A DNA stretch of 64,000 nucleotides from Neolewinella aurantiaca (GTDB taxonomy: Bacteria; Bacteroidota; Bacteroidia; Chitinophagales; Saprospiraceae), in assembly GCF_008014675.1 (NCBI RefSeq), contig NZ_VOXD01000007.1:62001-126000 (forward strand), read 5' to 3'. The notes beneath the pieces were generated by a model, which searched no databases, was not told where the DNA came from, and was given only the letters and a program-made list of their open reading frames with translations. Positions 1-64,000 of the stretch are shown here, piece by piece. Position 1 is the first letter of the stretch; every line of letters begins with the position of its first letter. Both the position numbers and the translations under genes were made by a program.

Positions 1-151
1 TCAGCAGGCTTGTGCCCGGGGCTGAGGCCTGAGCGGCAGCGCTCCGGAGCCACTGCTGTCCACTGTTCAGTTCAGTAACCTGATGGTAAGTGTTCTGAGC
101 AAAAAGAAACGAAAAGCTCATTATAAACAGGCCGGTAACAAATATTTTCAT
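1..151 (-). CDS. Secreted protein, N-terminal fragment (runs off window start)
   Basis: This reading frame starts with ATG at 151-149 and stays open to the first base of the window, giving about 50 residues. It begins MKIFVTGLFIMSFSFLFAQN, a typical Sec signal peptide with a hydrophobic core and a likely cleavage after FLFA. The mature part visible (TYHQVTELNSGQQWLR and on) is too short to assign to a family. A -7 promoter box (TATCTTTGC on the minus strand, 186-194) lies about 35 nt upstream, supporting this start. The rest of the gene is outside the window, so no function can be given. Confidence 0.7.
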   Translation of the reverse strand, partial: MKIFVTGLFIMSFSFLFAQNTYHQVTELNSGQQWLRSAAAQASAPGTSLL

Positions 152-185
152 TCAAGGATTACTTTGAGTAGGGAGCAATATTCGG

Positions 186-194
186 GCAAAGATA
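186..194 (-). promoter_or_regulatory. -7 promoter box for the truncated secreted protein
   Basis: TATCTTTGC on the minus strand matches the Bacteroidota TAnnTTTG element. A TTG lies about 20 nt further upstream at the expected -33 spacing. Confidence 0.6.
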
Positions 195-338
195 AGTCTT
201 GAAAGCACACAACTAAGCAATCGGGCCGCTACAACAAAGATTTGAAAGCCTTGCCAACTTCAGTTAAATCCCTGAATCTCAAAATACTCAAGCCTGCTCG
301 CTGCTACACGCAATCCTGCTACCGAGGGATTTCCGGCC

Positions 339-869
339 CTAAAGCGGGGACAGCTGGAAGCTGACCGTTAGTTCTGCGGTTTTAGGCTGATCATCGCTGA
401 TTCGGCGGAGCTCATATGTGCCACTAGCGTCAATGGTTCCGTCTTCATTGATGGTGATCTCATCCAGTTGGTAGACTTCCGCATTCTGGTGGCTTATCAT
501 CTCCATCTGGCCGTCATCGAACGTCCAGCTTCCCTGGCCGATGCCGGAGGCCTCGACCGAGACGCTGGAGGTCACTTCGTTTGCGGTGTAGACATAATTA
601 ACGGTATAGGTGCCTTCGGAGTAGTAACTGGCCGGGTTGTCGGTAAAGGTGATTTCCAAATCGTTGTTGGTCACCGTTGTGGTGACCGCTCGTTCGCTGA
701 ATGTCCCATCGTTGTTCAGAGTGGTTTCGGTTCCGCTGGTGGTGAAGTCATTGACTCGCCAGCGTCCGGGGAGGTCCGAGCGAAAAGCTTTTTCGGATTC
801 ATTTTCGCAGCCCGAAAGGCAAAGGGAGGTAAAGCTTAAAAGAAGGAAGTAAGTCAGCACGTTTCTCAT
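339..869 (-). CDS. Lipoprotein, lipocalin-like
   Basis: This 176-residue protein starts MRNVLTYFLLLSFTSLCLSGC; the LSGC lipobox puts the lipidated cysteine at about residue 21. The mature part begins with an Asp/Glu/Ser-rich tether (ENESEKAF), then LPGRWRVNDF and alternating strands with Thr-rich turns (TLNNDGTFSERAVTT, GTYELRRIS). The GxW motif near the start of the barrel and the NxDGTF-type strand resemble the small lipocalin-like lipoproteins of Bacteroidota (family resemblance only). It is probably anchored to the outer membrane. It is monocistronic in appearance: rlmH lies upstream on the same strand but about 130 bp away. Ligand unknown. Confidence 0.75.
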   Translation of the reverse strand: MRNVLTYFLLLSFTSLCLSGCENESEKAFRSDLPGRWRVNDFTTSGTETTLNNDGTFSERAVTTTVTNNDLEITFTDNPASYYSEGTYTVNYVYTANEVTSSVSVEASGIGQGSWTFDDGQMEMISHQNAEVYQLDEITINEDGTIDASGTYELRRISDDQPKTAELTVSFQLSPL

Positions 870-1000
870 GGGTCCGAGGATTTTTATGTTTCCTCAGAGA
901 CCTTCGGTCTGATGTTTCAGGTTGGTTGGGGGGCAGATTTTTAATTTCGGGCGGGTCGGAAGGCTAGGGAGGGGGGGGCATCGTAAAAGTACTGGTCGCC

Positions 1001-1474
1001 TTACTCGTTGTGGTATTTTTCTCCTCTCAGAATCGTCATTCCCCGGTAGAGTTGTTCGGCAAAGAAAAGGCGGATCATCTGGTGGCTGAAGGTCATTTTG
1101 CTCAGCGATAGCTTGCCGTTGGCACGTTCGTAGACAGCGGGAGGAAATCCGAAAGCACCGCCTACCAGAAAGACGAGCCGGCGGTACGGTCTTTGCAATT
1201 GTTTGTCGAGCCAGTGAGCAAAATCGACGCTGCCAAACTGCTTGCCTCCTTCGTCGAGCAGGATCAATCCGTCCGAATTTTGCAGGCGGGAGAGGACCAT
1301 TTCTCCCTCTTTTTCTTTCAGTTGTTCGGGGCTCATTTTTCCGGCTCCCTTCACGTCGGGGAGGACCTCGAAGGTGACGGGCAGGTAGTGTTTGAGGCGT
1401 TTGGCGTAGATGGCTTCTCCCTCCCGCAGGTAAGCTTCGGATGTTTTACCGATGTAGTATACGTGTACCTTCAT
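1001..1474 (-). CDS. rlmH: 23S rRNA pseudouridine-1915 N3-methyltransferase
   Basis: RlmH methylates pseudouridine 1915 in helix 69 of 23S rRNA using S-adenosylmethionine and belongs to the SPOUT (knotted) class. The predicted protein is 157 residues, the usual length. It has LLDEGGKQFGS, the glycine-rich FLVGGAFGFPPAVYERA cofactor loop, and the conserved C-terminal stretch TFSHQMIRLFFAEQLYRG followed by LRGEKYHNE. An in-frame ATG exists three codons upstream (1483), but MKVHVYYIG matches how family members begin, so 1474 is preferred. A TAACTTTGC promoter box lies at 1532-1540, followed directly by a degenerate copy of the dispersed GC-rich motif. prmA is divergently transcribed, so two ribosome/translation modification genes share this intergenic region. 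Confidence 0.95.
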   Translation of the reverse strand: MKVHVYYIGKTSEAYLREGEAIYAKRLKHYLPVTFEVLPDVKGAGKMSPEQLKEKEGEMVLSRLQNSDGLILLDEGGKQFGSVDFAHWLDKQLQRPYRRLVFLVGGAFGFPPAVYERANGKLSLSKMTFSHQMIRLFFAEQLYRGMTILRGEKYHNE

Positions 1475-1512
1475 ATCCGGCAAATATAGGCGTGGCAGAT
1501 CAATGGCTCTCC

Positions 1513-1534
1513 GGGCGACGGAGCGCAGGATGCA
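1513..1534 (-). repeat. Dispersed GC motif, degenerate copy
   Basis: Minus-strand TGCATCCTGCGCTCCGTCGC immediately downstream of the rlmH -7 box. It shares the TGCAtCCTGCG half with the copy at 46259-46277. Confidence 0.5.
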
Positions 1535-1540
1535 AAGTTA
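1532..1540 (-). promoter_or_regulatory. -7 promoter box of rlmH
   Basis: TAACTTTGC on the minus strand. The transcript would begin in the adjacent degenerate dispersed motif (CATCCTGCGC and on). Confidence 0.6.
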
Positions 1541-1590
1541 GTTGTGAGGCTGTGTTTGTGCAGCTGGCAACCTATTCGTGTACCTTGCCC

Positions 1591-1609
1591 TGCACCTGCG
1601 GCCGCGCCC
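1591..1609 (+). repeat. Dispersed GC motif (consensus copy)
   Basis: TGCACCTGCGGCCGCGCCC, located just upstream of the putative prmA -7 box (TATCTTCG, 1611-1618). Confidence 0.75.
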
Positions 1610-1633
1610 TTATCTTCGTGCAAATTTTCGACC

Positions 1634-2458
1634 ATGATCTTTCAGCAATATACCCTTGATAATGACCCTGCACTGAACGAAGTTCTGGTGGCTTTTCTCT
1701 CGGAGGCGGGGTTCGACTCTTTCCAGGAAACCGATGAGGGCCTGTTGGCTTTTGCTCCCGCCGAAGACCACGCCCGCTGGGTGCGGGAACTGGACGAACT
1801 CTCAGGCCAGTTCCCTTTCACTTATACCTCCCATCCGCTGGAGGATAAAAACTGGAATGAAGAATGGGAAAAGCAATTTCAGCCCCTGCAGATTGGTGAC
1901 CGGCTTTACATCCGAGCTGATTTTCATCCGCCTCACCCAAACATCGAACAGGAGCTCGTAATTACACCGAAGATGGCCTTCGGTACGGGCCATCACCCCA
2001 CCACGCACATGATGTGTGAGTTGATCTTCGAACAGGACCTGGCCGGGAAACGGGTTTTCGATTACGGCTCGGGTACCGGGGTGCTCGCCATCCTCGCCAA
2101 GCGTCTCGGCGCAGCCGAGGCCGACGCGGTGGATATTGAATCCTGGTCGGCTGAGAATACCCTGGAAAACGCCCGGAGGAACGGCGTTGAGATGGACCAG
2201 ATAATCCACGGAACCCTCGACGATGTACCCGCCGGAGAACCATATGATCTGATCCTGGCAAACATTAACAGAAATGTAATTTTAACCACCGCCGAAGCGT
2301 TGTACCAGCGACTTCGCCCCGGAGGAACAGTTTTGTTCAGCGGTATTCTCGACACCGACGAACATTTACTGGTCTCCAGCCTTTCCAGCCTTGGATTTGT
2401 CCATCAGGAAACCCGGCAGCGGGCGGATTGGCGAGCCTTCGTTTTTACCCGTAATTAA
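1634..2458 (+). CDS. prmA: Ribosomal protein L11 methyltransferase
   Basis: PrmA trimethylates lysines and the N-terminus of ribosomal protein L11 with S-adenosylmethionine. The 274-residue protein has the N-terminal substrate-recognition domain, the linker motif FGTGHHPTTHMM, the Rossmann SAM-binding motif FDYGSGTGVLAILAKRLGA, and the catalytic LANINRNVI motif. The frame is open further upstream, to 1544, but that stretch translates the dispersed GC motif; MIFQQYTLDN at 1634 is the natural start. The next gene begins 8 nt after the stop, so the two are very likely co-transcribed. Confidence 0.95.
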   Translation: MIFQQYTLDNDPALNEVLVAFLSEAGFDSFQETDEGLLAFAPAEDHARWVRELDELSGQFPFTYTSHPLEDKNWNEEWEKQFQPLQIGDRLYIRADFHPPHPNIEQELVITPKMAFGTGHHPTTHMMCELIFEQDLAGKRVFDYGSGTGVLAILAKRLGAAEADAVDIESWSAENTLENARRNGVEMDQIIHGTLDDVPAGEPYDLILANINRNVILTTAEALYQRLRPGGTVLFSGILDTDEHLLVSSLSSLGFVHQETRQRADWRAFVFTRN

Positions 2459-2466
2459 GAATTTAC

Positions 2467-5400
2467 ATGCGTTTACTATTCTTCCTTCTTACCGCTCTTT
2501 TGGTGTCCGGCCAGTCTTTCGCTCAGAAGCTGACCGATTTACCCCCGGATACCGATCCTGCTGTTTTTTCCGAATCGCTGGAAGAGTTCATGAACGCATC
2601 GGGAAATAAAACCGCGAAGGACGCTTACGCCAACTTCTCCGGTGTGTTTTTCGGGGGAGGCTTCACCGAGGAGCAGCAAAAACGAATTGCCAACACCTCT
2701 GTGTTGTTAGCGCAAAAACGCATCAGTTCGGCGACCGGCTTCAAATCTTATCTGGAGCTGCTCCCTTTCCTCGGGGGAACACCAGAAAAAGAAAACCCCG
2801 CTTTTGCCGGTTTTCACGATGGCCTTGACCTGTTGCTCAGGGACGAGAGTTCCCGTACCGGAGAAATCGTGAGGGCACTGCAAAACGCCTGGAGCTACCT
2901 TGCTCACCAACGACTCGATGCCAACCTCGGTGATGACGGCTGGCTTGTGGTGGGCGGAGCGCCCGTCTTTTCGTTTCAGGACGGGAACCTGATGATGAAA
3001 CTCGATACCGTGCAGCAGTTGGTCGGGATCGGCAAACGGGACACTATTTACATCGACGAAACAGAACTGCTCGTTAACCTCGGAGAAGGCAACGCGCGCG
3101 GATCAGGAGGTAGAACGGACTGGAAACGGCAGAACCTCCCCGAAGAGGTTTTTGCGATTCTGGTGAGTTACGACATCGAGTTGAACAGGACCCTCTACAA
3201 GTCCGATTCGGCTCAGTTGCAGTTTCCGGAATACTTTGATAACAAGATCCTTATCGGGAAATTTACCGATAAAGTAGAGCCCGGCGGCGCGCGGTCCGGC
3301 GGGGAGTACCCTCAGTTTATCTCCGACGACGGCTTTGTAGAAATTCAGAACGTCGGGGAAGGAATTGACCTGAAAGGAAACTTCGAACTTCGTGGAAATA
3401 CCGTTTATGCCATCGGAACGAGCGGCCGTAAAGCCCAGGTAACCCTTGGCGTTCAGGACGGTTCGGGAGATAAAAAGATAAAAGCTCAGGCCGACCGGTT
3501 TGCGATAAAGGCCGGCGAAACGATTGCCGGACAGGGCGTGAAAACCACGGTTTACTTTGGGGAGGATAGCCTTTATCACCCCAGTGTAACGCTACGGGTA
3601 CAGGTCGCTGAGCGGATCGCTCAGCTTTCCCGGTCGGAGTCGAGTGCCGACCGTAGCCCGTTCAACCACAGCCTCAACAATATGCAAATCTATGCGGAAC
3701 GCATGGATGTATACCTTGATCGGGACAGTGCCGTAGTTGGCCGGAAAACGGTTTCTTTCGAAGAAAAGCCCGACGTTGTTTTTGAAAGCAAAGACTTTTT
3801 CGACGAAGGCGATTACAACCGCCTGCGAGGTATCGCCGGCAGTAACCCGCTGGACGTAATCTATGCCTTCCGCAACAGCCCCGAGGGCGGTAACGACATC
3901 ATTGATGCCAATGTATTGGCCAAGAAGTTCAACCCCCGGATGAAAGCGGCCGACATTCAGCCGCTCTTGTTCGACCTGCAAACCAAAGGGTTTTTGCTGT
4001 ACGATTCGGAGTCGAAACTCATCGAGTTGCTGCCTAAAGTCGGGCACTACGTCAGAGCCAGCCGCGAAGAAATCGACTATGATAAACTCCGGCTGATCAG
4101 CAATACATCAAGCGTAAATGCTTACCTCGACCTGAAAAGCGGGGAGGTACGCATCGATGACGTGAAACCCATTGAGTTCAATCGCCAAAAGCAAATTGCA
4201 ATCAAGCCTCTGGGCAACCAGTTGACGGTGAAGGGCGATCGGAACTTCGACTTCGACGGCGATATATACGCCGGAGGTATGGTGTTTCAGGGTAAAGGAT
4301 TTCATTTTGAATATGAGCCCTACCGGGTGAAGCTTGACTCCGTCCGTTACTTCGACCTCTTTCTGCCGGTAGACGATACCTTCGGGGAAGGAATGAAACG
4401 TAAGAGTACCGGCAGCCGAATTGAGCACCTCAGCGGCTACCTGCTCATCGACGCACCAAAAAATAAATCGGGTACGGAGGACATCGCCTACTTCCCCTCC
4501 TTACAAACCCAGGCAAAAAGTTATATATACTACGACCGGGCTGATACATCGGCATCTTACAACCGCGAAGACTTCTACTTTGAGCTGGAACCTTTCAGCC
4601 TCAACGGAATGGACAGCCTGATCTCTACCGATGTGGAACTTGAAGGTAAGCTCTTCAGCGGAGGAATTTTTCCCGATATGGAAGAGTCGCTGACCATTCA
4701 GGAAGACGGGAGCCTTGGCTTCGTCACCCAAACTGCCGAAGGTGGCCAGGATGCTTACGGAAACCATGGCAAATACGAAGGAGAAGTTAGCCTGAGTAAC
4801 CGGGGTTTGGCGGGTAAAGGCCGTCTTACCTACCTGGAGGCAAACATCGACAGCGAAGACCTGAGTTTTCAGCTCGATCGTACCACCGCAACCTCAAAGA
4901 GTTTCGAACTGCAGGAAACAAGCACTTCGGGAAGGGAAATACCTCAGGTAAAAGGTACCGAAGTGAATATCGAGTTCAAACCCTACGCCGATTCTCTGAT
5001 CGTTAACTCTGAAGCCGGAGCACCGTTCGAGATGTTCAAAGCCGGAGCGCACGAATTTCAGGGAGGCCTCGTATTAACACCCGAAGCGCTGAAAGCAAAC
5101 GGTACCCTCAGCTGGGATGCTGCAGATATGAGCAGCCATGACCTGGACTTCAGCACCTTCGGTGCTCATGCTGATACGGCTAACGTTTCTATCAAGTCGT
5201 TGGCTGGGGATGATCGCCTGGCCCTCAAAACCACCAACGTAAAAGCAGACGTTGACTTTGAAACCCAGGTGGCTTCCTTCGAGAACAACTCTTCCGATTT
5301 GGCTACCGCACTGCCGTACAATGAGTTCAAAACCAGTATCGACCGCTTTGACTGGAACATGGCGGGCGGCAACGTTACTTTTCAGGCCAAACCCGGCAAA

Positions 5401-7146
5401 GACCGCTTTACGAGCACAAACCCGGATCAGGATGAGCTTAATTTCACAGGGACGGATGCAACCTTCGATATCAATACCAGTATCCTGAATGTCGATGGTG
5501 TACCTTTTGTGAAAAGTGCTGACGCAAAGATTATTCCCGGAGACGGTAAGCTGGAAATCGGTGCCGGCGGTGAAATTGCGGAATTGACCGACGCAACCAT
5601 CGTCGCCGACACAATCAACGAATACCACGTGATTGAGCGGGCAACCGTAAAACTCAAAGGCCGTAAAGAATATACGGCCTCCGGGTTTTACGTTTACAAC
5701 GTAGGTTCTCATACCCAGGAAGTCGAATTTCAGGATATTGTCGGTACACGTATCGGTAAAGGCAACCGCGACAAAAAGGCAACTGCCACGAGGGCCGAAG
5801 GCGAAGTAGCTGAAGGAACACCTTTCTTCATCGACAACAAAACCCGCTTCTACGGTACCATCAACCTCGATGCAGGAAGCAAGACTTTATTCTTCGACGG
5901 CTACGCCAAGATCGAGGCCGAAAAATTACCGGGGGCACAGTGGTTCACGATTCGCTCCGAAGGAGACAAGAAGAACCTGGCCCTGCGGGTGGCTGAACCG
6001 AAAGACCGCGAAGGCCTGCCTCTATTCACTGGTATCTACCTCAGTAAGCCTAACCGCCAGATTTACCCGAGCTTTGTACAAACGCTTGATTTCCGCAAAG
6101 ATCACCCCATTCTGGACTGCAACGAGCTGATGCTCTACGATGAAGTCCGCGATGTTTTCCTGTTCGGAGACAGTGCGCGCGTTTACAACCCCGCACTTAC
6201 GGGAGGCAACCTCATGGAGTTCGATCATGCCAACGGAAAGGTCAGCGGAGACGGAGAACTTGGCCTCGGAGGGCGCCTGAAGTACATCAGCATGAAGTCC
6301 TACGGAACAGTAGAGATGGATCTCCCTACCGGTAGTCGTCGTCCTCCGGAACCGGAGCCCGTCGCACCCGCCGAAAAAGAGGAAGAAAAGAAAGAGGACA
6401 AGCCGAATATGTTCTTGCTGGAAGAAGAAACCAAGCCCGATCCGGAAGCGGCTGACTCTACGGCAACCGACGGTAAAACCGGAATCACGATCGAGGGAGC
6501 TATCGCTGAGCGCTATCCGGACGTGGACGTCAAGGCAATGGCCGCTATCGACCTGATCCTGCCCAACAAACTGGTTAACATGATGGCGACCGACATCATC
6601 TCCGGTGGCTACGCCGCCCCGGGGCTGAACGTGGTTACCGACAAGGAGTTTTACCGCGCTGGGTTGGAAACACTTTTCCCCGTCTCAAAAGAAAAGGACG
6701 AAGCGCTGGCGAGCCTCGACGCAGCGGTCTTGCGGGTACCTGAGAAAATCAACGACCATACGTTCCTCTTCAGCCAGCTGAACATGCGCTGGTCAAACGA
6801 TTACCAGTCGTTTGTTACGACCGAGAAACTTTCTGGCGTAGCCAGTATCAAGGGCAACCCTATCGCTAAAATGCTCGAAGTACGCGCCGAAGTGAAAATG
6901 ACCACCGGCGGCGACGACCGCCTGTACATCTACGTCAAGTCACCCAGTGAACTGTACTACTTCTTTGGCTTCAAGGATGGTATCATGAACGTGGTTTCCA
7001 ATAATACCCAGTTCATGAACGAACTGGAAGGTATGAAAGCTAAAGACCTCATCATGAAGATGGACGATGGAGAGACCTACGAAATTCTGCCGGTGAGCCC
7101 GGGCACCGCCCAGACATTCCTGCGCAGGGTAGAGGCAGCCTTCTAG
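2467..7146 (+). CDS. Very large exported protein of unknown function (1,559 aa)
   Basis: The protein starts with a clear Sec signal peptide (MRLLFFLLTALLVSGQSFAQ). The mature part has no membrane-spanning segment and reads as repeated beta-strands (for example GNQLTVKGDRNFDFDGDIYA, GDGKLEIGAGGEIAELTDA), reminiscent of long beta-solenoid or jelly-roll periplasmic proteins. A charged low-complexity linker rich in Pro, Glu and Lys occupies roughly residues 1290-1335, separating a C-terminal domain of about 220 residues. It begins 8 nt after prmA and shares its transcript. I do not recognise a catalytic motif or named family. A role in the cell envelope is only inferred from the signal peptide and strand-rich composition. 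A stem-loop is not obvious after the stop. Confidence 0.85.
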   Translation: MRLLFFLLTALLVSGQSFAQKLTDLPPDTDPAVFSESLEEFMNASGNKTAKDAYANFSGVFFGGGFTEEQQKRIANTSVLLAQKRISSATGFKSYLELLPFLGGTPEKENPAFAGFHDGLDLLLRDESSRTGEIVRALQNAWSYLAHQRLDANLGDDGWLVVGGAPVFSFQDGNLMMKLDTVQQLVGIGKRDTIYIDETELLVNLGEGNARGSGGRTDWKRQNLPEEVFAILVSYDIELNRTLYKSDSAQLQFPEYFDNKILIGKFTDKVEPGGARSGGEYPQFISDDGFVEIQNVGEGIDLKGNFELRGNTVYAIGTSGRKAQVTLGVQDGSGDKKIKAQADRFAIKAGETIAGQGVKTTVYFGEDSLYHPSVTLRVQVAERIAQLSRSESSADRSPFNHSLNNMQIYAERMDVYLDRDSAVVGRKTVSFEEKPDVVFESKDFFDEGDYNRLRGIAGSNPLDVIYAFRNSPEGGNDIIDANVLAKKFNPRMKAADIQPLLFDLQTKGFLLYDSESKLIELLPKVGHYVRASREEIDYDKLRLISNTSSVNAYLDLKSGEVRIDDVKPIEFNRQKQIAIKPLGNQLTVKGDRNFDFDGDIYAGGMVFQGKGFHFEYEPYRVKLDSVRYFDLFLPVDDTFGEGMKRKSTGSRIEHLSGYLLIDAPKNKSGTEDIAYFPSLQTQAKSYIYYDRADTSASYNREDFYFELEPFSLNGMDSLISTDVELEGKLFSGGIFPDMEESLTIQEDGSLGFVTQTAEGGQDAYGNHGKYEGEVSLSNRGLAGKGRLTYLEANIDSEDLSFQLDRTTATSKSFELQETSTSGREIPQVKGTEVNIEFKPYADSLIVNSEAGAPFEMFKAGAHEFQGGLVLTPEALKANGTLSWDAADMSSHDLDFSTFGAHADTANVSIKSLAGDDRLALKTTNVKADVDFETQVASFENNSSDLATALPYNEFKTSIDRFDWNMAGGNVTFQAKPGKDRFTSTNPDQDELNFTGTDATFDINTSILNVDGVPFVKSADAKIIPGDGKLEIGAGGEIAELTDATIVADTINEYHVIERATVKLKGRKEYTASGFYVYNVGSHTQEVEFQDIVGTRIGKGNRDKKATATRAEGEVAEGTPFFIDNKTRFYGTINLDAGSKTLFFDGYAKIEAEKLPGAQWFTIRSEGDKKNLALRVAEPKDREGLPLFTGIYLSKPNRQIYPSFVQTLDFRKDHPILDCNELMLYDEVRDVFLFGDSARVYNPALTGGNLMEFDHANGKVSGDGELGLGGRLKYISMKSYGTVEMDLPTGSRRPPEPEPVAPAEKEEEKKEDKPNMFLLEEETKPDPEAADSTATDGKTGITIEGAIAERYPDVDVKAMAAIDLILPNKLVNMMATDIISGGYAAPGLNVVTDKEFYRAGLETLFPVSKEKDEALASLDAAVLRVPEKINDHTFLFSQLNMRWSNDYQSFVTTEKLSGVASIKGNPIAKMLEVRAEVKMTTGGDDRLYIYVKSPSELYYFFGFKDGIMNVVSNNTQFMNELEGMKAKDLIMKMDDGETYEILPVSPGTAQTFLRRVEAAF

Positions 7147-7215
7147 TGGCCGGGCCACAAGGTCTTCAGAAATGAACTGTTATACCTTCCGCGCTTTATG
7201 CTAGCCTGATTACAC

Positions 7216-7233
7216 GGCGCGGACGCAGGTGCA
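7216..7233 (-). repeat. Dispersed GC motif
   Basis: Minus-strand TGCACCTGCGTCCGCGCC in the 199-bp spacer between the 1,559-residue protein gene and the LEA-like gene. Confidence 0.7.
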
Positions 7234-7345
7234 GTGAAAAGGTTTAAGGGGGCCTGGACTTCCAGAAAGCTTTCGTTCGTCGAAAACATTCCCCGGTTCC
7301 TCCCGAAAACCTTAAATTACAACCCAAACAAAACAACTACTTGCA

Positions 7346-8437
7346 ATGGCCATCTTCAACGATCTCAAAAAACTATTCTTCGGCGCAAAATCCGTCGCTA
7401 AGCACCAGGCTTCGAAAGCCAGTGAAGCCGCCGGAGGATTGGCCGATGAACTGAAAGACAAAGCCGGAGACCTGCTCGACGATGCAAAAGCTGCAGCCTC
7501 TGATCTTGCCGATAAGGCGCCCGGCTACGTAGATCAGGGTAAAGAGGCTCTGGAAGACTTAAGCGATAAAATCTGGCGCGAAGCCGATGCCGCTGTTGAT
7601 AAAGGAAAAGAACTGAAAGACAAGGCCTCCGAGGCCATCAACGCTAAGCTTGACGACCTGAACCCGAAGCCCGAGCCCGTTGACCTCGACGCCGAAATCG
7701 GCCTTTCCCTCGAAGACCTGGGGATGACGGAAGTCTCCCAACCCGCCGCGCCAAAATCAGGTAGCATCGATTTCGAAGAAGGACTCATCGAAGATTCAAT
7801 GGGTAAGGTCAAGGACGCCGCTACCGGCCTTAAAGACGCTGCCGGCGATGCTTTCAACAAAGTGAAAGATGCCACCGCCGGAGTCCGCGGAGCAGCAGCC
7901 GAGGCTGCTGATACCGGATTGAACGCAGCGGCTAAAGCGGGTGCTGGCCTCAAAGATCAGGCCGAAATCCTCGCCGGGAAGGTTGGCGATGTCAGCGAAG
8001 TCGTTGGTGCTAAAGTCCTTGAGAAAGGCAGCGATATTCTAGACCGGGGCGCCGAAATCGGCGCCGACCTGAAGGGTAAAGCATCCGACTTCATCGACCA
8101 CGCCAACGTGGAAGCCGAGAAGATGAAGATGGAAGAAACCATCGAAGAAGCAAAACGCGCCGCCGAAGTAGCCGAGGCACGCGCCCGCGCATTCGACGGG
8201 AAAGAAGGAGCGCGCGACACCTCAGAATCGACCCTCTCGGGCACCGATTCTTTCTTCGACCGTGCCGCACGCTTCGCCGAAGGCGACTACGCCAACGAAG
8301 GAGGTAAAGACATGCAGATTAAGGACAATCCCGACGCTAAACCAAAAGAGAAGGGCGGCCTCATCGCCGGCTTCCTCGACTCCGACGGTGATGGCGACAG
8401 CCTCATCGATGACGCAGAGGTCATCGACGAAGAATAA
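7346..8437 (+). CDS. LEA-like amphipathic helical protein with acidic EF-hand-like tail
   Basis: The 363-residue product lacks a signal peptide. Most of it consists of Ala/Lys/Asp/Glu-rich helical repeats such as ELKDKAGDLLDDAKAAASDLADKA and KVKDAATGLKDAAGDAFNKV, with an 11-residue-like periodicity similar to late embryogenesis abundant (LEA group 3) and YtxH-type stress proteins. The C-terminus has FLDSDGDGDSLIDDAEV, a DxDGDGDxLxDDxE calcium-binding-like loop, followed by acidic residues. A cytoplasmic protective or scaffold role is inference from composition. The start is supported by an upstream AT-rich region ending in TACTTGCA. A short GC hairpin plus T-run follows (8447-8466). Confidence 0.75.
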   Translation: MAIFNDLKKLFFGAKSVAKHQASKASEAAGGLADELKDKAGDLLDDAKAAASDLADKAPGYVDQGKEALEDLSDKIWREADAAVDKGKELKDKASEAINAKLDDLNPKPEPVDLDAEIGLSLEDLGMTEVSQPAAPKSGSIDFEEGLIEDSMGKVKDAATGLKDAAGDAFNKVKDATAGVRGAAAEAADTGLNAAAKAGAGLKDQAEILAGKVGDVSEVVGAKVLEKGSDILDRGAEIGADLKGKASDFIDHANVEAEKMKMEETIEEAKRAAEVAEARARAFDGKEGARDTSESTLSGTDSFFDRAARFAEGDYANEGGKDMQIKDNPDAKPKEKGGLIAGFLDSDGDGDSLIDDAEVIDEE

Positions 8438-8446
8438 CAGGGTTGA

Positions 8447-8466
8447 GCGCCTCTGGCGCGATTTTT
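8447..8466 (+). terminator. Weak intrinsic terminator after LEA-like gene
   Basis: Stem GCGCC-TCT-GGCGC followed by GATTTTTGTT. The stem is only 5 bp. Confidence 0.45.
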
Positions 8467-8526
8467 GTTGCCCTGGAGTCGCTCATCCCTGTACGTGTTT
8501 AGGATTTTGCACCTGAAATATGAGTT

Positions 8527-8946
8527 ATGAAACCTATTAAATTCCAGGAATTGTCTTTCAATGGAAGCAATGCCCCGTGGCTGGTGCTTATGGTAACAGG
8601 CATTGTCTTTATCATGCTCAATCTCTTTGAGGTATTCTCTTTCATGGATCCTACCGTTCTGAAATTTCTCAATGCAGGCAGCTATTTGCTTGCCTTTTCT
8701 GTTCACGTTCGTCCTTTTCTGTACCGGAATTACGTGGAATGGAACAAGCGTGGTATCGTGATCCGGGTCAACAGTTTCTTCGGGGTAAACTTCAGTTTTG
8801 CTGACGTTAAGTCGATTGACTATTCGGACGATGCTTACAGGATCTACACCCATAAAGGTGGCAGCCCGAAAACCATTCAGCTGGCAGGAATTGAGGCCGG
8901 TAGCCGCAACCGGTTGAAGGAAGTATTACAACAGTACGTTCGATAG
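8527..8946 (+). CDS. Small membrane protein with C-terminal PH-like domain
   Basis: The 139-residue protein has two hydrophobic segments (WLVLMVTGIVFIMLNLFEVF near residues 19-40, and LKFLNAGSYLLAFSVHV near 50-68) and then a soluble domain starting NKRGIVIRVNSFFGVNFSFADVKSIDYS. The pattern of a strand, FxxV-type loop and closing helix (NRLKEVLQQYV) is like the bacterial PH domains found in YdbT/DUF304-type membrane proteins (inference by pattern). No operon partner is evident. Confidence 0.65.
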   Translation: MKPIKFQELSFNGSNAPWLVLMVTGIVFIMLNLFEVFSFMDPTVLKFLNAGSYLLAFSVHVRPFLYRNYVEWNKRGIVIRVNSFFGVNFSFADVKSIDYSDDAYRIYTHKGGSPKTIQLAGIEAGSRNRLKEVLQQYVR

Positions 8947-9061
8947 CCGCCTTTTTCACCTCAGGCTGTCTCGCCGGAGGCGGCCGAAGATAGAGGCGAA
9001 AGTGACCGGTTGGTGCAGGAAAAGTTAAGCTCCGTTTGGCCAACCAAAGCTAAGAGCGGCT

Positions 9062-9069
9062 TACCTTAG
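9062..9069 (+). promoter_or_regulatory. -7 box 4 nt before the start codon
   Basis: TACCTTAG-CCCC-ATG. The transcript would start at or next to the initiation codon of the lamin-tail protein. Confidence 0.5.
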
Positions 9070-9073
9070 CCCC

Positions 9074-11656
9074 ATGAAGCTACGACTACCGTTCCTCTCC
9101 CTGCTCCTTACCTTTCTCTGCACCTGCGTCAGCGCCCAAACAACTGCTGATACTTTCGAAGATGGTGATCTGCTGAACCCGACCTGGACGGGAGACAATG
9201 CCAATTTTGTGGTTGCCGATGGCCGGTTACAACTGATGGCTCCCGACGCGGGAACATCAGAACTCGGGGTGGCAACACCCATCAATTACGACGCTCCAAC
9301 CACAGTATACGAGTTTCTGGTACAAATGGATTTTGCGCCCTCGGCCAGCAATTTCTCCACCGTTACGCTCATCGAAGCGCGGGCGTTGCCCGAGGTGCGG
9401 CAGGTGGAAATGAAATTTGGCGGTATTTCCGGCAGCGATGACCGGCTGGAGGTAAGTTTTGTGGTTGGCGGCACCGAAGTCGCTACTATGGAAGGAACTC
9501 TTGGTGCCCTCGGCTCTAATCCGGCAATTGCCCGTTTCCGTATGGAGCATGCGGGAAACACCTGGACGCTCTCGGCCGATTATACCGGTGGCACTAATTT
9601 TGTTCTTCAGGACCAGACCACGGTAGATATGGCCATCAGCCCCGATTCGCTGGCGCTTTCTGCCCGTTACACCGCCACCCGGTCTGACCTGATGAGCTGG
9701 GATGATCTGTTGGTCACCTCGGAAGTAGCAGTAGATGAAACCGCTCCCGTTCTCATCAGCAGCACCCTGACCAACCCCGATGAGATCACGCTGATATTTG
9801 ATGAAGTCATCGCGCAGACCCCGGCGGGATCACCCGCCAATTACAGCCTCTCGGCCACCGGCCTGAGTGTGAACAGTGTTTTGGTAGACGGAGCGACGGT
9901 TACGCTGAGCCTCTCGGACGAACTGCCCGACGGCGAAGATGTCACCCTTACGGTCAGCACGATCACGGACGAGTCCGGCAACATTCTGAGCGACCTCAGC
10001 CTCAGTTTTCGCTACGATATTACTGCAACGCCGACCTCCCGCAACGTCGTCATCAATGAATTTATGGCCGACCCCAACCCGGTAGTCGCCTTGCCCAATC
10101 AGGAATATCTGGAACTGTACAACCCGACGGATACAGTAGTGGACCTTACCGGCCTGGAAATTGCTAGTGGCGGCAGCCCGGTAACCCTGCCGGAAGGCAG
10201 CAGATTGGCCGCCCGGGGTTACGTCGTGATCACGGGAAATGAAGAGGCAGACGGCTTCCGCGCCCTCGGCGCAGCAGTGATTGAAGCCTCGCTGCCAACC
10301 CTGAGCAACGCCGGAGATGAAATTTCGGTAGGTTATCAGGGCCAGAATATTCAAACCATCAACTATACCGACGATTGGTATAACGATACTGAACGCGACG
10401 AAGGTGGTTACAGCATAGAGTTTATCGGAGAGGGCGCAGACGCAGGATGCAGTGCCAGTTGGAGGGCAAGTCTGGCCCTGGAGGGTGGTACTCCGGGAAA
10501 CGTGAACTCCGTTCTCGGCATGTCGTCCGACGTGACGGCCCCCGGCATTGCAGAAATCGAAGTCGGAGACTTCGGTATCACGCTCACCTTCGATGAGGCC
10601 ATCGACATTAGCGACTTTACCGTCGATTTGTTCAGCTTCAGTCCGGCCATTGAGTTTTTCCGGCCGGCGTCAATAAGCGATAATTCATTCTTCCTTTCCG
10701 CTGACCTGGAGGAGAACACAGTTTATACGCTTACCATCCTGCCCGACTTCATGGATTGCGCCGGCAATGCTCCCAGTGAGGCCATAGTGCTGACGGTCGC
10801 CATCCCAACCGTTCCCCTGCCGGGCGACGTGGTGATCAACGAAATCCTTTTCAACCCCGCTACCGGAGGCTCCGACTTCGTGGAGCTCTACAACTGTTCC
10901 GACAAGGTGTTCCAGATCGAAGGTTGGTTGATCACCAACCTGCTCTCGAGCAGCTCTACGGCGACGCAGGAGATCACCACTTCGCGGCTGTTTCTGCCGG
11001 GCGACTACCTCACCTTTACGCCCGACCGTGAAGACATCCTGGCGCGCTTTCAGGATGTGAACCCGGAGTTGCTCATCGAGCAACGCCTGCCCACCCTGAG
11101 CGACGATGAAGGAAACGTTACCATCGACGCGGGCATCGTCCGCCTGGATGCGTTCGATTACACCGAAGACTTTCACTCCGAGCTCCTGAGCCCCGACGAT
11201 GGCGTCAGCCTGGAGCGTCTGCGCCAGAAATCTACCACCCAGGACGGCAGCAACTGGTTCAGTGCCGCCTCAACCGAAGGCTTTGGTACCCCGACGCGCG
11301 AAAACTCTCAGGCCCGCTCCGGCCTGGAACCCGCAGGCGAAGAGACGTTCTCGATCGTCAACCCGACCTTCAGCCCCAACGGCGACAGCTTCGAAGATTT
11401 TCTGGAACTCAGCTACACCACTGATCGTACCGGTTTCCTGGCGCGGGTGCGCATCTTCGATGCGCAGGGCCGCCCGATCCGGACCCTCCGCCTGACCGAA
11501 CTCCTGGGGGGAACCGGAACCCTCCGCTGGGATGGCGACAACGACGAAGGCCAGAAAGCCAAAGCCGGTTTGTACGTACTCTTCGTGGAGCTCTTCAATC
11601 CGGACGGAGAGGTGCGGGAAGAGAAGTTGGTAGGGGTTTTGGCGGGGGAGCGGTAG
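9074..11656 (+). CDS. Secreted lamin-tail-domain protein with FlgD-like C-terminus
   Basis: This 860-residue exported protein has the signal peptide MKLRLPFLSLLLTFLCTCVS followed by AQ. After an N-terminal lectin/LamG-like sandwich there is an Ig-like region (DETAPVLISSTLTNPDEITL), then two lamin tail domains, one beginning NVVINEFMADPNP (about residue 322) with YLELYNPTDTVVDLTGLEI, the other GDVVINEILFNPATGG (about 582) with FVELYNCSDKVFQIEGW. The C-terminal module (FSPNGDSFEDFLELSY to AGLYVLFVELFNPDGEV) resembles FlgD Ig-like or gliding/T9SS-associated C-terminal domains. Extracellular adhesion or nuclease-associated roles are known for lamin-tail proteins, but the function here is unassigned. 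Its signal peptide is partly encoded by the dispersed GC motif (9119-9137). Confidence 0.85.
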   Translation: MKLRLPFLSLLLTFLCTCVSAQTTADTFEDGDLLNPTWTGDNANFVVADGRLQLMAPDAGTSELGVATPINYDAPTTVYEFLVQMDFAPSASNFSTVTLIEARALPEVRQVEMKFGGISGSDDRLEVSFVVGGTEVATMEGTLGALGSNPAIARFRMEHAGNTWTLSADYTGGTNFVLQDQTTVDMAISPDSLALSARYTATRSDLMSWDDLLVTSEVAVDETAPVLISSTLTNPDEITLIFDEVIAQTPAGSPANYSLSATGLSVNSVLVDGATVTLSLSDELPDGEDVTLTVSTITDESGNILSDLSLSFRYDITATPTSRNVVINEFMADPNPVVALPNQEYLELYNPTDTVVDLTGLEIASGGSPVTLPEGSRLAARGYVVITGNEEADGFRALGAAVIEASLPTLSNAGDEISVGYQGQNIQTINYTDDWYNDTERDEGGYSIEFIGEGADAGCSASWRASLALEGGTPGNVNSVLGMSSDVTAPGIAEIEVGDFGITLTFDEAIDISDFTVDLFSFSPAIEFFRPASISDNSFFLSADLEENTVYTLTILPDFMDCAGNAPSEAIVLTVAIPTVPLPGDVVINEILFNPATGGSDFVELYNCSDKVFQIEGWLITNLLSSSSTATQEITTSRLFLPGDYLTFTPDREDILARFQDVNPELLIEQRLPTLSDDEGNVTIDAGIVRLDAFDYTEDFHSELLSPDDGVSLERLRQKSTTQDGSNWFSAASTEGFGTPTRENSQARSGLEPAGEETFSIVNPTFSPNGDSFEDFLELSYTTDRTGFLARVRIFDAQGRPIRTLRLTELLGGTGTLRWDGDNDEGQKAKAGLYVLFVELFNPDGEVREEKLVGVLAGER
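9119..9137 (+). repeat. Dispersed GC motif inside a signal peptide
   Basis: TGCACCTGCGTCAGCGCCC encodes CTCVSA, the last residues before the predicted cleavage site. The same frame and position are used at 30160-30178. Confidence 0.7.
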
Positions 11657-11789
11657 GCCTTCCGGCCAATGCTCTCCGCCCGGCTGTTTTGAGTTTTGTA
11701 ATTATGGGTCATGGATTAGGCTCCGGGGCCGCCCGCCCGGGAAATTGATGAGCGCCATTTAAACTCATTGCCCGTTAAAACCGTTCCTT

Positions 11790-11806
11790 TGCACCCGCGT
11801 TCGCGC
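11790..11806 (+). repeat. Dispersed GC motif upstream of exonuclease III
   Basis: TGCACCCGCGTTCGCGC, preceded by TTCCTTT so that it overlaps a weak -7 box. Confidence 0.65.
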
Positions 11807-11861
11807 TAATTAACAAGTCCTTTTTTTCGAAGAGCTAGGATTGAAGTCTTGAACCGCGCCG

Positions 11862-11890
11862 ACCAACGAACCAAAAGACCAACGAACCAA
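11862..11890 (+). repeat. Tandem ACCAACGAACCAA leader repeat
   Basis: Two exact copies of ACCAACGAACCAA (11862-11874 and 11878-11890) abut the exonuclease III start codon. A diverged version precedes the aminotransferase gene at 53408-53465. Confidence 0.7.
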
Positions 11891-12663
11891 TGAGAATAGC
11901 ATCCTACAATGTAAACGGTATCCGTGCCGCCCAGAAGAAGGGCCTTGCAGACTGGACGGAGCAGACAGGCCTCGATATCCTTTGTATTCAGGAAACCAAA
12001 GCGCACCGCGAACAGGTCGATATGAGTGAGTTCGAAGCCCACGGCTACACCCACGCTCAGTGGCACAGCGCCACGAGCAAAAAAGGGTATAGTGGTGTAC
12101 TGACGCTGAGTAAGGTCGAGCCGGATTTTGTGCAATTCGGTTTTGGAATGGAATGCTACGACTGTGAGGGCAGGGTAGTCAGGACGGACTTTGGTGACTT
12201 AACCATCTTCAACTGCTATTTCCCGAACGGTGGACAGGGAGATGAGCGCCAGGCTTATAAGTACCGTTTTCTCGATGACTTTCTTGCCCACATCGTTGAA
12301 TTGAAAAAGACCCGCCCGAATATTCTGGTGGTGGGAGATTACAACATTGCCCACGAGGAGATCGACATCCACGCCCCGAAGCGGAACGAAAACAATTCGG
12401 GCTTCCTCCGCCCCGAACGTGACTGGATGACGAAGTGGTTCAGCGAAACCGGACTCGTGGATACCTTCCGGGCCCTGCATCCGGAAACAGTAGCCTACAG
12501 CTGGTGGAGCTACCGTGCCAACGCCCGCAACAACAACAAAGGCTGGCGGATCGATTACCTCAGCCTGAGTAAGGAGATGATGGATCAGGTGGTTTCGGTC
12601 GAACATCGTAAAGATGATGTGCACTCCGATCATTGTGCACTCGTGCTGGAACTCGCCGATTAG
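11890..12663 (+). CDS. xth: Exodeoxyribonuclease III (AP endonuclease family)
   Basis: The enzyme removes 3' blocks and cleaves DNA at abasic sites in base excision repair. The 257-residue protein has the family signature motifs: RIASYNVNGIRAA, LCIQETKAH (metal-binding Glu), NCYFPNGG, VVGDYNIAHEEIDI (active-site Asp/Asn), and SWWSYR followed by GWRIDYL and SDHCALVLEL (catalytic Asp-His). Length matches ExoA/XthA proteins. It appears monocistronic. The start lies directly after the tandem repeat leader, and no earlier ATG fits. Confidence 0.95.
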   Translation: MRIASYNVNGIRAAQKKGLADWTEQTGLDILCIQETKAHREQVDMSEFEAHGYTHAQWHSATSKKGYSGVLTLSKVEPDFVQFGFGMECYDCEGRVVRTDFGDLTIFNCYFPNGGQGDERQAYKYRFLDDFLAHIVELKKTRPNILVVGDYNIAHEEIDIHAPKRNENNSGFLRPERDWMTKWFSETGLVDTFRALHPETVAYSWWSYRANARNNNKGWRIDYLSLSKEMMDQVVSVEHRKDDVHSDHCALVLELAD

Positions 12664-12758
12664 TACGAAGGCCGATGAATGAGAAGTGGTCTACACGTTT
12701 GAAAGTGGTGGACTACCAGTTGGCGACTAATTGCCTTGTCTTCGTAGTCCAATGCGGT

Positions 12759-12766
12759 TACTTTTG
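12759..12766 (+). promoter_or_regulatory. -7 box of cysteine desulfurase gene
   Basis: TACTTTTG, with TTG triplets about 20 nt upstream, leaving a 25-30 nt leader. Confidence 0.5.
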
Positions 12767-12798
12767 CGCAATATTTACTCAGTTTTAAGACCATTGCT

Positions 12799-13923
12799 AT
12801 GTCCCGCATCTTTTTCGACAACGCTGCAACTACACCAATTGACCCGGAAGTGATTGCCGCCATGACCGAGGTAATGACGAAGAATTACGGTAACCCTTCG
12901 AGTATTCACTCCGAAGGGCGGAGCGCAAGGGCGATTATCGAACAAGCGCGAAAAACGGTGGCCAACGCACTGAACTGCAGTATCGGCGAGATCTTTTTCA
13001 CCTCCGGAGGTACAGAAGCCAACAACATGGCACTGAAAAACAGTGTGCGCGACCTCGGTGTGACCCGCATCATTTCGTCGCCTTTGGAGCACCACTGCGT
13101 GTTGCACTCGCTCGACGCCATCGTTGCCAGCGGAAGCGCCAGGGTGGAAATGGTCCGCATCGACGAAAAAGGAAGTGTTGACCCTGAGGACCTGAAAGCG
13201 AAGCTTGCTTCTTCGGACGAAAAGACACTGGTGAGCCTGATGCACTCGAACAACGAAATCGGCAACTTGCTACCGATGGATGAAGTTGCTGTAATCTGCG
13301 AAGAAGCAGGTGCTTACTTCCATTGTGACACGGTACAAACAATGGGGTATTTCCCGATCGATCTGGATGCAACCAACGTGAGCTTCCTTTCGGGCTCAGC
13401 CCATAAATTTTACGGTCCCAAGGGCATCGGGTTTGTGTACATCAATAACGACAACATCATCAAGCCCTACCTTGACGGAGGCGCTCAGGAACGCAATATG
13501 CGCGGCGGCACCGAGAATATTTACGGCATCGTTGGCCTGGCTAAGGCTATGGAGAAAGCCGTTGCCGAGCGGGAAGTCCGCGCGGAAAAAATAAGCTCTC
13601 TCAAACGCTACTTCATCGAAAAGCTGACGGCTACCTACCCTGAGGTTACCATTAACGGTAACCCCGATCAGAGCCACTTCAAAGTGCTGAGCGTCAGCTT
13701 CCCCGAGAGTGACAAAGGTGACCTGCTGCTGATGAATCTGGACCTGCACGGCATTTCCGCCTCCGGCGGATCGGCCTGTTCCAGCGGCATAGACGTTGGC
13801 AGCCACGTGATCGGTCATCTGCACCCGGACTCGAAGCGGCACACGATTCGTTTCAGCTTCAGCCATCACAATACCACGGATGAGGTAGATGTAGTGGTAG
13901 AGAAACTGGGAGGGATGCTTTAG
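12799..13923 (+). CDS. Cysteine desulfurase (NifS/IscS-like)
   Basis: This PLP enzyme takes sulfur from cysteine for iron-sulfur clusters or tRNA thiolation. The 374-residue protein starts FFDNAATTPIDPEV and has FTSGGTEANNMAL, the pyridoxal-binding Lys in SGSAHKFYGPKG, the RGGTENIYGIVGLAKA motif, and the sulfur-accepting Cys in SGGSACSSG followed by HPDSKRHTIRFSF. The short catalytic-loop spacing (ISASGGSACSSG) is that of group I, NifS-like enzymes. No iscU, iscA or sufE lies next to it, so the recipient pathway cannot be read from context. It is the last gene before the repeat array. Confidence 0.92.
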   Translation: MSRIFFDNAATTPIDPEVIAAMTEVMTKNYGNPSSIHSEGRSARAIIEQARKTVANALNCSIGEIFFTSGGTEANNMALKNSVRDLGVTRIISSPLEHHCVLHSLDAIVASGSARVEMVRIDEKGSVDPEDLKAKLASSDEKTLVSLMHSNNEIGNLLPMDEVAVICEEAGAYFHCDTVQTMGYFPIDLDATNVSFLSGSAHKFYGPKGIGFVYINNDNIIKPYLDGGAQERNMRGGTENIYGIVGLAKAMEKAVAEREVRAEKISSLKRYFIEKLTATYPEVTINGNPDQSHFKVLSVSFPESDKGDLLLMNLDLHGISASGGSACSSGIDVGSHVIGHLHPDSKRHTIRFSFSHHNTTDEVDVVVEKLGGML

Positions 13924-14008
13924 TGAGTCTGGAGTTATGGAGTCGGGAGTCGGGAGTTGCTGCTGCAAATGCCACTTGCTGCGCTACGTTTGCATATCGT
14001 ACTTAGCG

Positions 14009-14032
14009 GTGTGTATCACAATGGTCCGCTAC
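14009..14032 (+). repeat. Left terminal inverted repeat, core
   Basis: This 24-bp core (begins GTGTGTATCACAATGG, ends GTCCGCTAC) pairs with 18324-18347 with one mismatch. Similarity continues outward on both sides: AGCG, then CAGCAAGTGGCAT on the left arm and AAGCAAGTGACAT on the right arm. Confidence 0.8.
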
Positions 14033-14293
14033 AGTTTGTAGCCAATGAGATGACTTTACTTCCGTGCTCAGCAAATCTTGCAGGGTGGCAACAGCGTCAT
14101 ATCTCGTCATACATCTCGTCTCACCTTACCTGCCGGCGGCCTTCTTTCGCTGCGCGTCTTCTGCGGGGTAACAGGGCAAAGAAGCAACACCCTCGGGCTG
14201 TGTCTCCGGCCAAAGTCGCTTCGCAATGAAAATAGTCGAAAGTGTCGGTGGAGGAGTTTCACTCCGATTGAGCCCGCGCTACATCCCGTCTCA

Positions 14294-14981
14294 CCTTGCC
14301 TGCCGGCGGCCTTCTTTGACGGGGCAAAGAAGCAAACCCCTCAGGCTGTGTCCCCGGCTGCTCACTAATACGGTCACTGCTGGCCTAAAAAGCAAAAACT
14401 CGCCTCAAACTGATCCTTCGAAGTCTGGAACTGTCGGGAGTCGAAGCCCTTCGGAAATGCAGCAACTCAGTGTTGGCTCATACAACTTGCTTTTCTTAAC
14501 GGCCACCAGCAACCGCATTAGTAGCCGGGCCCAAGGCCGAAGTAGCTGCGCAATAAAAATAGTTGAAGACACCGGAGGAGGAGTTTTACACCGACAGAAC
14601 CCCTACGCGCCAGTTACGCGACCAGAGGTCGCTTATCCCTGCTGTTCACCAGAGGTGAAGGCGGCCGGACCAAAGCTTATACTTGATACTCCAACTTTCG
14701 TAATTGAAAGCAACGCACAGTACTCCGACATTCCGGCTTCGGCCTTGGCACCGGCAGTGGAATGCAGTTTTTGAAGCCGTTAAAAAATGGAAACTGTCTG
14801 AGCGTTCTCAAGGCATAGGACGCAGCAACCCAGATTTCAATGAACCGATGGGCTTAGAAGCAACCCAACCAACGCCGACGCGAGTTTTTCCATTTTAGGC
14901 TTCAAGAATTGGATTCCACGATCAGCCGGTGGCACAGCCTTGATTTTTTGGTTCGTTTTTTATCAAGAAAAAATGAACGGG
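14294..14981 (+). repeat. 688-bp direct repeat, copy 1 (block R plus hairpin A)
   Basis: It is repeated at 15060-15748 with a 766-bp period. The block contains the CTTCTTTG-ACGGGG-CAAAGAAG hairpin and, near its middle, a TTCACC/GGTGAA hairpin. Confidence 0.8.
14747..14981 (+). repeat. Hairpin element, copy A
   Basis: Its arms are about 48 bp and pair imperfectly (5' arm from GGCACCGGCAGTGGAA to ATGGAAAC; 3' arm from GTTTTTCCATTTTAGGCTTC to CAGCCGGTGGC), enclosing an 89-nt loop. A T-rich tail follows (CTTGATTTTTTGGTTC to ATCAAG and AAAAAATGAAC). Confidence 0.8.
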
Positions 14982-15059
14982 CAAAAGGGGAAGAACTTAG
15001 TCCTCAGGCACCGGAGGAAGAATTTTACTCCGATTGAACACACGTCACCGCTCGTCTAA

Positions 15060-15748
15060 CCTTGCCTGCCGGCGGCCTTCTTTGTCAGGGCAAAGAAGCA
15101 AACCCCTCAGGCTGTGTCCCCGGCTGATCACTAATACGGTCACTGCTGGCCTAAAAAGCAAAAACTCGCCTCAAACTGATCCTTCGAAGTCTGGAACTGT
15201 CGGGAGTCGAAGCCCTTCGGAAATGCAGCAACTCAGTGTTGGCTCATACAACTTGCTTTTCTTAACGGCCACCAGCAACCGCATTAGTGGCCGGGGCCAA
15301 GGCCGAAGTAGCTGCGCAATAAAAATAGTTGAAGACACCGGAGGAGGAGTTTTACACTGACAGAACCCCTACGCGCCAGTTACGAGATCAGAGGTCGCTC
15401 ATCCCTGCTGTTCACCAGAAGTGAAGGCGGCCGGACCAAAGATTTTCCTGAATGCTCTAAGCTCCGTAATTGAAAGCAAAGCACAGAGCTCCGACACTCC
15501 GGCTTCGGCCTTGGCACCGGCAGTGGAATCCGATTTTTGAAGCCGTTAAAAAATGGAAACTGTCTGATTGTCCTCAAGGCCTAGGACGCAGCTACCCAGA
15601 TTTCAACGAACCGATGGGTTTAGAAGCAACCCAACCAACGCCGCCGCGAGTTTTTCCATTTTAGGCTTCAAGAACTGGATTCCACGATCAGCCGGTGGCA
15701 CAGCCTTGATTTTTTGGTTCGTTTTTTATCAAGAAAAAAATGAACGGG
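15060..15748 (+). repeat. 688-bp direct repeat, copy 2 (block R plus hairpin B)
   Basis: Second copy of 14294-14981, diverged by scattered substitutions. A further partial copy of block R is at 18030-18106. Confidence 0.8.
15513..15748 (+). repeat. Hairpin element, copy B
   Basis: Loop closely related to copy A; one extra A in the tail makes it 236 bp. Confidence 0.8.
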
Positions 15749-15964
15749 CAAAACGGGAAGAAGCGCAGTCTTGGGGCATCGGTTGAGGAGTTCTATTCCG
15801 ATTGAGCCCGCGCTACATCCCGTCTCACCTTGCCTGCCGGCGGCCCTCAATGCCGAACTTTAACTTTTCAGGAGAGTCGGACCGGATCGGGATTCTAAAT
15901 ATTCGCTCAGCAATCAAAGTATAGAGTGCAGAACGCAGAGTTCAGTCCCTCCGGCTTCGGCCTT

Positions 15965-16199
15965 GGCACCGGCAGTGGAATCCGGTTTTTGAAGCCGTTA
16001 AAAAATGGAAACTGTCTGAGCGTTCCCGAAGCCCGGAAATCGGCGCCAAAGATTTCGACGGACCAACAAGCCAGGAAACAACCCGACCAACGCCGACGCG
16101 AGTTTTTCCATTTTAGGCTTCAACAATCGGATTCCACGATCAGCCGGTGGCGCAGCCTTGATTTTTTGGTTCGTTTTTTATCAAGAAAAAATGAACGGG
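15965..16199 (+). repeat. Hairpin element, copy C
   Basis: Arms 15965-16012 and 16102-16151, 89-nt loop. Starts the first 884-bp higher-order unit. Confidence 0.8.
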
Positions 16200-16398
16200 C
16201 AAAACGGGAGGGAACGTAGATTTTTAGTGGGGACATCATCTTTGCATTACCTCCCATCTTACCTTGTCTGCCGGCGGCCCTCAATGCCGAACTTTAACTT
16301 TTCAGGAGAGTCGGACCGGATCGAGATTCTAAATATTCGCTCAGCAATCAAAGTATAGAGTGCAGAGCGCAGAGTTCAGTCCCTCCGGCTTCGGCCTT

Positions 16399-16633
16399 GG
16401 CACCGGCAGTGGAATCCGGTTTTTGAAGCCGTTAAAAAATGGAAACTGTCTGAGCGTTCTCAAAGCCCAAAAATCAACATCAAAGATTTCGACGGACCAA
16501 CAAGCCAGGAAACAACCCGACCAACGCCGACGCGAGTTTTTCCATTTTAGGCTTCAACAATTGGATTCCACGATCAGCCGGTGGCACAGCCTTGATTTTT
16601 TGGTTCGTTTTTTATCAAGAAAAAATGAACGGG
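16399..16633 (+). repeat. Hairpin element, copy D
   Basis: 434 bp after copy C. In the variable loop segment its differences from C are all G to A or C to T. Confidence 0.8.
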
Positions 16634-16848
16634 TAAAACGGGAAGAAGCGCAGTCTTGGGGCACCGGTTGAGGAGTTCTATTCCGATTGAGCCCGCGCTA
16701 CATCCCGTCTCACCTTGCCTGCCGGCGGCCCTCATTGCCGAACTTCAGTTTTCAGGAGAGTCGGACCGGATCGGAATTCTGAATATTCGCTCAGCAATCA
16801 AAGTGTAGAGTGCAGAACGCAGAGTTCAGTCCCTACTGCTTCGGCCTT

Positions 16849-17083
16849 GGCACCGGCAGTGGAATCCGGTTTTTGAAGCCGTTAAAAAATGGAAACTGTC
16901 TGAGCGTTCCCGAAGCCCGGAAATCGGCGCCAAAGATTTTGACGGACCAACAAGCCAGGAAACAACCCGACCAACGCCGACGCGAGTTTTTCCATTTTAG
17001 GCTTCAAAAACTGGATTCCACGATCAGCCGGTGGCACAGCCTTGATTTTTTGGTTCGTTTTTTATCAAGAAAAAATGAACGGG
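16849..17083 (+). repeat. Hairpin element, copy E
   Basis: 450 bp after copy D; starts the second 884-bp higher-order unit and carries the C-type loop. Confidence 0.8.
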
Positions 17084-17282
17084 CAAAACGGGAGGGAACG
17101 TAGATTTTTAGTGGGGACATCATCTTTGCATTACCTCCCATCTTACCTTGTCTGCCGGCGGCCCTCAATGCCGAACTTTAACTTTTCAGGAGAGTCGGAC
17201 CGGATCGGGATTCTAAATATTCGCTCAGCAATCAAAGTATAGAGTGCAGAACGCAGAGTTCAGTCCTTCCGGCTTCGGCCTT

Positions 17283-17517
17283 GGCACCGGCAGTGGAATC
17301 CGGTTTTTGGAGCCGTTAAAAAATGGAAACTGTCTGAGCGTTCCCGAAGCCCAAAAATCAACATCAAAGATTTCGACGGACCAATAAGCCAGGAAACAAC
17401 CCGACCAACGCCGACGCGAGTTTTTCCATTTTAGGCTTCAACAATCGGATTCCACGATCAGCCGGTGGCGCAGCCTTGATTTTTTGGTTCGTTTTTTATC
17501 AAGAAAAAATGAACGGG
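17283..17517 (+). repeat. Hairpin element, copy F
   Basis: 434 bp after copy E. Its loop is intermediate between the C and D types. Confidence 0.8.
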
Positions 17518-17732
17518 CGAAACGGGAAGAAGCGCAGTCCTGGGGCATCGGTTGAGGAGTTCTATTCCGATTGAGCCCGCGCTACATCCCGTCTCACCTT
17601 TCCTGCCGGCAGCCCTCATTGACAAATTTCAGTTTTCAGGAGAGTCGGACCGGATCGAGATTCTAAATATTCGCTCAGCAATCAAAGTGTAGAGTGCAGA
17701 ACGCAGAGTTCAGTCCCTACTGTTTCGGCCTT

Positions 17733-17967
17733 AGCACCGGCAGTGGAATCCGGTTTTTGAAGCCGTTAAAAAATGGAAACTGTCTAAGCGTTCCCGAAGC
17801 CCGGAAATCGGCGCCAAAGATTTCGACGGACCAACAAGCCAGGAAACAACCCGACCAACGCCGACGCGAGTTTTTCCATTTTAGGCTTCAACAATTGGAT
17901 TCCACGATCAGCCGGTGGCACAGCCTTGATTTTTTGGTTCGTTTTTTATCAAGAAAAAATGAACGGG
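17733..17967 (+). repeat. Hairpin element, copy G
   Basis: 450 bp after copy F; the last copy before the right-hand border. A G to A change in the 5' arm creates TAG in the longest shared frame. Confidence 0.8.
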
Positions 17968-18323
17968 CAAAAGGGGAGGACTCAGTCCTTGGGCATCGGT
18001 GGAGGAGTTTCACTCCGATTGAACCTCGTACGTGCCAATTACGCAACCAGAGGTCGCTCATCCCCGCTATTCACCGGAGATGAAGGCGGCCGGACCATAG
18101 CTGAAACTGTTGCGCAAAGGAGAATAGCCGCCGGCAGGCATACAAGACGGGCTGTTAGCTTAGGCTTCTTTAGTGAGAAACCGATTTACTTACTAATGAT
18201 CGCTTCATTCTCCGCCGGACGAAAGAGCACTAAAACGCAGGTGTTGAATATTCCCACACACGCCTAAAAGGCAAGTAGTGATCAAGGAGCTTAAGTTGTT
18301 TGGAGCCAGGGCGGCCTGAAATC

Positions 18324-18347
18324 GTAGCGGACCATTGTTATACACAC
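18324..18347 (-). repeat. Right terminal inverted repeat, core
   Basis: GTAGCGGACCATTGTTATAC and following ACAC; inverted partner of 14009-14032. It ends about 50 bp before the DoxX-like gene. Confidence 0.8.
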
Positions 18348-18388
18348 ACTACTTAGCGAAGCAAGTGACATCAATGGCAGCGACTTCC

Positions 18389-18396
18389 TATCTTTC
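18389..18396 (+). promoter_or_regulatory. -7 box 3 nt before DoxX-like start
   Basis: TATCTTTC-CGT-ATG, lying at the very edge of the repeat array. Confidence 0.45.
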
Positions 18397-18399
18397 CGT

Positions 18400-18768
18400 A
18401 TGCTTAGAGCACTCACTTATTTCGTTGCTGCTGTCTGGCTGGCCAACGGCCTGCTGGCTAAAGTACTGAACCTGGTTCCCCGCCACACCGAGATTGTAGC
18501 GGGTATTCTGGGGCCAGCCCACGCTCGAACACTAACGATCATGATTGGTGTGTCGGAGATCGCGATGGGGTTATGGATTTTAACGGGACGGTACCGTAAG
18601 CAGACGGCAGTTATTCAGATCGCCATTATTCTGACGATGAATACCCTGGAGAGTATTTTGGTACCGGAACTATTGCTTTGGGGGTACTGGAACCCGGTCT
18701 TTGCGCTTCTGTTTTGTGGTGTTGTTTGGTGGTGGGGAACACAACCCGAGCGAGCGAGCCTTTCATGA
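18400..18768 (+). CDS. DoxX-like four-helix membrane protein
   Basis: The 122-residue protein consists of four hydrophobic helices (ALTYFVAAVWLANGLLAKVL, then IMIGVSEIAMGLWIL, QTAVIQIAIILTMNTLESIL and NPVFALLFCGVVWWW). The helix-1 pattern WLxNGLxxKVLxxxPRH and the ISEIxMGxWIL segment fit the DoxX-like family, inner-membrane proteins of uncertain redox or thiosulfate-related role. It is followed by a DUF2071 gene, a pairing I recall from other Bacteroidota genomes; the shared function is not known. Confidence 0.75.
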   Translation: MLRALTYFVAAVWLANGLLAKVLNLVPRHTEIVAGILGPAHARTLTIMIGVSEIAMGLWILTGRYRKQTAVIQIAIILTMNTLESILVPELLLWGYWNPVFALLFCGVVWWWGTQPERASLS

Positions 18769-18805
18769 CCAGAACCCATAGATACGGGCTTGAAGGTTGG
18801 CGCGC

Positions 18806-18824
18806 GCGATCCCGGAGGGATCGC
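18806..18824 (+). promoter_or_regulatory. Perfect 8-bp inverted repeat next to DUF2071 promoter
   Basis: GCGATCCC-GGA-GGGATCGC directly abuts the -7 box (TAATTTTG, 18826-18833). It could be an operator or an end hairpin of the DoxX-like transcript; a run of T is weak (TTAATTTT). Confidence 0.5.
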
Positions 18825-18825
18825 T

Positions 18826-18833
18826 TAATTTTG
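18826..18833 (+). promoter_or_regulatory. -7 box 5 nt before DUF2071 start
   Basis: TAATTTTG-CACAT-ATG supports the start at 18839 rather than an earlier in-frame ATG at 18797. Confidence 0.5.
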
Positions 18834-18838
18834 CACAT

Positions 18839-19585
18839 ATGAACCCCTTGAAACGCCACCCATTTCCCGTTGCTGCCCACTTCCGACAATCGCTGGTGCT
18901 CACGTTCGCGCTGCCGCAGGCAGCGCTGGCGAGAAGGCTCCCTCCGCCGCTACGATTAGATACTTTTGAGGATCAACACGCCTTCGTCGCCGTGGCAATG
19001 GTGCAAACCGAAGCGCTGCGACCAAAAGGCTTCCCGCGTTGGCTGGGTAACGATTTTTTCCTCGCCGGTTACCGCATCTTCGTGCGGTACACCAGTGCGG
19101 CGGGTAAAAAACTGCGTGGACTGTACATCCTTGAATCCCAAACCGATAAACGCAAGATGGAGCTGATGGGTAACCTGATGACCCATTATAACTACACGAA
19201 GATCGGGGTGGAGCAGGTTTACGGAGAAGAAGAAGGACGGAAGACTTACGGGGTACGAAGCCCTACGGAAAACTTCGTGGTGAAGGTCCGCTACGATGAC
19301 GATCCGGCGCTGCCGGAGGGCAGCCCGTTTGCGGACTGGAAAGAGGCGCGCCGCTTTGCGGGGCCGCTGCCATTCACGTTCACCTACGATGCTGAAAACC
19401 AAAACGTATTGATCGTAGAGGGCGTCCGGCAAAATTGGAAGCCGCAGCCGGTAACGGTGGAACATTACAGCTTACCGTGGCTGAACCGGAACGGCCTCTC
19501 CGGTGCAGTACTTGCTTCAGCCTTCGTGGTGGAGGATATTCCCTACTGGTGGCGAAAAGGCAAGGTAGAACCGTGGGAGCATTAG
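18839..19585 (+). CDS. DUF2071 family protein
   Basis: The 248-residue soluble protein has the arrangement of DUF2071 (YqjF-like, an acetoacetate-decarboxylase-like fold): an N-terminal helix with RQSLVLTFALP, central VAVAMVQTEALRPKGFPRW, NDFFLAGYRIFVRY, and a C-terminal proline/tryptophan-rich end (VVEDIPYWWRKG). Catalytic activity is not established for the family. The start is set by the -7 box 5 nt upstream; the frame is open for 14 more codons, but those precede the promoter. Confidence 0.75.
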   Translation: MNPLKRHPFPVAAHFRQSLVLTFALPQAALARRLPPPLRLDTFEDQHAFVAVAMVQTEALRPKGFPRWLGNDFFLAGYRIFVRYTSAAGKKLRGLYILESQTDKRKMELMGNLMTHYNYTKIGVEQVYGEEEGRKTYGVRSPTENFVVKVRYDDDPALPEGSPFADWKEARRFAGPLPFTFTYDAENQNVLIVEGVRQNWKPQPVTVEHYSLPWLNRNGLSGAVLASAFVVEDIPYWWRKGKVEPWEH

Positions 19586-19788
19586 GGCGCAAAGGTAGAG
19601 CGCGTCTGAAAATTGAGAAACCGGACTTCTGACGACGGGGGAGGCCTGAAAGTCGGCGAACTTCGCCTTTACGGTTGTATCTTACCTTCACGTTACATCT
19701 CCCGCATTCAAATCACGCATCGAGAATCAAGCATCGAGGATTAAATACCGCAGGTCATCGTTCTGCCTTTCAGGGCGTAGCCAACATC

Positions 19789-20505
19789 GTGCGCTTCAAC
19801 TGGCATTTTTACGTGCTGGCGGTGGTTGGCGTTGCACTGGGCTTGTTGGTGGCCAGATGGTTGGGCGGATACTGGTACGTAACGGGAATTTGTGTCGCCA
19901 TCGGAGTTTTGGCAACGACCCTGATTTCGCTGCTGGTCTCCTGGTACGTCTACGATAAGTCGGAACTATACCGCTTTGAGTGGTTGCCGAACATAAGCGC
20001 CGGAGCTAAAATCGTCAACATTCACGCGGGATTCGATGAGACAAGCGTATTGTTAGCGGATAAATACCCAACGGCTGAACTTACCGTGCTCGACTTCTAC
20101 GATCCGGAACTGCACACCGAAGTCTCCATAAAGCGTGCCCGGAAAATGTACCCGTCTTATCCCGGAACAATACGGATCACTACGGACGACCTTTTACTGG
20201 AGGATGATTCTGTAGACGTGGTTTTTCTGCTGATGGCTGCCCACGAAATCAGGGACGCGGAAGAAAGAGGACATTTTTTCCGGAGGATCCACAGAGGGCT
20301 GAAACCGGGAGGCCGTGTCGTACTCACTGAGCACCTGCGCGACGGCCCGAATACGTTGGCGTATTCCTTCGGCGTGTTCCACTTCTTACCGTACGAGGAG
20401 TGGCACCTTACCTTTTCGCTGGCGGGCTTTGAGGAGATTTCGGAAGAAAAAATTACGCCGTTTCTAACCACCTTCACCCTGATAAAAGATGTGGATTCAC
20501 CTTAA
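19789..20505 (+). CDS. Membrane-anchored class I SAM methyltransferase
   Basis: The protein (238 residues from the GTG at 19789) has two N-terminal membrane segments (WHFYVLAVVGVALGLLVARWL and VTGICVAIGVLATTLISLLVSW) followed by a Rossmann methyltransferase domain: AKIVNIHAGFDETSVLLADKYP in place of the usual GxGxG motif I, LTVLDFYDP as motif II, and DVVFLLMAAHEIRD, LKPGGRVVLTEHL further on. The open frame extends to a TTG at 19675, but that codon overlaps putative -7 boxes (19678-19690), so the later GTG is preferred. Its stop overlaps the next gene by 17 bp, implying translational coupling. Substrate unknown. Confidence 0.6.
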   Translation: MRFNWHFYVLAVVGVALGLLVARWLGGYWYVTGICVAIGVLATTLISLLVSWYVYDKSELYRFEWLPNISAGAKIVNIHAGFDETSVLLADKYPTAELTVLDFYDPELHTEVSIKRARKMYPSYPGTIRITTDDLLLEDDSVDVVFLLMAAHEIRDAEERGHFFRRIHRGLKPGGRVVLTEHLRDGPNTLAYSFGVFHFLPYEEWHLTFSLAGFEEISEEKITPFLTTFTLIKDVDSP

Positions 20506-20887
20506 CGTCATCGGCTGGTTGCTCATGCTCCTGTCCCTTTTGCATTATTTCGTACCGGGCTACCTCGACTGGAAAAAAGACCTCGCACCCATCGGTCTGA
20601 TGAACCGGCAGATGATGCGCACCCACATGATTTTTATCGCCATTACAGTCTTCGCAATTGGCCTGCTTTGCGTCACTTCCACGGAGGATTTACTGACAAC
20701 GCCCCTCGGCAACAGGCTCTGTTTGGGGCTTTCGTTCTTTTGGGGATTACGGCTGTTTTTCCAGTTTTTTGTGTATTCCTCCGAGCTGTGGCGCGGCAAA
20801 AGATTCGAAACTTTCATTCACGTAATCGCCGTAATTTTCTGGATTTACATGACGGTAATTTTCGGGCTTTGCTGGTGGTACGCTTAG
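20489..20887 (+). CDS. Four-helix membrane protein coupled to methyltransferase
   Basis: This 132-residue protein (MWIHLNVIGWLLMLLSLLHY) has four predicted membrane helices and short charged loops (DWKKDLAPIG, YSSELWRGKRFETF). Its ATG lies inside the end of the methyltransferase gene in another frame, so it is translated from the same message. I do not recognise a family. Because the partner enzyme is itself membrane-anchored, the two may form a complex (inference). Confidence 0.75.
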   Translation: MWIHLNVIGWLLMLLSLLHYFVPGYLDWKKDLAPIGLMNRQMMRTHMIFIAITVFAIGLLCVTSTEDLLTTPLGNRLCLGLSFFWGLRLFFQFFVYSSELWRGKRFETFIHVIAVIFWIYMTVIFGLCWWYA

Positions 20888-20913
20888 CCGGAGGCCGGTC
20901 CAATCCTTCGTCC

Positions 20914-23900
20914 TTACTCTGCACCTGCGCCCTCGCCCACAAAATCGAGAAGGTCGGAATAGACCATGCTCTGGCGCAAAATATCCGGACAGCCAACAAT
21001 GACGAGGTGTTCGCGTGCACGGGTCATGGCTACGTTCAACTTGCGGTCTACGCCCTCGTCGCTGATCTGTGAGAGCATCTGAATCTGGCTGAACTCATTG
21101 GTACACAGCGACATGAGGACAATTCGTTTCGCCCCGCCCTGGTACCGTTCCACGGTGTCTACCTGATAGTCGTCGGCGGTTAAATTGGCGTCGCGGAGCC
21201 GACGCCGGATGTGGGCAATCTGAGCGCGATAGGGCGTAATGATGCCGATGTCTCCGGCCACTAACGGTCGGTCAGTTGCTGCGTACAGGCGGGTGTAGGC
21301 GGCGATCAATTCCACCATAAGGTCTGCCTCGAAACCGTTCACTTTGGGGTCGGCGTGGGTGTGATCCGGCTGCGTTGGCAGGAAAACGAGACGGTTCCGG
21401 CTCAACTGTTTTTCGAGTTCGGAAGCAGGGGTGTTCTGGGGCGCGGCCGCGGGTGCAAGGGTTAGTTGACTGAGCTGGGTAAGACGGTGAGGTATGCCTT
21501 CCGGCAGTATTCGGAGTTGCTGGTCGTAAAAGGCTCTGGCGGGAAAGGCCATGATGTCCTGGTGCATTCTTCCCTGGTGGCTGAGTTGGTCGTAGGCCCA
21601 GGTCCATCCTTTTCGTTGTGCAGTTAGGTACAGGCGTTCAAACAAACTGGTGGACAGGCTTTTAAGGCCAATTTCAGTCAGTTTTTCATCGTAAACCCGG
21701 GTATCCTGAGCACGCTGCTGCACCACCGCGGGCAATTGGCGGTGGTCTCCGATGAGTAATGACCGGGGGGCGCGGGGCAATAGACCTGCCAACAAAGGTT
21801 CCAGAATCTGGCTCGCTTCGTCCACGATTATCCGGTCGAATTGCTTGAGCTCAAACAGCTCATGCTTGCCGCCCACACTCGCAACGGTACCTACGAAGAT
21901 CCGGGTGTTCTGGATCAGTTCTTTCAGCTCCGCTCGCTTGTTTACTTTTTCGCTCTTGAGCTGTAGCAACTGGTCCTGAAAGGCGGGGTCTACGCCGTAC
22001 CGGCTCCCAATCCGGAGGTAATCTCTGAAGCTGCTGCCGTCGGCCTTGGTGATGCGTTCGATGCTTTCACAGATTTCATCTACCGCACGGTTGGTATAGG
22101 CAACCAGAAGCAGGCTTTCGCCGGTGTTGTTGAGCAGGTGACGAACGAGGTGATGAAGCATCTGGCTCGTTTTTCCCGTTCCGGGAGGCCCCCAGAGCAG
22201 GAAATAATCGGGAGCGGTGATGATGCTGCGAAGGATTTTATTTTGCTCGTCGGTAAGCGTTGTGGCAATGTCTTCTCCGTAGGGCTCCGCTTGCCGCGGA
22301 GCGGCCTGGCCGAGCCACTTTTGCCGTAGTGCCGGTTCGGCGGAGGCCCAGATGAGCATTCCCTGATAATGGTTCCGGAAACTACTGTCGAGGACGTCTT
22401 TTTCGATGCTCCAGAATTTCCCCCTGCGGAAGGCCGTGTCGTTTAGCTGCTGACTGCGCAGCCGAACACTTACGGTTTGGGGATCAACGTTTACGATGGT
22501 CGATTTCAGAATCTGGGAAGCGAGGACATCGCGCGGGTTGGCGTTGGCCTTTGGGGTGGCGTAGAGTGCGATGATGTCTCCCTGCCGGAACTTCACCAGG
22601 CGCTCGTCTTCGGCGGGTCGAAGGAGGGTAAGGACGGCTGTTTCCTCGTCGTAACTTTCGAAGCTCAGCCCGTCGAGTAGCTCGAAGCGCTCTGTTTTCT
22701 GGAGCCGGTCGTCCAGCCAGAGGCTGGCCAGGCCGTTGACGCCCTCGAGGCGCTGCTCGCCGGTTTTGGCCAGGCGTTGCTCGCGGGCGGTGAATCCGAG
22801 GAAGGCCCCGAAGTACCTTTTTTCGAGGCCGGTAAGTTTGCTGAATTTGCTGAGGACGGCTTCGTGGTCCCGCTTAGCGAAACTGCTGAGGTCTTTGAGG
22901 CGGGCGGGCTGCAGCCGGTTGATGAGTTTGGTGGTTTGGGCCTCCAGGTCTTCGTCTGGTGAAGCACCCAACTGGCCGAGCAGTAGTTCTACGCCCAGCA
23001 GTTGGTTGCGGGCGGCGATGGCTTCCAGCTTCTGGAGGTTTTCCGGCGGAGCGTACTTAAGGCCGCCTTCGAAGTCGGCGCTGTACAGGATGTAACTACG
23101 AACGTTGGCTCCCTCCCCGAGTGCCTGATTGATCATCAGGTCGTAGAGCAGCGTCTGGATGTAGTTGGTCTGATTGATGCCGTGCCGGTTGGTTTTCCAG
23201 TACTTGCTGGTTTTCAGCTCAACGATGGTGGTGGGGGCATCGCGGTCTTTGCCCGCCTGCAGGAGATCAAGTCGACCCTGTACCCCGTAGTTGGGGCTCA
23301 GGAAGGTCGGTTCAAGGAGGATCTGCTCCCGGTCGATGTCGATGCGTGCGAGGTCCTGCCGGACAAACTTCTGCAGGGTGACGAAGTGGGTGTTGAGCTG
23401 GCCGATGAGCTCTTTTATCTTTTGGTCGTCGAAGAGGCAGAGTGCCAGCGGAGCGGTCTGGAAGATGCTCCCGATGAGTTCCCGGAAGCTTACCTCGGGG
23501 TCTTCCACCAGGCGGTCCAGGAAAAAGTTTACAAGGTTCCCCCGCACCAGCGGCAGCGCCTGTTTCATCGGCACCAGTTTTTTTGCGACTGCCGTCCAGG
23601 GTTGGTAGTGGTGGGTTCCGCTGAAACTCTCGGCTACGGCGGTAACGTCGATCAGGTAGTCGGGCTCAACGACCATCTGGGAAGGGTAGAGGTGGTCATC
23701 ATCGCGCAACTCGGCGTTGAGCAGGTTGAGCGTACGGGGAAGCCCGCTGACCTGCTTCACGATGGCGATAGCCTGAGCGATGAAGGGATTGGGAACCTCT
23801 TCGGTTCCGTAGGGGATGCTGTACACCTGCTCCGGCCGTTCTTCTTCTCTGACGTAGAGCAGTTCGTCCTCTTCGGAGAACTCAACGGCTACGACCCGCA

Positions 23901-24336
23901 GTGCGGGGAAGTGCTGCTTTACTTCAGCCTTTACGTAGGGAATGGGGTAGGGCAGGGTGAGGTAATCTACCCAGGGCTGGGGAACGGCCCCGCCAAACAG
24001 GGCCCGCGTTAGTTCGGTCGCGACCCGGTAACCGGTGGTGAGGTGATCGGCCAGTTCTTCGGCGTTGAGTTTTGCCGGCCGGCGTTGCCGGAAGCGCCGC
24101 TCCTGGTAAATATGGACGTTGGGGATGCCAAATTTATGGGCGGTATAGCTGATTCGGGCAAAGTTGGTACTGAAGTGCAGTTTGTCCTTTTCGGTGGCCC
24201 GCTCAAACAACTCGAGGTTGAGGCGGCGCAGGGCCAGAGCCCGTTCTACGTCGGAATAATCCGTATTTGCCGCAATCTTGTCCAATTGTCGGTAAAAGTA
24301 TTTGCGAAAGGCATCCTGGCGTTGAGGGTCAGTCAT
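20914..24336 (-). CDS. Dna2-like nuclease-helicase (PD-(D/E)XK plus SF1B)
   Basis: The 1,140-residue protein carries a RecB/Cas4-type nuclease domain around residues 340-420 (GVQGRLDLL with the metal-binding Asp, IVELKTSKYWK with the ExK pair, and a downstream Q-rich helix NQTNYIQTLLYDLM). A UPF1/DNA2-type SF1 helicase follows: Walker A WGPPGTGKTS (about 715), Walker B IIVDEAS (about 840), motif III GDHRQLPAVV, then YQVDTVERYQGGAKR and LNVAMTRAREHLVIVG near the C-terminus. The four-cysteine iron-sulfur cluster of eukaryotic Dna2 is not evident. It probably acts in DNA repair or end processing, but could be part of a defence system; neighbours do not point to either. TAACTTTG lies 5 nt before its ATG. 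Confidence 0.88.
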   Translation of the reverse strand: MTDPQRQDAFRKYFYRQLDKIAANTDYSDVERALALRRLNLELFERATEKDKLHFSTNFARISYTAHKFGIPNVHIYQERRFRQRRPAKLNAEELADHLTTGYRVATELTRALFGGAVPQPWVDYLTLPYPIPYVKAEVKQHFPALRVVAVEFSEEDELLYVREEERPEQVYSIPYGTEEVPNPFIAQAIAIVKQVSGLPRTLNLLNAELRDDDHLYPSQMVVEPDYLIDVTAVAESFSGTHHYQPWTAVAKKLVPMKQALPLVRGNLVNFFLDRLVEDPEVSFRELIGSIFQTAPLALCLFDDQKIKELIGQLNTHFVTLQKFVRQDLARIDIDREQILLEPTFLSPNYGVQGRLDLLQAGKDRDAPTTIVELKTSKYWKTNRHGINQTNYIQTLLYDLMINQALGEGANVRSYILYSADFEGGLKYAPPENLQKLEAIAARNQLLGVELLLGQLGASPDEDLEAQTTKLINRLQPARLKDLSSFAKRDHEAVLSKFSKLTGLEKRYFGAFLGFTAREQRLAKTGEQRLEGVNGLASLWLDDRLQKTERFELLDGLSFESYDEETAVLTLLRPAEDERLVKFRQGDIIALYATPKANANPRDVLASQILKSTIVNVDPQTVSVRLRSQQLNDTAFRRGKFWSIEKDVLDSSFRNHYQGMLIWASAEPALRQKWLGQAAPRQAEPYGEDIATTLTDEQNKILRSIITAPDYFLLWGPPGTGKTSQMLHHLVRHLLNNTGESLLLVAYTNRAVDEICESIERITKADGSSFRDYLRIGSRYGVDPAFQDQLLQLKSEKVNKRAELKELIQNTRIFVGTVASVGGKHELFELKQFDRIIVDEASQILEPLLAGLLPRAPRSLLIGDHRQLPAVVQQRAQDTRVYDEKLTEIGLKSLSTSLFERLYLTAQRKGWTWAYDQLSHQGRMHQDIMAFPARAFYDQQLRILPEGIPHRLTQLSQLTLAPAAAPQNTPASELEKQLSRNRLVFLPTQPDHTHADPKVNGFEADLMVELIAAYTRLYAATDRPLVAGDIGIITPYRAQIAHIRRRLRDANLTADDYQVDTVERYQGGAKRIVLMSLCTNEFSQIQMLSQISDEGVDRKLNVAMTRAREHLVIVGCPDILRQSMVYSDLLDFVGEGAGAE
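20920..20938 (+). repeat. Dispersed GC motif at 3' end of helicase gene
   Basis: TGCACCTGCGCCCTCGCCC; read on the gene strand it encodes GEGAGA, the last residues of the helicase. Confidence 0.65.
21439..21457 (-). repeat. Dispersed GC motif inside helicase gene
   Basis: Gene-strand TGCACCCGCGGCCGCGCCC encodes APAAAP in an apparent loop between helicase motifs. Confidence 0.7.
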
Positions 24337-24341
24337 CGGCG

Positions 24342-24349
24342 CAAAGTTA
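24342..24349 (-). promoter_or_regulatory. -7 box 5 nt before helicase start
   Basis: Minus-strand TAACTTTG-CGCCG-ATG. Confidence 0.55.
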
Positions 24350-24350
24350 G

Positions 24351-24490
24351 GAACTAGAAACCAGCTGACTAGAAATTAGTAGTAAGTGAACTGGAAACGA
24401 GGGGACTGTCTGCGAACGATCATGATTTCAGCCTCCCGGATTTCAGCCTTCTGATTTCTGGTTTCTGATTTCTAATTTCTAGTTCCCTAT
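24351..24490. repeat. Degenerate CTAGAAATTAG / CTGATTTCTAATTTC repeats
   Basis: The divergent spacer between helicase and purL is filled with short imperfect repeats of GATTTCTGATTTC-type units and their inverted counterpart (GGAACTAGAAACCAG against CTAATTTCTAGTTCC). Confidence 0.6.
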
Positions 24491-24494
24491 TTCC

Positions 24495-24503
24495 TACCTT
24501 TGC
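24495..24503 (+). promoter_or_regulatory. -7 box of purL
   Basis: TACCTTTGC, an excellent match, 25 nt before the ATG. Confidence 0.65.
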
Positions 24504-24528
24504 AGCTTATCCAAAATCCCCCTTCCCC

Positions 24529-26769
24529 ATGGCGGCAGCCCACGAAATTAAAGCAGACGTAGAAGTAGCAAAGAACCTCGGCCTTACGGCAGAGGAATAC
24601 GACAAAATCGTTGAAATCATGGGTCGGGTACCCAACTTCAATGAACTGAGTATTTTCTCGGTGATGTGGTCAGAGCACTGTAGCTACAAGAACTCCATCA
24701 TGTGGCTCAAGACCTTGCCCCGCGAAGGCGATCGTCTGCTGGTGGAAGCCGGAGAAGAAAACGCCGGTTTGGTTGATATTGGTGACGGTTTGGCTTGTGC
24801 CTTCAAGATCGAATCCCACAACCACCCCTCTGCGCTGGAGCCCTACCAAGGCGCTGCGACGGGCGTTGGTGGCATCCACCGCGATATCTTCACGATGGGC
24901 GCACGGCCGATTGCGAGCCTGAACAGCCTCCGTTTCGGTGATCCGAGCCTGCCGCACACCAAGCACCTCGTGGATGGTGTTGTCCGTGGTATTGGCGATT
25001 ACGGTAACTGCTTCGGCGTGCCGGTTGTCGGCGGCGAGGTGGTTTTCCACCCGGTTTACAACCAGAATATTCTGGTCAACGCAATGTCCGTTGGTTTGGT
25101 GAAACACGGTGAAACGGTTTCTGCTGCGGCTGACGGACCGGGTAACCCGGTCTTCATCGTCGGTTCGGCAACGGGCAAAGACGGTATCCACGGCGCTACG
25201 TTCTCTTCGGCTGACCTCACGGAGGACAGTGCCGAAGACCTCCCGGCCGTTCAGGTGGGGGATCCTTTCCAGGAGAAACTGCTTCTGGAGGCCAGCCTCG
25301 AAGTGATCAAAACCGGTGCTGTTGTTGGCATGCAGGACATGGGCGCAGCGGGAATTACCTGTTCTACCTCCGAGATGTCGGCTAAGTCCGGTACCGGAAT
25401 GCGGATCGACCTCGACAAAGTACCTACGCGCCAGGCCAACATGAAGCCATGGGAAATCCTCCTCAGCGAAAGCCAGGAGCGGATGCTCATCGTCTGCAAG
25501 AAAGGCATGGAGAAAGAACTCCTGGCCGTATTCGATAAATGGGACCTTGAATGTGAAGAAATTGGTGAGGTAACCGACACCGGCCGCCTGCACTTCTACG
25601 CCGGCGGCGAACTCGTTGCTGACGTTCCATCGGAGCCACTCGTCCTTGGTGGCGGAGCGCCGGTTTACGAGCGCGAAACCGCCCGCCCGAAGTACATGGA
25701 CAAGATCGAAGCCTTCAAGGCCGAAGACGTCGCAGTACCTGCCGACCTGAAGGCAACCGCCGAGGAACTCTTCATCAGCCCGAACCTGGTTTCCAAGGCC
25801 TGGGTTACGGACCAGTACGACGGTACGGTACGGACCAACTCCATGTCGGAAAACGATAAATCCGACGCAGCGCTTGTCCGGGTAAAGGGAACCGATAAGG
25901 CCCTTGCTGTAACCACCGATTGTAACTCAACCTACGTGTACGCTGATCCGTACAAAGGAGCCATGATCGCGGTTGCGGAAGCCGCCCGAAACATCGTTTG
26001 TTCCGGTGGTGAGCCCGTAGCCATTACCAACTGCCTTAACTTCGGTAACCCTTACAATAAAGAGGCCTTCTACCAGTTCGTGAACGCCATCAAAGGTATG
26101 GGCGACGGTTGCCGTGCCTTCGGCACGCCGGTTACCGGCGGCAACGTGAGTTTCTACAATCAGAGCCAGTACGAAGGCGGACGCGTAGAGCCCGTTTACC
26201 CAACACCGACCATCGGTATGCTGGGGATCGTTGATAACGTAAAGCGACGCATGACGCTTGGTTTCAAAGACCGTGGTGATGTGATTTACCTTGTGGGAGA
26301 CAGCCAGGATTGTATCGGCAGCTCTGAGTACCTGCGCCGGATTCACGGCGTTGAGCACAGCCCCGCTCCTCATTTCGAGTTGGAAGAAGAGCAGAAACTC
26401 CATAAGGCCGTTGCGGGTCTTATCCAGAAAGAACTCATTAAATCGGCCCACGACGTATCCGACGGCGGCCTGTTCCAGGCCGTTACCGAGTCTGCACTGG
26501 AAGGTGGCCACGGCTTCACGCTGGATACCGATCCTGCTTTCCGTAAAGACGCCTTCCTTTTCGGTGAGGCGCAGAGCCGGGTTGTCGTTTCTGTGGATGA
26601 ATCCCGGACGGGAGACTTCGAAGACTTTGTGCGTGAGCACGGTGTCGGCTTTACCGTTCTCGGCCGGGTAGATGGTATGGACGTAGTTGTCGACGGCGAA
26701 AACTGGGGAGACCTGGCGCAGTGGATGGTGCGGCATGACCTTACGATGAAGGCAGTGCTGGAGGAGTAA
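24529..26769 (+). CDS. purL: Phosphoribosylformylglycinamidine synthase subunit PurL (small type)
   Basis: PurL is the ATP-dependent synthetase subunit that makes formylglycinamidine ribonucleotide in purine biosynthesis; the small type works with PurQ (glutaminase) and PurS. The 746-residue protein has the N-terminal NFNELSIFSVMWSEHCSYKNS motif, AFKIESHNHPSALEPYQGAATG, FTMGARPIAS, MQDMGAAGITCSTSEM and, in the second half, TTDCNSTYVYADP and SAHDVSDGGLFQAVTESAL. Length and architecture fit the Bacillus-type enzyme rather than the 1,300-residue enterobacterial form. purQ and purS are not in the window. No purine riboswitch is apparent in the leader. A strong terminator follows. Confidence 0.96.
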   Translation: MAAAHEIKADVEVAKNLGLTAEEYDKIVEIMGRVPNFNELSIFSVMWSEHCSYKNSIMWLKTLPREGDRLLVEAGEENAGLVDIGDGLACAFKIESHNHPSALEPYQGAATGVGGIHRDIFTMGARPIASLNSLRFGDPSLPHTKHLVDGVVRGIGDYGNCFGVPVVGGEVVFHPVYNQNILVNAMSVGLVKHGETVSAAADGPGNPVFIVGSATGKDGIHGATFSSADLTEDSAEDLPAVQVGDPFQEKLLLEASLEVIKTGAVVGMQDMGAAGITCSTSEMSAKSGTGMRIDLDKVPTRQANMKPWEILLSESQERMLIVCKKGMEKELLAVFDKWDLECEEIGEVTDTGRLHFYAGGELVADVPSEPLVLGGGAPVYERETARPKYMDKIEAFKAEDVAVPADLKATAEELFISPNLVSKAWVTDQYDGTVRTNSMSENDKSDAALVRVKGTDKALAVTTDCNSTYVYADPYKGAMIAVAEAARNIVCSGGEPVAITNCLNFGNPYNKEAFYQFVNAIKGMGDGCRAFGTPVTGGNVSFYNQSQYEGGRVEPVYPTPTIGMLGIVDNVKRRMTLGFKDRGDVIYLVGDSQDCIGSSEYLRRIHGVEHSPAPHFELEEEQKLHKAVAGLIQKELIKSAHDVSDGGLFQAVTESALEGGHGFTLDTDPAFRKDAFLFGEAQSRVVVSVDESRTGDFEDFVREHGVGFTVLGRVDGMDVVVDGENWGDLAQWMVRHDLTMKAVLEE

Positions 26770-26818
26770 TTCCGCTTAGAGCAATTTAAAACATACGAGT
26801 TCCGGCGAAAGTCGGCGT

Positions 26819-26869
26819 GGGAGCAAGCCAGAATCAGAGCGACAGATAATGGCTTGCTCCCTTTTTTTT
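26819..26869 (+). terminator. Intrinsic terminator of purL
   Basis: A perfect 12-bp stem (GGGAGCAAGCCA with TGGCTTGCTCCC) is followed by eight T. The 19-nt loop is long. Confidence 0.85.
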
Positions 26870-26942
26870 AGCTACCGGGCCACGGTGCAAATTTCTGCGT
26901 GCTTCGCGGCGTTTTTTGTGGTTTACAAGAGGATGTATTTGT

Positions 26943-26962
26943 AAAAACGCTATGCGTTTTGG
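26943..26962. repeat. AAAACGCTAtGCGTTTT palindrome, copy 1
   Basis: A near-perfect palindrome followed by GGGGTCAG; a second copy with TAGGTCAG is at 58068-58086. Confidence 0.55.
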
Positions 26963-26974
26963 GGTCAGACTTGT

Positions 26975-26982
26975 TACCTTTA
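26975..26982 (+). promoter_or_regulatory. -7 box upstream of T9SS cargo gene
   Basis: TACCTTTA, which would give a long (about 120 nt) leader containing the dispersed motif. Confidence 0.45.
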
Positions 26983-26991
26983 ACCGTGCCT

Positions 26992-27010
26992 TGTACCTGC
27001 GTTCCCGCCC
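26992..27010 (+). repeat. Dispersed GC motif, variant
   Basis: TGTACCTGCGTTCCCGCCC, 10 bp after the -7 box of the T9SS cargo gene. Confidence 0.6.
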
Positions 27011-27108
27011 GGGTTTGGCGCTGAAATAATTTATCTACTTCACACTCACCTGTTACCGCCCATAAAACCTGATGTTGCTTTGCGGTGGTAGCCGTTCAAC
27101 TCTATTAT

Positions 27109-29589
27109 ATGCGTATAATGTTACGTTTTGCCATCGTTCTTTTGATGGCTCCCATTTTCCTGACTGCCCAGGAAGAAACTTTCCGTAAATACTACGGCCT
27201 CCCTTACGCTTTTGCCGACGAAGACGGATTTTCGATTGAAGAAACAGGCCCCGGAGATTATGTCCTGATCGGGACGAGAGAAAACGCTGCGTCTCAGGGT
27301 ATAGACATAGCTTTCTGGACCTTCGGTGACTTTGGAAATTTCCGGGACAGTTCCGTGTATGTTTTGCCGGGAGACCAGCAGATCATCGGAACCTTCGCTG
27401 GCCCGGACGGAGGTTTTCTGGTTTCGCACTTTACGTACGATACCTACACCCGCGATACCGTCCAATTCTCCTACTTTAACCCGGATGGCTCACTCAGCTG
27501 GAACCAACCGTTTATTCATTACAATGATTTGCGCGAAGGAATTCGCGGAGTTGAATTTGTTAGCCCAACTGAATTCGTCGTGCTCTATGCTTCTTACGGC
27601 AGCTGGCCGGAATATGGTTCGCGCATCGCTACGGTGTCTGCTACGGAGGGTGTTACCGAGCTTTTCCTCTACCAAAATATTGAGTATTCTGAGGTGAACA
27701 GCATCGAATTGCAGGCCGACGGAAACTTCTTGCTGGCCGGAGAGACAGGCTCTGAGGTTTTTGTCACGCTGGTTTCTCCTGAAGGTGCGGCGATCTGGGA
27801 ACAGCAATTTTCAGAGACCATTTATGAAGCATTCACTGACCGCTATGAATACCTGACCGGAGCCCACCGCCCAGCCGGTGATACCGTAATTCTGGTTACC
27901 GGTAAACGCCCGCAGGGCCGTGCTTTTATCGTTATGGACACACTTGGTAACCGCCTGGAAGAATACCTTGAAGGGAGTCCCCTGATCGAGAAAGGAGAAG
28001 TAGCTCACTGGTACGAAGACAATGTTTTATTTGTAGATAATCAAACTACCAGGTATTTTGAACTTTATGACCTGCAGGCTTATGCCCCCACGGGCAACTC
28101 ATTTTCGGGCGAAGGCACCGCCGAAGGCGTTTCAGTCCGGAGTTCTCATTACCTGGCCGATAGAGGTGTGGTTCTCTCTGCTCTAAGCACTGTACGTGAC
28201 AACCAGGCATTCTTCCGGTTCAATAAAAATACGTTCTCGTATGAAGTCATTGAGGGAGGAATCCCGAGTTACGGGAGTGACGAGGAAGCAAAAGGTATTG
28301 CCGCTTTGCCTGGTGGCGGGTTCCTGCTCCAGGCCAATGCCGCAAACGGATTTATCGAGTTTTGGAAAACGGACGAAGAAGGAAATATCCTCGATGAGCA
28401 ATTTGTTACCTCCGCTAATTCTGAGATTGTTACGGCTCAAGACGGCAACTACCTGCTTTACCGCAGCGGCTTCAGAAACACAACTGTCCAAAAGGTAGAT
28501 ACCTCCGGAAACACCATCTGGACGGCTGTAATGGATTCCGAATTATTCCAGTCTGTAGTTACCACTGTCGCTGATCTCGGTGAAGGAACATTTGCATGGA
28601 CAGAAACAGACGTTGACTATGACGATTTTTCCAACCCATACCTCGCAAGCTCGATCACCCATTCCGATTCTACGGGAGCAACCATTAACAGCTTCACGAC
28701 GAACCGGACCGGAGCTGTTTTAGGAATGGTTACCGACGGAGCCGGGAACGTCATCATTACGGGGTCTACTTATTCGATCGACAGTGCCCTCATCGCAAGT
28801 TACGACCTGACAACGGGTGCCGAGAACTGGCGCTACACCGACCTGAACGAAAACTTCGCTCTCAGCTCGGCTTTTTCTCCGGTTGTTTTTGCTGACGGAT
28901 CGATTGGGGTGGTGACTTCCGGTCATAACAGGATGCAGGACGAAAATCGAGTGGTTTATCTGGATCTCGTCAAGCTTGCGGCAGACGGGACGGAGATGGC
29001 CCGGCTCCCACTGGAAATTGGTGGCGTGGAGATACTGAGCGTAGAGGTTGCCAGCCGTGAAGATGGTACGCTTACGCTTGCCTACGGCTTCAATACCTTA
29101 GGCGAAACCGGTTCGGAAGTACTACACATCAAGGAAATTGATCCGGTGACGTTCAGTTTAGTCAATGAATTCGAACTGTCCAGCCCTTACGGAAATACAG
29201 AACCTGTCGGAATTGCTTTCCCGGACGAAGAACGGACCGCTATCATCGCAACCGCCATGGGGGCGGATACAAGCTTTTCCAACGATGTACTGCTTCTGGT
29301 GCTTGACGGTGAAGGCCAGATCACAAACATCCGTGGTCGTGACGTACTTCCTTTCGACATCACCATGGGGCCTAACCCGACGACCGATGTTCTGCACGTC
29401 AGCATTGCTGATGCAACTCTCGAAATGACCGCCCGGGTATTCGACGTATCCGGAAAGGAGCTGCTGCGTCAGTCGTTCCGCGGTGGCACTACGGAGTTGG
29501 ACATGAGCACTCATCGTGCCGGTACTTACTTCGTAATGCTACAGGATGCCACAGGGCGAACCCTAACCCGCAAGGTGGCCAAGCAGTAG
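27109..29589 (+). CDS. T9SS-secreted beta-propeller-like protein
   Basis: The 826-residue exported protein has the signal peptide MRIMLRFAIVLLMAPIFLTA before QEETF. The body is a chain of PQQ/kelch-like strand repeats (for example IELQADGNFLLAGETGSEVF, ITGSTYSIDSALIASYDLTTG, ALPGGGFLLQANAANGF) suggesting a propeller. The C-terminus is a type A type IX secretion sorting domain: ITMGPNPTTDVLHVSIADA, RVFDVSGKELLRQSF, LDMSTHRAGTYFVMLQ, RTLTRKVAKQ. It should be exported through T9SS and held on the surface or released. Two earlier in-frame starts exist (27085), but the signal peptide begins cleanly at 27109. Ligand unknown. Confidence 0.85.
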   Translation: MRIMLRFAIVLLMAPIFLTAQEETFRKYYGLPYAFADEDGFSIEETGPGDYVLIGTRENAASQGIDIAFWTFGDFGNFRDSSVYVLPGDQQIIGTFAGPDGGFLVSHFTYDTYTRDTVQFSYFNPDGSLSWNQPFIHYNDLREGIRGVEFVSPTEFVVLYASYGSWPEYGSRIATVSATEGVTELFLYQNIEYSEVNSIELQADGNFLLAGETGSEVFVTLVSPEGAAIWEQQFSETIYEAFTDRYEYLTGAHRPAGDTVILVTGKRPQGRAFIVMDTLGNRLEEYLEGSPLIEKGEVAHWYEDNVLFVDNQTTRYFELYDLQAYAPTGNSFSGEGTAEGVSVRSSHYLADRGVVLSALSTVRDNQAFFRFNKNTFSYEVIEGGIPSYGSDEEAKGIAALPGGGFLLQANAANGFIEFWKTDEEGNILDEQFVTSANSEIVTAQDGNYLLYRSGFRNTTVQKVDTSGNTIWTAVMDSELFQSVVTTVADLGEGTFAWTETDVDYDDFSNPYLASSITHSDSTGATINSFTTNRTGAVLGMVTDGAGNVIITGSTYSIDSALIASYDLTTGAENWRYTDLNENFALSSAFSPVVFADGSIGVVTSGHNRMQDENRVVYLDLVKLAADGTEMARLPLEIGGVEILSVEVASREDGTLTLAYGFNTLGETGSEVLHIKEIDPVTFSLVNEFELSSPYGNTEPVGIAFPDEERTAIIATAMGADTSFSNDVLLLVLDGEGQITNIRGRDVLPFDITMGPNPTTDVLHVSIADATLEMTARVFDVSGKELLRQSFRGGTTELDMSTHRAGTYFVMLQDATGRTLTRKVAKQ

Positions 29590-29613
29590 GATTGGCATTG
29601 GCCCGGAAGTAAA

Positions 29614-29651
29614 AACGGTTCACTGAGTTGCTGCTCAGTGAACCGTTTTTT
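29614..29651. terminator. Bidirectional intrinsic terminator
   Basis: AACGGTTCACTGAG-TTGCTG-CTCAGTGAACCGTT with T-runs on the + strand and A-rich flank on the other, between convergent genes. Confidence 0.9.
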
Positions 29652-29683
29652 TTGTAGCCTTCGCTGCGGAAATACAGGTAAGC

Positions 29684-30220
29684 TTAAAACTGGAAAACCG
29701 CAAAGCCCTTCATCTGGCAGGTGGCAACGGTGGTAAGCATCGAAGTTGCTATTTCGACTTCAGGGAGCACCGTTTGGGTATCTACCTTTCTTCCTTTAAG
29801 CGATTGCCCGCAAACGGTGAGTTGAACTCCTGCCACCTTGAGCTCGCGGATCAGGTCGATGTTGGGGTTGTCGACGCCGAATTTCTCCTTGTAGGCGTCA
29901 TTGCTTAGTACAGAATAGGTGGCTCCGCCGTGGATGGCCAGCACAACGGTCATTTGGTCATTGAAACCGCCTCCTGCTTCGTGGAGGTTGAGCATTCTGG
30001 CAACGTTATGAAGGCCAGCGCTGTATTGATCTGGTGCTTCGCTGCCGGTTTTCACGTCTACCACTATTTTGTACTCAATGCTACTGTCTGGGCGGACAGT
30101 AGCTTCGGGGATGGCGTAGATGCCACCAAAACTCGGTACGACGGGATTTATTTTCCCCTGGGCGCGGCCGCAGGTGCAAACAAAGGTCAGGAGGAGCAGT
30201 GTTTGGAGTAGTCTTGTCAT
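29684..30220 (-). CDS. Exported DsrE-like protein
   Basis: The 178-residue protein has a signal peptide (MTRLLQTLLLLTFVCTCGRA before QGK) and a DsrE/DsrF-like domain: YKIVVDVKTGSEAPDQYSAGLHNVARMLNL, MTVVLAIHGGATYSVLSND, IDLIRELKVAGVQLTVCGQSLKGR. The single Cys in TVCGQS sits where DsrE-family proteins carry their persulfide-carrier cysteine. DsrE-like proteins handle sulfur in the cytoplasm, so the exported form is different and its substrate is unknown. The signal peptide end is encoded by the dispersed GC motif. Confidence 0.8.
   Translation of the reverse strand: MTRLLQTLLLLTFVCTCGRAQGKINPVVPSFGGIYAIPEATVRPDSSIEYKIVVDVKTGSEAPDQYSAGLHNVARMLNLHEAGGGFNDQMTVVLAIHGGATYSVLSNDAYKEKFGVDNPNIDLIRELKVAGVQLTVCGQSLKGRKVDTQTVLPEVEIATSMLTTVATCQMKGFAVFQF
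30160..30178 (-). repeat. Dispersed GC motif inside a signal peptide
   Basis: Gene-strand TGCACCTGCGGCCGCGCCC encodes CTCGRA just before the predicted cleavage of the DsrE-like protein. Confidence 0.75.
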
Positions 30221-30330
30221 TTTTTATCAGCTGGTTAGTGTCGCTATATTACAATTAATTTGGGCAAAGTCAACAAGAGGAAGGAGGGAGGCCTTTACTC
30301 CGGTTCGCACCCGGCTATTTACCTTTCCTT

Positions 30331-30350
30331 TGCACCCGCGCTCCGCGCCC
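30331..30350 (+). repeat. Dispersed GC motif with 1-bp insertion
   Basis: TGCACCCGCGCTCCGCGCCC after TTACCTTTCCTT, a possible -7 region of the phosphoesterase gene. Confidence 0.6.
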
Positions 30351-30445
30351 GGCTTGTTTTCGTTGATCTTGCGCCTTTCCAAATTGAATGAAACTGAACC
30401 CAGAGGAGGAACAGGAGGTTATACACCCAACATCAATCTACTACT

Positions 30446-33400
30446 TTGACTCACTCTTACTCCCCAATTAGTTCTCTTCTCACCGTTACACTTGCACTGC
30501 TGCTTGCAGGATGTGCAAACTATCAGATTCATACGCTGGAAGACGAGCCGGGCCTGACGGCTGACGTAACTCCGGTGGGAGAACCCGAATATTCAACCTT
30601 TATGGTCGGCGATCTGGGGTACGATTATGAGCGTGGCCTCACCACGCTCGACGCCATGGTTCGGGCCATGCCCCCCGGCAAGAAGAAGAGTTCGCTGATG
30701 CTCCTCGGAGATATTACCGGCGAGAAAGGATTGCGTAAAAAAGACGGCGATGAGCGGGATCACCTCGATGCTATCGGTAAACTGCTCGGCAAAGTACCGG
30801 GCAAGGTGTTCTACACGCCCGGTGAGAACGAGATCGGTAACGACGGAAAGTTTGGCCGCCTGGACCGCCTGGAGGATTACTTCGACGACAACGAAGAGAA
30901 ATTCGGCAAAAAGGTCCGTTTTATGCCCAACAACGTTTGTTCGGGGCCCGATGATGAAGAAATCTTTGAACGCGTCGGCTTGCTTGGTATCAATACTGCA
31001 TGGTACATGGCCGACTGGACCCGCGACGAAGAAGTGAGCGAAGGTTGCGATTACCGCAACCGGGACGCCATGATGTTCGCCCTCATCGACGAAATAAAGG
31101 GCTACCGTGATCAGGTCAAAATTGTGATGATGCACCATCCGTTGCAGAGCAACGGCAACCGGGGCGGTAAATTCAGCCTGAGCCAGCATTTATTCCCGCT
31201 GGCCGACGTGATCCCCGGCGCTTACGTGCCTTTGCCCGGGGTTGGTTCGGTTGTTCGTGCCGTTCAGAGCGTTGGTGGTGGCCCGCAGGATATCCACAAC
31301 CTGCGCTACCAGCAATTCATCAATAAGCTTAAATCAGGTATCGACGATGAAATCAACGTGATTTTTGTCAGTGGGCATGAGCATAACATGATGTTAGCGC
31401 ACGAAAAAGAATACGTGAAAATAACCGCAGGGTCCGGCAGCGTTCGCGGTCCGGCAAACGGCGGAAACGATGCCAACTTCGTCGCCGGGCAAATCGGATA
31501 CAGCCGCCTTGATTTCTATCCCGATGGCTCAGTATTCACCGGTTTTTATACCGTCGATGAAGCAGGTAACGATAAACGCGTTTACTACCGCCGGATCATC
31601 GAAAACCGCCACCTCCAACAAGACGAAAACATCGAGGAGGTACCCGTCGAAAAGCTCACAGACTCTCTGGTAATGGCATCTGTTTTCGGAGAAGAAAACC
31701 AGGAATCAACTGCTGCAGCCAAAACGATTCTGGGCCGCCACTACCGTGGCTTGTACAACGTACCCATCAAAGTTCCGGTGCTGAACGTGGAAGAGATCAA
31801 CGGAGGCCTTACCCCTTACCGCCGCGGAGGGGGGATGGCAACCATGAGCCTTCATACCGCAGGGGGAGATGGGCACTTGTATCAGATGCGTTCGGTTCGG
31901 AAAAACCCGTCGCAGCTGCTGCCCAGCCTGCTGGAGCAGTCCTTCGCCGCAGACCTCGTGGCGGATGTCTTCACTTCCGTTCATCCTTATGCGCCGCTGA
32001 CGTTACCACCGATGCAGAAAAAGCTTGGGCTGTACGGAGCAGACCCTGGCTTGTATTACGTCCCTAAACAGACAGGCCTGGGCGATTACAACACTAATTT
32101 CGGCGGAGAACTCTATTGGCTGGAGCAGCGACCGGATGAAGACTGGAGCGGTACCGAATTCTTTGGTGGAAGTAAAGAAATCATCAGTAACAACAGCATG
32201 CGCGAAGAGGTGCGCAAGAGCTGGAAAGAATACGTAGACGACAAGAACTTTGCCCGTGCCCGCCTCTTCGATATCTGGATCGGAGACTGGGACCGTCATC
32301 GCGACCAGTGGCGCTGGGCTGCCTTCCCGGACGGGAAACGCACCCGTTACGTAGCCGTTGCGCGCGACCGCGATCAGGTTTATTCCAACTACGACGGTCT
32401 GTTGCTCGGTATCGCCCGGGTATTTGTGGGCGAAGCCCGGAAATTCAGACCGTTTACCTATGAACTCGATAAAGTTAAATGGCGGGCTTTCAACGGTAAG
32501 TGGAACGACCGGGTTTTCCTCAATCAGATCACCCGCGAAGAAATGAAGGCCGAGGCGGAGACCATCGTGAATACCCTAACCGATGATGTAATTGACGAAG
32601 CCCTGGATAAATTTCCACCGGAAGTCAAAGATTACAGCCTCAGGAATGAGCTCATCGGTGAGAAACTGAAGTCACGCCGGGAAGCCCTCGTTAAGACCGC
32701 CGACGACTACTACCTCAACCTCGCAGCCCGCGTCAACGTACTGGGAACCGAGAAGGATGATTATATCACGGCTGAAGGACTGGAGAACGGCGATCTTCAC
32801 GTACGGTTGTACGACGCCAAAAAGAAAGGGGGAGCAGACGAACTATACTACGACCGGGTTTTTCACGGAAACGAAACGAAAGAAGTTGTAATCTACGGCC
32901 TCGATGGCGACGATCATTTTGTGTTGGATGGTGCTAAAAGCACCATTTCCCTCCGCCTGATAGGCGGCACCGACGGAGATCTGGTAACTGCGAATGGAAG
33001 GCTGCGCGCCCGCGTCTACGATGAAGTGGATGGCATCAAGATGAAGGGGGAAACCAAAAACCTTATGGACAGGACCAGCGACGGGCATCCGGACCTGAAC
33101 CAGTACGACTTTGAAGAATACAAACCTAATACTACAGTTCCCGTACCGGCTATCGGGTTCAACGTAGACGATGGAATATTCATCGGCGCAGGTTTTTCTA
33201 CCACCCTCAACGGGTTTAAGCCTGATCCTTACTCCACGCGGCACACCTTTCTGGCTACGTACAGCACCAACGAATTCTACAAGCTCAAATACGACGGTAT
33301 CTTCAATGACTTTTTCCACCGGAAAGTCGATCTCACGGTTAAGGGCCGTTACAATAGCCCCGGCTCCGTCGCCAACTTCTTCGGGATCGGCAACGAAAGC

Positions 33401-34201
33401 CCCGGTCAGCCCGAAGAAGGAGAAATCCCAGGACTGGACGAGGACGATGAACTGGAATACAACCGTGCCCGCCGCGAAGAGGTGCTCCTGAATCCTGAAA
33501 TACGGTTCAGAGGCGAGAACAGCCGTCGCTCTTTCAGTGTAGGACCGTTTTACCAGTCTATCGGCCTGGATGATGATACACCGGAATATACCCTGATCCG
33601 AAATACTGATGGAATCCCCGATCGCGTATTCGACAAGCAGAACTACGCAGGTATCGGCGCTCACTTCTCGGTCAACAGCCTTGCTATTCCGCTCATGGCC
33701 GATAACGGGCTGAAGTATGATCTCTACGCAAAGCATACCTGGAACCTCGACAACAGCGACCTGACGAACTTCAAGATTGGTGGTCAGTTCAGTTTCTACC
33801 GGATGGTCACCAAAGCGATCAACTTTGCTACCCGCGTAAGTTTCGAACACAATGAAGGCACACCGGAGTACTATCAGCTGGCCAGTATGGGAGGAGGCGT
33901 GAACTACCGCGCCGCCCGTGCCGACCGCTACCTGGGCCATACTTTGTTTACCCACAACGTCGACCTGCGTTTTCTCGGCTTTTCGCTGGGTAAGAAAGAA
34001 GCGCCAACCATTGCCGGCTTTATTCTCGGTTTCGACTATGGTCGCGTTTGGCTTGAAGGTGAAGAAGAAAGCGACATGTGGCACATCGGCTACGGTGGTG
34101 GCCTGTGGGCCGCCCCGCTCGGAGCAACGATCTTAAGCCTCACTTACTTTCAGGACAGTGAGCAAAAGCGAATCGCTTTTGCCGCGGGCTTCCCTTTCTA
34201 A
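30446..34201 (+). CDS. Lipoprotein calcineurin-like phosphoesterase fused to a probable outer-membrane barrel
   Basis: The 1,251-residue protein starts at TTG (30446), with a lipoprotein signal ending LLLAGC (Cys about residue 23). Residues 50-380 resemble a metallophosphoesterase: FMVGDLGYD, LMLLGDITG, MMHHPLQSNG and the C-terminal SGHEHNMML (GHxH). The motif normally GNH(D/E) reads GENE at about 126-129, so one metal-binding His/Asp pair is missing. The middle region (DEDWSGTEFFGGSKEI, RLFDIWIGDWDRHRDQWRW) is of a type found in surface-antigen phosphoesterases, and the last 300 residues are alternating strands ending FAAGFPF, with the terminal aromatic of an outer-membrane barrel (D15/surface antigen type). 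No ATG fits the frame better than the TTG. Confidence 0.8.
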   Translation: MTHSYSPISSLLTVTLALLLAGCANYQIHTLEDEPGLTADVTPVGEPEYSTFMVGDLGYDYERGLTTLDAMVRAMPPGKKKSSLMLLGDITGEKGLRKKDGDERDHLDAIGKLLGKVPGKVFYTPGENEIGNDGKFGRLDRLEDYFDDNEEKFGKKVRFMPNNVCSGPDDEEIFERVGLLGINTAWYMADWTRDEEVSEGCDYRNRDAMMFALIDEIKGYRDQVKIVMMHHPLQSNGNRGGKFSLSQHLFPLADVIPGAYVPLPGVGSVVRAVQSVGGGPQDIHNLRYQQFINKLKSGIDDEINVIFVSGHEHNMMLAHEKEYVKITAGSGSVRGPANGGNDANFVAGQIGYSRLDFYPDGSVFTGFYTVDEAGNDKRVYYRRIIENRHLQQDENIEEVPVEKLTDSLVMASVFGEENQESTAAAKTILGRHYRGLYNVPIKVPVLNVEEINGGLTPYRRGGGMATMSLHTAGGDGHLYQMRSVRKNPSQLLPSLLEQSFAADLVADVFTSVHPYAPLTLPPMQKKLGLYGADPGLYYVPKQTGLGDYNTNFGGELYWLEQRPDEDWSGTEFFGGSKEIISNNSMREEVRKSWKEYVDDKNFARARLFDIWIGDWDRHRDQWRWAAFPDGKRTRYVAVARDRDQVYSNYDGLLLGIARVFVGEARKFRPFTYELDKVKWRAFNGKWNDRVFLNQITREEMKAEAETIVNTLTDDVIDEALDKFPPEVKDYSLRNELIGEKLKSRREALVKTADDYYLNLAARVNVLGTEKDDYITAEGLENGDLHVRLYDAKKKGGADELYYDRVFHGNETKEVVIYGLDGDDHFVLDGAKSTISLRLIGGTDGDLVTANGRLRARVYDEVDGIKMKGETKNLMDRTSDGHPDLNQYDFEEYKPNTTVPVPAIGFNVDDGIFIGAGFSTTLNGFKPDPYSTRHTFLATYSTNEFYKLKYDGIFNDFFHRKVDLTVKGRYNSPGSVANFFGIGNESPGQPEEGEIPGLDEDDELEYNRARREEVLLNPEIRFRGENSRRSFSVGPFYQSIGLDDDTPEYTLIRNTDGIPDRVFDKQNYAGIGAHFSVNSLAIPLMADNGLKYDLYAKHTWNLDNSDLTNFKIGGQFSFYRMVTKAINFATRVSFEHNEGTPEYYQLASMGGGVNYRAARADRYLGHTLFTHNVDLRFLGFSLGKKEAPTIAGFILGFDYGRVWLEGEEESDMWHIGYGGGLWAAPLGATILSLTYFQDSEQKRIAFAAGFPF

Positions 34202-34305
34202 GCAATCACTTAATAATACCTTTGATGTCGACTACCGGTACCAAACCGGCAGCTTCCCGCTACGAACCTTAACTTACCCGGGTTAACACGATCCAATACT
34301 CGTTT

Positions 34306-35241
34306 ATGAGCCTTTTAGAAAAGCCGAATCTTATCTCACTTCTTATTCTGAGTGGTGTTGTGATCATCGCCGGTGGCTATGGCCTCATCACTTATACCCA
34401 GGGCCCCGAGATGGAACACTACGACGTCGATGCCGATCATGAGTTCGGTTTTGACTTCGAGCGCCCCAGCAATTCGGTGGACCTGCCCAATGATCTCGAA
34501 GAAATCAGCGGGCTTGCCAACTGGTTCGTCGAAGACGATGTAATCGCTGTTCAGGACGAAGACGGAATCCTGTTCATTGTAGATACCCAAACCGGGAATG
34601 TCAAATCTGACTTTAAATTCGGGAAGGACCGGGACTACGAAGGTCTCGCAAGGGTCGACAGCATGGTGTATGTCCTCGAAAGAGATGGCGACATTCACCA
34701 TCTTAAATACCAACCCGGGCAGGAAGTCTACGAATCTAAGAAACTGGAAACCGATTTCAGTTACCGCAATGAAACGGAGGGAATCTGTTATGACGAGCGC
34801 ACGAACAGCCTCCTCATTGTACCCAAAGATCAGGAACTGAACCCTCAGGACGAAGACTACCGGCACGGCGTTTATGCGTTAGATCTCGAAACGAAAGAAC
34901 TGGAACCGCAACCACGGTTCTACGTCGATGAATTTGCCATCGGCGAAGTAGTCTACGGTAAGCGCAAACCTTACAAGATGAAACCCAGCGGAGTGGCTGT
35001 GGATCCACTAACCGGAGATGTCTACGTAATTGCTTCTGTCGGTAACATCATGGTAGTGATTGACCGGGAAAGTAACATCAAGCAAATCGAACTGCTAAAA
35101 GAGAAAACCCTTACTCAGCCCGAAGGTATTACCTTTAACCGTGCCGGAGACCTGTTCATCAGCAGCGAAGGCCGTGGTGGTAAAGCGGTAATTGTTACCT
35201 TCCGGCGGAATGAAACAAGTGGCAAATCAAAGCCGAAGTAA
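34306..35241 (+). CDS. SdiA-regulated-type beta-propeller, membrane-anchored
   Basis: The 311-residue protein has one N-terminal membrane helix (LISLLILSGVVIIAGGYGLITY), then a propeller domain: EEISGLANWFVEDDVIAVQDEDGILFIVD, DRDYEGLARVDSMVYVLERDGDIHHL, ETEGICYDERTNSLLIVPKD, KPSGVAVDPLTGDVYVIASVGNIMVV, LTQPEGITFNRAGDLFISSEG. These repeated E-G-(I/L)-x-(Y/F) strands match the SdiA-regulated (YjiK-like) family of periplasmic propellers. The HD/PycTM gene begins only 10 nt downstream, so the two should share a transcript. Confidence 0.8.
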   Translation: MSLLEKPNLISLLILSGVVIIAGGYGLITYTQGPEMEHYDVDADHEFGFDFERPSNSVDLPNDLEEISGLANWFVEDDVIAVQDEDGILFIVDTQTGNVKSDFKFGKDRDYEGLARVDSMVYVLERDGDIHHLKYQPGQEVYESKKLETDFSYRNETEGICYDERTNSLLIVPKDQELNPQDEDYRHGVYALDLETKELEPQPRFYVDEFAIGEVVYGKRKPYKMKPSGVAVDPLTGDVYVIASVGNIMVVIDRESNIKQIELLKEKTLTQPEGITFNRAGDLFISSEGRGGKAVIVTFRRNETSGKSKPK

Positions 35242-35251
35242 AAGCAACCTA

Positions 35252-36460
35252 ATGAGTAAGGACGACTCGAAGAAAAATGAAAAGCCGGAAGTCAGCCAAA
35301 CACTGGCTTCGGCAAGGGCTTATGTGAAGCGCCGCTTCAATGAGGAGCTTGCGCCGATCTACCTGTTTCATAACTTCACGTATTCGGTAGAAGTAGGCGA
35401 AAAAGCAGCAGAGCTTGCGAAAAAGTCAGGCCTCGGTGAAGCGGAGGCCGAACGGCTTCATATCGTAGGTTTATTTTATCCTTTAGGCTTCATCGGCGGC
35501 GAGAAGGAAGTATGGCTGCGGTCAGGTACTGAAATGCGGAAGTGGGCCAAAGACGCCAACTACTCCCTGGAGGGGGCTGATAAATGGATCACCGCTGCGC
35601 AAAAGGCAACCGAGGAAAGCCCTCTGCCTGTACGGCTCCTGCACGATGCCGCGTGGGGATGGTTGGGCCGCAAACGCTACGACCGGCGCTATGATCTCCT
35701 GCAAATGGAACGGCAGGGCCGTACCGGAAAGGAAGGGGACCCGGTCGCTTTCGGGCAGGAAATGCAGGAAAAACTATTGCATTTCAGATACCTCACCACC
35801 GCAGGGCGCGAGGAATTCGACAAGCGCCGCCGCAAGAATGCCACCGATCAGCACAGCGACAACTACAAGATCACTCAGGATGAAATGAAAGCCCGGACGG
35901 GCAAAAATTTTGGCCGGGGGATCGATACCATGTACCGGGTTTCCTTCCGGAACCACATCACGCTCAGCCGCCTGGCCGACGGAAAGGCCAATATGATGAT
36001 CTCGATCAATACCATCATCCTATCCATCGTCATCACCGTTTCCGGAGCGAGTCTCAGCTTTTTCGAAGAAACATTTTTTGAAAATCCCGAGTTCCTGATC
36101 CCAATCATCAGCCTGCTGCTCAGCTCTCTGATCGCGGTTGTTTTCGCTGTTTTTTCTGCCCGCCCCAGTGTAACCGAATATAGGGTGAAGAAGGATAAAC
36201 TGATCAAAAGTAAAGAGGCAAGTCTGCTCTATTTCGGCAATTTTCTCAAGCTCGAAAAGAATGAGTTCATCGAATATATGTCGACGATGAAGCTCGATCA
36301 GAACTCGCTGTACGATGACCTGGCCCGCGACCTTTATGACCTTGGTGCAGTCATGCACAGGAAATACCTGCTCCTCACCATCAGTTATAATACGTTCGTT
36401 GGCGGATTAGCACTGGCAGTGCTCTCTTTCCTTACGGTTTACCTCCTGAACATTCTCTGA
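35252..36460 (+). CDS. Degenerate HD domain fused to PycTM (Pycsar effector-like) domain
   Basis: The 402-residue protein has an N-terminal HD-phosphohydrolase-like helical domain (residues about 20-190) and a C-terminal module with the signature FRNHITLSRLADGKANMMIS followed by helices INTIILSIVITVSGA, FLIPIISLLLSSLIAVVFAVFSA and LLLTISYNTFVGGLALAVLSFL. This module matches the family named Pycsar effector/PycTM (formerly DUF5706). The usual HD signature (YHNxxHT and FHD) reads FHNFTYS and FYPLGF: only His40 survives, while the second His is Tyr44 and the HD pair is Tyr76-Pro77, so phosphohydrolase activity is unlikely. No cyclase gene is adjacent. The earlier in-frame ATG at 35192 lies inside the upstream gene and is rejected. 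Confidence 0.8.
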   Translation: MSKDDSKKNEKPEVSQTLASARAYVKRRFNEELAPIYLFHNFTYSVEVGEKAAELAKKSGLGEAEAERLHIVGLFYPLGFIGGEKEVWLRSGTEMRKWAKDANYSLEGADKWITAAQKATEESPLPVRLLHDAAWGWLGRKRYDRRYDLLQMERQGRTGKEGDPVAFGQEMQEKLLHFRYLTTAGREEFDKRRRKNATDQHSDNYKITQDEMKARTGKNFGRGIDTMYRVSFRNHITLSRLADGKANMMISINTIILSIVITVSGASLSFFEETFFENPEFLIPIISLLLSSLIAVVFAVFSARPSVTEYRVKKDKLIKSKEASLLYFGNFLKLEKNEFIEYMSTMKLDQNSLYDDLARDLYDLGAVMHRKYLLLTISYNTFVGGLALAVLSFLTVYLLNIL

Positions 36461-36514
36461 GACTGAAGCGGATCGGTAATCTTCTGTTTATAGTTTTCAA
36501 CGGTCTTCCCGTCC

Positions 36515-36532
36515 GGCGCGAACGCAGGTGCA
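36515..36532 (-). repeat. Dispersed GC motif fused to -7-like box
   Basis: Minus-strand TGCACCTGCGTTCGCGCC directly after TTACTTT; no gene lies downstream on that strand for several kb. Confidence 0.7.
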
Positions 36533-36860
36533 AAGTAAGTTGGCCGGAAGTAGATCAAGACTGGAGTGATTTTTCTTTCTCAGCACAACAAGCTATAAAG
36601 GCTTGGAGGAGCGAAGAAGCTGCTGTTGGAAGTATTAGGCCTTCAAGACATAATTGGTCTAAATACAATATGGGCAAGCTTAATACAAGGCAACGCTGAA
36701 CCTGTGATCTCCACTATGGGTCACCGTAAATAGCATCGTTGTATCTGAAAATCAGTGGTTTATAGCGTAAGTGCTTTTCGGCGGCCATACTGATTACAGT
36801 AGGTGCTGAACCGGTATAGTACCAGGTGTAGGGGGCTGTTCCATGGTGACGCAATCGAAT

Positions 36861-36878
36861 TTAGCGAAATTTCGCTAA
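36861..36878. promoter_or_regulatory. Perfect 18-bp palindrome, candidate operator
   Basis: TTAGCGAAATTTCGCTAA lies 31 bp upstream of the -7 box (36909) of the iron-sulfur gene pair, a typical place for a dimeric regulator site. Confidence 0.6.
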
Positions 36879-36908
36879 TCTACTCTTGCTAAGCACGGCC
36901 ACATAGTT

Positions 36909-36916
36909 TACCTTTG
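36909..36916 (+). promoter_or_regulatory. -7 box 5 nt before start
   Basis: TACCTTTG-GCGAC-ATG, with TTG in CTTGCTAAG about 20 nt upstream. Confidence 0.65.
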
Positions 36917-36921
36917 GCGAC

Positions 36922-38268
36922 ATGGTACAGTCGATCATTTTTATTTTAGTTTCCGTTGCTGCACTTGGTTATGCATTCTGGCAGTTTCGACAGGTTTACC
37001 TCAACATTCAGTTGGGCAAGGAAGAAACCGTTGAAGGTCCGGTCGCTGAGCGCTGGAAAAATATGTTCCTCGTTGCGATGGGACAGAAGAAGATGTTTAA
37101 GCGGATCATCCCTGCGGTTCTTCACCTGATGCTTTACGTAGCGTTTGTGTTCACCCAAATTGAACTGCTTGAAATTTTCATCGACGGGATATTCGGTGTT
37201 CACCGCTTCTTTGCCGAACCGCTCGGAGGGCTCTATACCTTTATCATCAGCACCATCGAGATTCTCTCGGTTCTTGCTTTTGTAGCGACGCTGATTTTCC
37301 TCATCCGTCGTAACATCCTGTTCATTCCCCGCTTCAATAAGCCGGAGATGACTGGTTGGCCCAAACTCGACGCCAACCTTATCCTGATCTTCGAACTCAT
37401 CCTGTTGCTTTGCATTTTTACCATGAACGGTACCGATGAAGTGCTGCAGCGACTAGACCCCGCGCATTACCCGGATACCCACCTGGCCATCACCGGCTGG
37501 CTCGGCCCGATGATTTTCGGAGGACTGGAACAAGGAACACTCGAAGTGCTGGAGCGCATCGGTTGGTGGGGCCATATCATTATGGTCTTCGTGTTCCTCA
37601 ATTACCTGCCTAAGTCCAAGCATCTGCATATTTTGCTCGCGTTCCCTAATACCTGGTACGCACGCCTGAAGCCTAAAGGCGAGATGATCAATATGCCGGA
37701 GATCATGAACGAGGTGAAAACAATGATGGGCCTCGGCGATCCCGATGCCCCGGAACCAGATATGAACGCTGAACTCCCTGAGTTCGGTGCTAACGACATC
37801 TTCGAAATGAGCCGCATCGACCTCCTGGGCGCTTACAGCTGTACCGAATGTGGGCGTTGTACCTCAGTTTGCCCGGCCAATATTACCGGAAAGAAGCTGA
37901 GCCCCCGGAAGATCGTGATGGACGTACGCGACCGCAGCGAGCAGGTTGGTGCCAACATCCGTTCCGGCAACGCTGAATTCGCTAAAGACGCCAGCCAGCC
38001 CGTTTCTGCGGACAACTACGACGACGGTAAGAACCTCTGGGACTTCATCACCCGCGAAGAGATTCACGCCTGTACCACTTGTAACGCCTGTGTGGAAGCA
38101 TGTCCGGTACTGATCAATCCGCTGGAGATGATCATGAAGCTCCGCCGTCACGAAATACTTACGGAAGCCGCCGGCCCTCAGGATTGGCTGCCTCTGTTCA
38201 ACTCAATCGAAAACCAGCAGCGCGCCTGGTCGGTTGGTACATCCAGAACCGCCTGGGCTGAGGAATAA
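36922..38268 (+). CDS. Membrane-bound (Fe-S) oxidoreductase subunit, HdrC/NarI-like
   Basis: The 448-residue protein has five or six membrane helices in the first 240 residues, as in NarI/DsrM-type quinone-interacting subunits, then a cytoplasmic ferredoxin-like domain with two four-cysteine motifs: CTECGRCTSVCP (about 312) and CTTCNACVEACP (about 390). Such proteins pass electrons between a quinone pool and a cysteine-rich partner. The partner is the next gene, a CCG-domain protein starting about 175 bp downstream. The substrate couple is not evident from sequence. Confidence 0.88.
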   Translation: MVQSIIFILVSVAALGYAFWQFRQVYLNIQLGKEETVEGPVAERWKNMFLVAMGQKKMFKRIIPAVLHLMLYVAFVFTQIELLEIFIDGIFGVHRFFAEPLGGLYTFIISTIEILSVLAFVATLIFLIRRNILFIPRFNKPEMTGWPKLDANLILIFELILLLCIFTMNGTDEVLQRLDPAHYPDTHLAITGWLGPMIFGGLEQGTLEVLERIGWWGHIIMVFVFLNYLPKSKHLHILLAFPNTWYARLKPKGEMINMPEIMNEVKTMMGLGDPDAPEPDMNAELPEFGANDIFEMSRIDLLGAYSCTECGRCTSVCPANITGKKLSPRKIVMDVRDRSEQVGANIRSGNAEFAKDASQPVSADNYDDGKNLWDFITREEIHACTTCNACVEACPVLINPLEMIMKLRRHEILTEAAGPQDWLPLFNSIENQQRAWSVGTSRTAWAEE

Positions 38269-38391
38269 GTAAGTGGACAGGGTCATGTGCTTACCGCCTC
38301 GCACATGTATCCTCACCCGAAGTGTGAGCTCCTGTACAGGAAACGGGAGTCACACCGTTCTTACCAGAAGTGCCGCTACTAAAGCCTTTTC

Positions 38392-38440
38392 TGTCATCAC
38401 TTCCTTACCTCCTTTATCTCCTTAATGTCCTTTATTCCTT
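38392..38440 (+). repeat. Degenerate TCCTTTATCTCCTTA leader repeat
   Basis: CTTCCTTACCTCC, TTTATCTCCTTAATG and TCCTTTATTCC units run up to the start of the CCG-domain gene. Confidence 0.5.
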
Positions 38441-38444
38441 TGCT

Positions 38445-39221
38445 ATGACTGTTAAAACAATGGCCCAGTTTGCCGCCGAAAATAAAATCCCGGAGATTCT
38501 TTTTTGGGTTGGTTGTGCAGGCTCTTTCGACGACCGCGCCCAGAAGGTTACCCGCGCCTTCGCAGAAATACTGACCTCTGCCGGCATCGAATTCGCGGTT
38601 CTCGGAGATGAGGAAGCCTGCACCGGCGACCCCGCCCGTCGGGCAGGGAATGAGTTCCTTTTCCAGATGACGGCCCTCCAGAATATCGAAACGCTGAATA
38701 TGTACGGCGTTAAGAAGATGGTCACTGCCTGCCCTCATTGCTTTAATACCATCAAGAACGAATACCCCGCACTCGGAGGACATTACGACATCGTGCATCA
38801 CACCCAGTTGCTGCAGGAACTCATCGACAACGGCCGCATTAAGATGACCGGCGGTGGCGAGTTCAAGGGCCGTCGTATTACCTACCACGACAGTTGCTAC
38901 CTCGGTCGTGCCAACGGTATCTACGAAGCACCCCGCGATGTACTTCAGTCTCTCGATACCCAACTGGTGGAAATGAAGCGCTCCAAAACCAACGGTCTGT
39001 GCTGCGGCGCCGGTGGCGCCCAGATGTGGAAAGAGGACGAGCCGGGCGACAAGCGGATCAACATGGAGCGCGTCGAGGAAGCGCTCGGTACGGGAGCGGA
39101 TGTGATTGCTGTCAACTGCCCCTTCTGTCTCACGATGATGTCTGACGGTGTAACCGCCAAGGAAGGCGGAGCAATGGTTTATGACCTGTCTGAGTTGATC
39201 GTGGGCGGAATGGCGAAATAA
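38445..39221 (+). CDS. Cysteine-rich CCG-domain protein (HdrB/LutA-like)
   Basis: The 258-residue protein carries two cysteine-rich CCG-type domains: FWVGCAGSFDDRA with ACPHCFNTIKNEYP in the first half, and YHDSCYLGRANGIYEAP with GLCCGAGGAQMW and NCPFCLTMM in the second. These cysteines bind a catalytic or electron-transferring iron-sulfur cluster in heterodisulfide reductase B, LutA and glycolate oxidase GlcF relatives. It forms a pair with the upstream membrane subunit. An earlier frame opening (38370) translates a TCCTTTAT-type repeat leader; MTVKTMAQFAAENKIPEILF at 38445 is the better start. Confidence 0.88.
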   Translation: MTVKTMAQFAAENKIPEILFWVGCAGSFDDRAQKVTRAFAEILTSAGIEFAVLGDEEACTGDPARRAGNEFLFQMTALQNIETLNMYGVKKMVTACPHCFNTIKNEYPALGGHYDIVHHTQLLQELIDNGRIKMTGGGEFKGRRITYHDSCYLGRANGIYEAPRDVLQSLDTQLVEMKRSKTNGLCCGAGGAQMWKEDEPGDKRINMERVEEALGTGADVIAVNCPFCLTMMSDGVTAKEGGAMVYDLSELIVGGMAK

Positions 39222-39385
39222 GCTCTTTAACAGCACATTACTCTGCATTTTGGGCTCCCTCTGCGCTGAGCCTTAGGCGAAATTTGTTGGACAGGGTGGG
39301 GGAGAGTTGGAAAATGATAACCGTAGAGTAGTGTGGTTTAACAGACCTTAACCCAACCCTAACAGAATCAGAAAGGGAGGCAGTT

Positions 39386-39392
39386 TATCTTC
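39386..39392 (+). promoter_or_regulatory. -7 box of lipoprotein gene
   Basis: TATCTTC about 22 nt before the ATG at 39414. Confidence 0.4.
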
Positions 39393-39413
39393 ATCCGGGA
39401 AACCTGACCCGAG

Positions 39414-40607
39414 ATGAAACACCTTTACTTTTTTGCCCTGCTTTTAACTTTTACCGGCTGCTTGTCCGTCCCCGAGTTGCTTGAAAAGGGACGCTTTGCG
39501 GAAGCGTACGAACTTGCTTACAAACACTGCACCCGCGGCCGCGCCCCTTCGGTAAAACAGTTGGATCAATTCGTTGCTGCCTACGCTGCCGTCCAGGCCA
39601 GCGATCAGGCGTCGGCAGCTTCGTTGGCACAAAAGAGTGACCCCAAAAAGTGGGCACCGCTCTACGAGATTTATAATGATCTTTACCAACGGAGCATCGA
39701 TGTTATCAACATTGTTCCGTCTGCGGCGCGCTTTGACCGCTACCCGAATCTCGCTCCGGCTCACCTGGAGCAACTGAGGGAAGAGGCACGCAAGAAGGCG
39801 GGAAGGTATTATCTCGCTTTAGTGGAACAGTTGCTTCCGGCGGCGCGCGCCATGGAAAAACCCGCTGCCCGCGAGGCTTTTTGCCTGCACGAACGGATTG
39901 CCTATTTTTTGCCGGAACGCAACGAAGAATTTGCTCCGCTGCGCGACAGTTTGGTCGACATCGGTACCCTCCGGATTTTACTTTATGCCCCGGAAGGGGA
40001 TTATGCGCAGGAAATGCACAACGTACTACCGTTGCTAAAGCCGATCTCCCGTAGCTGGACCGAAATATCAACCTGGCAAACTGGCAAACGTATCGACCTT
40101 GAAGCCGAACTTGTATTCGATGATTATTCCGATAGTGGTGTTCAGGAGCGGTGCTCAACCACAGAATACGAGGAAGAGGTGCTTGATTACGTAGAGAAAA
40201 AAGAAGAAGAGGTTCGCATCAATGACAGCACGGTGATAACGAGAGTGGTGGAAATAAACCATTACAAAAAGGTCTACGCCTCGGTCACGGCGTGTAGACA
40301 AACCTGCAACGTCCGGGCCTACGGAAAACTGGATGTGTACTACCCGGCCTCGAATAAACCCGAGTGGCGTACCAGGGTAGGCGGATCGGCTAATTGGTCG
40401 AACAAGTACAGTTACGGAAGCGGTGATAGCCGGGCGTTACCGGCGTTTGCAAATTCGGGGCGCCCGTCGCACCCGCCATCCCTCGGTAGCATGCTGGCCA
40501 GTGCTGTTGCTGATCTTCCTTCTGCTGCACAGCGACAGCTGGCACAGCGGTATGCACCAAAAAATAAGAAATTCGCAAAGGCACAAAAAGCTTATTCCTG
40601 GCAATAG
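39414..40607 (+). CDS. Lipoprotein of unknown function
   Basis: The 397-residue protein has a lipobox (MKHLYFFALLLTFTGC, Cys16) followed by a helical, TPR-like stretch (ELLEKGRFAEAYELAYKHC, VKQLDQFVAAYAAVQASDQ, AHLEQLREEARKKAGRYY). The second half is strand-rich with a conserved-looking acidic/Lys loop (EEEVLDYVEKKEEEV) and paired cysteines (TACRQTCNVRAYG). I do not recognise the family. The dispersed GC motif encodes CTRGRAP within the TPR-like part. Confidence 0.7.
   Translation: MKHLYFFALLLTFTGCLSVPELLEKGRFAEAYELAYKHCTRGRAPSVKQLDQFVAAYAAVQASDQASAASLAQKSDPKKWAPLYEIYNDLYQRSIDVINIVPSAARFDRYPNLAPAHLEQLREEARKKAGRYYLALVEQLLPAARAMEKPAAREAFCLHERIAYFLPERNEEFAPLRDSLVDIGTLRILLYAPEGDYAQEMHNVLPLLKPISRSWTEISTWQTGKRIDLEAELVFDDYSDSGVQERCSTTEYEEEVLDYVEKKEEEVRINDSTVITRVVEINHYKKVYASVTACRQTCNVRAYGKLDVYYPASNKPEWRTRVGGSANWSNKYSYGSGDSRALPAFANSGRPSHPPSLGSMLASAVADLPSAAQRQLAQRYAPKNKKFAKAQKAYSWQ
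39528..39546 (+). repeat. Dispersed GC motif inside lipoprotein gene
   Basis: TGCACCCGCGGCCGCGCCC encodes CTRGRA(P), same frame as in the two signal peptides. Confidence 0.75.
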
Positions 40608-40635
40608 CGAAACTGCGTACGACTCCCGGGAACCA

Positions 40636-40654
40636 GGGCGCGAACGCAGGTGCA
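40636..40654 (-). repeat. Dispersed GC motif between convergent genes
   Basis: Minus-strand TGCACCTGCGTTCGCGCCC in the 66-bp gap between the lipoprotein gene and glgE. Confidence 0.7.
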
Positions 40655-40673
40655 ATGCTTGCTGTACAGTCGG

Positions 40674-42605
<1,932 letters not shown>

Positions 42606-42609
42606 AGCT

Positions 42610-42617
42610 GAAAGATA
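42610..42617 (-). promoter_or_regulatory. -7 box 4 nt before glgE start
   Basis: Minus-strand TATCTTTC-AGCT-ATG. Confidence 0.5.
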
Positions 42618-42715
42618 AAATTTGAAGGTCCAATGTTAGCTAAAAATGTATAAAGGAGGATGGCGGCGGATGTTCGTTTTCTGAGTGGATAATTCAGTGG
42701 CCGCAACAGGAAATT

Positions 42716-42767
42716 GCAGCGTTGTGGTCAGTGCTTCCGTAATCGGGGACGATGACCACAACGCTGC
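42716..42767 (-). terminator. Perfect 15-bp inverted repeat after DPP11 gene
   Basis: GCAGCGTTGTGGTCA and its exact inverse enclose 22 nt, starting 16 nt after the stop. There is no T-run, so termination or 3'-end protection is inferred. Confidence 0.6.
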
Positions 42768-42782
42768 GCTTCAATAATTTCG

Positions 42783-44933
42783 TTATTTGACGAGTGTCAT
42801 TTCTTCCACCAGGTGAGGCGCGCCGCCCAGTTTATCGATAAGGAAGAGAACGTAGCGGATGTCGACCATGATGTTCCGGCAAATAGACGGGTCGTAGTTT
42901 ACATCGCTCATGGTGCTCTGCCAGGTCCGGTCAAAGTTAAGCCCCACGAGGCGTCCTTTGGCGTCGAGTGCCGGGCTACCGGAGTTGCCACCGGTAGTGT
43001 GGTTAGAACCGAGGAAGCAGACGGGAAGCTTACCGTTTTTCATTGCGTACTTTCCGTAATCTTCGTTTTTATGCAGTTCGATGAGGTCGAGCGGGAGGTC
43101 GAATTCGTAGTCTCCGGGTTGGTACTTGGCGATGACGCCGTCGAGATCAGTGATGTAATCGAACTTCTTGCCGTCCAGCCCGGTGAAACCTTCGACCTTA
43201 CCGTAGCTCACCCGCATGGTACTGTTGGCATCGGGGTAGAGGCGTTTTTCGGGGAAGAACAGCATGAGCCCTTTCATGTACTGGCGTTGCAGCGGCTCAG
43301 CCCGCTGCTGGATCTCGTTGTAAATGTTGATCACTCTTTTCTCGTTGTGCTGGTTGAGTTGTGCAACGTAGACATAACCCATATCGCCACGGAGAAGGTC
43401 AAGCGCATTTTCGGGGTCGTTCTTCAGCAGGGCAATGAGCCGGTCACCTTTGGTAAGATAGCTGCGCTGAAACAGGTCGGTGATCATCCGGTCCATGCTG
43501 CCCGCAAATTCCACCTGGTCGCGGGAGTGGAAACTCAGGTGCTTTTCCGGTACGTTCTCGTAGTAGACGGGGAGGAGTGCTTTAGCGACCTCCATATCTA
43601 CCTTAGGATTGTAACCTTTATAGAATCCTTCCAGGTAACCGATGATAGCCGGCAGGCGCTGCTTAAAGGCTTCGATGCCATTGTTGTCCGCAATCTTTAC
43701 CTGACGGCGCAGGATGTTTGCGATGCGGAACATATCGATGTTGTAGTTCAGTTCGCCGGAGTAAGCATTGGTTTTGGCTACTTCTTCCTGGCGGGTTACG
43801 AGGTCGTTGATCTGACCAAGCAGGGGAGTGTAGATTTTAGACTTTACGGGCTTGGGCTCCAGGCGGTTCATGAACTCGCGCTCCATTGCCCGACGCTTTT
43901 CTATACCATTTACAGCAGCTACGCCTTCGCTTTCTCCCCGCCATTTTTTCCAGGCGTTTGCGATCCGGGCCTGCTTGCTGGCGTAGTCGATTTTGATTTG
44001 TGCGTCGGCGCGCATAGCTGAGTCGATTACCGCAAGGCTGAGGTCCCGCATCCCGATCCGGATCGGGTTGATTACTTCGGTCCGTTGCTGCATCGCATCT
44101 GCGGAGAGGTACTGATCGGTACGGCCGGGAAACCCGAAAATCATGGAGAAATCACCCGGCTTCACACCTTCCAGGCTTACTTCCAGGTGCTTCTTTGGCT
44201 TCATGGGGATGTTATCCGCGCTGTATTCTGCCGGGCTACCGTCGGGAGCGGTGTAAATTCTAAACAAGCTGAAATCACCGGTGTGCCGTGGCCATTCCCA
44301 GTTGTCGGTGTCGGCACCGAATTTGCCGATTGACGACGGCGGCGCTCCCACAAGGCGTACATCGCTGTAGCGCTTGGTGACGAAAGCAAAATACTGATTG
44401 CCGTTGTAGAAAGGCTTAACGATCAGCTCTTCGTGTGCTTTCAGTTCAAAGTTCTCTTTGGTGCTTTTCAGGTTTTCAGCAATCAGTTTGGAACGCTCAT
44501 CTTCAGACATGTCGTCGTAGACGTTGTTCAGGACTTTGCCCGTCACGTCTTCGATTCGCTCGATGAACATCACGTACAGGCCCGGGTTGCTTTTTTCTGC
44601 GGATTTTGATTGCGCATAAAAACCATTTTCCAGCAGGTTGTCTTCCAGAGTCGAATGGTCCTGAATGGCACTGAAACCGCAATGATGATTGGTAAGCACG
44701 AGGCCCTGGTCAGAAATTACTTCGCCGGTACAAAAGCCACCAAAGTGGACGATTGCGTCTTTCAGACTCCCCTGGTTGATGCTGTAAATATCCTCGGCAG
44801 TGATTTTCATCCCCATTCCTTTCATTTCCTCTTCGTTGAGGTTTTCAAGGAGAAGGGGCAGCCACATTCCGCCTCCGGCGGAAAGAACCAGGGGCAGCAA
44901 AAGGAATGGAAGTGCGAACAATAGTTTACGCAT
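42783..44933 (-). CDS. dpp11: S46 dipeptidyl-peptidase, DPP11 type (Asp/Glu-specific)
   Basis: S46 peptidases release dipeptides from peptide N-termini in the periplasm. The 716-residue protein has a signal peptide (MRKLLFALPFLLLPLVLSAG), the catalytic His in LTNHHCGFSAIQDHS (about 84), the Asp region DNWEWPRHTGDFSLFRIY, and the nucleophile Ser in TTGGNSGSP (about 651). Eighteen residues after the Ser is Arg669 in LNFDRTW; the same spacing (Ser655/Arg673) defines the acidic-P1-specific DPP11 of Porphyromonas gingivalis, whereas DPP7 has Gly. This predicts cleavage after Asp or Glu. The dehydrogenase gene upstream ends 40 bp before the start and may be co-transcribed. Confidence 0.93.
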   Translation of the reverse strand: MRKLLFALPFLLLPLVLSAGGGMWLPLLLENLNEEEMKGMGMKITAEDIYSINQGSLKDAIVHFGGFCTGEVISDQGLVLTNHHCGFSAIQDHSTLEDNLLENGFYAQSKSAEKSNPGLYVMFIERIEDVTGKVLNNVYDDMSEDERSKLIAENLKSTKENFELKAHEELIVKPFYNGNQYFAFVTKRYSDVRLVGAPPSSIGKFGADTDNWEWPRHTGDFSLFRIYTAPDGSPAEYSADNIPMKPKKHLEVSLEGVKPGDFSMIFGFPGRTDQYLSADAMQQRTEVINPIRIGMRDLSLAVIDSAMRADAQIKIDYASKQARIANAWKKWRGESEGVAAVNGIEKRRAMEREFMNRLEPKPVKSKIYTPLLGQINDLVTRQEEVAKTNAYSGELNYNIDMFRIANILRRQVKIADNNGIEAFKQRLPAIIGYLEGFYKGYNPKVDMEVAKALLPVYYENVPEKHLSFHSRDQVEFAGSMDRMITDLFQRSYLTKGDRLIALLKNDPENALDLLRGDMGYVYVAQLNQHNEKRVINIYNEIQQRAEPLQRQYMKGLMLFFPEKRLYPDANSTMRVSYGKVEGFTGLDGKKFDYITDLDGVIAKYQPGDYEFDLPLDLIELHKNEDYGKYAMKNGKLPVCFLGSNHTTGGNSGSPALDAKGRLVGLNFDRTWQSTMSDVNYDPSICRNIMVDIRYVLFLIDKLGGAPHLVEEMTLVK

Positions 44934-44973
44934 GATTGAATTGGTTTTATTTGGTTTGTCAGAATCGGGTTCT

Positions 44974-46182
44974 CTATGCTTCTATCCCTGCGTATTCCCG
45001 CAGGTACTGGAAGTCAGGCCCCAGCTCTCCGTTTATGGTTACACTGGCCCGTTGCAAAATGTCAGAATGCTCTTTTTTGAACTCGGGAAGGATTTTTTCG
45101 ATGAAGGTTGCACCGAAGGCTTCGCTGGCGTCCCGGGGCAATTCGCTCGGTAGATTGTCGATCGACATTACATCTACCGCTGAAGGGGTGAATGCGTCTA
45201 CCGCTTTTCCCGTCTTAGGGTCGTAGCCGAACACAGGGTCGGCGATGGTGGATGCAAACAGAGTGGATGGAACGCTGGCTGCGGGCGCAATATCGCAGGT
45301 TACATCACCAATTACCTGAATATTGAAGTCCTCTTTTTGCATGTCTTCGGCGGTGAAGAAGGCGGGGGCTTTGCCGTCCCAAAATATACCGTTTATGAAC
45401 ACGTCCGCCACTTCTGTATAGGGTAAAAATGCCGATTGGTATTCTTCGCTGTTGCGGTAGAAATGGTATTTATCGATTGGCTTCCCGTCGGGGTGTTTCG
45501 CATAGTCCCGGACGTGCAGCTGGGTGAAAACGGCTTCGCCTTCTCCGTTGAGGAAGTCGCGCGGACTAACTTTTTTCAGGCCAATGTCTTCCAGTACCCG
45601 CGCGGCTCCCTTGCCCACGCGGCCGGTTCCGGTAAGGACCACCCTGAAGGGAGGCAACTCAAGCTTCGCGTACACTTCTTTGGCGGCGGCGTAATCATGG
45701 ACTGCGTTGAGGCGGGGGAGCGTGAAGGTACCCGTCCGCTGGGCGTAGGTCCAGATCGCGTTGTGGGCACCTACCATGCCCGCCCAGTAGCCGAAGGCAA
45801 TCAGGCGGTTACCTTTTTCTTCGGTCAGGTATTCGTAATCGATGTGGGTGATGCCTTTGTCCAGAAAAGCCCGCATCAGCTTCTGGTTATAGGGTTGCTC
45901 CTTGGCCACATGGGCAAAAAAGCAGTAAGTTTTACCGGGGATCAGTTTGTCAACCGGGACTTCTTTTACGCCCAGTAAAAGATCCCGGTCATCAATTTTT
46001 TCCACAACAGGAACTCCCAGGTCGGCATATTCGTGGTCTTTGAACGTACGTCCCTCACTGGGTTGTACCACAATATCTATGCCATCGTTACGCAGTTGGG
46101 CAACCTGCTTTGGGGTCAGCGGAACCCTGGCGTCGGGCGGATTTTTTTCTTCACGGATTACAGCGATGGAAGGGTAGGGCAT
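44974..46182 (-). CDS. Alanine dehydrogenase/saccharopine dehydrogenase-like oxidoreductase
   Basis: The 402-residue protein has the N-terminal alanine dehydrogenase/PNT fold (SIAVIREEKNPPDARVPLTPKQV) and a Rossmann NAD-binding motif VVLTGTGRVGKGAARVLEDIG (the usual GxGxxG). A substrate loop with IDYEYLTEEKGNRLIAFGYWAG and the late motif VIGDVTCDIAPAASVPST suggest the lysine-forming saccharopine dehydrogenase branch more than true alanine dehydrogenase. The reaction is therefore NAD(P)-linked amino-acid (de)hydrogenation with uncertain substrate. Its 5' leader carries the dispersed motif directly after TACCTTGC. Confidence 0.8.
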   Translation of the reverse strand: MPYPSIAVIREEKNPPDARVPLTPKQVAQLRNDGIDIVVQPSEGRTFKDHEYADLGVPVVEKIDDRDLLLGVKEVPVDKLIPGKTYCFFAHVAKEQPYNQKLMRAFLDKGITHIDYEYLTEEKGNRLIAFGYWAGMVGAHNAIWTYAQRTGTFTLPRLNAVHDYAAAKEVYAKLELPPFRVVLTGTGRVGKGAARVLEDIGLKKVSPRDFLNGEGEAVFTQLHVRDYAKHPDGKPIDKYHFYRNSEEYQSAFLPYTEVADVFINGIFWDGKAPAFFTAEDMQKEDFNIQVIGDVTCDIAPAASVPSTLFASTIADPVFGYDPKTGKAVDAFTPSAVDVMSIDNLPSELPRDASEAFGATFIEKILPEFKKEHSDILQRASVTINGELGPDFQYLREYAGIEA

Positions 46183-46258
46183 ATAGACTCTTGGTTAGGT
46201 GAGCGGATAATTGTGGTGATTTTGCCGCTCTGGTTTTGGTTGGGGCGCTGCATTTTCA

Positions 46259-46277
46259 GGCGCGAACGCAGGATGCA
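46259..46277 (-). repeat. Dispersed GC motif in dehydrogenase leader
   Basis: Minus-strand TGCATCCTGCGTTCGCGCC starting within the -7 box TACCTTGC (46275-46282). Confidence 0.65.
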
Positions 46278-46282
46278 AGGTA
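46275..46282 (-). promoter_or_regulatory. -7 box of dehydrogenase gene
   Basis: Minus-strand TACCTTGC; transcription would begin inside the dispersed motif, about 90 nt before the ATG. Confidence 0.5.
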
Positions 46283-46289
46283 CGGTATC

Positions 46290-46687
46290 GGCAGCGTTTT
46301 TTAACCGAGACTTAGTCGTCCTGCAAACACCCAAGAAATCAATCCTGAAGTGGCCAGCGGACGTTGCTGAATTAGGGCCTGATTTTGTTTGGGACAACAA
46401 CGGCCCGCTTCTGTTTTAGGACGCTCTGGTTTCAAGCTAGTTGGGGTCCTTTCATGCCTTACGGCAATTGAAGTTGCCGCCTGTAATCAGCAAAATCCCT
46501 TCGGGATTGTTCAGGACTAGACTACGGGTATGCGATCGCTCTACCTGTGTCTTTACTCCGAATTCGATGGTCCGGACGTAACTATAAACGTCAGTTGGGC
46601 CACATCTCATTTGCTGGAAGTTTCAGATGACCAGGTGAATGGCCGCAGGCAGAACCCTCACAATTACGGGCCGTCCGGATTATAGGC
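46290..46687. other. Intergenic region of about 400 bp
   Basis: Holds the two-hairpin repeat at 46455-46512; I see no gene in the remainder. Confidence 0.5.
46455..46512 (-). repeat. 58-bp two-hairpin repeat, copy 1
   Basis: Read on the minus strand it contains AATCCC-GAA-GGGATT and CGGCAA-CTTCAA-TTGCCG. It matches 53510-53567 with about eight substitutions, most of which keep the stems paired. Confidence 0.75.
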
Positions 46688-47404
46688 TCAGGATTTCCTG
46701 AAGTAACTGAGCCAGCCATTGTCTATCCACTTGTGATCGGGGAAAGATGATTTCTGAATGTAATACACTACCGCGCCCAGGCAGAGCCCCAACGCTGCGC
46801 CAACGGTTACATCGCGGAGGAAATGGAACAGAAGATACATCCGGCTGAAGGCCACCATGGTGGCCAGCAAAAAGCAGAAAGCACTGATGGAAAGCTTGCC
46901 CCTCCGGGCATTGAAGGCCAGGAAGCTATACAGCGCAAAGGCCGAAGTCGCGTGTCCGCTGGGGAAGCTGCTGCCTGCATCCCAGCTGCGCCATTCTTCT
47001 TCGAACAGGTTCAGCGAATGCCAGATTTCCTCGTAATTGTCGAAGAACCAACGCATCGGCCGGGCCTGGGCGAAGATGATCTTAAGTGTGCCGGCGGTAA
47101 CGCCGGCAAAAACTCCCGTCAGGACGATGAAAATGCCTTTGCGGTAACTGAAAGCAGTGACCATGATGATGGCCAGCAGGTAGGCTTCAGGCTCAGCGAA
47201 GTGGGTCCCGATCTTGAAAAACACATCCCAGAACGGGGTTCGCATTTTATTGATGGCTACCAGGGTGTCTCCCTGATTGCGGGAAAGCAGCATGATGGCG
47301 TTGTAGATCAGGTACAGTAGTGTACCGCCTATAAACAACCAATTGTTGCGAAAGAGACGTACTATACTCCGTTCGGCTTTGGAGTCGGGGGGCAGTGTCG
47401 ACAT
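46688..47404 (-). CDS. PAP2-family membrane phosphatase
   Basis: The 238-residue protein has five to six membrane helices and the three phosphatase signature motifs: KIIFAQARP (KxxxxxxRP), SFPSGHATSAF (PSGH) and SRMYLLFHFLRDVTVG (SRxxxxxHxxxD). Such enzymes dephosphorylate lipid phosphates such as phosphatidate, or undecaprenyl pyrophosphate, on the outer face of the inner membrane. The exact substrate cannot be told. TACCTTGC lies 4 nt before its ATG. Confidence 0.88.
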   Translation of the reverse strand: MSTLPPDSKAERSIVRLFRNNWLFIGGTLLYLIYNAIMLLSRNQGDTLVAINKMRTPFWDVFFKIGTHFAEPEAYLLAIIMVTAFSYRKGIFIVLTGVFAGVTAGTLKIIFAQARPMRWFFDNYEEIWHSLNLFEEEWRSWDAGSSFPSGHATSAFALYSFLAFNARRGKLSISAFCFLLATMVAFSRMYLLFHFLRDVTVGAALGLCLGAVVYYIQKSSFPDHKWIDNGWLSYFRKS

Positions 47405-47408
47405 AACT

Positions 47409-47416
47409 GCAAGGTA
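47409..47416 (-). promoter_or_regulatory. -7 box 4 nt before PAP2 start
   Basis: Minus-strand TACCTTGC-AGTT-ATG. Confidence 0.55.
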
Positions 47417-47569
47417 TAATGCAATGGTCGGAGATCGGTAAGGCCAAAGAGGAAATTCGGTGGGAGTGTCGGCATTGTAAGTTTCTCGTGGGTGTTCTAC
47501 ACCCGAGCAGAGAGGAGTTTAGCGGAATGAAAACTCCCCGGCAATTTGGAAATTCCGTCTTTGCAACCC

Positions 47570-47577
47570 TACCTTGC
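47570..47577 (+). promoter_or_regulatory. -7 box of the trp leader
   Basis: TACCTTGC-AGCC-ATG, with TTTG (47560-47563) further upstream. It predicts a leaderless trpL message. Confidence 0.5.
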
Positions 47578-47581
47578 AGCC

Positions 47582-47641
47582 ATGCAAACAATAACCCGTA
47601 ACAACTGGTGGTGGCTTCAAGATACTCTCCGAGCATCCTGA
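47582..47641 (+). CDS. trpL: trp operon leader peptide
   Basis: A 19-codon open frame, MQTITRNNWWWLQDTLRAS, carries three consecutive TGG codons (47606-47614). It is followed 33 nt after its stop by a GC stem and a run of ten T, and then by trpE. This is the arrangement of transcription attenuation: with scarce charged tRNA-Trp the ribosome stalls on the Trp codons and lets an alternative structure form. GAGCATCC (47631-47638) can pair with GGATTTGCTC (47684-47693), which overlaps the terminator stem and would act as antiterminator. The frame is too short for routine gene calling but the context makes it convincing. Confidence 0.88.
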   Translation: MQTITRNNWWWLQDTLRAS

Positions 47642-47674
47642 ACGGCCTTCGTTTGTGTAAAACAAAGAAATTTT

Positions 47675-47711
47675 AAGCCCGTCGGATTTGCTCCGTCGGG
47701 CTTTTTTTTTT
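47675..47711 (+). terminator. trp attenuator terminator
   Basis: AAGCCCGTCGGA-TTTGC-TCCGTCGGGCTT, one T-T mismatch, then ten T. Lies between trpL and trpE. Confidence 0.85.
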
Positions 47712-47727
47712 GCCCTTAAACTTACAT

Positions 47728-47746
47728 TGCACCCTGCGGCCGCGCC
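47728..47746 (+). repeat. Dispersed GC motif upstream of trpE
   Basis: TGCACCCTGCGGCCGCGCC overlaps TTACATTGC, a possible second promoter that would bypass the attenuator. Confidence 0.65.
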
Positions 47747-47779
47747 TGATATGCCCCGGTCGCACAGCGAAAAATAATT

Positions 47780-49207
47780 ATGTCAACGATTACAGCTACT
47801 CCTCCTAAAACAAAAATCAACGTCCGTACCAAACGGATGAATGCCGATCATCTGACCCCCGTGATGCTTTATCTGGCGGTACGCGATGAATTTACCGACC
47901 CTGTTCTGCTGGAGTCCAACGAGGCCCGCGATAATGAGCACTACTACTCGATTGTCGGCCTCGAAACGCTCGCTTCTTTTTCTGTTGATGATCGTATCAT
48001 CACGACCCGCAAGCACGGGCAGTGGGCCCACGAAGAGGCCGTCGGAAATGCAGATACTGTGTCGCACCGGCTGCACGATTTTCTCGGTGGATTTGAACTC
48101 GATTACGCCGATACAGACCCCATCGTAAAGCAATTTAACGGACTGATCGGGCATACCAATTTCGAAGGCGTTCAGTATTTCGATACATTGACCTTCGATA
48201 ATAAAAAGGTGTTGCGGGCACCGGATATGCGGTACCATCTGTACCGTTACATTCTTATTTTTCACCACTACCGCGACGAGCTGATCATAATTGAAAATCA
48301 GCCCGAGGGCGAAGAGAGTGGATCCGATAAAGTTGAAGCTGCTATAAAACGGGGCGGAGGCGTTCATCCTTTTCGGCGCCACGGCGAGGACAGCAGTAAC
48401 ATGACGGATGAGGAGTACATGGAAATGGTGAAAACCGGGAAGCACCATTGCCGTATCGGAGACGTATTTCAGATCGTGCTCAGCCGCCAGTTTCAGCAAT
48501 CCTTCCGGGGCGACGAGTTCCAGGTCTACCGGGCCCTGCGGAGCATAAACCCATCGCCGTATCTCTTTTACTTCGATTACGGCGATTACCGGATAATGGG
48601 GTCGAGCCCCGAAAGCCAGATGGTTATCGGTGGGGGAATCGCGCGCCTGAACCCTATTGCAGGAACCTATCGCCGCACGGGAGACAAGGCAAAAGACGAA
48701 GCGGCCACCAAAGAACTACTGGCAGACCCGAAAGAAAACGCTGAGCACGTGATGCTGGTAGACCTGGCGCGGAACGATTTGAGTCGGCACACCAAACGGG
48801 TGACGGTGAAAAGCCTGCGCGAGGTTCATTACTACAGCCACGTAATTCACCTTGTCTCTACGGTGGAAGGGGAGCTTGACCGTACGGACCAAACCGTCCG
48901 CATCTTCGGGGATACCTTCCCCGCCGGCACGCTTTCTGGTGCCCCGAAGTATAAAGCCATCGAACTGATCAATAAATACGAAAACCAGCAACGCGGTTTT
49001 TACGGAGGGGCCATCGGGCTGATCGATTTTGCGGGAGGTATGAACCAGGCGATCCTGATTCGGTCTTTCTTCAGCCAGGACAACACCCTGTACTACCAGG
49101 CCGGAGCGGGCGTGGTCGCTGCCAGCGATGAGCACTCCGAAATGAGGGAAGTGTACCACAAGCTGGGCGCGCTGACCAAGGCACTCGACAAAGCAGAAAC
49201 GCTTTAG
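47780..49207 (+). CDS. trpE: Anthranilate synthase component I
   Basis: TrpE forms anthranilate from chorismate with ammonia supplied by TrpG. The 475-residue protein has the N-terminal feedback-site signature LLESNEARDNEHYYSIVG (LLES type) and the catalytic chorismate-binding half: GDVFQIVLSRQF, PSPYLFYFDYGDYRIMGSSPES, LNPIAGTYRRTGDKAKDE, LVDLARNDLSR, HLVSTVEGEL, FPAGTLSGAPKYKAIELI and YYQAGAGVVAASDEHSE. The retained LLES motif suggests tryptophan feedback inhibition. It is preceded by the trpL attenuator and followed by trpG after 59 nt. Confidence 0.96.
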   Translation: MSTITATPPKTKINVRTKRMNADHLTPVMLYLAVRDEFTDPVLLESNEARDNEHYYSIVGLETLASFSVDDRIITTRKHGQWAHEEAVGNADTVSHRLHDFLGGFELDYADTDPIVKQFNGLIGHTNFEGVQYFDTLTFDNKKVLRAPDMRYHLYRYILIFHHYRDELIIIENQPEGEESGSDKVEAAIKRGGGVHPFRRHGEDSSNMTDEEYMEMVKTGKHHCRIGDVFQIVLSRQFQQSFRGDEFQVYRALRSINPSPYLFYFDYGDYRIMGSSPESQMVIGGGIARLNPIAGTYRRTGDKAKDEAATKELLADPKENAEHVMLVDLARNDLSRHTKRVTVKSLREVHYYSHVIHLVSTVEGELDRTDQTVRIFGDTFPAGTLSGAPKYKAIELINKYENQQRGFYGGAIGLIDFAGGMNQAILIRSFFSQDNTLYYQAGAGVVAASDEHSEMREVYHKLGALTKALDKAETL

Positions 49208-49266
49208 AAAACCATTTTTGCCAAGCCAGGCTTTAAGGGCCGTAAACTTAGCCGTAAACAACGACC

Positions 49267-49962
49267 ATGAAAATTTTAATTCTAGATAACTACGACTCAT
49301 TCACCTACAACCTCGTGCAGTACATCGAGGAAGAAACCGGCGGTGAAGTAGATGTTTTCCGTAACGATAAAATCTCCCTCGAAGCAGTTGGTGCTTACGA
49401 TCTTATTGTGTTGAGCCCGGGCCCCGGCATCCCCGCAGAAGCAGGGATTATGCCCGAACTGATTAAGAAATACGCAAGTGAAAAAGTGATTTTCGGGGTA
49501 TGTCTCGGTCACCAGGCGATCGGTGAAGCCTTCGGTGGTGAACTGATTAACCTCGCTGAGGTTCATCATGGTATCGAAACCGAAATGACGCGTACAACCA
49601 CCGATGATGTCCTCTTCGCCAATGTCCCGGAGACCTTCAACGCCGGCCGTTACCACAGTTGGGTGATTGATCCGAAAACGTTGTCTGAAGAACTCGTCGT
49701 AACCGCTACCGGAGAATACGGCGGCGTGATGGCACTACAGCACCGGTCTTTTCCAATCTTTGGTGTCCAGTTTCACCCCGAGTCTATCATGACGGAGCAC
49801 GGACGACTGATGATCCACAATTTGGTGCAGTTCACCAAAGACAGACTTGAAGGGAAGGAGTGGGAAGGTATGACTATCCACGGTCGCCCGCCACTCAAGT
49901 CGGACTCAACGAGCTCTATATACGGCCGGTTCGGCAACATTTCCGGCTCAATAAACTTATAA
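49267..49962 (+). CDS. trpG: Anthranilate synthase component II (glutamine amidotransferase)
   Basis: TrpG hydrolyses glutamine to provide ammonia to TrpE. The protein shows [31 protein letters not shown], the nucleophile Cys in [16 protein letters not shown], and the His-Glu pair in [15 protein letters not shown]. At 231 residues it is some 35-40 residues longer than usual; the extra tail ([20 protein letters not shown] and on) has no recognised domain. trpD, expected next in a Bacteroidota trp operon, is absent. A terminator-like hairpin follows immediately. Confidence 0.95.
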
Positions 49963-49969
49963 CGCGAAT

Positions 49970-49990
49970 AAGGCGGAACCCCGCCTTTTT
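49970..49990 (+). terminator. Intrinsic terminator between trpG and trpB
   Basis: AAGGCGG-AACC-CCGCCTT followed by TTT, 8 nt after trpG. Confidence 0.7.
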
Positions 49991-50004
49991 ACTGATCCCC
50001 TCCC

Positions 50005-50043
50005 AACTCCGCCTGAGCCTGTTCTCAGGCAAGAACAGGGAGG
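50005..50043 (+). promoter_or_regulatory. Mutually exclusive hairpins in the trpB leader
   Basis: GCCTGAG-CCTGTT-CTCAGGC (7-bp stem) overlaps CCTGTTCT-CAGGCA-AGAACAGG (8-bp stem), so only one can form; both are perfect. CCTCCC and GGGAGG flank the pair. The arrangement suggests a switch ahead of trpB (inference). Confidence 0.5.
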
Positions 50044-50060
50044 CTGCAAAAAAAACTATT

Positions 50061-51257
50061 ATGTCAAAAAATATTCACACCGAAATAGACGACCGCGGCT
50101 ACTACGGTCGGTTTGGTGGCGCTTTTATCCCTGAAATGCTTCATCCCAACGTTGAGGAACTACGGACCAAGTATCTGGGAATGATTGCGGAGCCTGACTT
50201 TAAAAAAGAGTTTGACGCGCTCCTCAAAGATTACGTTGGCCGGCCCAGTCCGCTTTACTTCGCCAAGCGAATGAGTGAGCATTATGGGACCAATATTTAC
50301 CTGAAGCGGGAAGACCTTAACCACACCGGAGCGCACAAGATCAACAATACCATCGGGCAGATTCTGGTCGCCCAGCGCCTGGGTAAGAAACGAATCATTG
50401 CGGAAACCGGAGCTGGTCAGCACGGTGTGGCAACCGCCACGGTTTGTGCCCTCGTTGGTCTGGAGTGCATCGTCTACATGGGAGAGATTGATATAGCACG
50501 CCAGGCACCCAACGTTGCCCGTATGCGGATGCTGGGGGCGGAGGTGCGCCCTGCGTTATCTGGTTCTAAAACCCTGAAGGATGCTACCAACGAAGCTATC
50601 CGCGACTGGATCAACAACCCGGAAGACACGCATTACATCATCGGCTCGGTGGTGGGTCCGCATCCTTACCCGGATATGGTTGCGCGCTTCCAGAGCGTAA
50701 TCTCCGAAGAGATGAAATGGCAGCTGCAGGAGCACACCGGCCGCGACTATCCCGATGCGATCGTAGCCTGCGTTGGAGGAGGAAGTAACGCCGCAGGTGC
50801 TTTTTACCACTACCTCAACGACCAGCGGGTACGACTCGTCGCCGTTGAAGCGGCCGGCATGGGCGTTGATACCGGAGAATCTGCCGCTACTTCGGTGCTG
50901 GGCACCGAAGGGATCATTCATGGCTCCCGTACCCTTTTGATGCAAACCGAAGACGGACAGGTAATCGAACCTTACAGCATTTCGGCGGGTCTGGATTATC
51001 CGGGAATTGGTCCGCTCCACGCTTTTTTGATCGACTCAAAGCGGGCCGAAGCCATTGCCGTTACCGACGAAGACGCGCTGGCAGCAGCACTCTTTACGGC
51101 CAGAACTGAAGGCATCATTCCCGCCCTGGAAACTGCCCACGCGTTTGCTGCTCTCGATCAGATGAAATATGGTAAAGACGACGTAGTGGTCGTATGTCTT
51201 TCCGGACGCGGCGACAAAGACCTGGCGGCCTTCACCACCTACCTGGACGGGCTGTAG
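50061..51257 (+). CDS. trpB: Tryptophan synthase beta chain
   Basis: TrpB condenses indole with serine to tryptophan. The 398-residue protein has [15 protein letters not shown], the PLP-binding Lys in [30 protein letters not shown], the phosphate-binding loop [12 protein letters not shown], and [16 protein letters not shown]. Length and [16 protein letters not shown] start match standard TrpB1; the frame extends upstream to 49860 but that overlaps trpG. It forms a TrpA-TrpB complex with the next gene. Confidence 0.96.
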
Positions 51258-51413
51258 CCATAAGAATGGTTCCTACCTGCCTTCGGGCCGGACGGCGCAC
51301 CGCGCCAATCTCTACTGCTTTGCTGTACGTAAGGTAGTAGCGGTTGTGTGTCCGCCACGCCTACCGCCTCCGAAGGATCAGAGAACCAATTCACTTCCTC
51401 AAAAAAAATATCA

Positions 51414-52196
51414 ATGAACCGACTCAGCAAGCTATTTACAGCGAAAGATAAAAACCTCCTGAACGTTTACTTTACTGCCGGCTACCCGGAACTGGACAGT
51501 ACCGAAACCATCATCCGCAGTCTGGCGGAGTCCGGAGCCGACCTGATCGAGGTTGGTGTACCTTACTCCGACCCGATGGCAGACGGAGAGACGATCCAGA
51601 ACTCGAGCATGCAGGCGCTCAAAAACGGGATGACACTGGACATCCTCTTCCAACAACTTACATCGGCCCGTGAGCACACGGAGGTTCCTATGGTGATGAT
51701 GGGCTACTTCAACCAGGTGATGCAGTACGGCCCCGAGCGTTTTTGTAAAGCAGCGCACGAAGCCGGCGTAGACGGGCTCATTCTTCCGGACCTTCCGGTG
51801 TATGAATACGAGACAGAATTCAAAGCCATTGCCGAGAAGTACGACCTTCAGGTAACGTTTCTGATTACCCCTCAAACGTCGAGCGAGCGAATCAATAAAA
51901 TCGGAGCCCTGAGTACCGGTTTCATCTACGTCGTTTCGAGCAGCAGCATCACCGGTAAAAGCGGAGGGATTACGGAAGAGCAGAAAGCTTACTTCGCACG
52001 CATTGCTTCGCTCAACCTTCCCCAACCCCGCCTGATTGGTTTTGGTATCAGCGACGCTAAGAGTTTCCGGACCGCCTGTGAGTACGCAAACGGTGCCATT
52101 ATCGGGAGTGCATTCATCCGGGCTTTAGCGGGAGAACATGACGTGGCGGCTGCCACAGCCGCTTTTGTGGGCCGCATTCTGGGGCCGGTGGAGTAA
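51414..52196 (+). CDS. trpA: Tryptophan synthase alpha chain
   Basis: TrpA cleaves indole-3-glycerol phosphate to indole, passed to TrpB. The 260-residue TIM barrel has the catalytic Glu in DLIEVGVPYSDPMADGETIQNS, the Asp in DGLILPDLPVYEYE, and the phosphate-binding GFIYVVSSSSITG and GFGISDAKSF motifs. The start MNRLSKLFTAKDKNLLNVYF is preferred over an earlier opening at 51348. It lies 156 nt after trpB. Confidence 0.96.
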   Translation: MNRLSKLFTAKDKNLLNVYFTAGYPELDSTETIIRSLAESGADLIEVGVPYSDPMADGETIQNSSMQALKNGMTLDILFQQLTSAREHTEVPMVMMGYFNQVMQYGPERFCKAAHEAGVDGLILPDLPVYEYETEFKAIAEKYDLQVTFLITPQTSSERINKIGALSTGFIYVVSSSSITGKSGGITEEQKAYFARIASLNLPQPRLIGFGISDAKSFRTACEYANGAIIGSAFIRALAGEHDVAAATAAFVGRILGPVE

Positions 52197-52515
52197 GGCT
52201 ATAACCGTCACCTTTCACTAATTGCGTACAAGCTGATCAGGAAAAATATAACGACTTAAATTGGCCCCATAGATCAAGCCTGTGATCGTATCTTTTATTT
52301 TGTTAAATCGTAAGTGGTTGTTTTATAGTTCTTTCAGCAAAAGAATTACAAAACTTCGCCAAGGATTATTTCAAGACTTTTTGCCCGTTTCATTTGTGAG
52401 CGCGGCGGCTGTGTCCTAATTTTACCAGCGGAAGGATATCAAACCTCTGGTTCTCCTTCCCAGATTTAGCAGCTTAACGGCTGTCTGAGATTTATTTGGT
52501 ATCAGTAAGTTGGAA
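52197..52515. other. AT-rich intergenic region of about 320 bp
   Basis: Between trpA and the aminotransferase. I see no gene; a small RNA is possible given the terminator at 52520-52553 but is not supported by a clear promoter. Confidence 0.4.
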
Positions 52516-52519
52516 CGAG

Positions 52520-52553
52520 CCCCGCCGGATGTACTGGCGGGGTTCTTTGTTTG
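52520..52553 (+). terminator. GC hairpin terminator
   Basis: CCCCGCC-GGATGTACT-GGCGGGG followed by TTCTTTGTTTG. Confidence 0.6.
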
Positions 52554-52582
52554 TTACCGATGAAGGAGTTATTCGCTGGCCA

Positions 52583-53407
52583 TCAACCTACGTATTCCGT
52601 CCATGCTTCCATCAATTGCCGGGTAATCGGGCCTGGCTTTCCGTCTCCGACTACCTTGCCGTCTACTTTTGTAATCGCCATTGCTCCTTTGGTCGAGCTG
52701 CAGATGATCACTTCGTCCGCATTTTTGAGCTCGTTTACTGATACCGGCCGTTCATCCACGTAAATATCCAATTTTCGGGCAAGCCTTAGCAGGTGCTTGC
52801 GGGTAATACCGAGGAGAATGTTGTCCGCAGGTGTGATCAGCACACCGTCCCGAACGATCATGAAATTAGACCGGTCCGATTCACGAACGTTGTAGTCGCG
52901 GTCTACGTAGAGCGAGTAATCTGCGCCCTTGGCTTTCAGCATTGGCTGAATGCGAATACCCTCGAGGTAATCGATGGATTTCACTTCGGGGAGCTGGCGC
53001 TCGTAGTGGTGGAGGTGGATGGAAACGCCCTGTTCGTACTGCTCTGCCGAAGGAGCCTGAAAGGGGTAGGCCATTGCTACCAGGTTAGGGTTGGTTGGGG
53101 TATAGCCATCCGGTGAATAGCCTCCGGTAAGGACGAAGCGGATGCCGCCGGAAGGCTCACCGTTGCGTTTGATCAGCTCGTGGACGGCGTCGCGCAGTTC
53201 ATCCCGGGAAGCTGGCATTTTCAGGTCGAGCAGCTCAGCGCTACGCAGAAAACGATCGAGGTGATCTTCGATGAAGCGCGGTTTTCCGTCCGCGTAGCGG
53301 AAGTAATCAAAGATGCCGAAGCCGCGCAGGATGGCGAGGTCGGCTACATTCAGGTCGGCTTCTTCTTTGGGCAGGTACTGGCCGTTCAGGTAGACTATTG
53401 GGTACAT
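52583..53407 (-). CDS. Class IV PLP-dependent aminotransferase
   Basis: The 274-residue protein has the fold-type IV signatures: VYLNGQYLPKEEADLNVADL at the start, LAILRGFGIFDYFRY, the PLP Lys in EVKSIDYLEGIRIQP, the Glu in NVRESDRSNFMIV, LLGITRKHLLRLA, and EVIICSSTKGAMAI. This family includes branched-chain aminotransferases, D-amino acid aminotransferase and aminodeoxychorismate lyase; length is nearest to the last two. Placement next to trp genes may hint at aminodeoxychorismate lyase, but this is weak. A tandem CCAACGAACCAA-type leader precedes the ATG. Confidence 0.85.
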   Translation of the reverse strand: MYPIVYLNGQYLPKEEADLNVADLAILRGFGIFDYFRYADGKPRFIEDHLDRFLRSAELLDLKMPASRDELRDAVHELIKRNGEPSGGIRFVLTGGYSPDGYTPTNPNLVAMAYPFQAPSAEQYEQGVSIHLHHYERQLPEVKSIDYLEGIRIQPMLKAKGADYSLYVDRDYNVRESDRSNFMIVRDGVLITPADNILLGITRKHLLRLARKLDIYVDERPVSVNELKNADEVIICSSTKGAMAITKVDGKVVGDGKPGPITRQLMEAWTEYVG

Positions 53408-53465
53408 ATTGATTCGTTGGGGTGTTGGTACTTTGGTTCGTTAGGGCGTTGGTTCGTTGGCACTT
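53408..53465 (-). repeat. Tandem CCAACGAACCAA-type leader repeat
   Basis: Minus-strand CCAACGAACCAACG, CCCTAACGAACCAAAG and CCAACACCCCAACGAATCAA units directly abut the aminotransferase ATG; compare 11862-11890. Confidence 0.65.
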
Positions 53466-53509
53466 TGGTGCCTCCCAGGACAACCGCAAACGCGTGAGTT
53501 TTATTTTTC

Positions 53510-53567
53510 GAACAGTCCTGAAGGGGCTTTGCTCATTACAGGCGGCAACTTCAGTTGTCGTAAGGCA
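53510..53567 (+). repeat. 58-bp two-hairpin repeat, copy 2
   Basis: Contains AGTCCT-GAA-GGGGCT and CGGCAAC-TTCA-GTTGTCG; partner copy at 46455-46512 in opposite orientation. Confidence 0.75.
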
Positions 53568-53583
53568 GCTAGGACTTTGCGAT

Positions 53584-53674
53584 GGGCGCAAACAAGATTG
53601 TCGCTTACCCCCTCCCAGCCTCCCCACATCGCTACGCTGGGGGAGGAGCAATCGCGACAATCTGGTTTGCGCCC
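53584..53674. repeat. Nested palindrome 1
   Basis: Outer arms 53584-53604 and 53654-53674 are 21 bp with one mismatch (GGGCGCAAAC at one end, GCGACAATC at the other). The inside forms CCTCCCAGC against GCTGGGGGAGG. Confidence 0.75.
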
Positions 53675-53700
53675 TTTGCGATTGTCCCGCGCAGCCTCCG

Positions 53701-53811
53701 GTGTGTATCACGAGATGCACGGATCCCCCTCTCCCCCGGCCCCTCTCCTCGGGAGAGGGGAGACGTGACAAGCGGCAAGTTCGTGATAGTAGTGCATCTC
53801 GTGATACACAC
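53701..53811. repeat. Nested palindrome 2 enclosing a REP-like hairpin
   Basis: Arms GTGTGTATCACGAGATGCAC (53701-53720) and its exact inverse (53792-53811). Inside is CCCCTCTCC-TC-GGGAGAGGGG (53740-53760). CAGCCTCCGG flanks both arms. Confidence 0.8.
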
Positions 53812-53849
53812 AGCCTCCGGAAGTGGTCGCAATATAACGGGCAAATTAA

Positions 53850-53857
53850 TACCTTTA
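53850..53857 (+). promoter_or_regulatory. -7 box of ompA-like gene
   Basis: TACCTTTA, 24 nt before the ATG at 53882. Confidence 0.5.
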
Positions 53858-53881
53858 GGCTAACGAAACCCTATTTACACG

Positions 53882-54685
53882 ATGATACGTTTTACCCTGG
53901 CTGCCGCGCTCTGTCTTGTGGCGGTTTTCACCATCAAGGCCCAACAGCTTCCCTCCAATCCTGACCCTGATAAATGCTACGTGCGTACTGTTACACCCGA
54001 TGTATACGAAGTTGAATACGAGGATGTACTGACCTACTCGCGGGAGGAAGCCATGAAGTATGCACACACTTTTCTGGAGATTGAGCTAACTCCGGAATAC
54101 AGTCAGTGGGAAACAACCACCTATGAAGGTGGTGAAAGTGACGACCCCAACGATTGTCAGGTGCTCTGCTACCGAACCTACCCCGCAACCTATGATACCA
54201 TCTACAAGCCCGCAGTTGATTCCGTAGGTAACCCGTTTTACAGGGAGATAGAACGCATGTTTCTGGTTGAGCGGGGAGGCCTGTCCAGCTACGAAGAGAT
54301 CGACTGTGAACTGACCAGCTCCAATATTTTGCCGGTACACTTTGACCTTGGCAGTGCACAGTTTTCGGATCCGGAAAATGCCAAACGCGTTTTGGATAAT
54401 CGGCTTTTCGGGTTACTGCGTGACCGGCCCAATATTCGCATAGAGATTGGCGCGCATACCGGTTCTCGTGGATCTGAATCCGGAAATCAGAGGCTTACTG
54501 AACGTCGCGCCAACTTAATCGCGAGTTATCTAATTTCCCGTGGCATCCATCGTGATCGTTTGGTCGCAAGGGGTTATGGAGAATCCCAATTGAAAAATGG
54601 GTGTGCCGACGGAGTGGATTGCTCGGATGATGAACATGAGGCAAATCGTCGGGTGGAGTTCAGGGTCCATAATATCTATTATTGA
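53882..54685 (+). CDS. OmpA-family outer-membrane/peptidoglycan-binding protein
   Basis: The 267-residue exported protein (signal peptide MIRFTLAAALCLVAVFTIKA before QQ) has a unique N-terminal half with cysteines (DKCYV, DCQVLCYRT) and a C-terminal OmpA domain: ILPVHFDLGSAQF, IRIEIGAHTGSRGSESGNQRL (peptidoglycan-binding Asp replaced by His in the usual GHTD), TERRANLIASYLISRGI, RLVARGYGESQ, and NRRVEFRV. It anchors to the cell wall by this domain. Its end overlaps the convergent acyltransferase by 26 bp. Confidence 0.88.
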   Translation: MIRFTLAAALCLVAVFTIKAQQLPSNPDPDKCYVRTVTPDVYEVEYEDVLTYSREEAMKYAHTFLEIELTPEYSQWETTTYEGGESDDPNDCQVLCYRTYPATYDTIYKPAVDSVGNPFYREIERMFLVERGGLSSYEEIDCELTSSNILPVHFDLGSAQFSDPENAKRVLDNRLFGLLRDRPNIRIEIGAHTGSRGSESGNQRLTERRANLIASYLISRGIHRDRLVARGYGESQLKNGCADGVDCSDDEHEANRRVEFRVHNIYY

Positions 54686-55904
54686 GTCCTTCCACCTCAG
54701 CCATCAGCCCTTTTCGTTCAGCATCCACCATTCGCTCTACCTTCCGGCGGCGGTACCAGTGCTGGAGGTTGTCCAACTGGCGGGCTGACCAGTTGACCGT
54801 CAGGAGCGCAACGACGAGCCAGATCTTTAGCGGCCAGGGCAGCAATAACAGTAGGATGGGGTAGAGGAGGAAGGTTCCTCCGGTTACGACAGCGAAGCGT
54901 ACGGGGCTGTAAAACTCAATGTGTTTTGGCTTGGAGCTGCCGATGTATTCAGCCAGAACCCAGAGTGGGATTTGCGGTAGTTGGAGCAAACCAGCCAGCA
55001 ATAAACGAAGCCAAATGGGACTTTGCTTCACCACCCGCCTTGCACCTGCGACCGCGCCCACATGAACCCCTTGCCGGTCCAGACGATTGAAAAAACGGGT
55101 CAGCGGGGCATCTTCTGCGGGGGTATTGGCGGCAATTTCCAGTTCGCGGTCCAGCTGCGCGCCGTCGTGCGTGATGCCGTGCACGAGGTCCGCATTGTGC
55201 CTGGCGCGGTCGAGCTCCAGCCGGGCTTCACCAATAGCTGCACGCTCCCCGTCGGGGAATTGCACGACCAACGGGCTCAGGCGCGAACGCAGGTGCGAAG
55301 TGAGGTTTTTGATGGCGGTTGCTTCGCTGCTACGGAACTCGTCCATAAACTCCGAAGCAAGGATCGGCTCCCCGAACCGGATCATCACCTGGTCGCGGAC
55401 CCGATCAGCGTGCGTGAAGTTACAGCCGACCGGCACGATGTAAACCTCCCGCAGGGTCGCGTCGCGCTGCATTGCCCCCAGGGCAAGGCGTGCCGTCCCT
55501 TTCCGCATCGGCCGCAACGCCTTCTCGTGAATGCACCGCCCCTCCGCCAGGTTCATGATGGCTTTGCCCTGGCTGAGTGCCCGGAAGCATGCCTCGAAGG
55601 TGCCGAAGTTGTTCTTCAGCTTTCCGTAACCGCCGTCTTGAATTCTGAAGACCGGCAGAATATGAACCGCCGAAAGTAAACCCTTATAAAAACCGTTTTT
55701 GAAGAGGTTGCCCCGCGCCAGAAACCAAAGCGTCCGCGGTTGAAAACAGGCCAGGATACAGGGTTCGATAAAAGCCGTCGGGTGGTTCGCCGCCAGCACC
55801 ACCGCCGCGTCTTTAGGGATGTTCTCCAAACCCGTCAGGTCGATATTGCGGTAATAATAGCGCAGTACATAGCGGGCTACGGGACGGACAAGTTGGTAGA
55901 TCAT
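54660..55904 (-). CDS. PlsC-like 1-acylglycerol-phosphate acyltransferase, multidomain
   Basis: The 414-residue protein begins MIYQLVRPVARYVLRYYYRN and carries a PlsC domain: VLAANHPTAFIEP (HxxxxxE, where D is usual), LWFLARGNLFKNGF, IMNLAEGRCIHEKALRPMRKGTARLALGAM, VYIVPVGCNFTH. The second half has helical regions and two membrane segments near the C-terminus (WLRLLLAGLLQLPQIPLWVL and FAVVTGGTFLLYPILLLLLPWPLKIWLVVALL). Frame extension to 56264 runs through the next gene and is rejected. Two dispersed motif copies lie inside. Confidence 0.85.
   Translation of the reverse strand: MIYQLVRPVARYVLRYYYRNIDLTGLENIPKDAAVVLAANHPTAFIEPCILACFQPRTLWFLARGNLFKNGFYKGLLSAVHILPVFRIQDGGYGKLKNNFGTFEACFRALSQGKAIMNLAEGRCIHEKALRPMRKGTARLALGAMQRDATLREVYIVPVGCNFTHADRVRDQVMIRFGEPILASEFMDEFRSSEATAIKNLTSHLRSRLSPLVVQFPDGERAAIGEARLELDRARHNADLVHGITHDGAQLDRELEIAANTPAEDAPLTRFFNRLDRQGVHVGAVAGARRVVKQSPIWLRLLLAGLLQLPQIPLWVLAEYIGSSKPKHIEFYSPVRFAVVTGGTFLLYPILLLLLPWPLKIWLVVALLTVNWSARQLDNLQHWYRRRKVERMVDAERKGLMAEVEGLNNRYYGP
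55041..55059 (+). repeat. Dispersed GC motif inside acyltransferase gene
   Basis: TGCACCTGCGACCGCGCCC; gene strand encodes GAVAGA. Confidence 0.7.
55280..55297 (-). repeat. Dispersed GC motif inside acyltransferase gene
   Basis: Gene-strand CGCACCTGCGTTCGCGCC encodes HLRSRL; opposite orientation to the copy 220 bp away. Confidence 0.65.
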
Positions 55905-56020
55905 TGAGTTGGTTGTGGTTTTCGAAGGCCCGGGGCTGCGCCTCCTGGTACTTGCTGCGTAGTAGCCCGGATGGACAGTTTTTGACCGTATGGGGCCAAA
56001 ATACAACCCCGCCGTAAAAC

Positions 56021-57943
56021 TCACTTCGAACCTCTTCCGGCGGTAAGCAATTCCGCATCGTAGTTTCGTACCACCATGCTGTCCTGACACAAGTTCCAGA
56101 GGTATTGCTTTACAACATCGCCCTCCTGCAATCCGGGTAGGCTCAGGTTGAAACGGAGGTAGTCGTCTTCCGGCGTATCCATCGTCGGCGGTATCCTGAC
56201 CTGAACCCACTTCAGGGTCTCCGCTCCGCGGCGGTGTTCGGTTACAACGGAGGGGAATTTCCACTTGTCGTAACTGTCGCCGTAGTACGAAAAGGCAAGG
56301 CTGGTACCGAGCCAGATGGTTCCTGCTGCTTCTGTAGCCGTAACCTTGTGCTCCAGCAGATTGGTAAATTCCCGGCTGGATTTCGGCGCAACGCTGACGA
56401 GGGTGTCGGTTGTCAGCAGTTCAGTAGTGACGTATTCTCCCACGGGCATTTTCTCGTCGGTGTCCAGGTAAACCCGGTCTTTTTTGTCGAGCGAGGTCTT
56501 GCCGAATACCTCCCAGTAGTAGGTTCTGTTGGTGAAGTCCAGAGGAATGATCCTTTGGTTGTATTGCCAGTGCTGGAAGAGGTTCAGGAAAATGAACGGC
56601 AGAAGGAGTAAGGGAGCGAGGGACCGCAGGTGCAAAGAGCGCTTACTAGTGAAGCGGCCTGTATGGCCTGTACCACCTTCCACGTCTCCCCTCTCCCGAA
56701 GAGAGGGGCTGGGGGAGAGGGCCACGTTACCTCGCTCTGCACCTGCGTTCTCGCCCAAAACCCACGCAACAAAAGCCGCCAGCGGCAAAGCCAGTAAAGC
56801 GTAGCTCTGCGTAACCGGCCGGCTCCCGAAGGTGTTGCCGTACCACCAGATGTGCCAACTGAAGAGTATGTACAGATTGCCGATCAGGAAAATCACCACG
56901 GGAAGTATCCACGCTTTCGGCAAGCGAAATATACCAACGAAAGCCAATGTCATGATTGGCGTATACACCAGCCAACCGCGCCGGTAGCTGAAGAGTCCAT
57001 CCAGCAAATGTGGTTCCAGCCAGTCGAAACTCAGCCCTGCGTAACCATCCTGCCACCAGCTGCCCGTCCCGACTTTATAATAGATCAACTGGATCGAAAA
57101 GACAGCCAGGGCGGCTAAGAATATGGGCAGCGTGCGTTCGAAATTGCGCTTGAAGGTATCCCAATTCTTCAGACCGTAAAAGGCCGGGATCGCAAACACC
57201 ACAATCTCGGAACTACGCACCAGGCACATCAGACCGATCAGGAGGCCTAATAGTAAGTAGTGGGTAGCAGGTAGTGGGTAGGCGGACAGTGGAGGCGATG
57301 TAGACGTTGCGGACGTTACACCTATGGACGATTTCGTCATCACCAGTTTGCTGAAGTAATAAAGAAACACCGAGTACAGCGCAAACAAATATCCGTGCGT
57401 CATGTCCGGCTTTTCCACGATGTAGTAGAAGATGTTGGTGCCCAGCCCAACGGCAAGAAGCGTAATCCCCACCACTAAATCAGAAAAGAAAAGCGCTAAG
57501 AATCGCTTCAGGTAAAGCAGCCCGAGAAAGGCGAACAGCAGCCCCATCAGTACTACCATGAGCTGGTAGGGATAGCTCATTCCGTCGGCCGGCGCAATGC
57601 CCGTCGCCGAAACGATGCCGTGGGTCACCAAAAAAGCCGGCGTCCAGATGACCGACAAGCCGATGTTGTAGATCGGGAAGCGGCCGCCGTCTTCGGTAGG
57701 GTTGAGCTGGTAGATGCTGCTGCTGATGTCGTAATCTTCGAAGTGCTGCTCCGCAAAGGCGTAGTGCTCAATGTCACCGTAGATGAAGGCTCCGGGCAGG
57801 TAGGCGTAATAGCCGTAGCCATCCCAGGTTATTACGTTGGTCGTGCCCCGAAAGACTTCATTGCGAATCAGGGAAGTGGCCGCCATCACGAGGAAGACGA
57901 GCAGAAAAGCAAACCGGGAAATTCTGTTGGGAGATCTCAGCAC
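56021..57943 (-). CDS. Polytopic membrane protein, glycosyltransferase-like
   Basis: The protein (640 residues from GTG at 57943) has about eleven membrane helices, an acidic motif after the first helix (ITWDGYGYYAYLPG), and large periplasmic loops (FSWHIWWYGNTFGSRPVTQSY). This layout resembles GT39/GT83-type dolichyl- or undecaprenyl-phosphate sugar transferases, but the assignment is by pattern. The C-terminal 180 residues are soluble and strand-rich. The ORF contains repeat insertions: TACCCACTACC-type units (57247-57290, LPATHYL), a REP hairpin (56684-56728, LSPSPSLRERG) and two dispersed motifs. TACCTTGC lies 4 nt before the GTG; the ATG at 57970 precedes the promoter. Confidence 0.75.
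   Translation of the reverse strand: MLRSPNRISRFAFLLVFLVMAATSLIRNEVFRGTTNVITWDGYGYYAYLPGAFIYGDIEHYAFAEQHFEDYDISSSIYQLNPTEDGGRFPIYNIGLSVIWTPAFLVTHGIVSATGIAPADGMSYPYQLMVVLMGLLFAFLGLLYLKRFLALFFSDLVVGITLLAVGLGTNIFYYIVEKPDMTHGYLFALYSVFLYYFSKLVMTKSSIGVTSATSTSPPLSAYPLPATHYLLLGLLIGLMCLVRSSEIVVFAIPAFYGLKNWDTFKRNFERTLPIFLAALAVFSIQLIYYKVGTGSWWQDGYAGLSFDWLEPHLLDGLFSYRRGWLVYTPIMTLAFVGIFRLPKAWILPVVIFLIGNLYILFSWHIWWYGNTFGSRPVTQSYALLALPLAAFVAWVLGENAGAERGNVALSPSPSLRERGDVEGGTGHTGRFTSKRSLHLRSLAPLLLLPFIFLNLFQHWQYNQRIIPLDFTNRTYYWEVFGKTSLDKKDRVYLDTDEKMPVGEYVTTELLTTDTLVSVAPKSSREFTNLLEHKVTATEAAGTIWLGTSLAFSYYGDSYDKWKFPSVVTEHRRGAETLKWVQVRIPPTMDTPEDDYLRFNLSLPGLQEGDVVKQYLWNLCQDSMVVRNYDAELLTAGRGSK
56612..56634 (-). repeat. 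Dispersed GC motif, diverged, in CDS
   Basis: Gene-strand TGCACCTGCGGTCCCTCGC encodes HLRSLA; lies on one side of the in-frame REP hairpin. Confidence 0.55.
56684..56728. repeat. REP-like hairpin inserted in a coding region
   Basis: CCCCTCTCCCG-AAGAGAGGGG plus CTGGGGGAGAGG, the same element as 53724-53762. Gene strand reads ALSPSPSLRERG. Confidence 0.75.
56738..56756 (+). repeat. Dispersed GC motif in CDS
   Basis: TGCACCTGCGTTCTCGCCC; gene strand encodes GENAGA. It flanks the REP hairpin on the other side, inverted relative to 56612-56634. Confidence 0.65.
57247..57290 (-). repeat. In-frame TACCCACTACC microrepeat
   Basis: Gene strand reads CTACCCACTACCTGCTACCC and on, encoding YPLPATHYLLLG between two membrane helices. 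Confidence 0.6.
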
Positions 57944-57947
57944 AGAT

Positions 57948-57955
57948 GCAAGGTA
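57948..57955 (-). promoter_or_regulatory. -7 box 4 nt before GTG start
   Basis: Minus-strand TACCTTGC-ATCT-GTG; decides the start of the polytopic membrane protein. Confidence 0.5.
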
Positions 57956-58067
57956 GTGAGCAGGGGACACATTTTTTTTGGGGGAGGATGGTGGGGCTAA
58001 CGCATAGGCTAGTTAAGCCGTGTTAAACCCCCACCTCAGACCCCTCCTCACGGGGGATGGGCTAGTG

Positions 58068-58086
58068 AAAACGCTACGCGTTTTTA
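58068..58086. repeat. AAAACGCTAcGCGTTTT palindrome, copy 2
   Basis: Followed by TTAGGTCAG; first copy at 26943-26962. Confidence 0.55.
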
Positions 58087-58207
58087 GGTCAGGATCATTC
58101 CTGAAAATTCATTATATGTTCGTGTAAGGAACTTAATTCCTCGAAAGCCAAGAGGGATGGCAGGCGTATAAATCTTGCTAAGCAAATCAAGGATCAAAGA
58201 TCAAAGA

Positions 58208-59152
58208 TCACCCTTCCTTCCGGCGCGCAGCCAGCAGGTACAGCACGGCCATACGAACGGCAACGCCGTTCTCGACCTGTTCCAGAATGATGCTGTGCTC
58301 GGAGTCCGCTACTGCGGTGTCGATTTCCACCCCGCGGTTGATCGGGCCGGGGTGCATGATCACGACGGGTTTGTCGAGCTTATCCACCCGCTGGCGGGTG
58401 ATACCGAACTGACGGTTGTATTCGCGTAGGCTGGGGATGAATTTAGTGTCTTGTCGCTCCAGTTGGATGCGCAATACGTTGGCTACGTCACACCAGGCGA
58501 GGCTTTCGTCTACGTTGTAACTGACCTCGACGCCCATGCTGCTGATGTGCTTCGGGATCAGGGTTGGTGGCCCGCAGACCCTTACGTGTGCTCCCAGTTT
58601 GCGGAGGCAGAATATGTTGGAAAGTGCCACCCGGGAGTGGGTGATGTCTCCGAAGATGCAGATGTTTTTCCCACGCAGGTCTCCGCCAACGGCGTCGCGC
58701 ATCGAGAAAGCATCGAGCAGGGCCTGAGTCGGGTGCTCGTGGGTGCCATCTCCCGCATTGACGATGCTGGCGTCTATCTTGGAAGCAAGAAAATGGTGGG
58801 CTCCGGGGGCGGGATGCCGCATCACGACCATGTCGACTTTCATCGCCAGGATGTTGTTGACGGTATCGAGTAGTGTTTCGCCTTTTTTGACCGAAGAACT
58901 AGCCGCGCTGAAGTTTACCGTATCTGCGCTCAGGCGTTTCTCGGCAAGCTCGAAGCTGATGCGGGTCCGGGTACTGTTTTCGAAGAAGAGGTTGGCTATC
59001 GTCACGTCCCGCAGGCTGGGAACTTTTTTGATCGGCCGGTTGATGACTTCCTTGAATTCACGGGCGGTGTCCAGAATAAGCTCGACGTCTGCGGCGGTCA
59101 GGTATTTGATGCCGAGAACGTGCTTGGTGGATAGTTGCTGGTCGGAGGGCAT
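58208..59152 (-). CDS. pyrB: Aspartate carbamoyltransferase catalytic subunit
   Basis: PyrB makes carbamoyl-aspartate in pyrimidine synthesis. The 314-residue protein has the carbamoyl-phosphate motif FFENSTRTRISFELAEKRL, SVKKGETLLDTV, the second-site MRHPAPGAHHFL, GTHEHPTQALLDAFS, IFGDITHSRVALSN and VIMHPGPINRGVEID. The start MPSDQQLSTKHVLGIKYL follows pyrR by 8 nt, so the two form an operon. No pyrI is present, as expected for a PyrR-regulated class. Repeated ATCAAAGATC units follow the stop. Confidence 0.95.
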   Translation of the reverse strand: MPSDQQLSTKHVLGIKYLTAADVELILDTAREFKEVINRPIKKVPSLRDVTIANLFFENSTRTRISFELAEKRLSADTVNFSAASSSVKKGETLLDTVNNILAMKVDMVVMRHPAPGAHHFLASKIDASIVNAGDGTHEHPTQALLDAFSMRDAVGGDLRGKNICIFGDITHSRVALSNIFCLRKLGAHVRVCGPPTLIPKHISSMGVEVSYNVDESLAWCDVANVLRIQLERQDTKFIPSLREYNRQFGITRQRVDKLDKPVVIMHPGPINRGVEIDTAVADSEHSIILEQVENGVAVRMAVLYLLAARRKEG

Positions 59153-59160
59153 CTGATTGA

Positions 59161-59700
59161 TTAGGAGGTTCGGAGGATGATCTGGTCTTCGCCGTCGGTT
59201 TCGGCCCATTGCACCTCAACGTACTCATTGTCAAGGGTGTCGACGGAGAGCCCGCGGTAGTTGGCGCGTACGGGGAGGGTGCGCCGGAAGCGGCGGTCTA
59301 CCATAACCAGCAGCTCGACCTGGGCGGGGCGGCCGTAGTGGTTGAGCGCGGTGAGGGCACTTACGGTGGTTCGTCCGCTAAAGAGGACGTCGTCCACCAG
59401 GACGACCCGTTTGTCTTCTACCAGGAAGTCGATTTCGGTGGGGTGGGGGGTGAGCCCACCCTTTGCGGTCCGGAAGTCGTCGCGGTAAAACGTGGTGTCC
59501 AGTTTGCCGTAATCGTAGTCGGTTACGCCCATTTCGGCGAGGCGTTTTCGGAGGCGTTCAGCCAGTTCCACTCCACCGGTTTGGATTCCGATGAGGCAGG
59601 TATTGGAGAAATCACCGTGCTCCTCGATCAGGTGGCTACAGAGGCGGGTGATCGTGAGGGCGAAGCGTTCTCGGTTGTGTATGATGCGCTGGGCTGGCAT
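59161..59700 (-). CDS. pyrR: Bifunctional PyrR regulator/uracil phosphoribosyltransferase
   Basis: PyrR binds pyr mRNA in response to UMP and also has uracil phosphoribosyltransferase activity. The 179-residue protein has the PRPP motif VVLVDDVLFSGRTTVSALTAL, LIGIQTGGVELAERL, KLDTTFYRDDFR, and VMVDRRFRRTLPVRANY. Family length and motifs fit. I did not find a convincing PyrR-binding loop upstream; with its -7 box 5 nt before the ATG there would be almost no leader to bind. Confidence 0.93.
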   Translation of the reverse strand: MPAQRIIHNRERFALTITRLCSHLIEEHGDFSNTCLIGIQTGGVELAERLRKRLAEMGVTDYDYGKLDTTFYRDDFRTAKGGLTPHPTEIDFLVEDKRVVLVDDVLFSGRTTVSALTALNHYGRPAQVELLVMVDRRFRRTLPVRANYRGLSVDTLDNEYVEVQWAETDGEDQIILRTS

Positions 59701-59705
59701 AGGGG

Positions 59706-59713
59706 CGAAGGTA
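59706..59713 (-). promoter_or_regulatory. -7 box 5 nt before pyrR start
   Basis: Minus-strand TACCTTCG-CCCCT-ATG. Confidence 0.5.
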
Positions 59714-59760
59714 ATCCGTATGAACGTAAATATGTTAGTATTTCCGGCATTTTAGTATCA

Positions 59761-59779
59761 GGGCGCGGCCGCGGGTGCA
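59761..59779 (-). repeat. Dispersed GC motif upstream of pyrR
   Basis: Minus-strand TGCACCCGCGGCCGCGCCC about 50 bp upstream of the -7 box. Confidence 0.75.
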
Positions 59780-59969
59780 GTGAAGGCTTAAGAGCATCGT
59801 TTCCCGGCCCGAAGAATATTGCCGTCTCAACCTGCTCTCCCCGGATAATCGACAGCGTAACCATCCGGGAGGCTGAAACACCGCTTACTCACCGCAAGGT
59901 CAGGCTTCTGATGCTGTTATGATCGTTACACCCGAGCTGATAGGGCCCGGACAGGCAATCTTTTTTTCC

Positions 59970-59977
59970 TACCTTAA
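59970..59977 (+). promoter_or_regulatory. -7 box 5 nt before Nudix start
   Basis: TACCTTAA-CCGGT-ATG. Confidence 0.5.
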
Positions 59978-59982
59978 CCGGT

Positions 59983-60519
59983 ATGAATTTCTGTTCCAAC
60001 TGCGGCTCGAATACGATAGGACTGATTGTTCCCCAGGGAGACAACCGCGAACGTTACGTTTGCGGAAACTGCGGGATCATCCACTACCAAAACCCAAATA
60101 TTGTCGCCGGCTGCCTGCCCGTGTGGGAAGACAAAGTGCTGTTGTGCCGGCGGGCGATAGAACCCCGCCTCGGTTTCTGGAACGTACCCAGTGGCTACCT
60201 TGAAAACGGAGAATCCGTTGAAGACGGCGCTAAACGGGAAGTATGGGAAGAAGCCGCCGCAAAGGTGGAATTAGACTATCTCATCACGCTTTACAATCTC
60301 CCAAAGATCAACCAGATTTATCTCCAGTTTGTCGGTGAACTGGTAGGCGGAGCGTTTGGTGTAGGAGAGGAGAGCTCGGAGTGTGCTCTTTTTACCGAGA
60401 AAGCCATCCCCTGGGAGGAGATGGCTTTCACTTCGTCTACGTTTACCCTCCGGCGCTATTTCGAGAACAGACGCCTGGGTAAAAAAATACTGCACCGGGG
60501 GGCCTATCCGGATCTCTGA
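59983..60519 (+). CDS. Nudix hydrolase with zinc ribbon
   Basis: The 178-residue protein starts with a zinc ribbon (FCSNCG and VCGNCG, residues 3-30) followed by a Nudix domain whose box GYLENGESVEDGAKREVWEEAAA matches GX5EX7REUXEEXGU except for Ala at the last Gly. This arrangement is found in NudC-like and ADP-ribose pyrophosphatase relatives that hydrolyse nucleoside diphosphate derivatives. The substrate cannot be fixed; the SQPWPFPxS signature of NADH pyrophosphatase is not present. Confidence 0.88.
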   Translation: MNFCSNCGSNTIGLIVPQGDNRERYVCGNCGIIHYQNPNIVAGCLPVWEDKVLLCRRAIEPRLGFWNVPSGYLENGESVEDGAKREVWEEAAAKVELDYLITLYNLPKINQIYLQFVGELVGGAFGVGEESSECALFTEKAIPWEEMAFTSSTFTLRRYFENRRLGKKILHRGAYPDL

Positions 60520-60554
60520 TCGAAATCCGGAAACGAGGCATCCCTGGTTTTAAT

Positions 60555-61178
60555 TTAGTTGCCGAGGGGCACAAGTACGCCGCCATTGATACCAATGTAG
60601 CGCTGCCGGATTTCGGAGTCGTCCAGGTCTGACTGATCGGTGAAGCTGCCATTGTAACGGCCTTCAACGAACAGTTTCAGCCCGATATCGATCGTGAGGC
60701 CGCCTACTGCGGTGAACTCGAGGCCACTGCGGTTGATACGGTCGGCATCGAAGTCCACATCCCGTTCGCCGTTGAGGTCGGTAACGGTTCCGGACACAGC
60801 GTAGGAGAAGGACGGCCCCGCACCAACGTAAAAACCGATCCCCTCAGGACGGCCGAAGTTCAGTTTTACCAGCGCACCGAGATCGACAAAGGAAACGGTA
60901 CGTTCGAAGGAAGCGATGGAGCCCAGGGAAGCATCGATGGAGTAGCCACGGTTAAGGTAGTTGAGTTCGGGCTGAATGCTGATGATGTCGGTACCGAGGG
61001 GAATGTCGAGGAAAATACCCAGCATCAGGTTGGATTCACCGTCGGTTTCTATTTCGGCATTGTCGAAATCAATGGAAGCGTCGGTAGCGTTGACGCCAGC
61101 GCGGAGCCCAAAATATTGAGCAGACAGGGGAGCGGCCAGAAAAAGAACCGCCAGGAGAGATAGGAATGATTTACGCAT
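60555..61178 (-). CDS. Outer-membrane beta-barrel protein
   Basis: The 207-residue protein has the signal peptide MRKSFLSLLAVLFLAAPLSA before QYFGLRAGVNATD. The rest is an eight-stranded barrel pattern of the porin family type common in Bacteroidota: GLRAGVNATDASIDF, IISIQPELNYLNRGYSI, VSFVDLGALVKLNF, IGFYVGAGPSFSYAVSG, LEFTAVGGLTIDIGLKLFVEGRYNGSF, ending IGINGGVLVPLGN. The usual terminal aromatic is absent. An upstream frame opening (61310, TTG) translates the dispersed motif and is rejected. Confidence 0.85.
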   Translation of the reverse strand: MRKSFLSLLAVLFLAAPLSAQYFGLRAGVNATDASIDFDNAEIETDGESNLMLGIFLDIPLGTDIISIQPELNYLNRGYSIDASLGSIASFERTVSFVDLGALVKLNFGRPEGIGFYVGAGPSFSYAVSGTVTDLNGERDVDFDADRINRSGLEFTAVGGLTIDIGLKLFVEGRYNGSFTDQSDLDDSEIRQRYIGINGGVLVPLGN

Positions 61179-61271
61179 GGATTTGCTTGATTTAAATGAT
61201 TGAATCATCCGTAAAACGTGAGCCATTTTACCCGTGTTCGACGCTGAAATGTTAAGTGTCAAACATCTCTT

Positions 61272-61290
61272 TGCACCTGCGGCCGCGCCC
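61272..61290 (+). repeat. Dispersed GC motif (consensus copy)
   Basis: TGCACCTGCGGCCGCGCCC after CATCTCTT, between the beta-barrel gene and kdsB. Confidence 0.75.
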
Positions 61291-61334
61291 CTTCCGAGGG
61301 CTTCTTTCAAGCAGTCAAATCCGGTTCTCTGCTT

Positions 61335-62075
61335 TTACTCCTTGCTTAGCATCGTTACCGCTCTTTTTAAATCCTCAGGAGTGTCGATCCCGATTGCCGG
61401 AAGATCGGTGAGGCCCACCTGAATCGAGTACCCCGCCGCCAGCCAGCGGAGTTGCTCCAGTGATTCGTCTCCTTCCAGCTCCCCTTTGGGCAGCGAGGTC
61501 AACTCCGGTAATATCTCCGAGCGGTAGGCATAAAGCCCCAGGTGCTGCAGGTGTTTCTTCTGGTCGATCCACTTGCCTACCGGTACATCGCGCAGGAACG
61601 GGATGGCGTGCCGGCTGAAGTACAATGCGCGGCCCGAGCTGCTGCGTACCACCTTCACCACGTTGGGCGAAAGTAATTCCCGCTCCTGCGTTATCGGCCG
61701 TGCGAGGGTGGCAATGGCAACTTCGGGGTCGGCAAAGGGCGCTACAACCGCTGCTATTTGCAAAGGGTTGATGAAGGGCTCGTCTCCCTGTACGTTTACG
61801 ATTATTGTAGCCTCCGGGAAGTGCGCTGCGACCTCGGCAACGCGGTCTGTTCCACTGGGGTGATCGTTTCTGGTCATCATCACTTCTCCGCCGAAGCTGA
61901 GTACGTGATCGAAGATTCTCTGGTCGTCGGTAGCAACGACGACCCGGTGGATGTCTTCGGTACTGCTCACGCGCTCGTACACGCGTTGGATCATCGTTTT
62001 ACCGGCCATGTCGGCCAGGGGTTTGCCGGGGAAGCGGGTACTGTTGTACCGGGCTGGTATAATTGCCAGGGTCAT
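61335..62075 (-). CDS. kdsB: 3-deoxy-manno-octulosonate cytidylyltransferase
   Basis: KdsB makes CMP-Kdo for lipopolysaccharide core assembly. The 246-residue protein has the nucleotide-binding start AIIPARYNSTRFPGKPLADM, VVVATDDQRIFDH, MTRNDHPSGTDRVAEV, NVQGDEPFINP, ALYFSRHAIPFLRD, the LGLYAYR motif and GIDTPEDL near the end. Length is standard. The dynamin gene upstream ends 44 bp before it on the same strand. Confidence 0.96.
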   Translation of the reverse strand: MTLAIIPARYNSTRFPGKPLADMAGKTMIQRVYERVSSTEDIHRVVVATDDQRIFDHVLSFGGEVMMTRNDHPSGTDRVAEVAAHFPEATIIVNVQGDEPFINPLQIAAVVAPFADPEVAIATLARPITQERELLSPNVVKVVRSSSGRALYFSRHAIPFLRDVPVGKWIDQKKHLQHLGLYAYRSEILPELTSLPKGELEGDESLEQLRWLAAGYSIQVGLTDLPAIGIDTPEDLKRAVTMLSKE

Positions 62076-62119
62076 AAAGAGCGTATTTAGCGTTTTGTGG
62101 ATTGGGCGGGTGCTAAGCG

Positions 62120-63829
62120 CTAAACGACCATCTCCGCCAGCTCTTCCCGGATTTCAACGTGGTTGCCTTCCAGAATAGCGAGGTTCTTTTCTTCCCTGGC
62201 AAGCGTATCGTCGAAGCGGGCGAAATTACCTTCGATTCTTACGCGCAGGTTGGCGATGTAAGCTTTCAGTTTTTCTTCGAGTTCGGCGGCCAGCTTTTGG
62301 CGGCCAACTACTATTTCTGCTTCGAAACCGTCTACGATGCGTTTGCGCTTGCCCCGGGTGCTGAAGCCCGCGAACAATACACCGACGGTAGTGAGTATGC
62401 CTCCGGAAATGTCGAAAACAGAAGCCGAAGAGAGGGCCATCAGCACAACGCCAAGTGCTGCGATGCCGCCGCCCGCGGCGAGGTTCGGCGTCAGGTTTTC
62501 GCGGTCGGCGAAGAGTTCTTCGTCGGTGAAGTTTTCGGTTTTGGAGACGAAGCGATTGAACTGGTCCTGCAGGTCGCGGAGTACGTTTTCGCGCCGCTCG
62601 GCGATGTCGCTGAAGATTTCGTGATCGTTCTTCAGGATGGTTTCGCTGCTGCGGATTTTCAGGTCGATCACCTTCACCATTTGTTGGATGGAATCGGCCA
62701 GGTCGATCACGTTATCGTTCAGCCGGGCGCGCATTTTGGTGTTGAGCTCTTCTTCCAGGTCTTTGGCGAGGTTGCCGAGCCACGTCTTGGCGTCGGGCGT
62801 GGAGCCGAACGTAGCCGAGAGGCTACGCTTCATGAGTCCGAAAATGCTGAGGCCGCCCTTTAGCTCTTCGAGTTTGCTGCGCGTGATGCCGTCGTACGTC
62901 AGTAGCAGGTTCTCGACCATGAGGTCTACCTGTTTGTTGCTTTGGCTGGTTTGTTCGTCCAGCGTTTCCTGGATATCCTGACGGAAGAAAGTATCGGCTT
63001 CGAACTGGCGGCGGCGCAAGAGTAGCCCGTCGGCGATGCGTTCGTTGATGGTTTGCGCCGTCAGGATGCTGTTGTTCAGTTTCAGGCCGGGGGCTTTGCC
63101 CCCGGTGATGTTTTCGGTAATGTATTTACGCAGCGGAGCGTAGCCGCTGTCGGCGTCTCCTTCGTCTTCGGCCTTTGCACTGACGGCAAACACTTTGGGA
63201 TCATCGATGCCTTCTTTACGGGCTTTTTCGGCTACGCCTTCGAGGTTTACTTTTAACTCGTTTTCGTTGGCGAGGTCTTTTTGTTGCAGTACGAAGATGG
63301 TCTTCTTGCGCCAGTCGCCGTGGATGTATTTGAAGAAGTCCCAGGCCGACTGCCGGTAGGGGTTTTTAGCTTCGAAGACGAAAACGATGAGGTCACTGGC
63401 CGGGATGAACTGCTCGGTGATTTCCTGGTGGTGCTCCACGATCGTGTTCGTGCCGGGCGTATCTACAATAGCGATTTCCTTTAGGATTTCGACGGGGATG
63501 AAGATCTTCTTCAGGTACTTGTTGACCGTTACCGTCCGCTCTTCTTCGCCATAGATGATTTGCTGGATGGTGTCCGTCATCGGTTGCGGAGCAGCCTTGG
63601 TGATCTCCCGGCCGGTGGCCAGCAGGGCGTTCACGAAGCTCGATTTCCCGGCTTTCACTTCGCCTACAATCACGAACATGAAGGGCTCGAAAATACGGTT
63701 GCGTAGTTCACTGACCGTTTGGGCCATCTCTTCATGCCCGATGCGCAGCGTCAGTTCGTGGAGGTTTTTGATGATCTCTTCGAGGCGGGCGCGTTTGGCC
63801 TGTAGGTTAGCGTCGATCAGATTTGCCAT
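62120..63829 (-). CDS. Bacterial dynamin-like GTPase
   Basis: The 569-residue protein has a dynamin GTPase domain: P-loop GEVKAGKSS (residues 56-64), switch I Thr in PMTDT, G3 DTPGTNT (123), and a G4-like QQKD (182-185) instead of NKxD. A long helical stalk follows, with two adjacent membrane-inserting helices near residues 445-485 (AAGGGIAALGVVLMALSSASVF and GGILTTVGVLFAGFS), then a C-terminal helical bundle. This is the layout of bacterial dynamin-like proteins that remodel membranes. A paired second dynamin gene, common for BDLPs, is not visible here. Degenerate GTAGTCGGTAGTG-type repeats lie just upstream. Confidence 0.88.
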   Translation of the reverse strand: MANLIDANLQAKRARLEEIIKNLHELTLRIGHEEMAQTVSELRNRIFEPFMFVIVGEVKAGKSSFVNALLATGREITKAAPQPMTDTIQQIIYGEEERTVTVNKYLKKIFIPVEILKEIAIVDTPGTNTIVEHHQEITEQFIPASDLIVFVFEAKNPYRQSAWDFFKYIHGDWRKKTIFVLQQKDLANENELKVNLEGVAEKARKEGIDDPKVFAVSAKAEDEGDADSGYAPLRKYITENITGGKAPGLKLNNSILTAQTINERIADGLLLRRRQFEADTFFRQDIQETLDEQTSQSNKQVDLMVENLLLTYDGITRSKLEELKGGLSIFGLMKRSLSATFGSTPDAKTWLGNLAKDLEEELNTKMRARLNDNVIDLADSIQQMVKVIDLKIRSSETILKNDHEIFSDIAERRENVLRDLQDQFNRFVSKTENFTDEELFADRENLTPNLAAGGGIAALGVVLMALSSASVFDISGGILTTVGVLFAGFSTRGKRKRIVDGFEAEIVVGRQKLAAELEEKLKAYIANLRVRIEGNFARFDDTLAREEKNLAILEGNHVEIREELAEMVV

Positions 63830-63831
63830 AT

Positions 63832-63870
63832 ATTAGTAGGTAGTTCGTAGTCGGTAGTGTGTAGTGCGGG
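63832..63870 (-). repeat. Degenerate GTAGTNGGTAGT leader repeat
   Basis: TAGTAGGTAGTTCGTAGTCG and following GTAGTGTGTAGTG precede the dynamin gene start. Confidence 0.5.
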
Positions 63871-63880
63871 CAATGGTGGG

Positions 63881-63888
63881 GCAAGGTA
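63881..63888 (-). promoter_or_regulatory. -7 box of dynamin gene
   Basis: Minus-strand TACCTTGC, about 50 nt before the ATG. Confidence 0.45.
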
Positions 63889-64000
63889 CGAAGTCTTCGG
63901 GAGTCGAGAGTTTGGAGTCTGGAGTCTGGAGTCGGGAGTCTTGAGTCGCTGCCGCGCTGGCCGTTCGCTGCGCTACGCTTGCTCACCTTTGGCCGAGTTT

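What the first reader, a model, noticed from the sequence alone, without database searches (positions are those of the whole stretch)
1591..61290. A ~19-bp GC-rich motif dispersed about 21 times in 64 kb, in both orientations
Reading both strands, TGCACCTGCGNNCGCGCCC (with small variants) occurs at 21 sites listed in the features, about one per 3 kb. Twelve are intergenic and nine lie inside genes, in all three reading frames, so the constraint is on DNA or RNA, not protein. At 1532, 11790, 36532, 46277, 47728 and 61272 its first bases fuse with a -7 box (TTTGCA or TTGCA), so transcription would start inside it. Such recurrence cannot be chance. It could be a protein-binding site, a mobile micro-repeat, or a conserved initially transcribed sequence.
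Basis: seen in the sequence. Interest (0 to 1): 0.85.

Follow-up and report, generated by a model that had tools for sequence, protein, structure and literature searches.

The report
Genome-wide strand-aware self-DNA tag in Neolewinella
About every 3,000 bases the chromosome of this bacterium carries the same oriented DNA tag, which arises by base changes, comes in species dialects and very rarely repeats in the same direction within 1,000 bases; it looks like a label by which the bacteria recognise their own DNA, of a kind known from two other bacterial families.

Summary
The motif is real. The 64-kb window holds 18 matches (chance 0.25); the 6-Mb genome holds 301 exact copies, 0 of the reversed pattern. 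A position matrix finds 409 sites in the 1.258 Mb read (21% of the genome), 1 per 3 kb. The unit is about 45 bp: flexible blocks TTGCTCC and AACCTT, then TGCACCTGCG-nnCG-CGCCC and an A-rich tail.

It is confined to one genus (Neolewinella, inferred from named hits). Members with few or no copies carry dialects of the same architecture.

It is not a mobile repeat: in-gene sites arise by substitution. It is not a promoter: 0 of 105 sites with TTTG have TAnnTTTG in register.

New rule: of 99 pairs under 1 kb, 2 are in the same direction (strand-permuted mean 49); other genomes with this dialect agree (3 of 50), five other dialects show it weakly (6 of 34).

Best reading: an uptake-signal-like self-recognition sequence, spread by biased recombination, probably read one strand at a time. 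Function is inferred; no convincing type IV pilus ATPase was found in the genus.

The parts
1513..1534 (-). variant site with insertion and 6-nt loop; outward partner of 1591
   Evidence: read directly; missed by the ungapped matrix
1591..1609 (+). motif core, exact
   Evidence: 39.4 bits
7215..7233 (-). motif core, intergenic
   Evidence: 38.3 bits
9119..9137 (+). motif core near the start of gene 9074-11656 (signal-peptide-like region, by eye)
   Evidence: 42.2 bits
10432..10450 (-). weak site with GCATCC insertion, inside gene 9074-11656
   Evidence: 20.4 bits
11790..11808 (+). motif core, intergenic
   Evidence: 28.6 bits
20920..20938 (+). motif core at the 3' end of helicase-like gene 20914-24336 (-)
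   Evidence: 35.6 bits
21439..21457 (-). motif core inside the same gene
   Evidence: 34.7 bits
23543..23561 (+). weak site inside the same gene
   Evidence: 18.7 bits
26992..27010 (+). motif core, intergenic
   Evidence: 33.3 bits
30160..30178 (-). motif core, exact, near the start of DsrE-like gene 29684-30220; a site at the same place in relative G008
   Evidence: 38.3 bits
30331..30349 (+). longer-loop variant, outward partner of 30160; a site at the matching place in G008
   Evidence: 13.6 bits
36514..36532 (-). motif core, intergenic; no site in G008
   Evidence: 34.6 bits
39528..39546 (+). motif core inside gene 39414-40607; a site at the orthologous codons in G005 (L184)
   Evidence: 24.7 bits
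40636..40654 (-). motif core, exact, convergent intergenic
   Evidence: 30.4 bits
46258..46276 (-). site with GCATCC insertion, intergenic
   Evidence: 26.6 bits
47729..47747 (+). site with GCACCC insertion, intergenic
   Evidence: 23.8 bits
55041..55059 (+). motif core, exact, inside acyltransferase-like gene 54660-55904 (-)
   Evidence: 38.5 bits
55279..55297 (-). motif core inside the same gene; inward pair with 55041
   Evidence: 31.8 bits
56616..56634 (-). degenerate site inside gene 56021-57886 (-)
   Evidence: 21.7 bits
56738..56756 (+). motif core inside the same gene; outward pair with 56616
   Evidence: 33.8 bits
59761..59779 (-). motif core, intergenic
   Evidence: 37.7 bits
61272..61290 (+). 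motif core, exact; called intergenic, but inside the longest TTG-start ORF 60555-61310
   Evidence: 32.5 bits

Best explanation
The motif is a self-DNA recognition tag that works like the uptake signal sequences of Pasteurellaceae and Neisseriaceae. A genus-specific recogniser binds it during DNA exchange (most simply natural transformation). DNA that carries it is taken up or recombined preferentially, so each new copy made by point mutation is spread by biased recombination until the chromosome is saturated. Because same-direction sites exclude each other over about 3 kb while opposite strands hardly see each other, the tag is probably read on one strand, or sets which strand or direction is processed. 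Shown: copy number, genus limits, dialects, origin by substitution, strand-specific spacing in this dialect, one site-free island with mobile-element genes. Inferred: the recogniser, DNA uptake as the step involved, biased recombination as the driver, and single-strand reading.
For: About 1 site per 3 kb, against 0.33 per shuffle of 464 kb. Exact copies in 18 of 20 other genus members (3 to 360 each) and 0 of 39 genomes of other genera; a shorter core occurs in 11 of 395 phylum genomes, more than twice only in the two genus members among them. G011, with 0 exact copies, has its own motif CAyTGCTACTTTGnnAGyCAaaaa, 38 sites in 100 kb against 1 in a shuffle; G001, G007, G009 and G014 have further dialects. 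Origin by substitution: of 20 ortholog alignments across sites 15 are gapless at the site, 11 of these against a relative without a site; no own-side surplus above 2 residues within 4 residues of the site. In hisD a site sits at the same codons in 20 of 21 genomes, not in G011, all rows equal in length there. 245 of 409 sites are wholly intergenic, in 20% of the DNA; the most codon-adapted fifth of genes has the fewest (0.062 per kb). The largest site-free stretch (22.7 kb) has ArdC, BRO, KilA-N, DDE-transposase and UPF0236 genes. Same-direction pairs under 1 kb: 2 of 99, permuted mean 49, minimum 38; HMM set 0 of 86; loci of other genomes 3 of 50. ComEC in 21 of 21 genus genomes, DprA in 20 of 21, the miss being 55% complete.
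Against: No uptake or transformation was measured. No genus member has a convincing PilB/PilT/T2SS ATPase: hits reach at most about 25 bits over a short stretch of long frames, a few just past the family cut-off. ComEC and DprA are widespread and prove nothing specific. In H. influenzae orientation of the signal does not affect uptake (PMC1939737, passages), so the strand rule is not a known property of uptake signals. In samples of five other dialects the counts under 1 kb are 6 direct, 11 outward, 17 inward; in G009 alone 4 of 12 are direct, near chance. The outward excess is unexplained. The least codon-typical fifth of genes has the most in-gene sites (0.283 per kb), which does not suggest scarcity in foreign genes. 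A cellular DNA-binding function under selection would predict much of the same.
Confidence: 0.55

Rival explanations
1. A cellular chromosome-maintenance site (nucleoid organisation, repair or recombination, in the manner of Chi) kept by selection at regular spacing on each strand.
For: Regular same-strand spacing (CV 0.59, against 0.88 with permuted strands) is what a strand-specific intracellular function would want; some sites are kept over long divergence.
Against: No bias to one chromosome strand (58 and 55 on a 300-kb stretch of one contig). About 32 bits over some 45 bp is far more than Chi-like sites of 5-8 bp (recalled). Dialect change within one genus and sites inside proteins look costly for a housekeeping function.
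Confidence: 0.27
2. A gene-transfer-agent or phage-like packaging signal that starts directional packaging of a few kb.
For: Same-direction exclusion on a 3-kb scale.
Against: Terminase family PF03237 not found in the own genome and in 19 of 20 other genus members; other terminase families were not tested. Models with directional coverage fit worse than strand-specific exclusion.
Confidence: 0.06
3. A mobile micro-repeat such as REP/RAYT, or solo ends of a MITE.
For: Small inverted repeat GCG-4-CGC in the core and frequent inverted pairs 60-300 bp apart.
Against: Origin by substitution without insertion. Y1 transposases occur in genomes with no exact copy (G001, G011) and were not found in G018, which has 277 copies.
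Confidence: 0.03
4. A promoter or conserved initially transcribed sequence.
For: 105 of 409 sites have TTTG at the expected place; in divergent gaps 56 sites point to the nearer gene start and 30 to the farther.
Against: 0 of these 105 have TAnnTTTG in register; orientation otherwise does not follow genes, and convergent gaps also carry sites (27 in 37 kb).
Confidence: 0.03

Closest known systems
DNA uptake sequence (DUS) of Neisseriaceae and its dialects
   Same: Thousands of dispersed copies per genome, dialects in related species that share a core, spacing at kb scale, under-represented in strain-specific insertions (PMC3630211 and PMC2397512, passages).
   Different: About 45 bp instead of 10-12; another phylum; no convincing pilus ATPase; sites of one direction exclude each other; close inverted pairs lie 60-300 bp apart, whereas DUS pairs are closely spaced terminators. 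PMC2397512 holds that many recent DUS came by recombination rather than point mutation; that was not tested here.
Uptake signal sequence (USS) of Pasteurellaceae
   Same: Motif with a strong core and weaker flanking blocks (recalled); in genes and between them, no orientation bias along the chromosome (PMC1939737, passages); relatively even distribution (PMC7811141, passages).
   Different: Orientation is reported not to matter for uptake in H. influenzae (PMC1939737). USS pairs within 100 bp are common there (230 pairs, PMC7811141, some in opposite directions); here 97 of 99 pairs under 1 kb are of opposite direction. Whether USS show the same rule I could not test.
REP elements with RAYT transposases
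   Same: Short, dispersed, partly palindromic, often in inverted pairs (recalled).
   Different: Arises by substitution, not by insertion; not tied to the presence of Y1 transposase genes.
Chi recombination sites
   Same: Directional, species-specific, used on both strands (recalled).
   Different: Far longer motif, no strand bias seen, strong intergenic preference.

Membership tests
DUS/USS uptake signal | very high copy number, dispersed, both strands without strand bias | tested here: met
DUS/USS uptake signal | new copies arise without transposition | tested here: met
   15 of 159 in-gene sites had alignable relatives, plus hisD in 21 genomes
DUS/USS uptake signal | related species carry dialects of one architecture | tested here: met
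   clear in G000, G001, G007, G009, G011, G014; mixed in G016; a few sites in 20 kb each of G012, G013, G015, G017, G020; matrix not resolved in G004, where pattern hits exceed a shuffle
DUS/USS uptake signal | scarce in recently acquired DNA | tested here: inconclusive
   one desert with mobile-element genes, but codon-atypical genes have more in-gene sites, not fewer
DUS/USS uptake signal | inner-membrane and cytoplasmic competence genes ComEC and DprA | tested here: met
   not specific to the genus
DUS/USS uptake signal | type IV pilus uptake machine with a minor-pilin receptor | tested here: not met
   PF00437 only in weak partial hits in the genus, strong in G035, G041, G046; secretin, pilins and receptor were not searched
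DUS/USS uptake signal | the sequence raises DNA uptake or transformation | not testable with these tools
   needs an experiment; not filed as a member for this reason and the row above
REP/RAYT | inserted by a Y1 transposase | tested here: not met
Bacteroidota promoter (-7 box TAnnTTTG) | TAnnTTTG in register with the motif | tested here: not met
   0 of 105
Chi | short oriented site (5-8 bp, recalled) | tested here: not met
   about 32 bits over 45 bp
Chi | bias to one replication strand | tested here: inconclusive
   58 and 55 on 300 kb of one contig; origin and terminus are unknown
Gene transfer agent / pac site | terminase-encoding cluster conserved in the carriers | tested here: inconclusive
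   PF03237 absent in the own genome and 19 of 20 others; other terminase families not tested

The most novel reading that the evidence does not exclude
A self-recognition code read on single-stranded DNA: each strand of the chromosome carries its own independently spaced set of small hairpin tags, so that an incoming single strand of either polarity is recognised as self, and the tag has spread and diversified into dialects by recombination bias in a phylum for which my searches found no such tag described.
Probability: 0.25. Interest if true: 0.92.

Novelty: new variant of a known kind. Interest (0 to 1): 0.82.

Why it matters
In the papers seen, uptake signals are described for two proteobacterial families; an independent, dialect-forming, genome-saturating tag in Bacteroidota would show that such molecular drive evolves repeatedly, and without the usual pilus ATPase. 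The strand-specific exclusion of about 3 kb is a quantitative rule that a mechanism must explain, and it can be tested at once on genomes with known uptake signals. It would also give a genetic handle, own-DNA transformation, in a group with few tools.

Tried and rejected
Mobile repeat: rejected by gapless orthologs. Promoter fusion: rejected by register and gene-orientation counts. Orientation-blind exclusion and directional-coverage models (territory on the 3' or the 5' side) fit worse than strand-specific exclusion (coarse grid, 6 simulations per setting). Stable hairpin: of 9 sites folded as DNA none was an outlier against shuffles (z from -2.1 to 0.5). Base-pair covariation: in 409 own sites positions 10 and 15 change together in 13 (12 complementary; 2 left only, 14 right only; Fisher 1.7e-15), but in 242 sites of other genomes only 1 does so, and the two neighbouring pairs show none; the hairpin is a lead, not a result. 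In G011 another pairing, TTTG with CAAA, is possible, its G-C pair in 21 of 38 sites. Matrices for G004 and G016 drifted to codon bias and were dropped. The first loop-length count doubled T-initial matches and was redone for G000 only. No gain or loss rate was measured: the one close syntenic stretch read (12.7 kb of G008) has counterparts for 2 of 4 window sites there, counting the 13.6-bit one.

A positive control (does the same-direction exclusion hold for known uptake signals?) could not be run: one search was not accepted. For G012, G013, G015, G017 and G020 the dialect reading rests on 20 kb each.

Literature: searches listed no report of such a motif in Neolewinella, Lewinella or Saprospiraceae; the library holds only open-licence PubMed Central papers and the lists were cut at 8-15 rows. 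I saw passages of PMC1939737, PMC7811141, PMC3630211, PMC2397512, PMC2346458, PMC5217627 and PMC7965970, and section 16 of the last; all other papers as listings only. That section reports own-DNA preference in Riemerella columbina, a member of Flavobacteriaceae, with only A/T-rich frequent words as candidate signals.
Full report
Observation. The window contains 18 matches to TGCACCTGCGNNCGCGCCC with up to 3 mismatches, against 0.25 in shuffles. The genome in which it lies (5,995,659 bases, 104 contigs) has 301 exact copies on both strands and none of the reversed pattern. I therefore take the genus to be Neolewinella; the genome itself is unnamed. Besides the window I read 1.194 Mb of it, 1.258 Mb in all. 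A position weight matrix trained on 464 kb separates sites from background: 167 at 14 bits or more, 0.33 per shuffle, 31 between 6 and 18 bits. In the 1.258 Mb there are 409 sites, 1 per 3.1 kb; by extrapolation about 1,950 per genome.

Anatomy. The conserved unit runs well beyond 19 bp. Upstream lie a TTGCTCC-like block starting about 17-22 bases before the core and an AACCTT-like block about 5-10 bases before it, both slightly variable in place; then C-Y-Y-TGCACCTGCG, two freer bases, CG-CGCCC, and an A-rich tail. Total information is about 32 bits, against about 12.6 needed to find 1,950 sites in both strands of 6 Mb (my arithmetic). Single-base insertions occur: TGCATCCTGCG, and loops of 5 or 6 between GCG and CGC in 31 of 343 pattern matches.

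Distribution. 18 of 20 other genus genomes have exact copies (3 to 360), and 0 of 39 genomes of other genera. In a 395-genome sample of the phylum the core GCACCYGCGNNCGCGCC occurs 813 times in the own genome, 31 times in G017, and once or twice in 9 others; the reversed control also occurs up to twice in a few genomes. The two genus members without exact copies were sampled. By unbiased word count G011 has a dispersed motif of its own, CAyTGCTACTTTGnnAGyCAaaaa (38 sites in 100 kb, 1 in a shuffle), which shares the frame TGCxxCTxxGnn with the own motif. G001 (TTTTACCTGCGCtCCGcCGCC, 25 sites in 200 kb), G007 (CACCcGCGCtCCGgCGCaaaa, 18 in 80 kb), G014 (GCACCtGCGGCAGCGCCc, 20 in 80 kb) and G009 (CCGCACCnGCGnCcCCGCCC, 35 in 80 kb) give further dialects, each with 0 in a shuffle; matrices from so few sites are rough. 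G016 is mixed. Samples of seven genomes of other genera (20 to 80 kb each) showed no such word; the smaller ones have little power.

Origin of sites. Of 159 in-gene sites, 15 had a relative alignable across the site at 40% identity or more, giving 20 alignments (up to three per site): 15 are gapless within 4 residues of the site; of the other five, four have 1 to 6 extra residues in the relative and two have 2 extra residues on the own side (one has both), and one of these has 3 further own residues a little upstream. In 11 of the 15 gapless cases the relative has no recognisable site (by eye; protein identity 42-81%); in 4 it has one. In hisD a site lies at the same codons in 20 of 21 genomes, scoring 14.1 to 42.7 bits with the own matrix; G011, which sits on a long branch at the midpoint root, lacks it; all rows have the same length there. 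The peptide at this place is nearly the same in the 20, so protein constraint helps to keep it. Sites are thus made by base substitution. In the one syntenic stretch read from a close relative (G008, 12.7 kb), the sites at window 30160 and 30331 have counterparts in place and direction although the DNA between has changed; 26992 lies in a segment absent there, and 36514 has no counterpart.

Placement. 245 sites are wholly intergenic, 159 inside genes and 5 across an edge, with 80% of the DNA called coding. Direction does not follow genes: in genes 75 same and 84 opposite; between co-directional genes 76 same and 59 opposite; in divergent gaps 56 point to the nearer start and 30 to the farther. 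Convergent gaps have 27 sites in 37 kb, co-directional 135 in 131 kb, divergent 86 in 76 kb. By codon adaptation, the most adapted fifth of genes has 0.062 in-gene sites per kb, the middle three 0.155-0.162 and the least adapted 0.283; counted with 300 bp on each side the fifths do not differ much (0.71-0.83 per gene). The largest site-free stretch, C12:23658-46343 of G000, was scanned in part: 10 ORFs gave ArdC, BRO, KilA-N, DDE-transposase and UPF0236 domains among others. Genes were called by a simple codon model of my own.

The strand rule. Among pairs of sites less than 1 kb apart, 2 are in the same direction, 76 point outward and 21 inward. Permuting strands over the same positions gives a mean of 49 same-direction pairs, minimum 38 in 300 permutations. 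A gapped HMM built from the same sites gives 0 direct, 69 outward, 17 inward. At 2-4 kb the mix is near random (112 direct, 56 outward, 68 inward). Gaps between same-strand sites average 5,954 bases with CV 0.59, and 16 of 391 are below 2 kb (permuted mean 85). Of the simple placement models tried, exclusion within each strand over about 3 kb fits best; blind and directional-territory models fit worse; the best one does not explain the excess of outward pairs below 300 bp (44 seen, 13 predicted; inward 7 seen, 13 predicted). In 107 loci around exact matches in other genomes (776 kb, a few unrelated records among them; none of their sites identical to an own one) the counts below 1 kb are 3 direct, 38 outward, 9 inward. 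In samples of five other dialects (137 sites) they are 6 direct, 11 outward, 17 inward; G009 alone has 4 direct of 12. So the rule is firm for this dialect, weak or open for the others.

Mechanism. Dispersed saturation, dialects and birth by substitution, some of it inside proteins, are marks of an uptake-type recognition sequence spread by biased recombination. The strand rule adds that each strand is served separately, which fits a process acting on one strand or in one direction. ComEC is present in 21 of 21 genus genomes and DprA in 20 of 21, but no convincing pilus ATPase was found, so the outer step would have to be different. The receptor is unknown and was not searched for. I therefore say that it works like an uptake signal, not that it is one.

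Limits. 21% of the genome was read; thresholds are my own choices; the positive control on known uptake signals was not possible. The hairpin idea rests mainly on one covarying pair in one genome and is not supported by folding energies.

Noticed in passing
window 14110-18108: Array of long direct repeats (one family of 7 copies of 300 nt, spaced mostly 434-452 bp) inside the 9-kb stretch of the window without sites.
   Followed up: no
window ~53728-53765 and ~56682-56720: Another short dispersed repeat, two copies in opposite direction in the window, with many hits in G005, G008 and G010; a purine/pyrimidine-rich inverted repeat lies beside site 56738.
   Followed up: no
G000:C12:23658-46343 (L260, L261): Motif-free island with ArdC, BRO, KilA-N, DDE-transposase and UPF0236 genes (ORFs of L260 only).
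   Followed up: partly
G001 sample (L165-L174): Word counts that look like a tandem repeat of TGTGTGGATG.
   Followed up: no
G000:C2:33454 (in the ComEC-family gene, 31887-33978): The competence gene itself carries a site on the minus strand.
   Followed up: no
genus genomes: 1 to 7 Y1 transposase-like matches per genome in 20 of 21 genus members, none in G018.
   Followed up: partly
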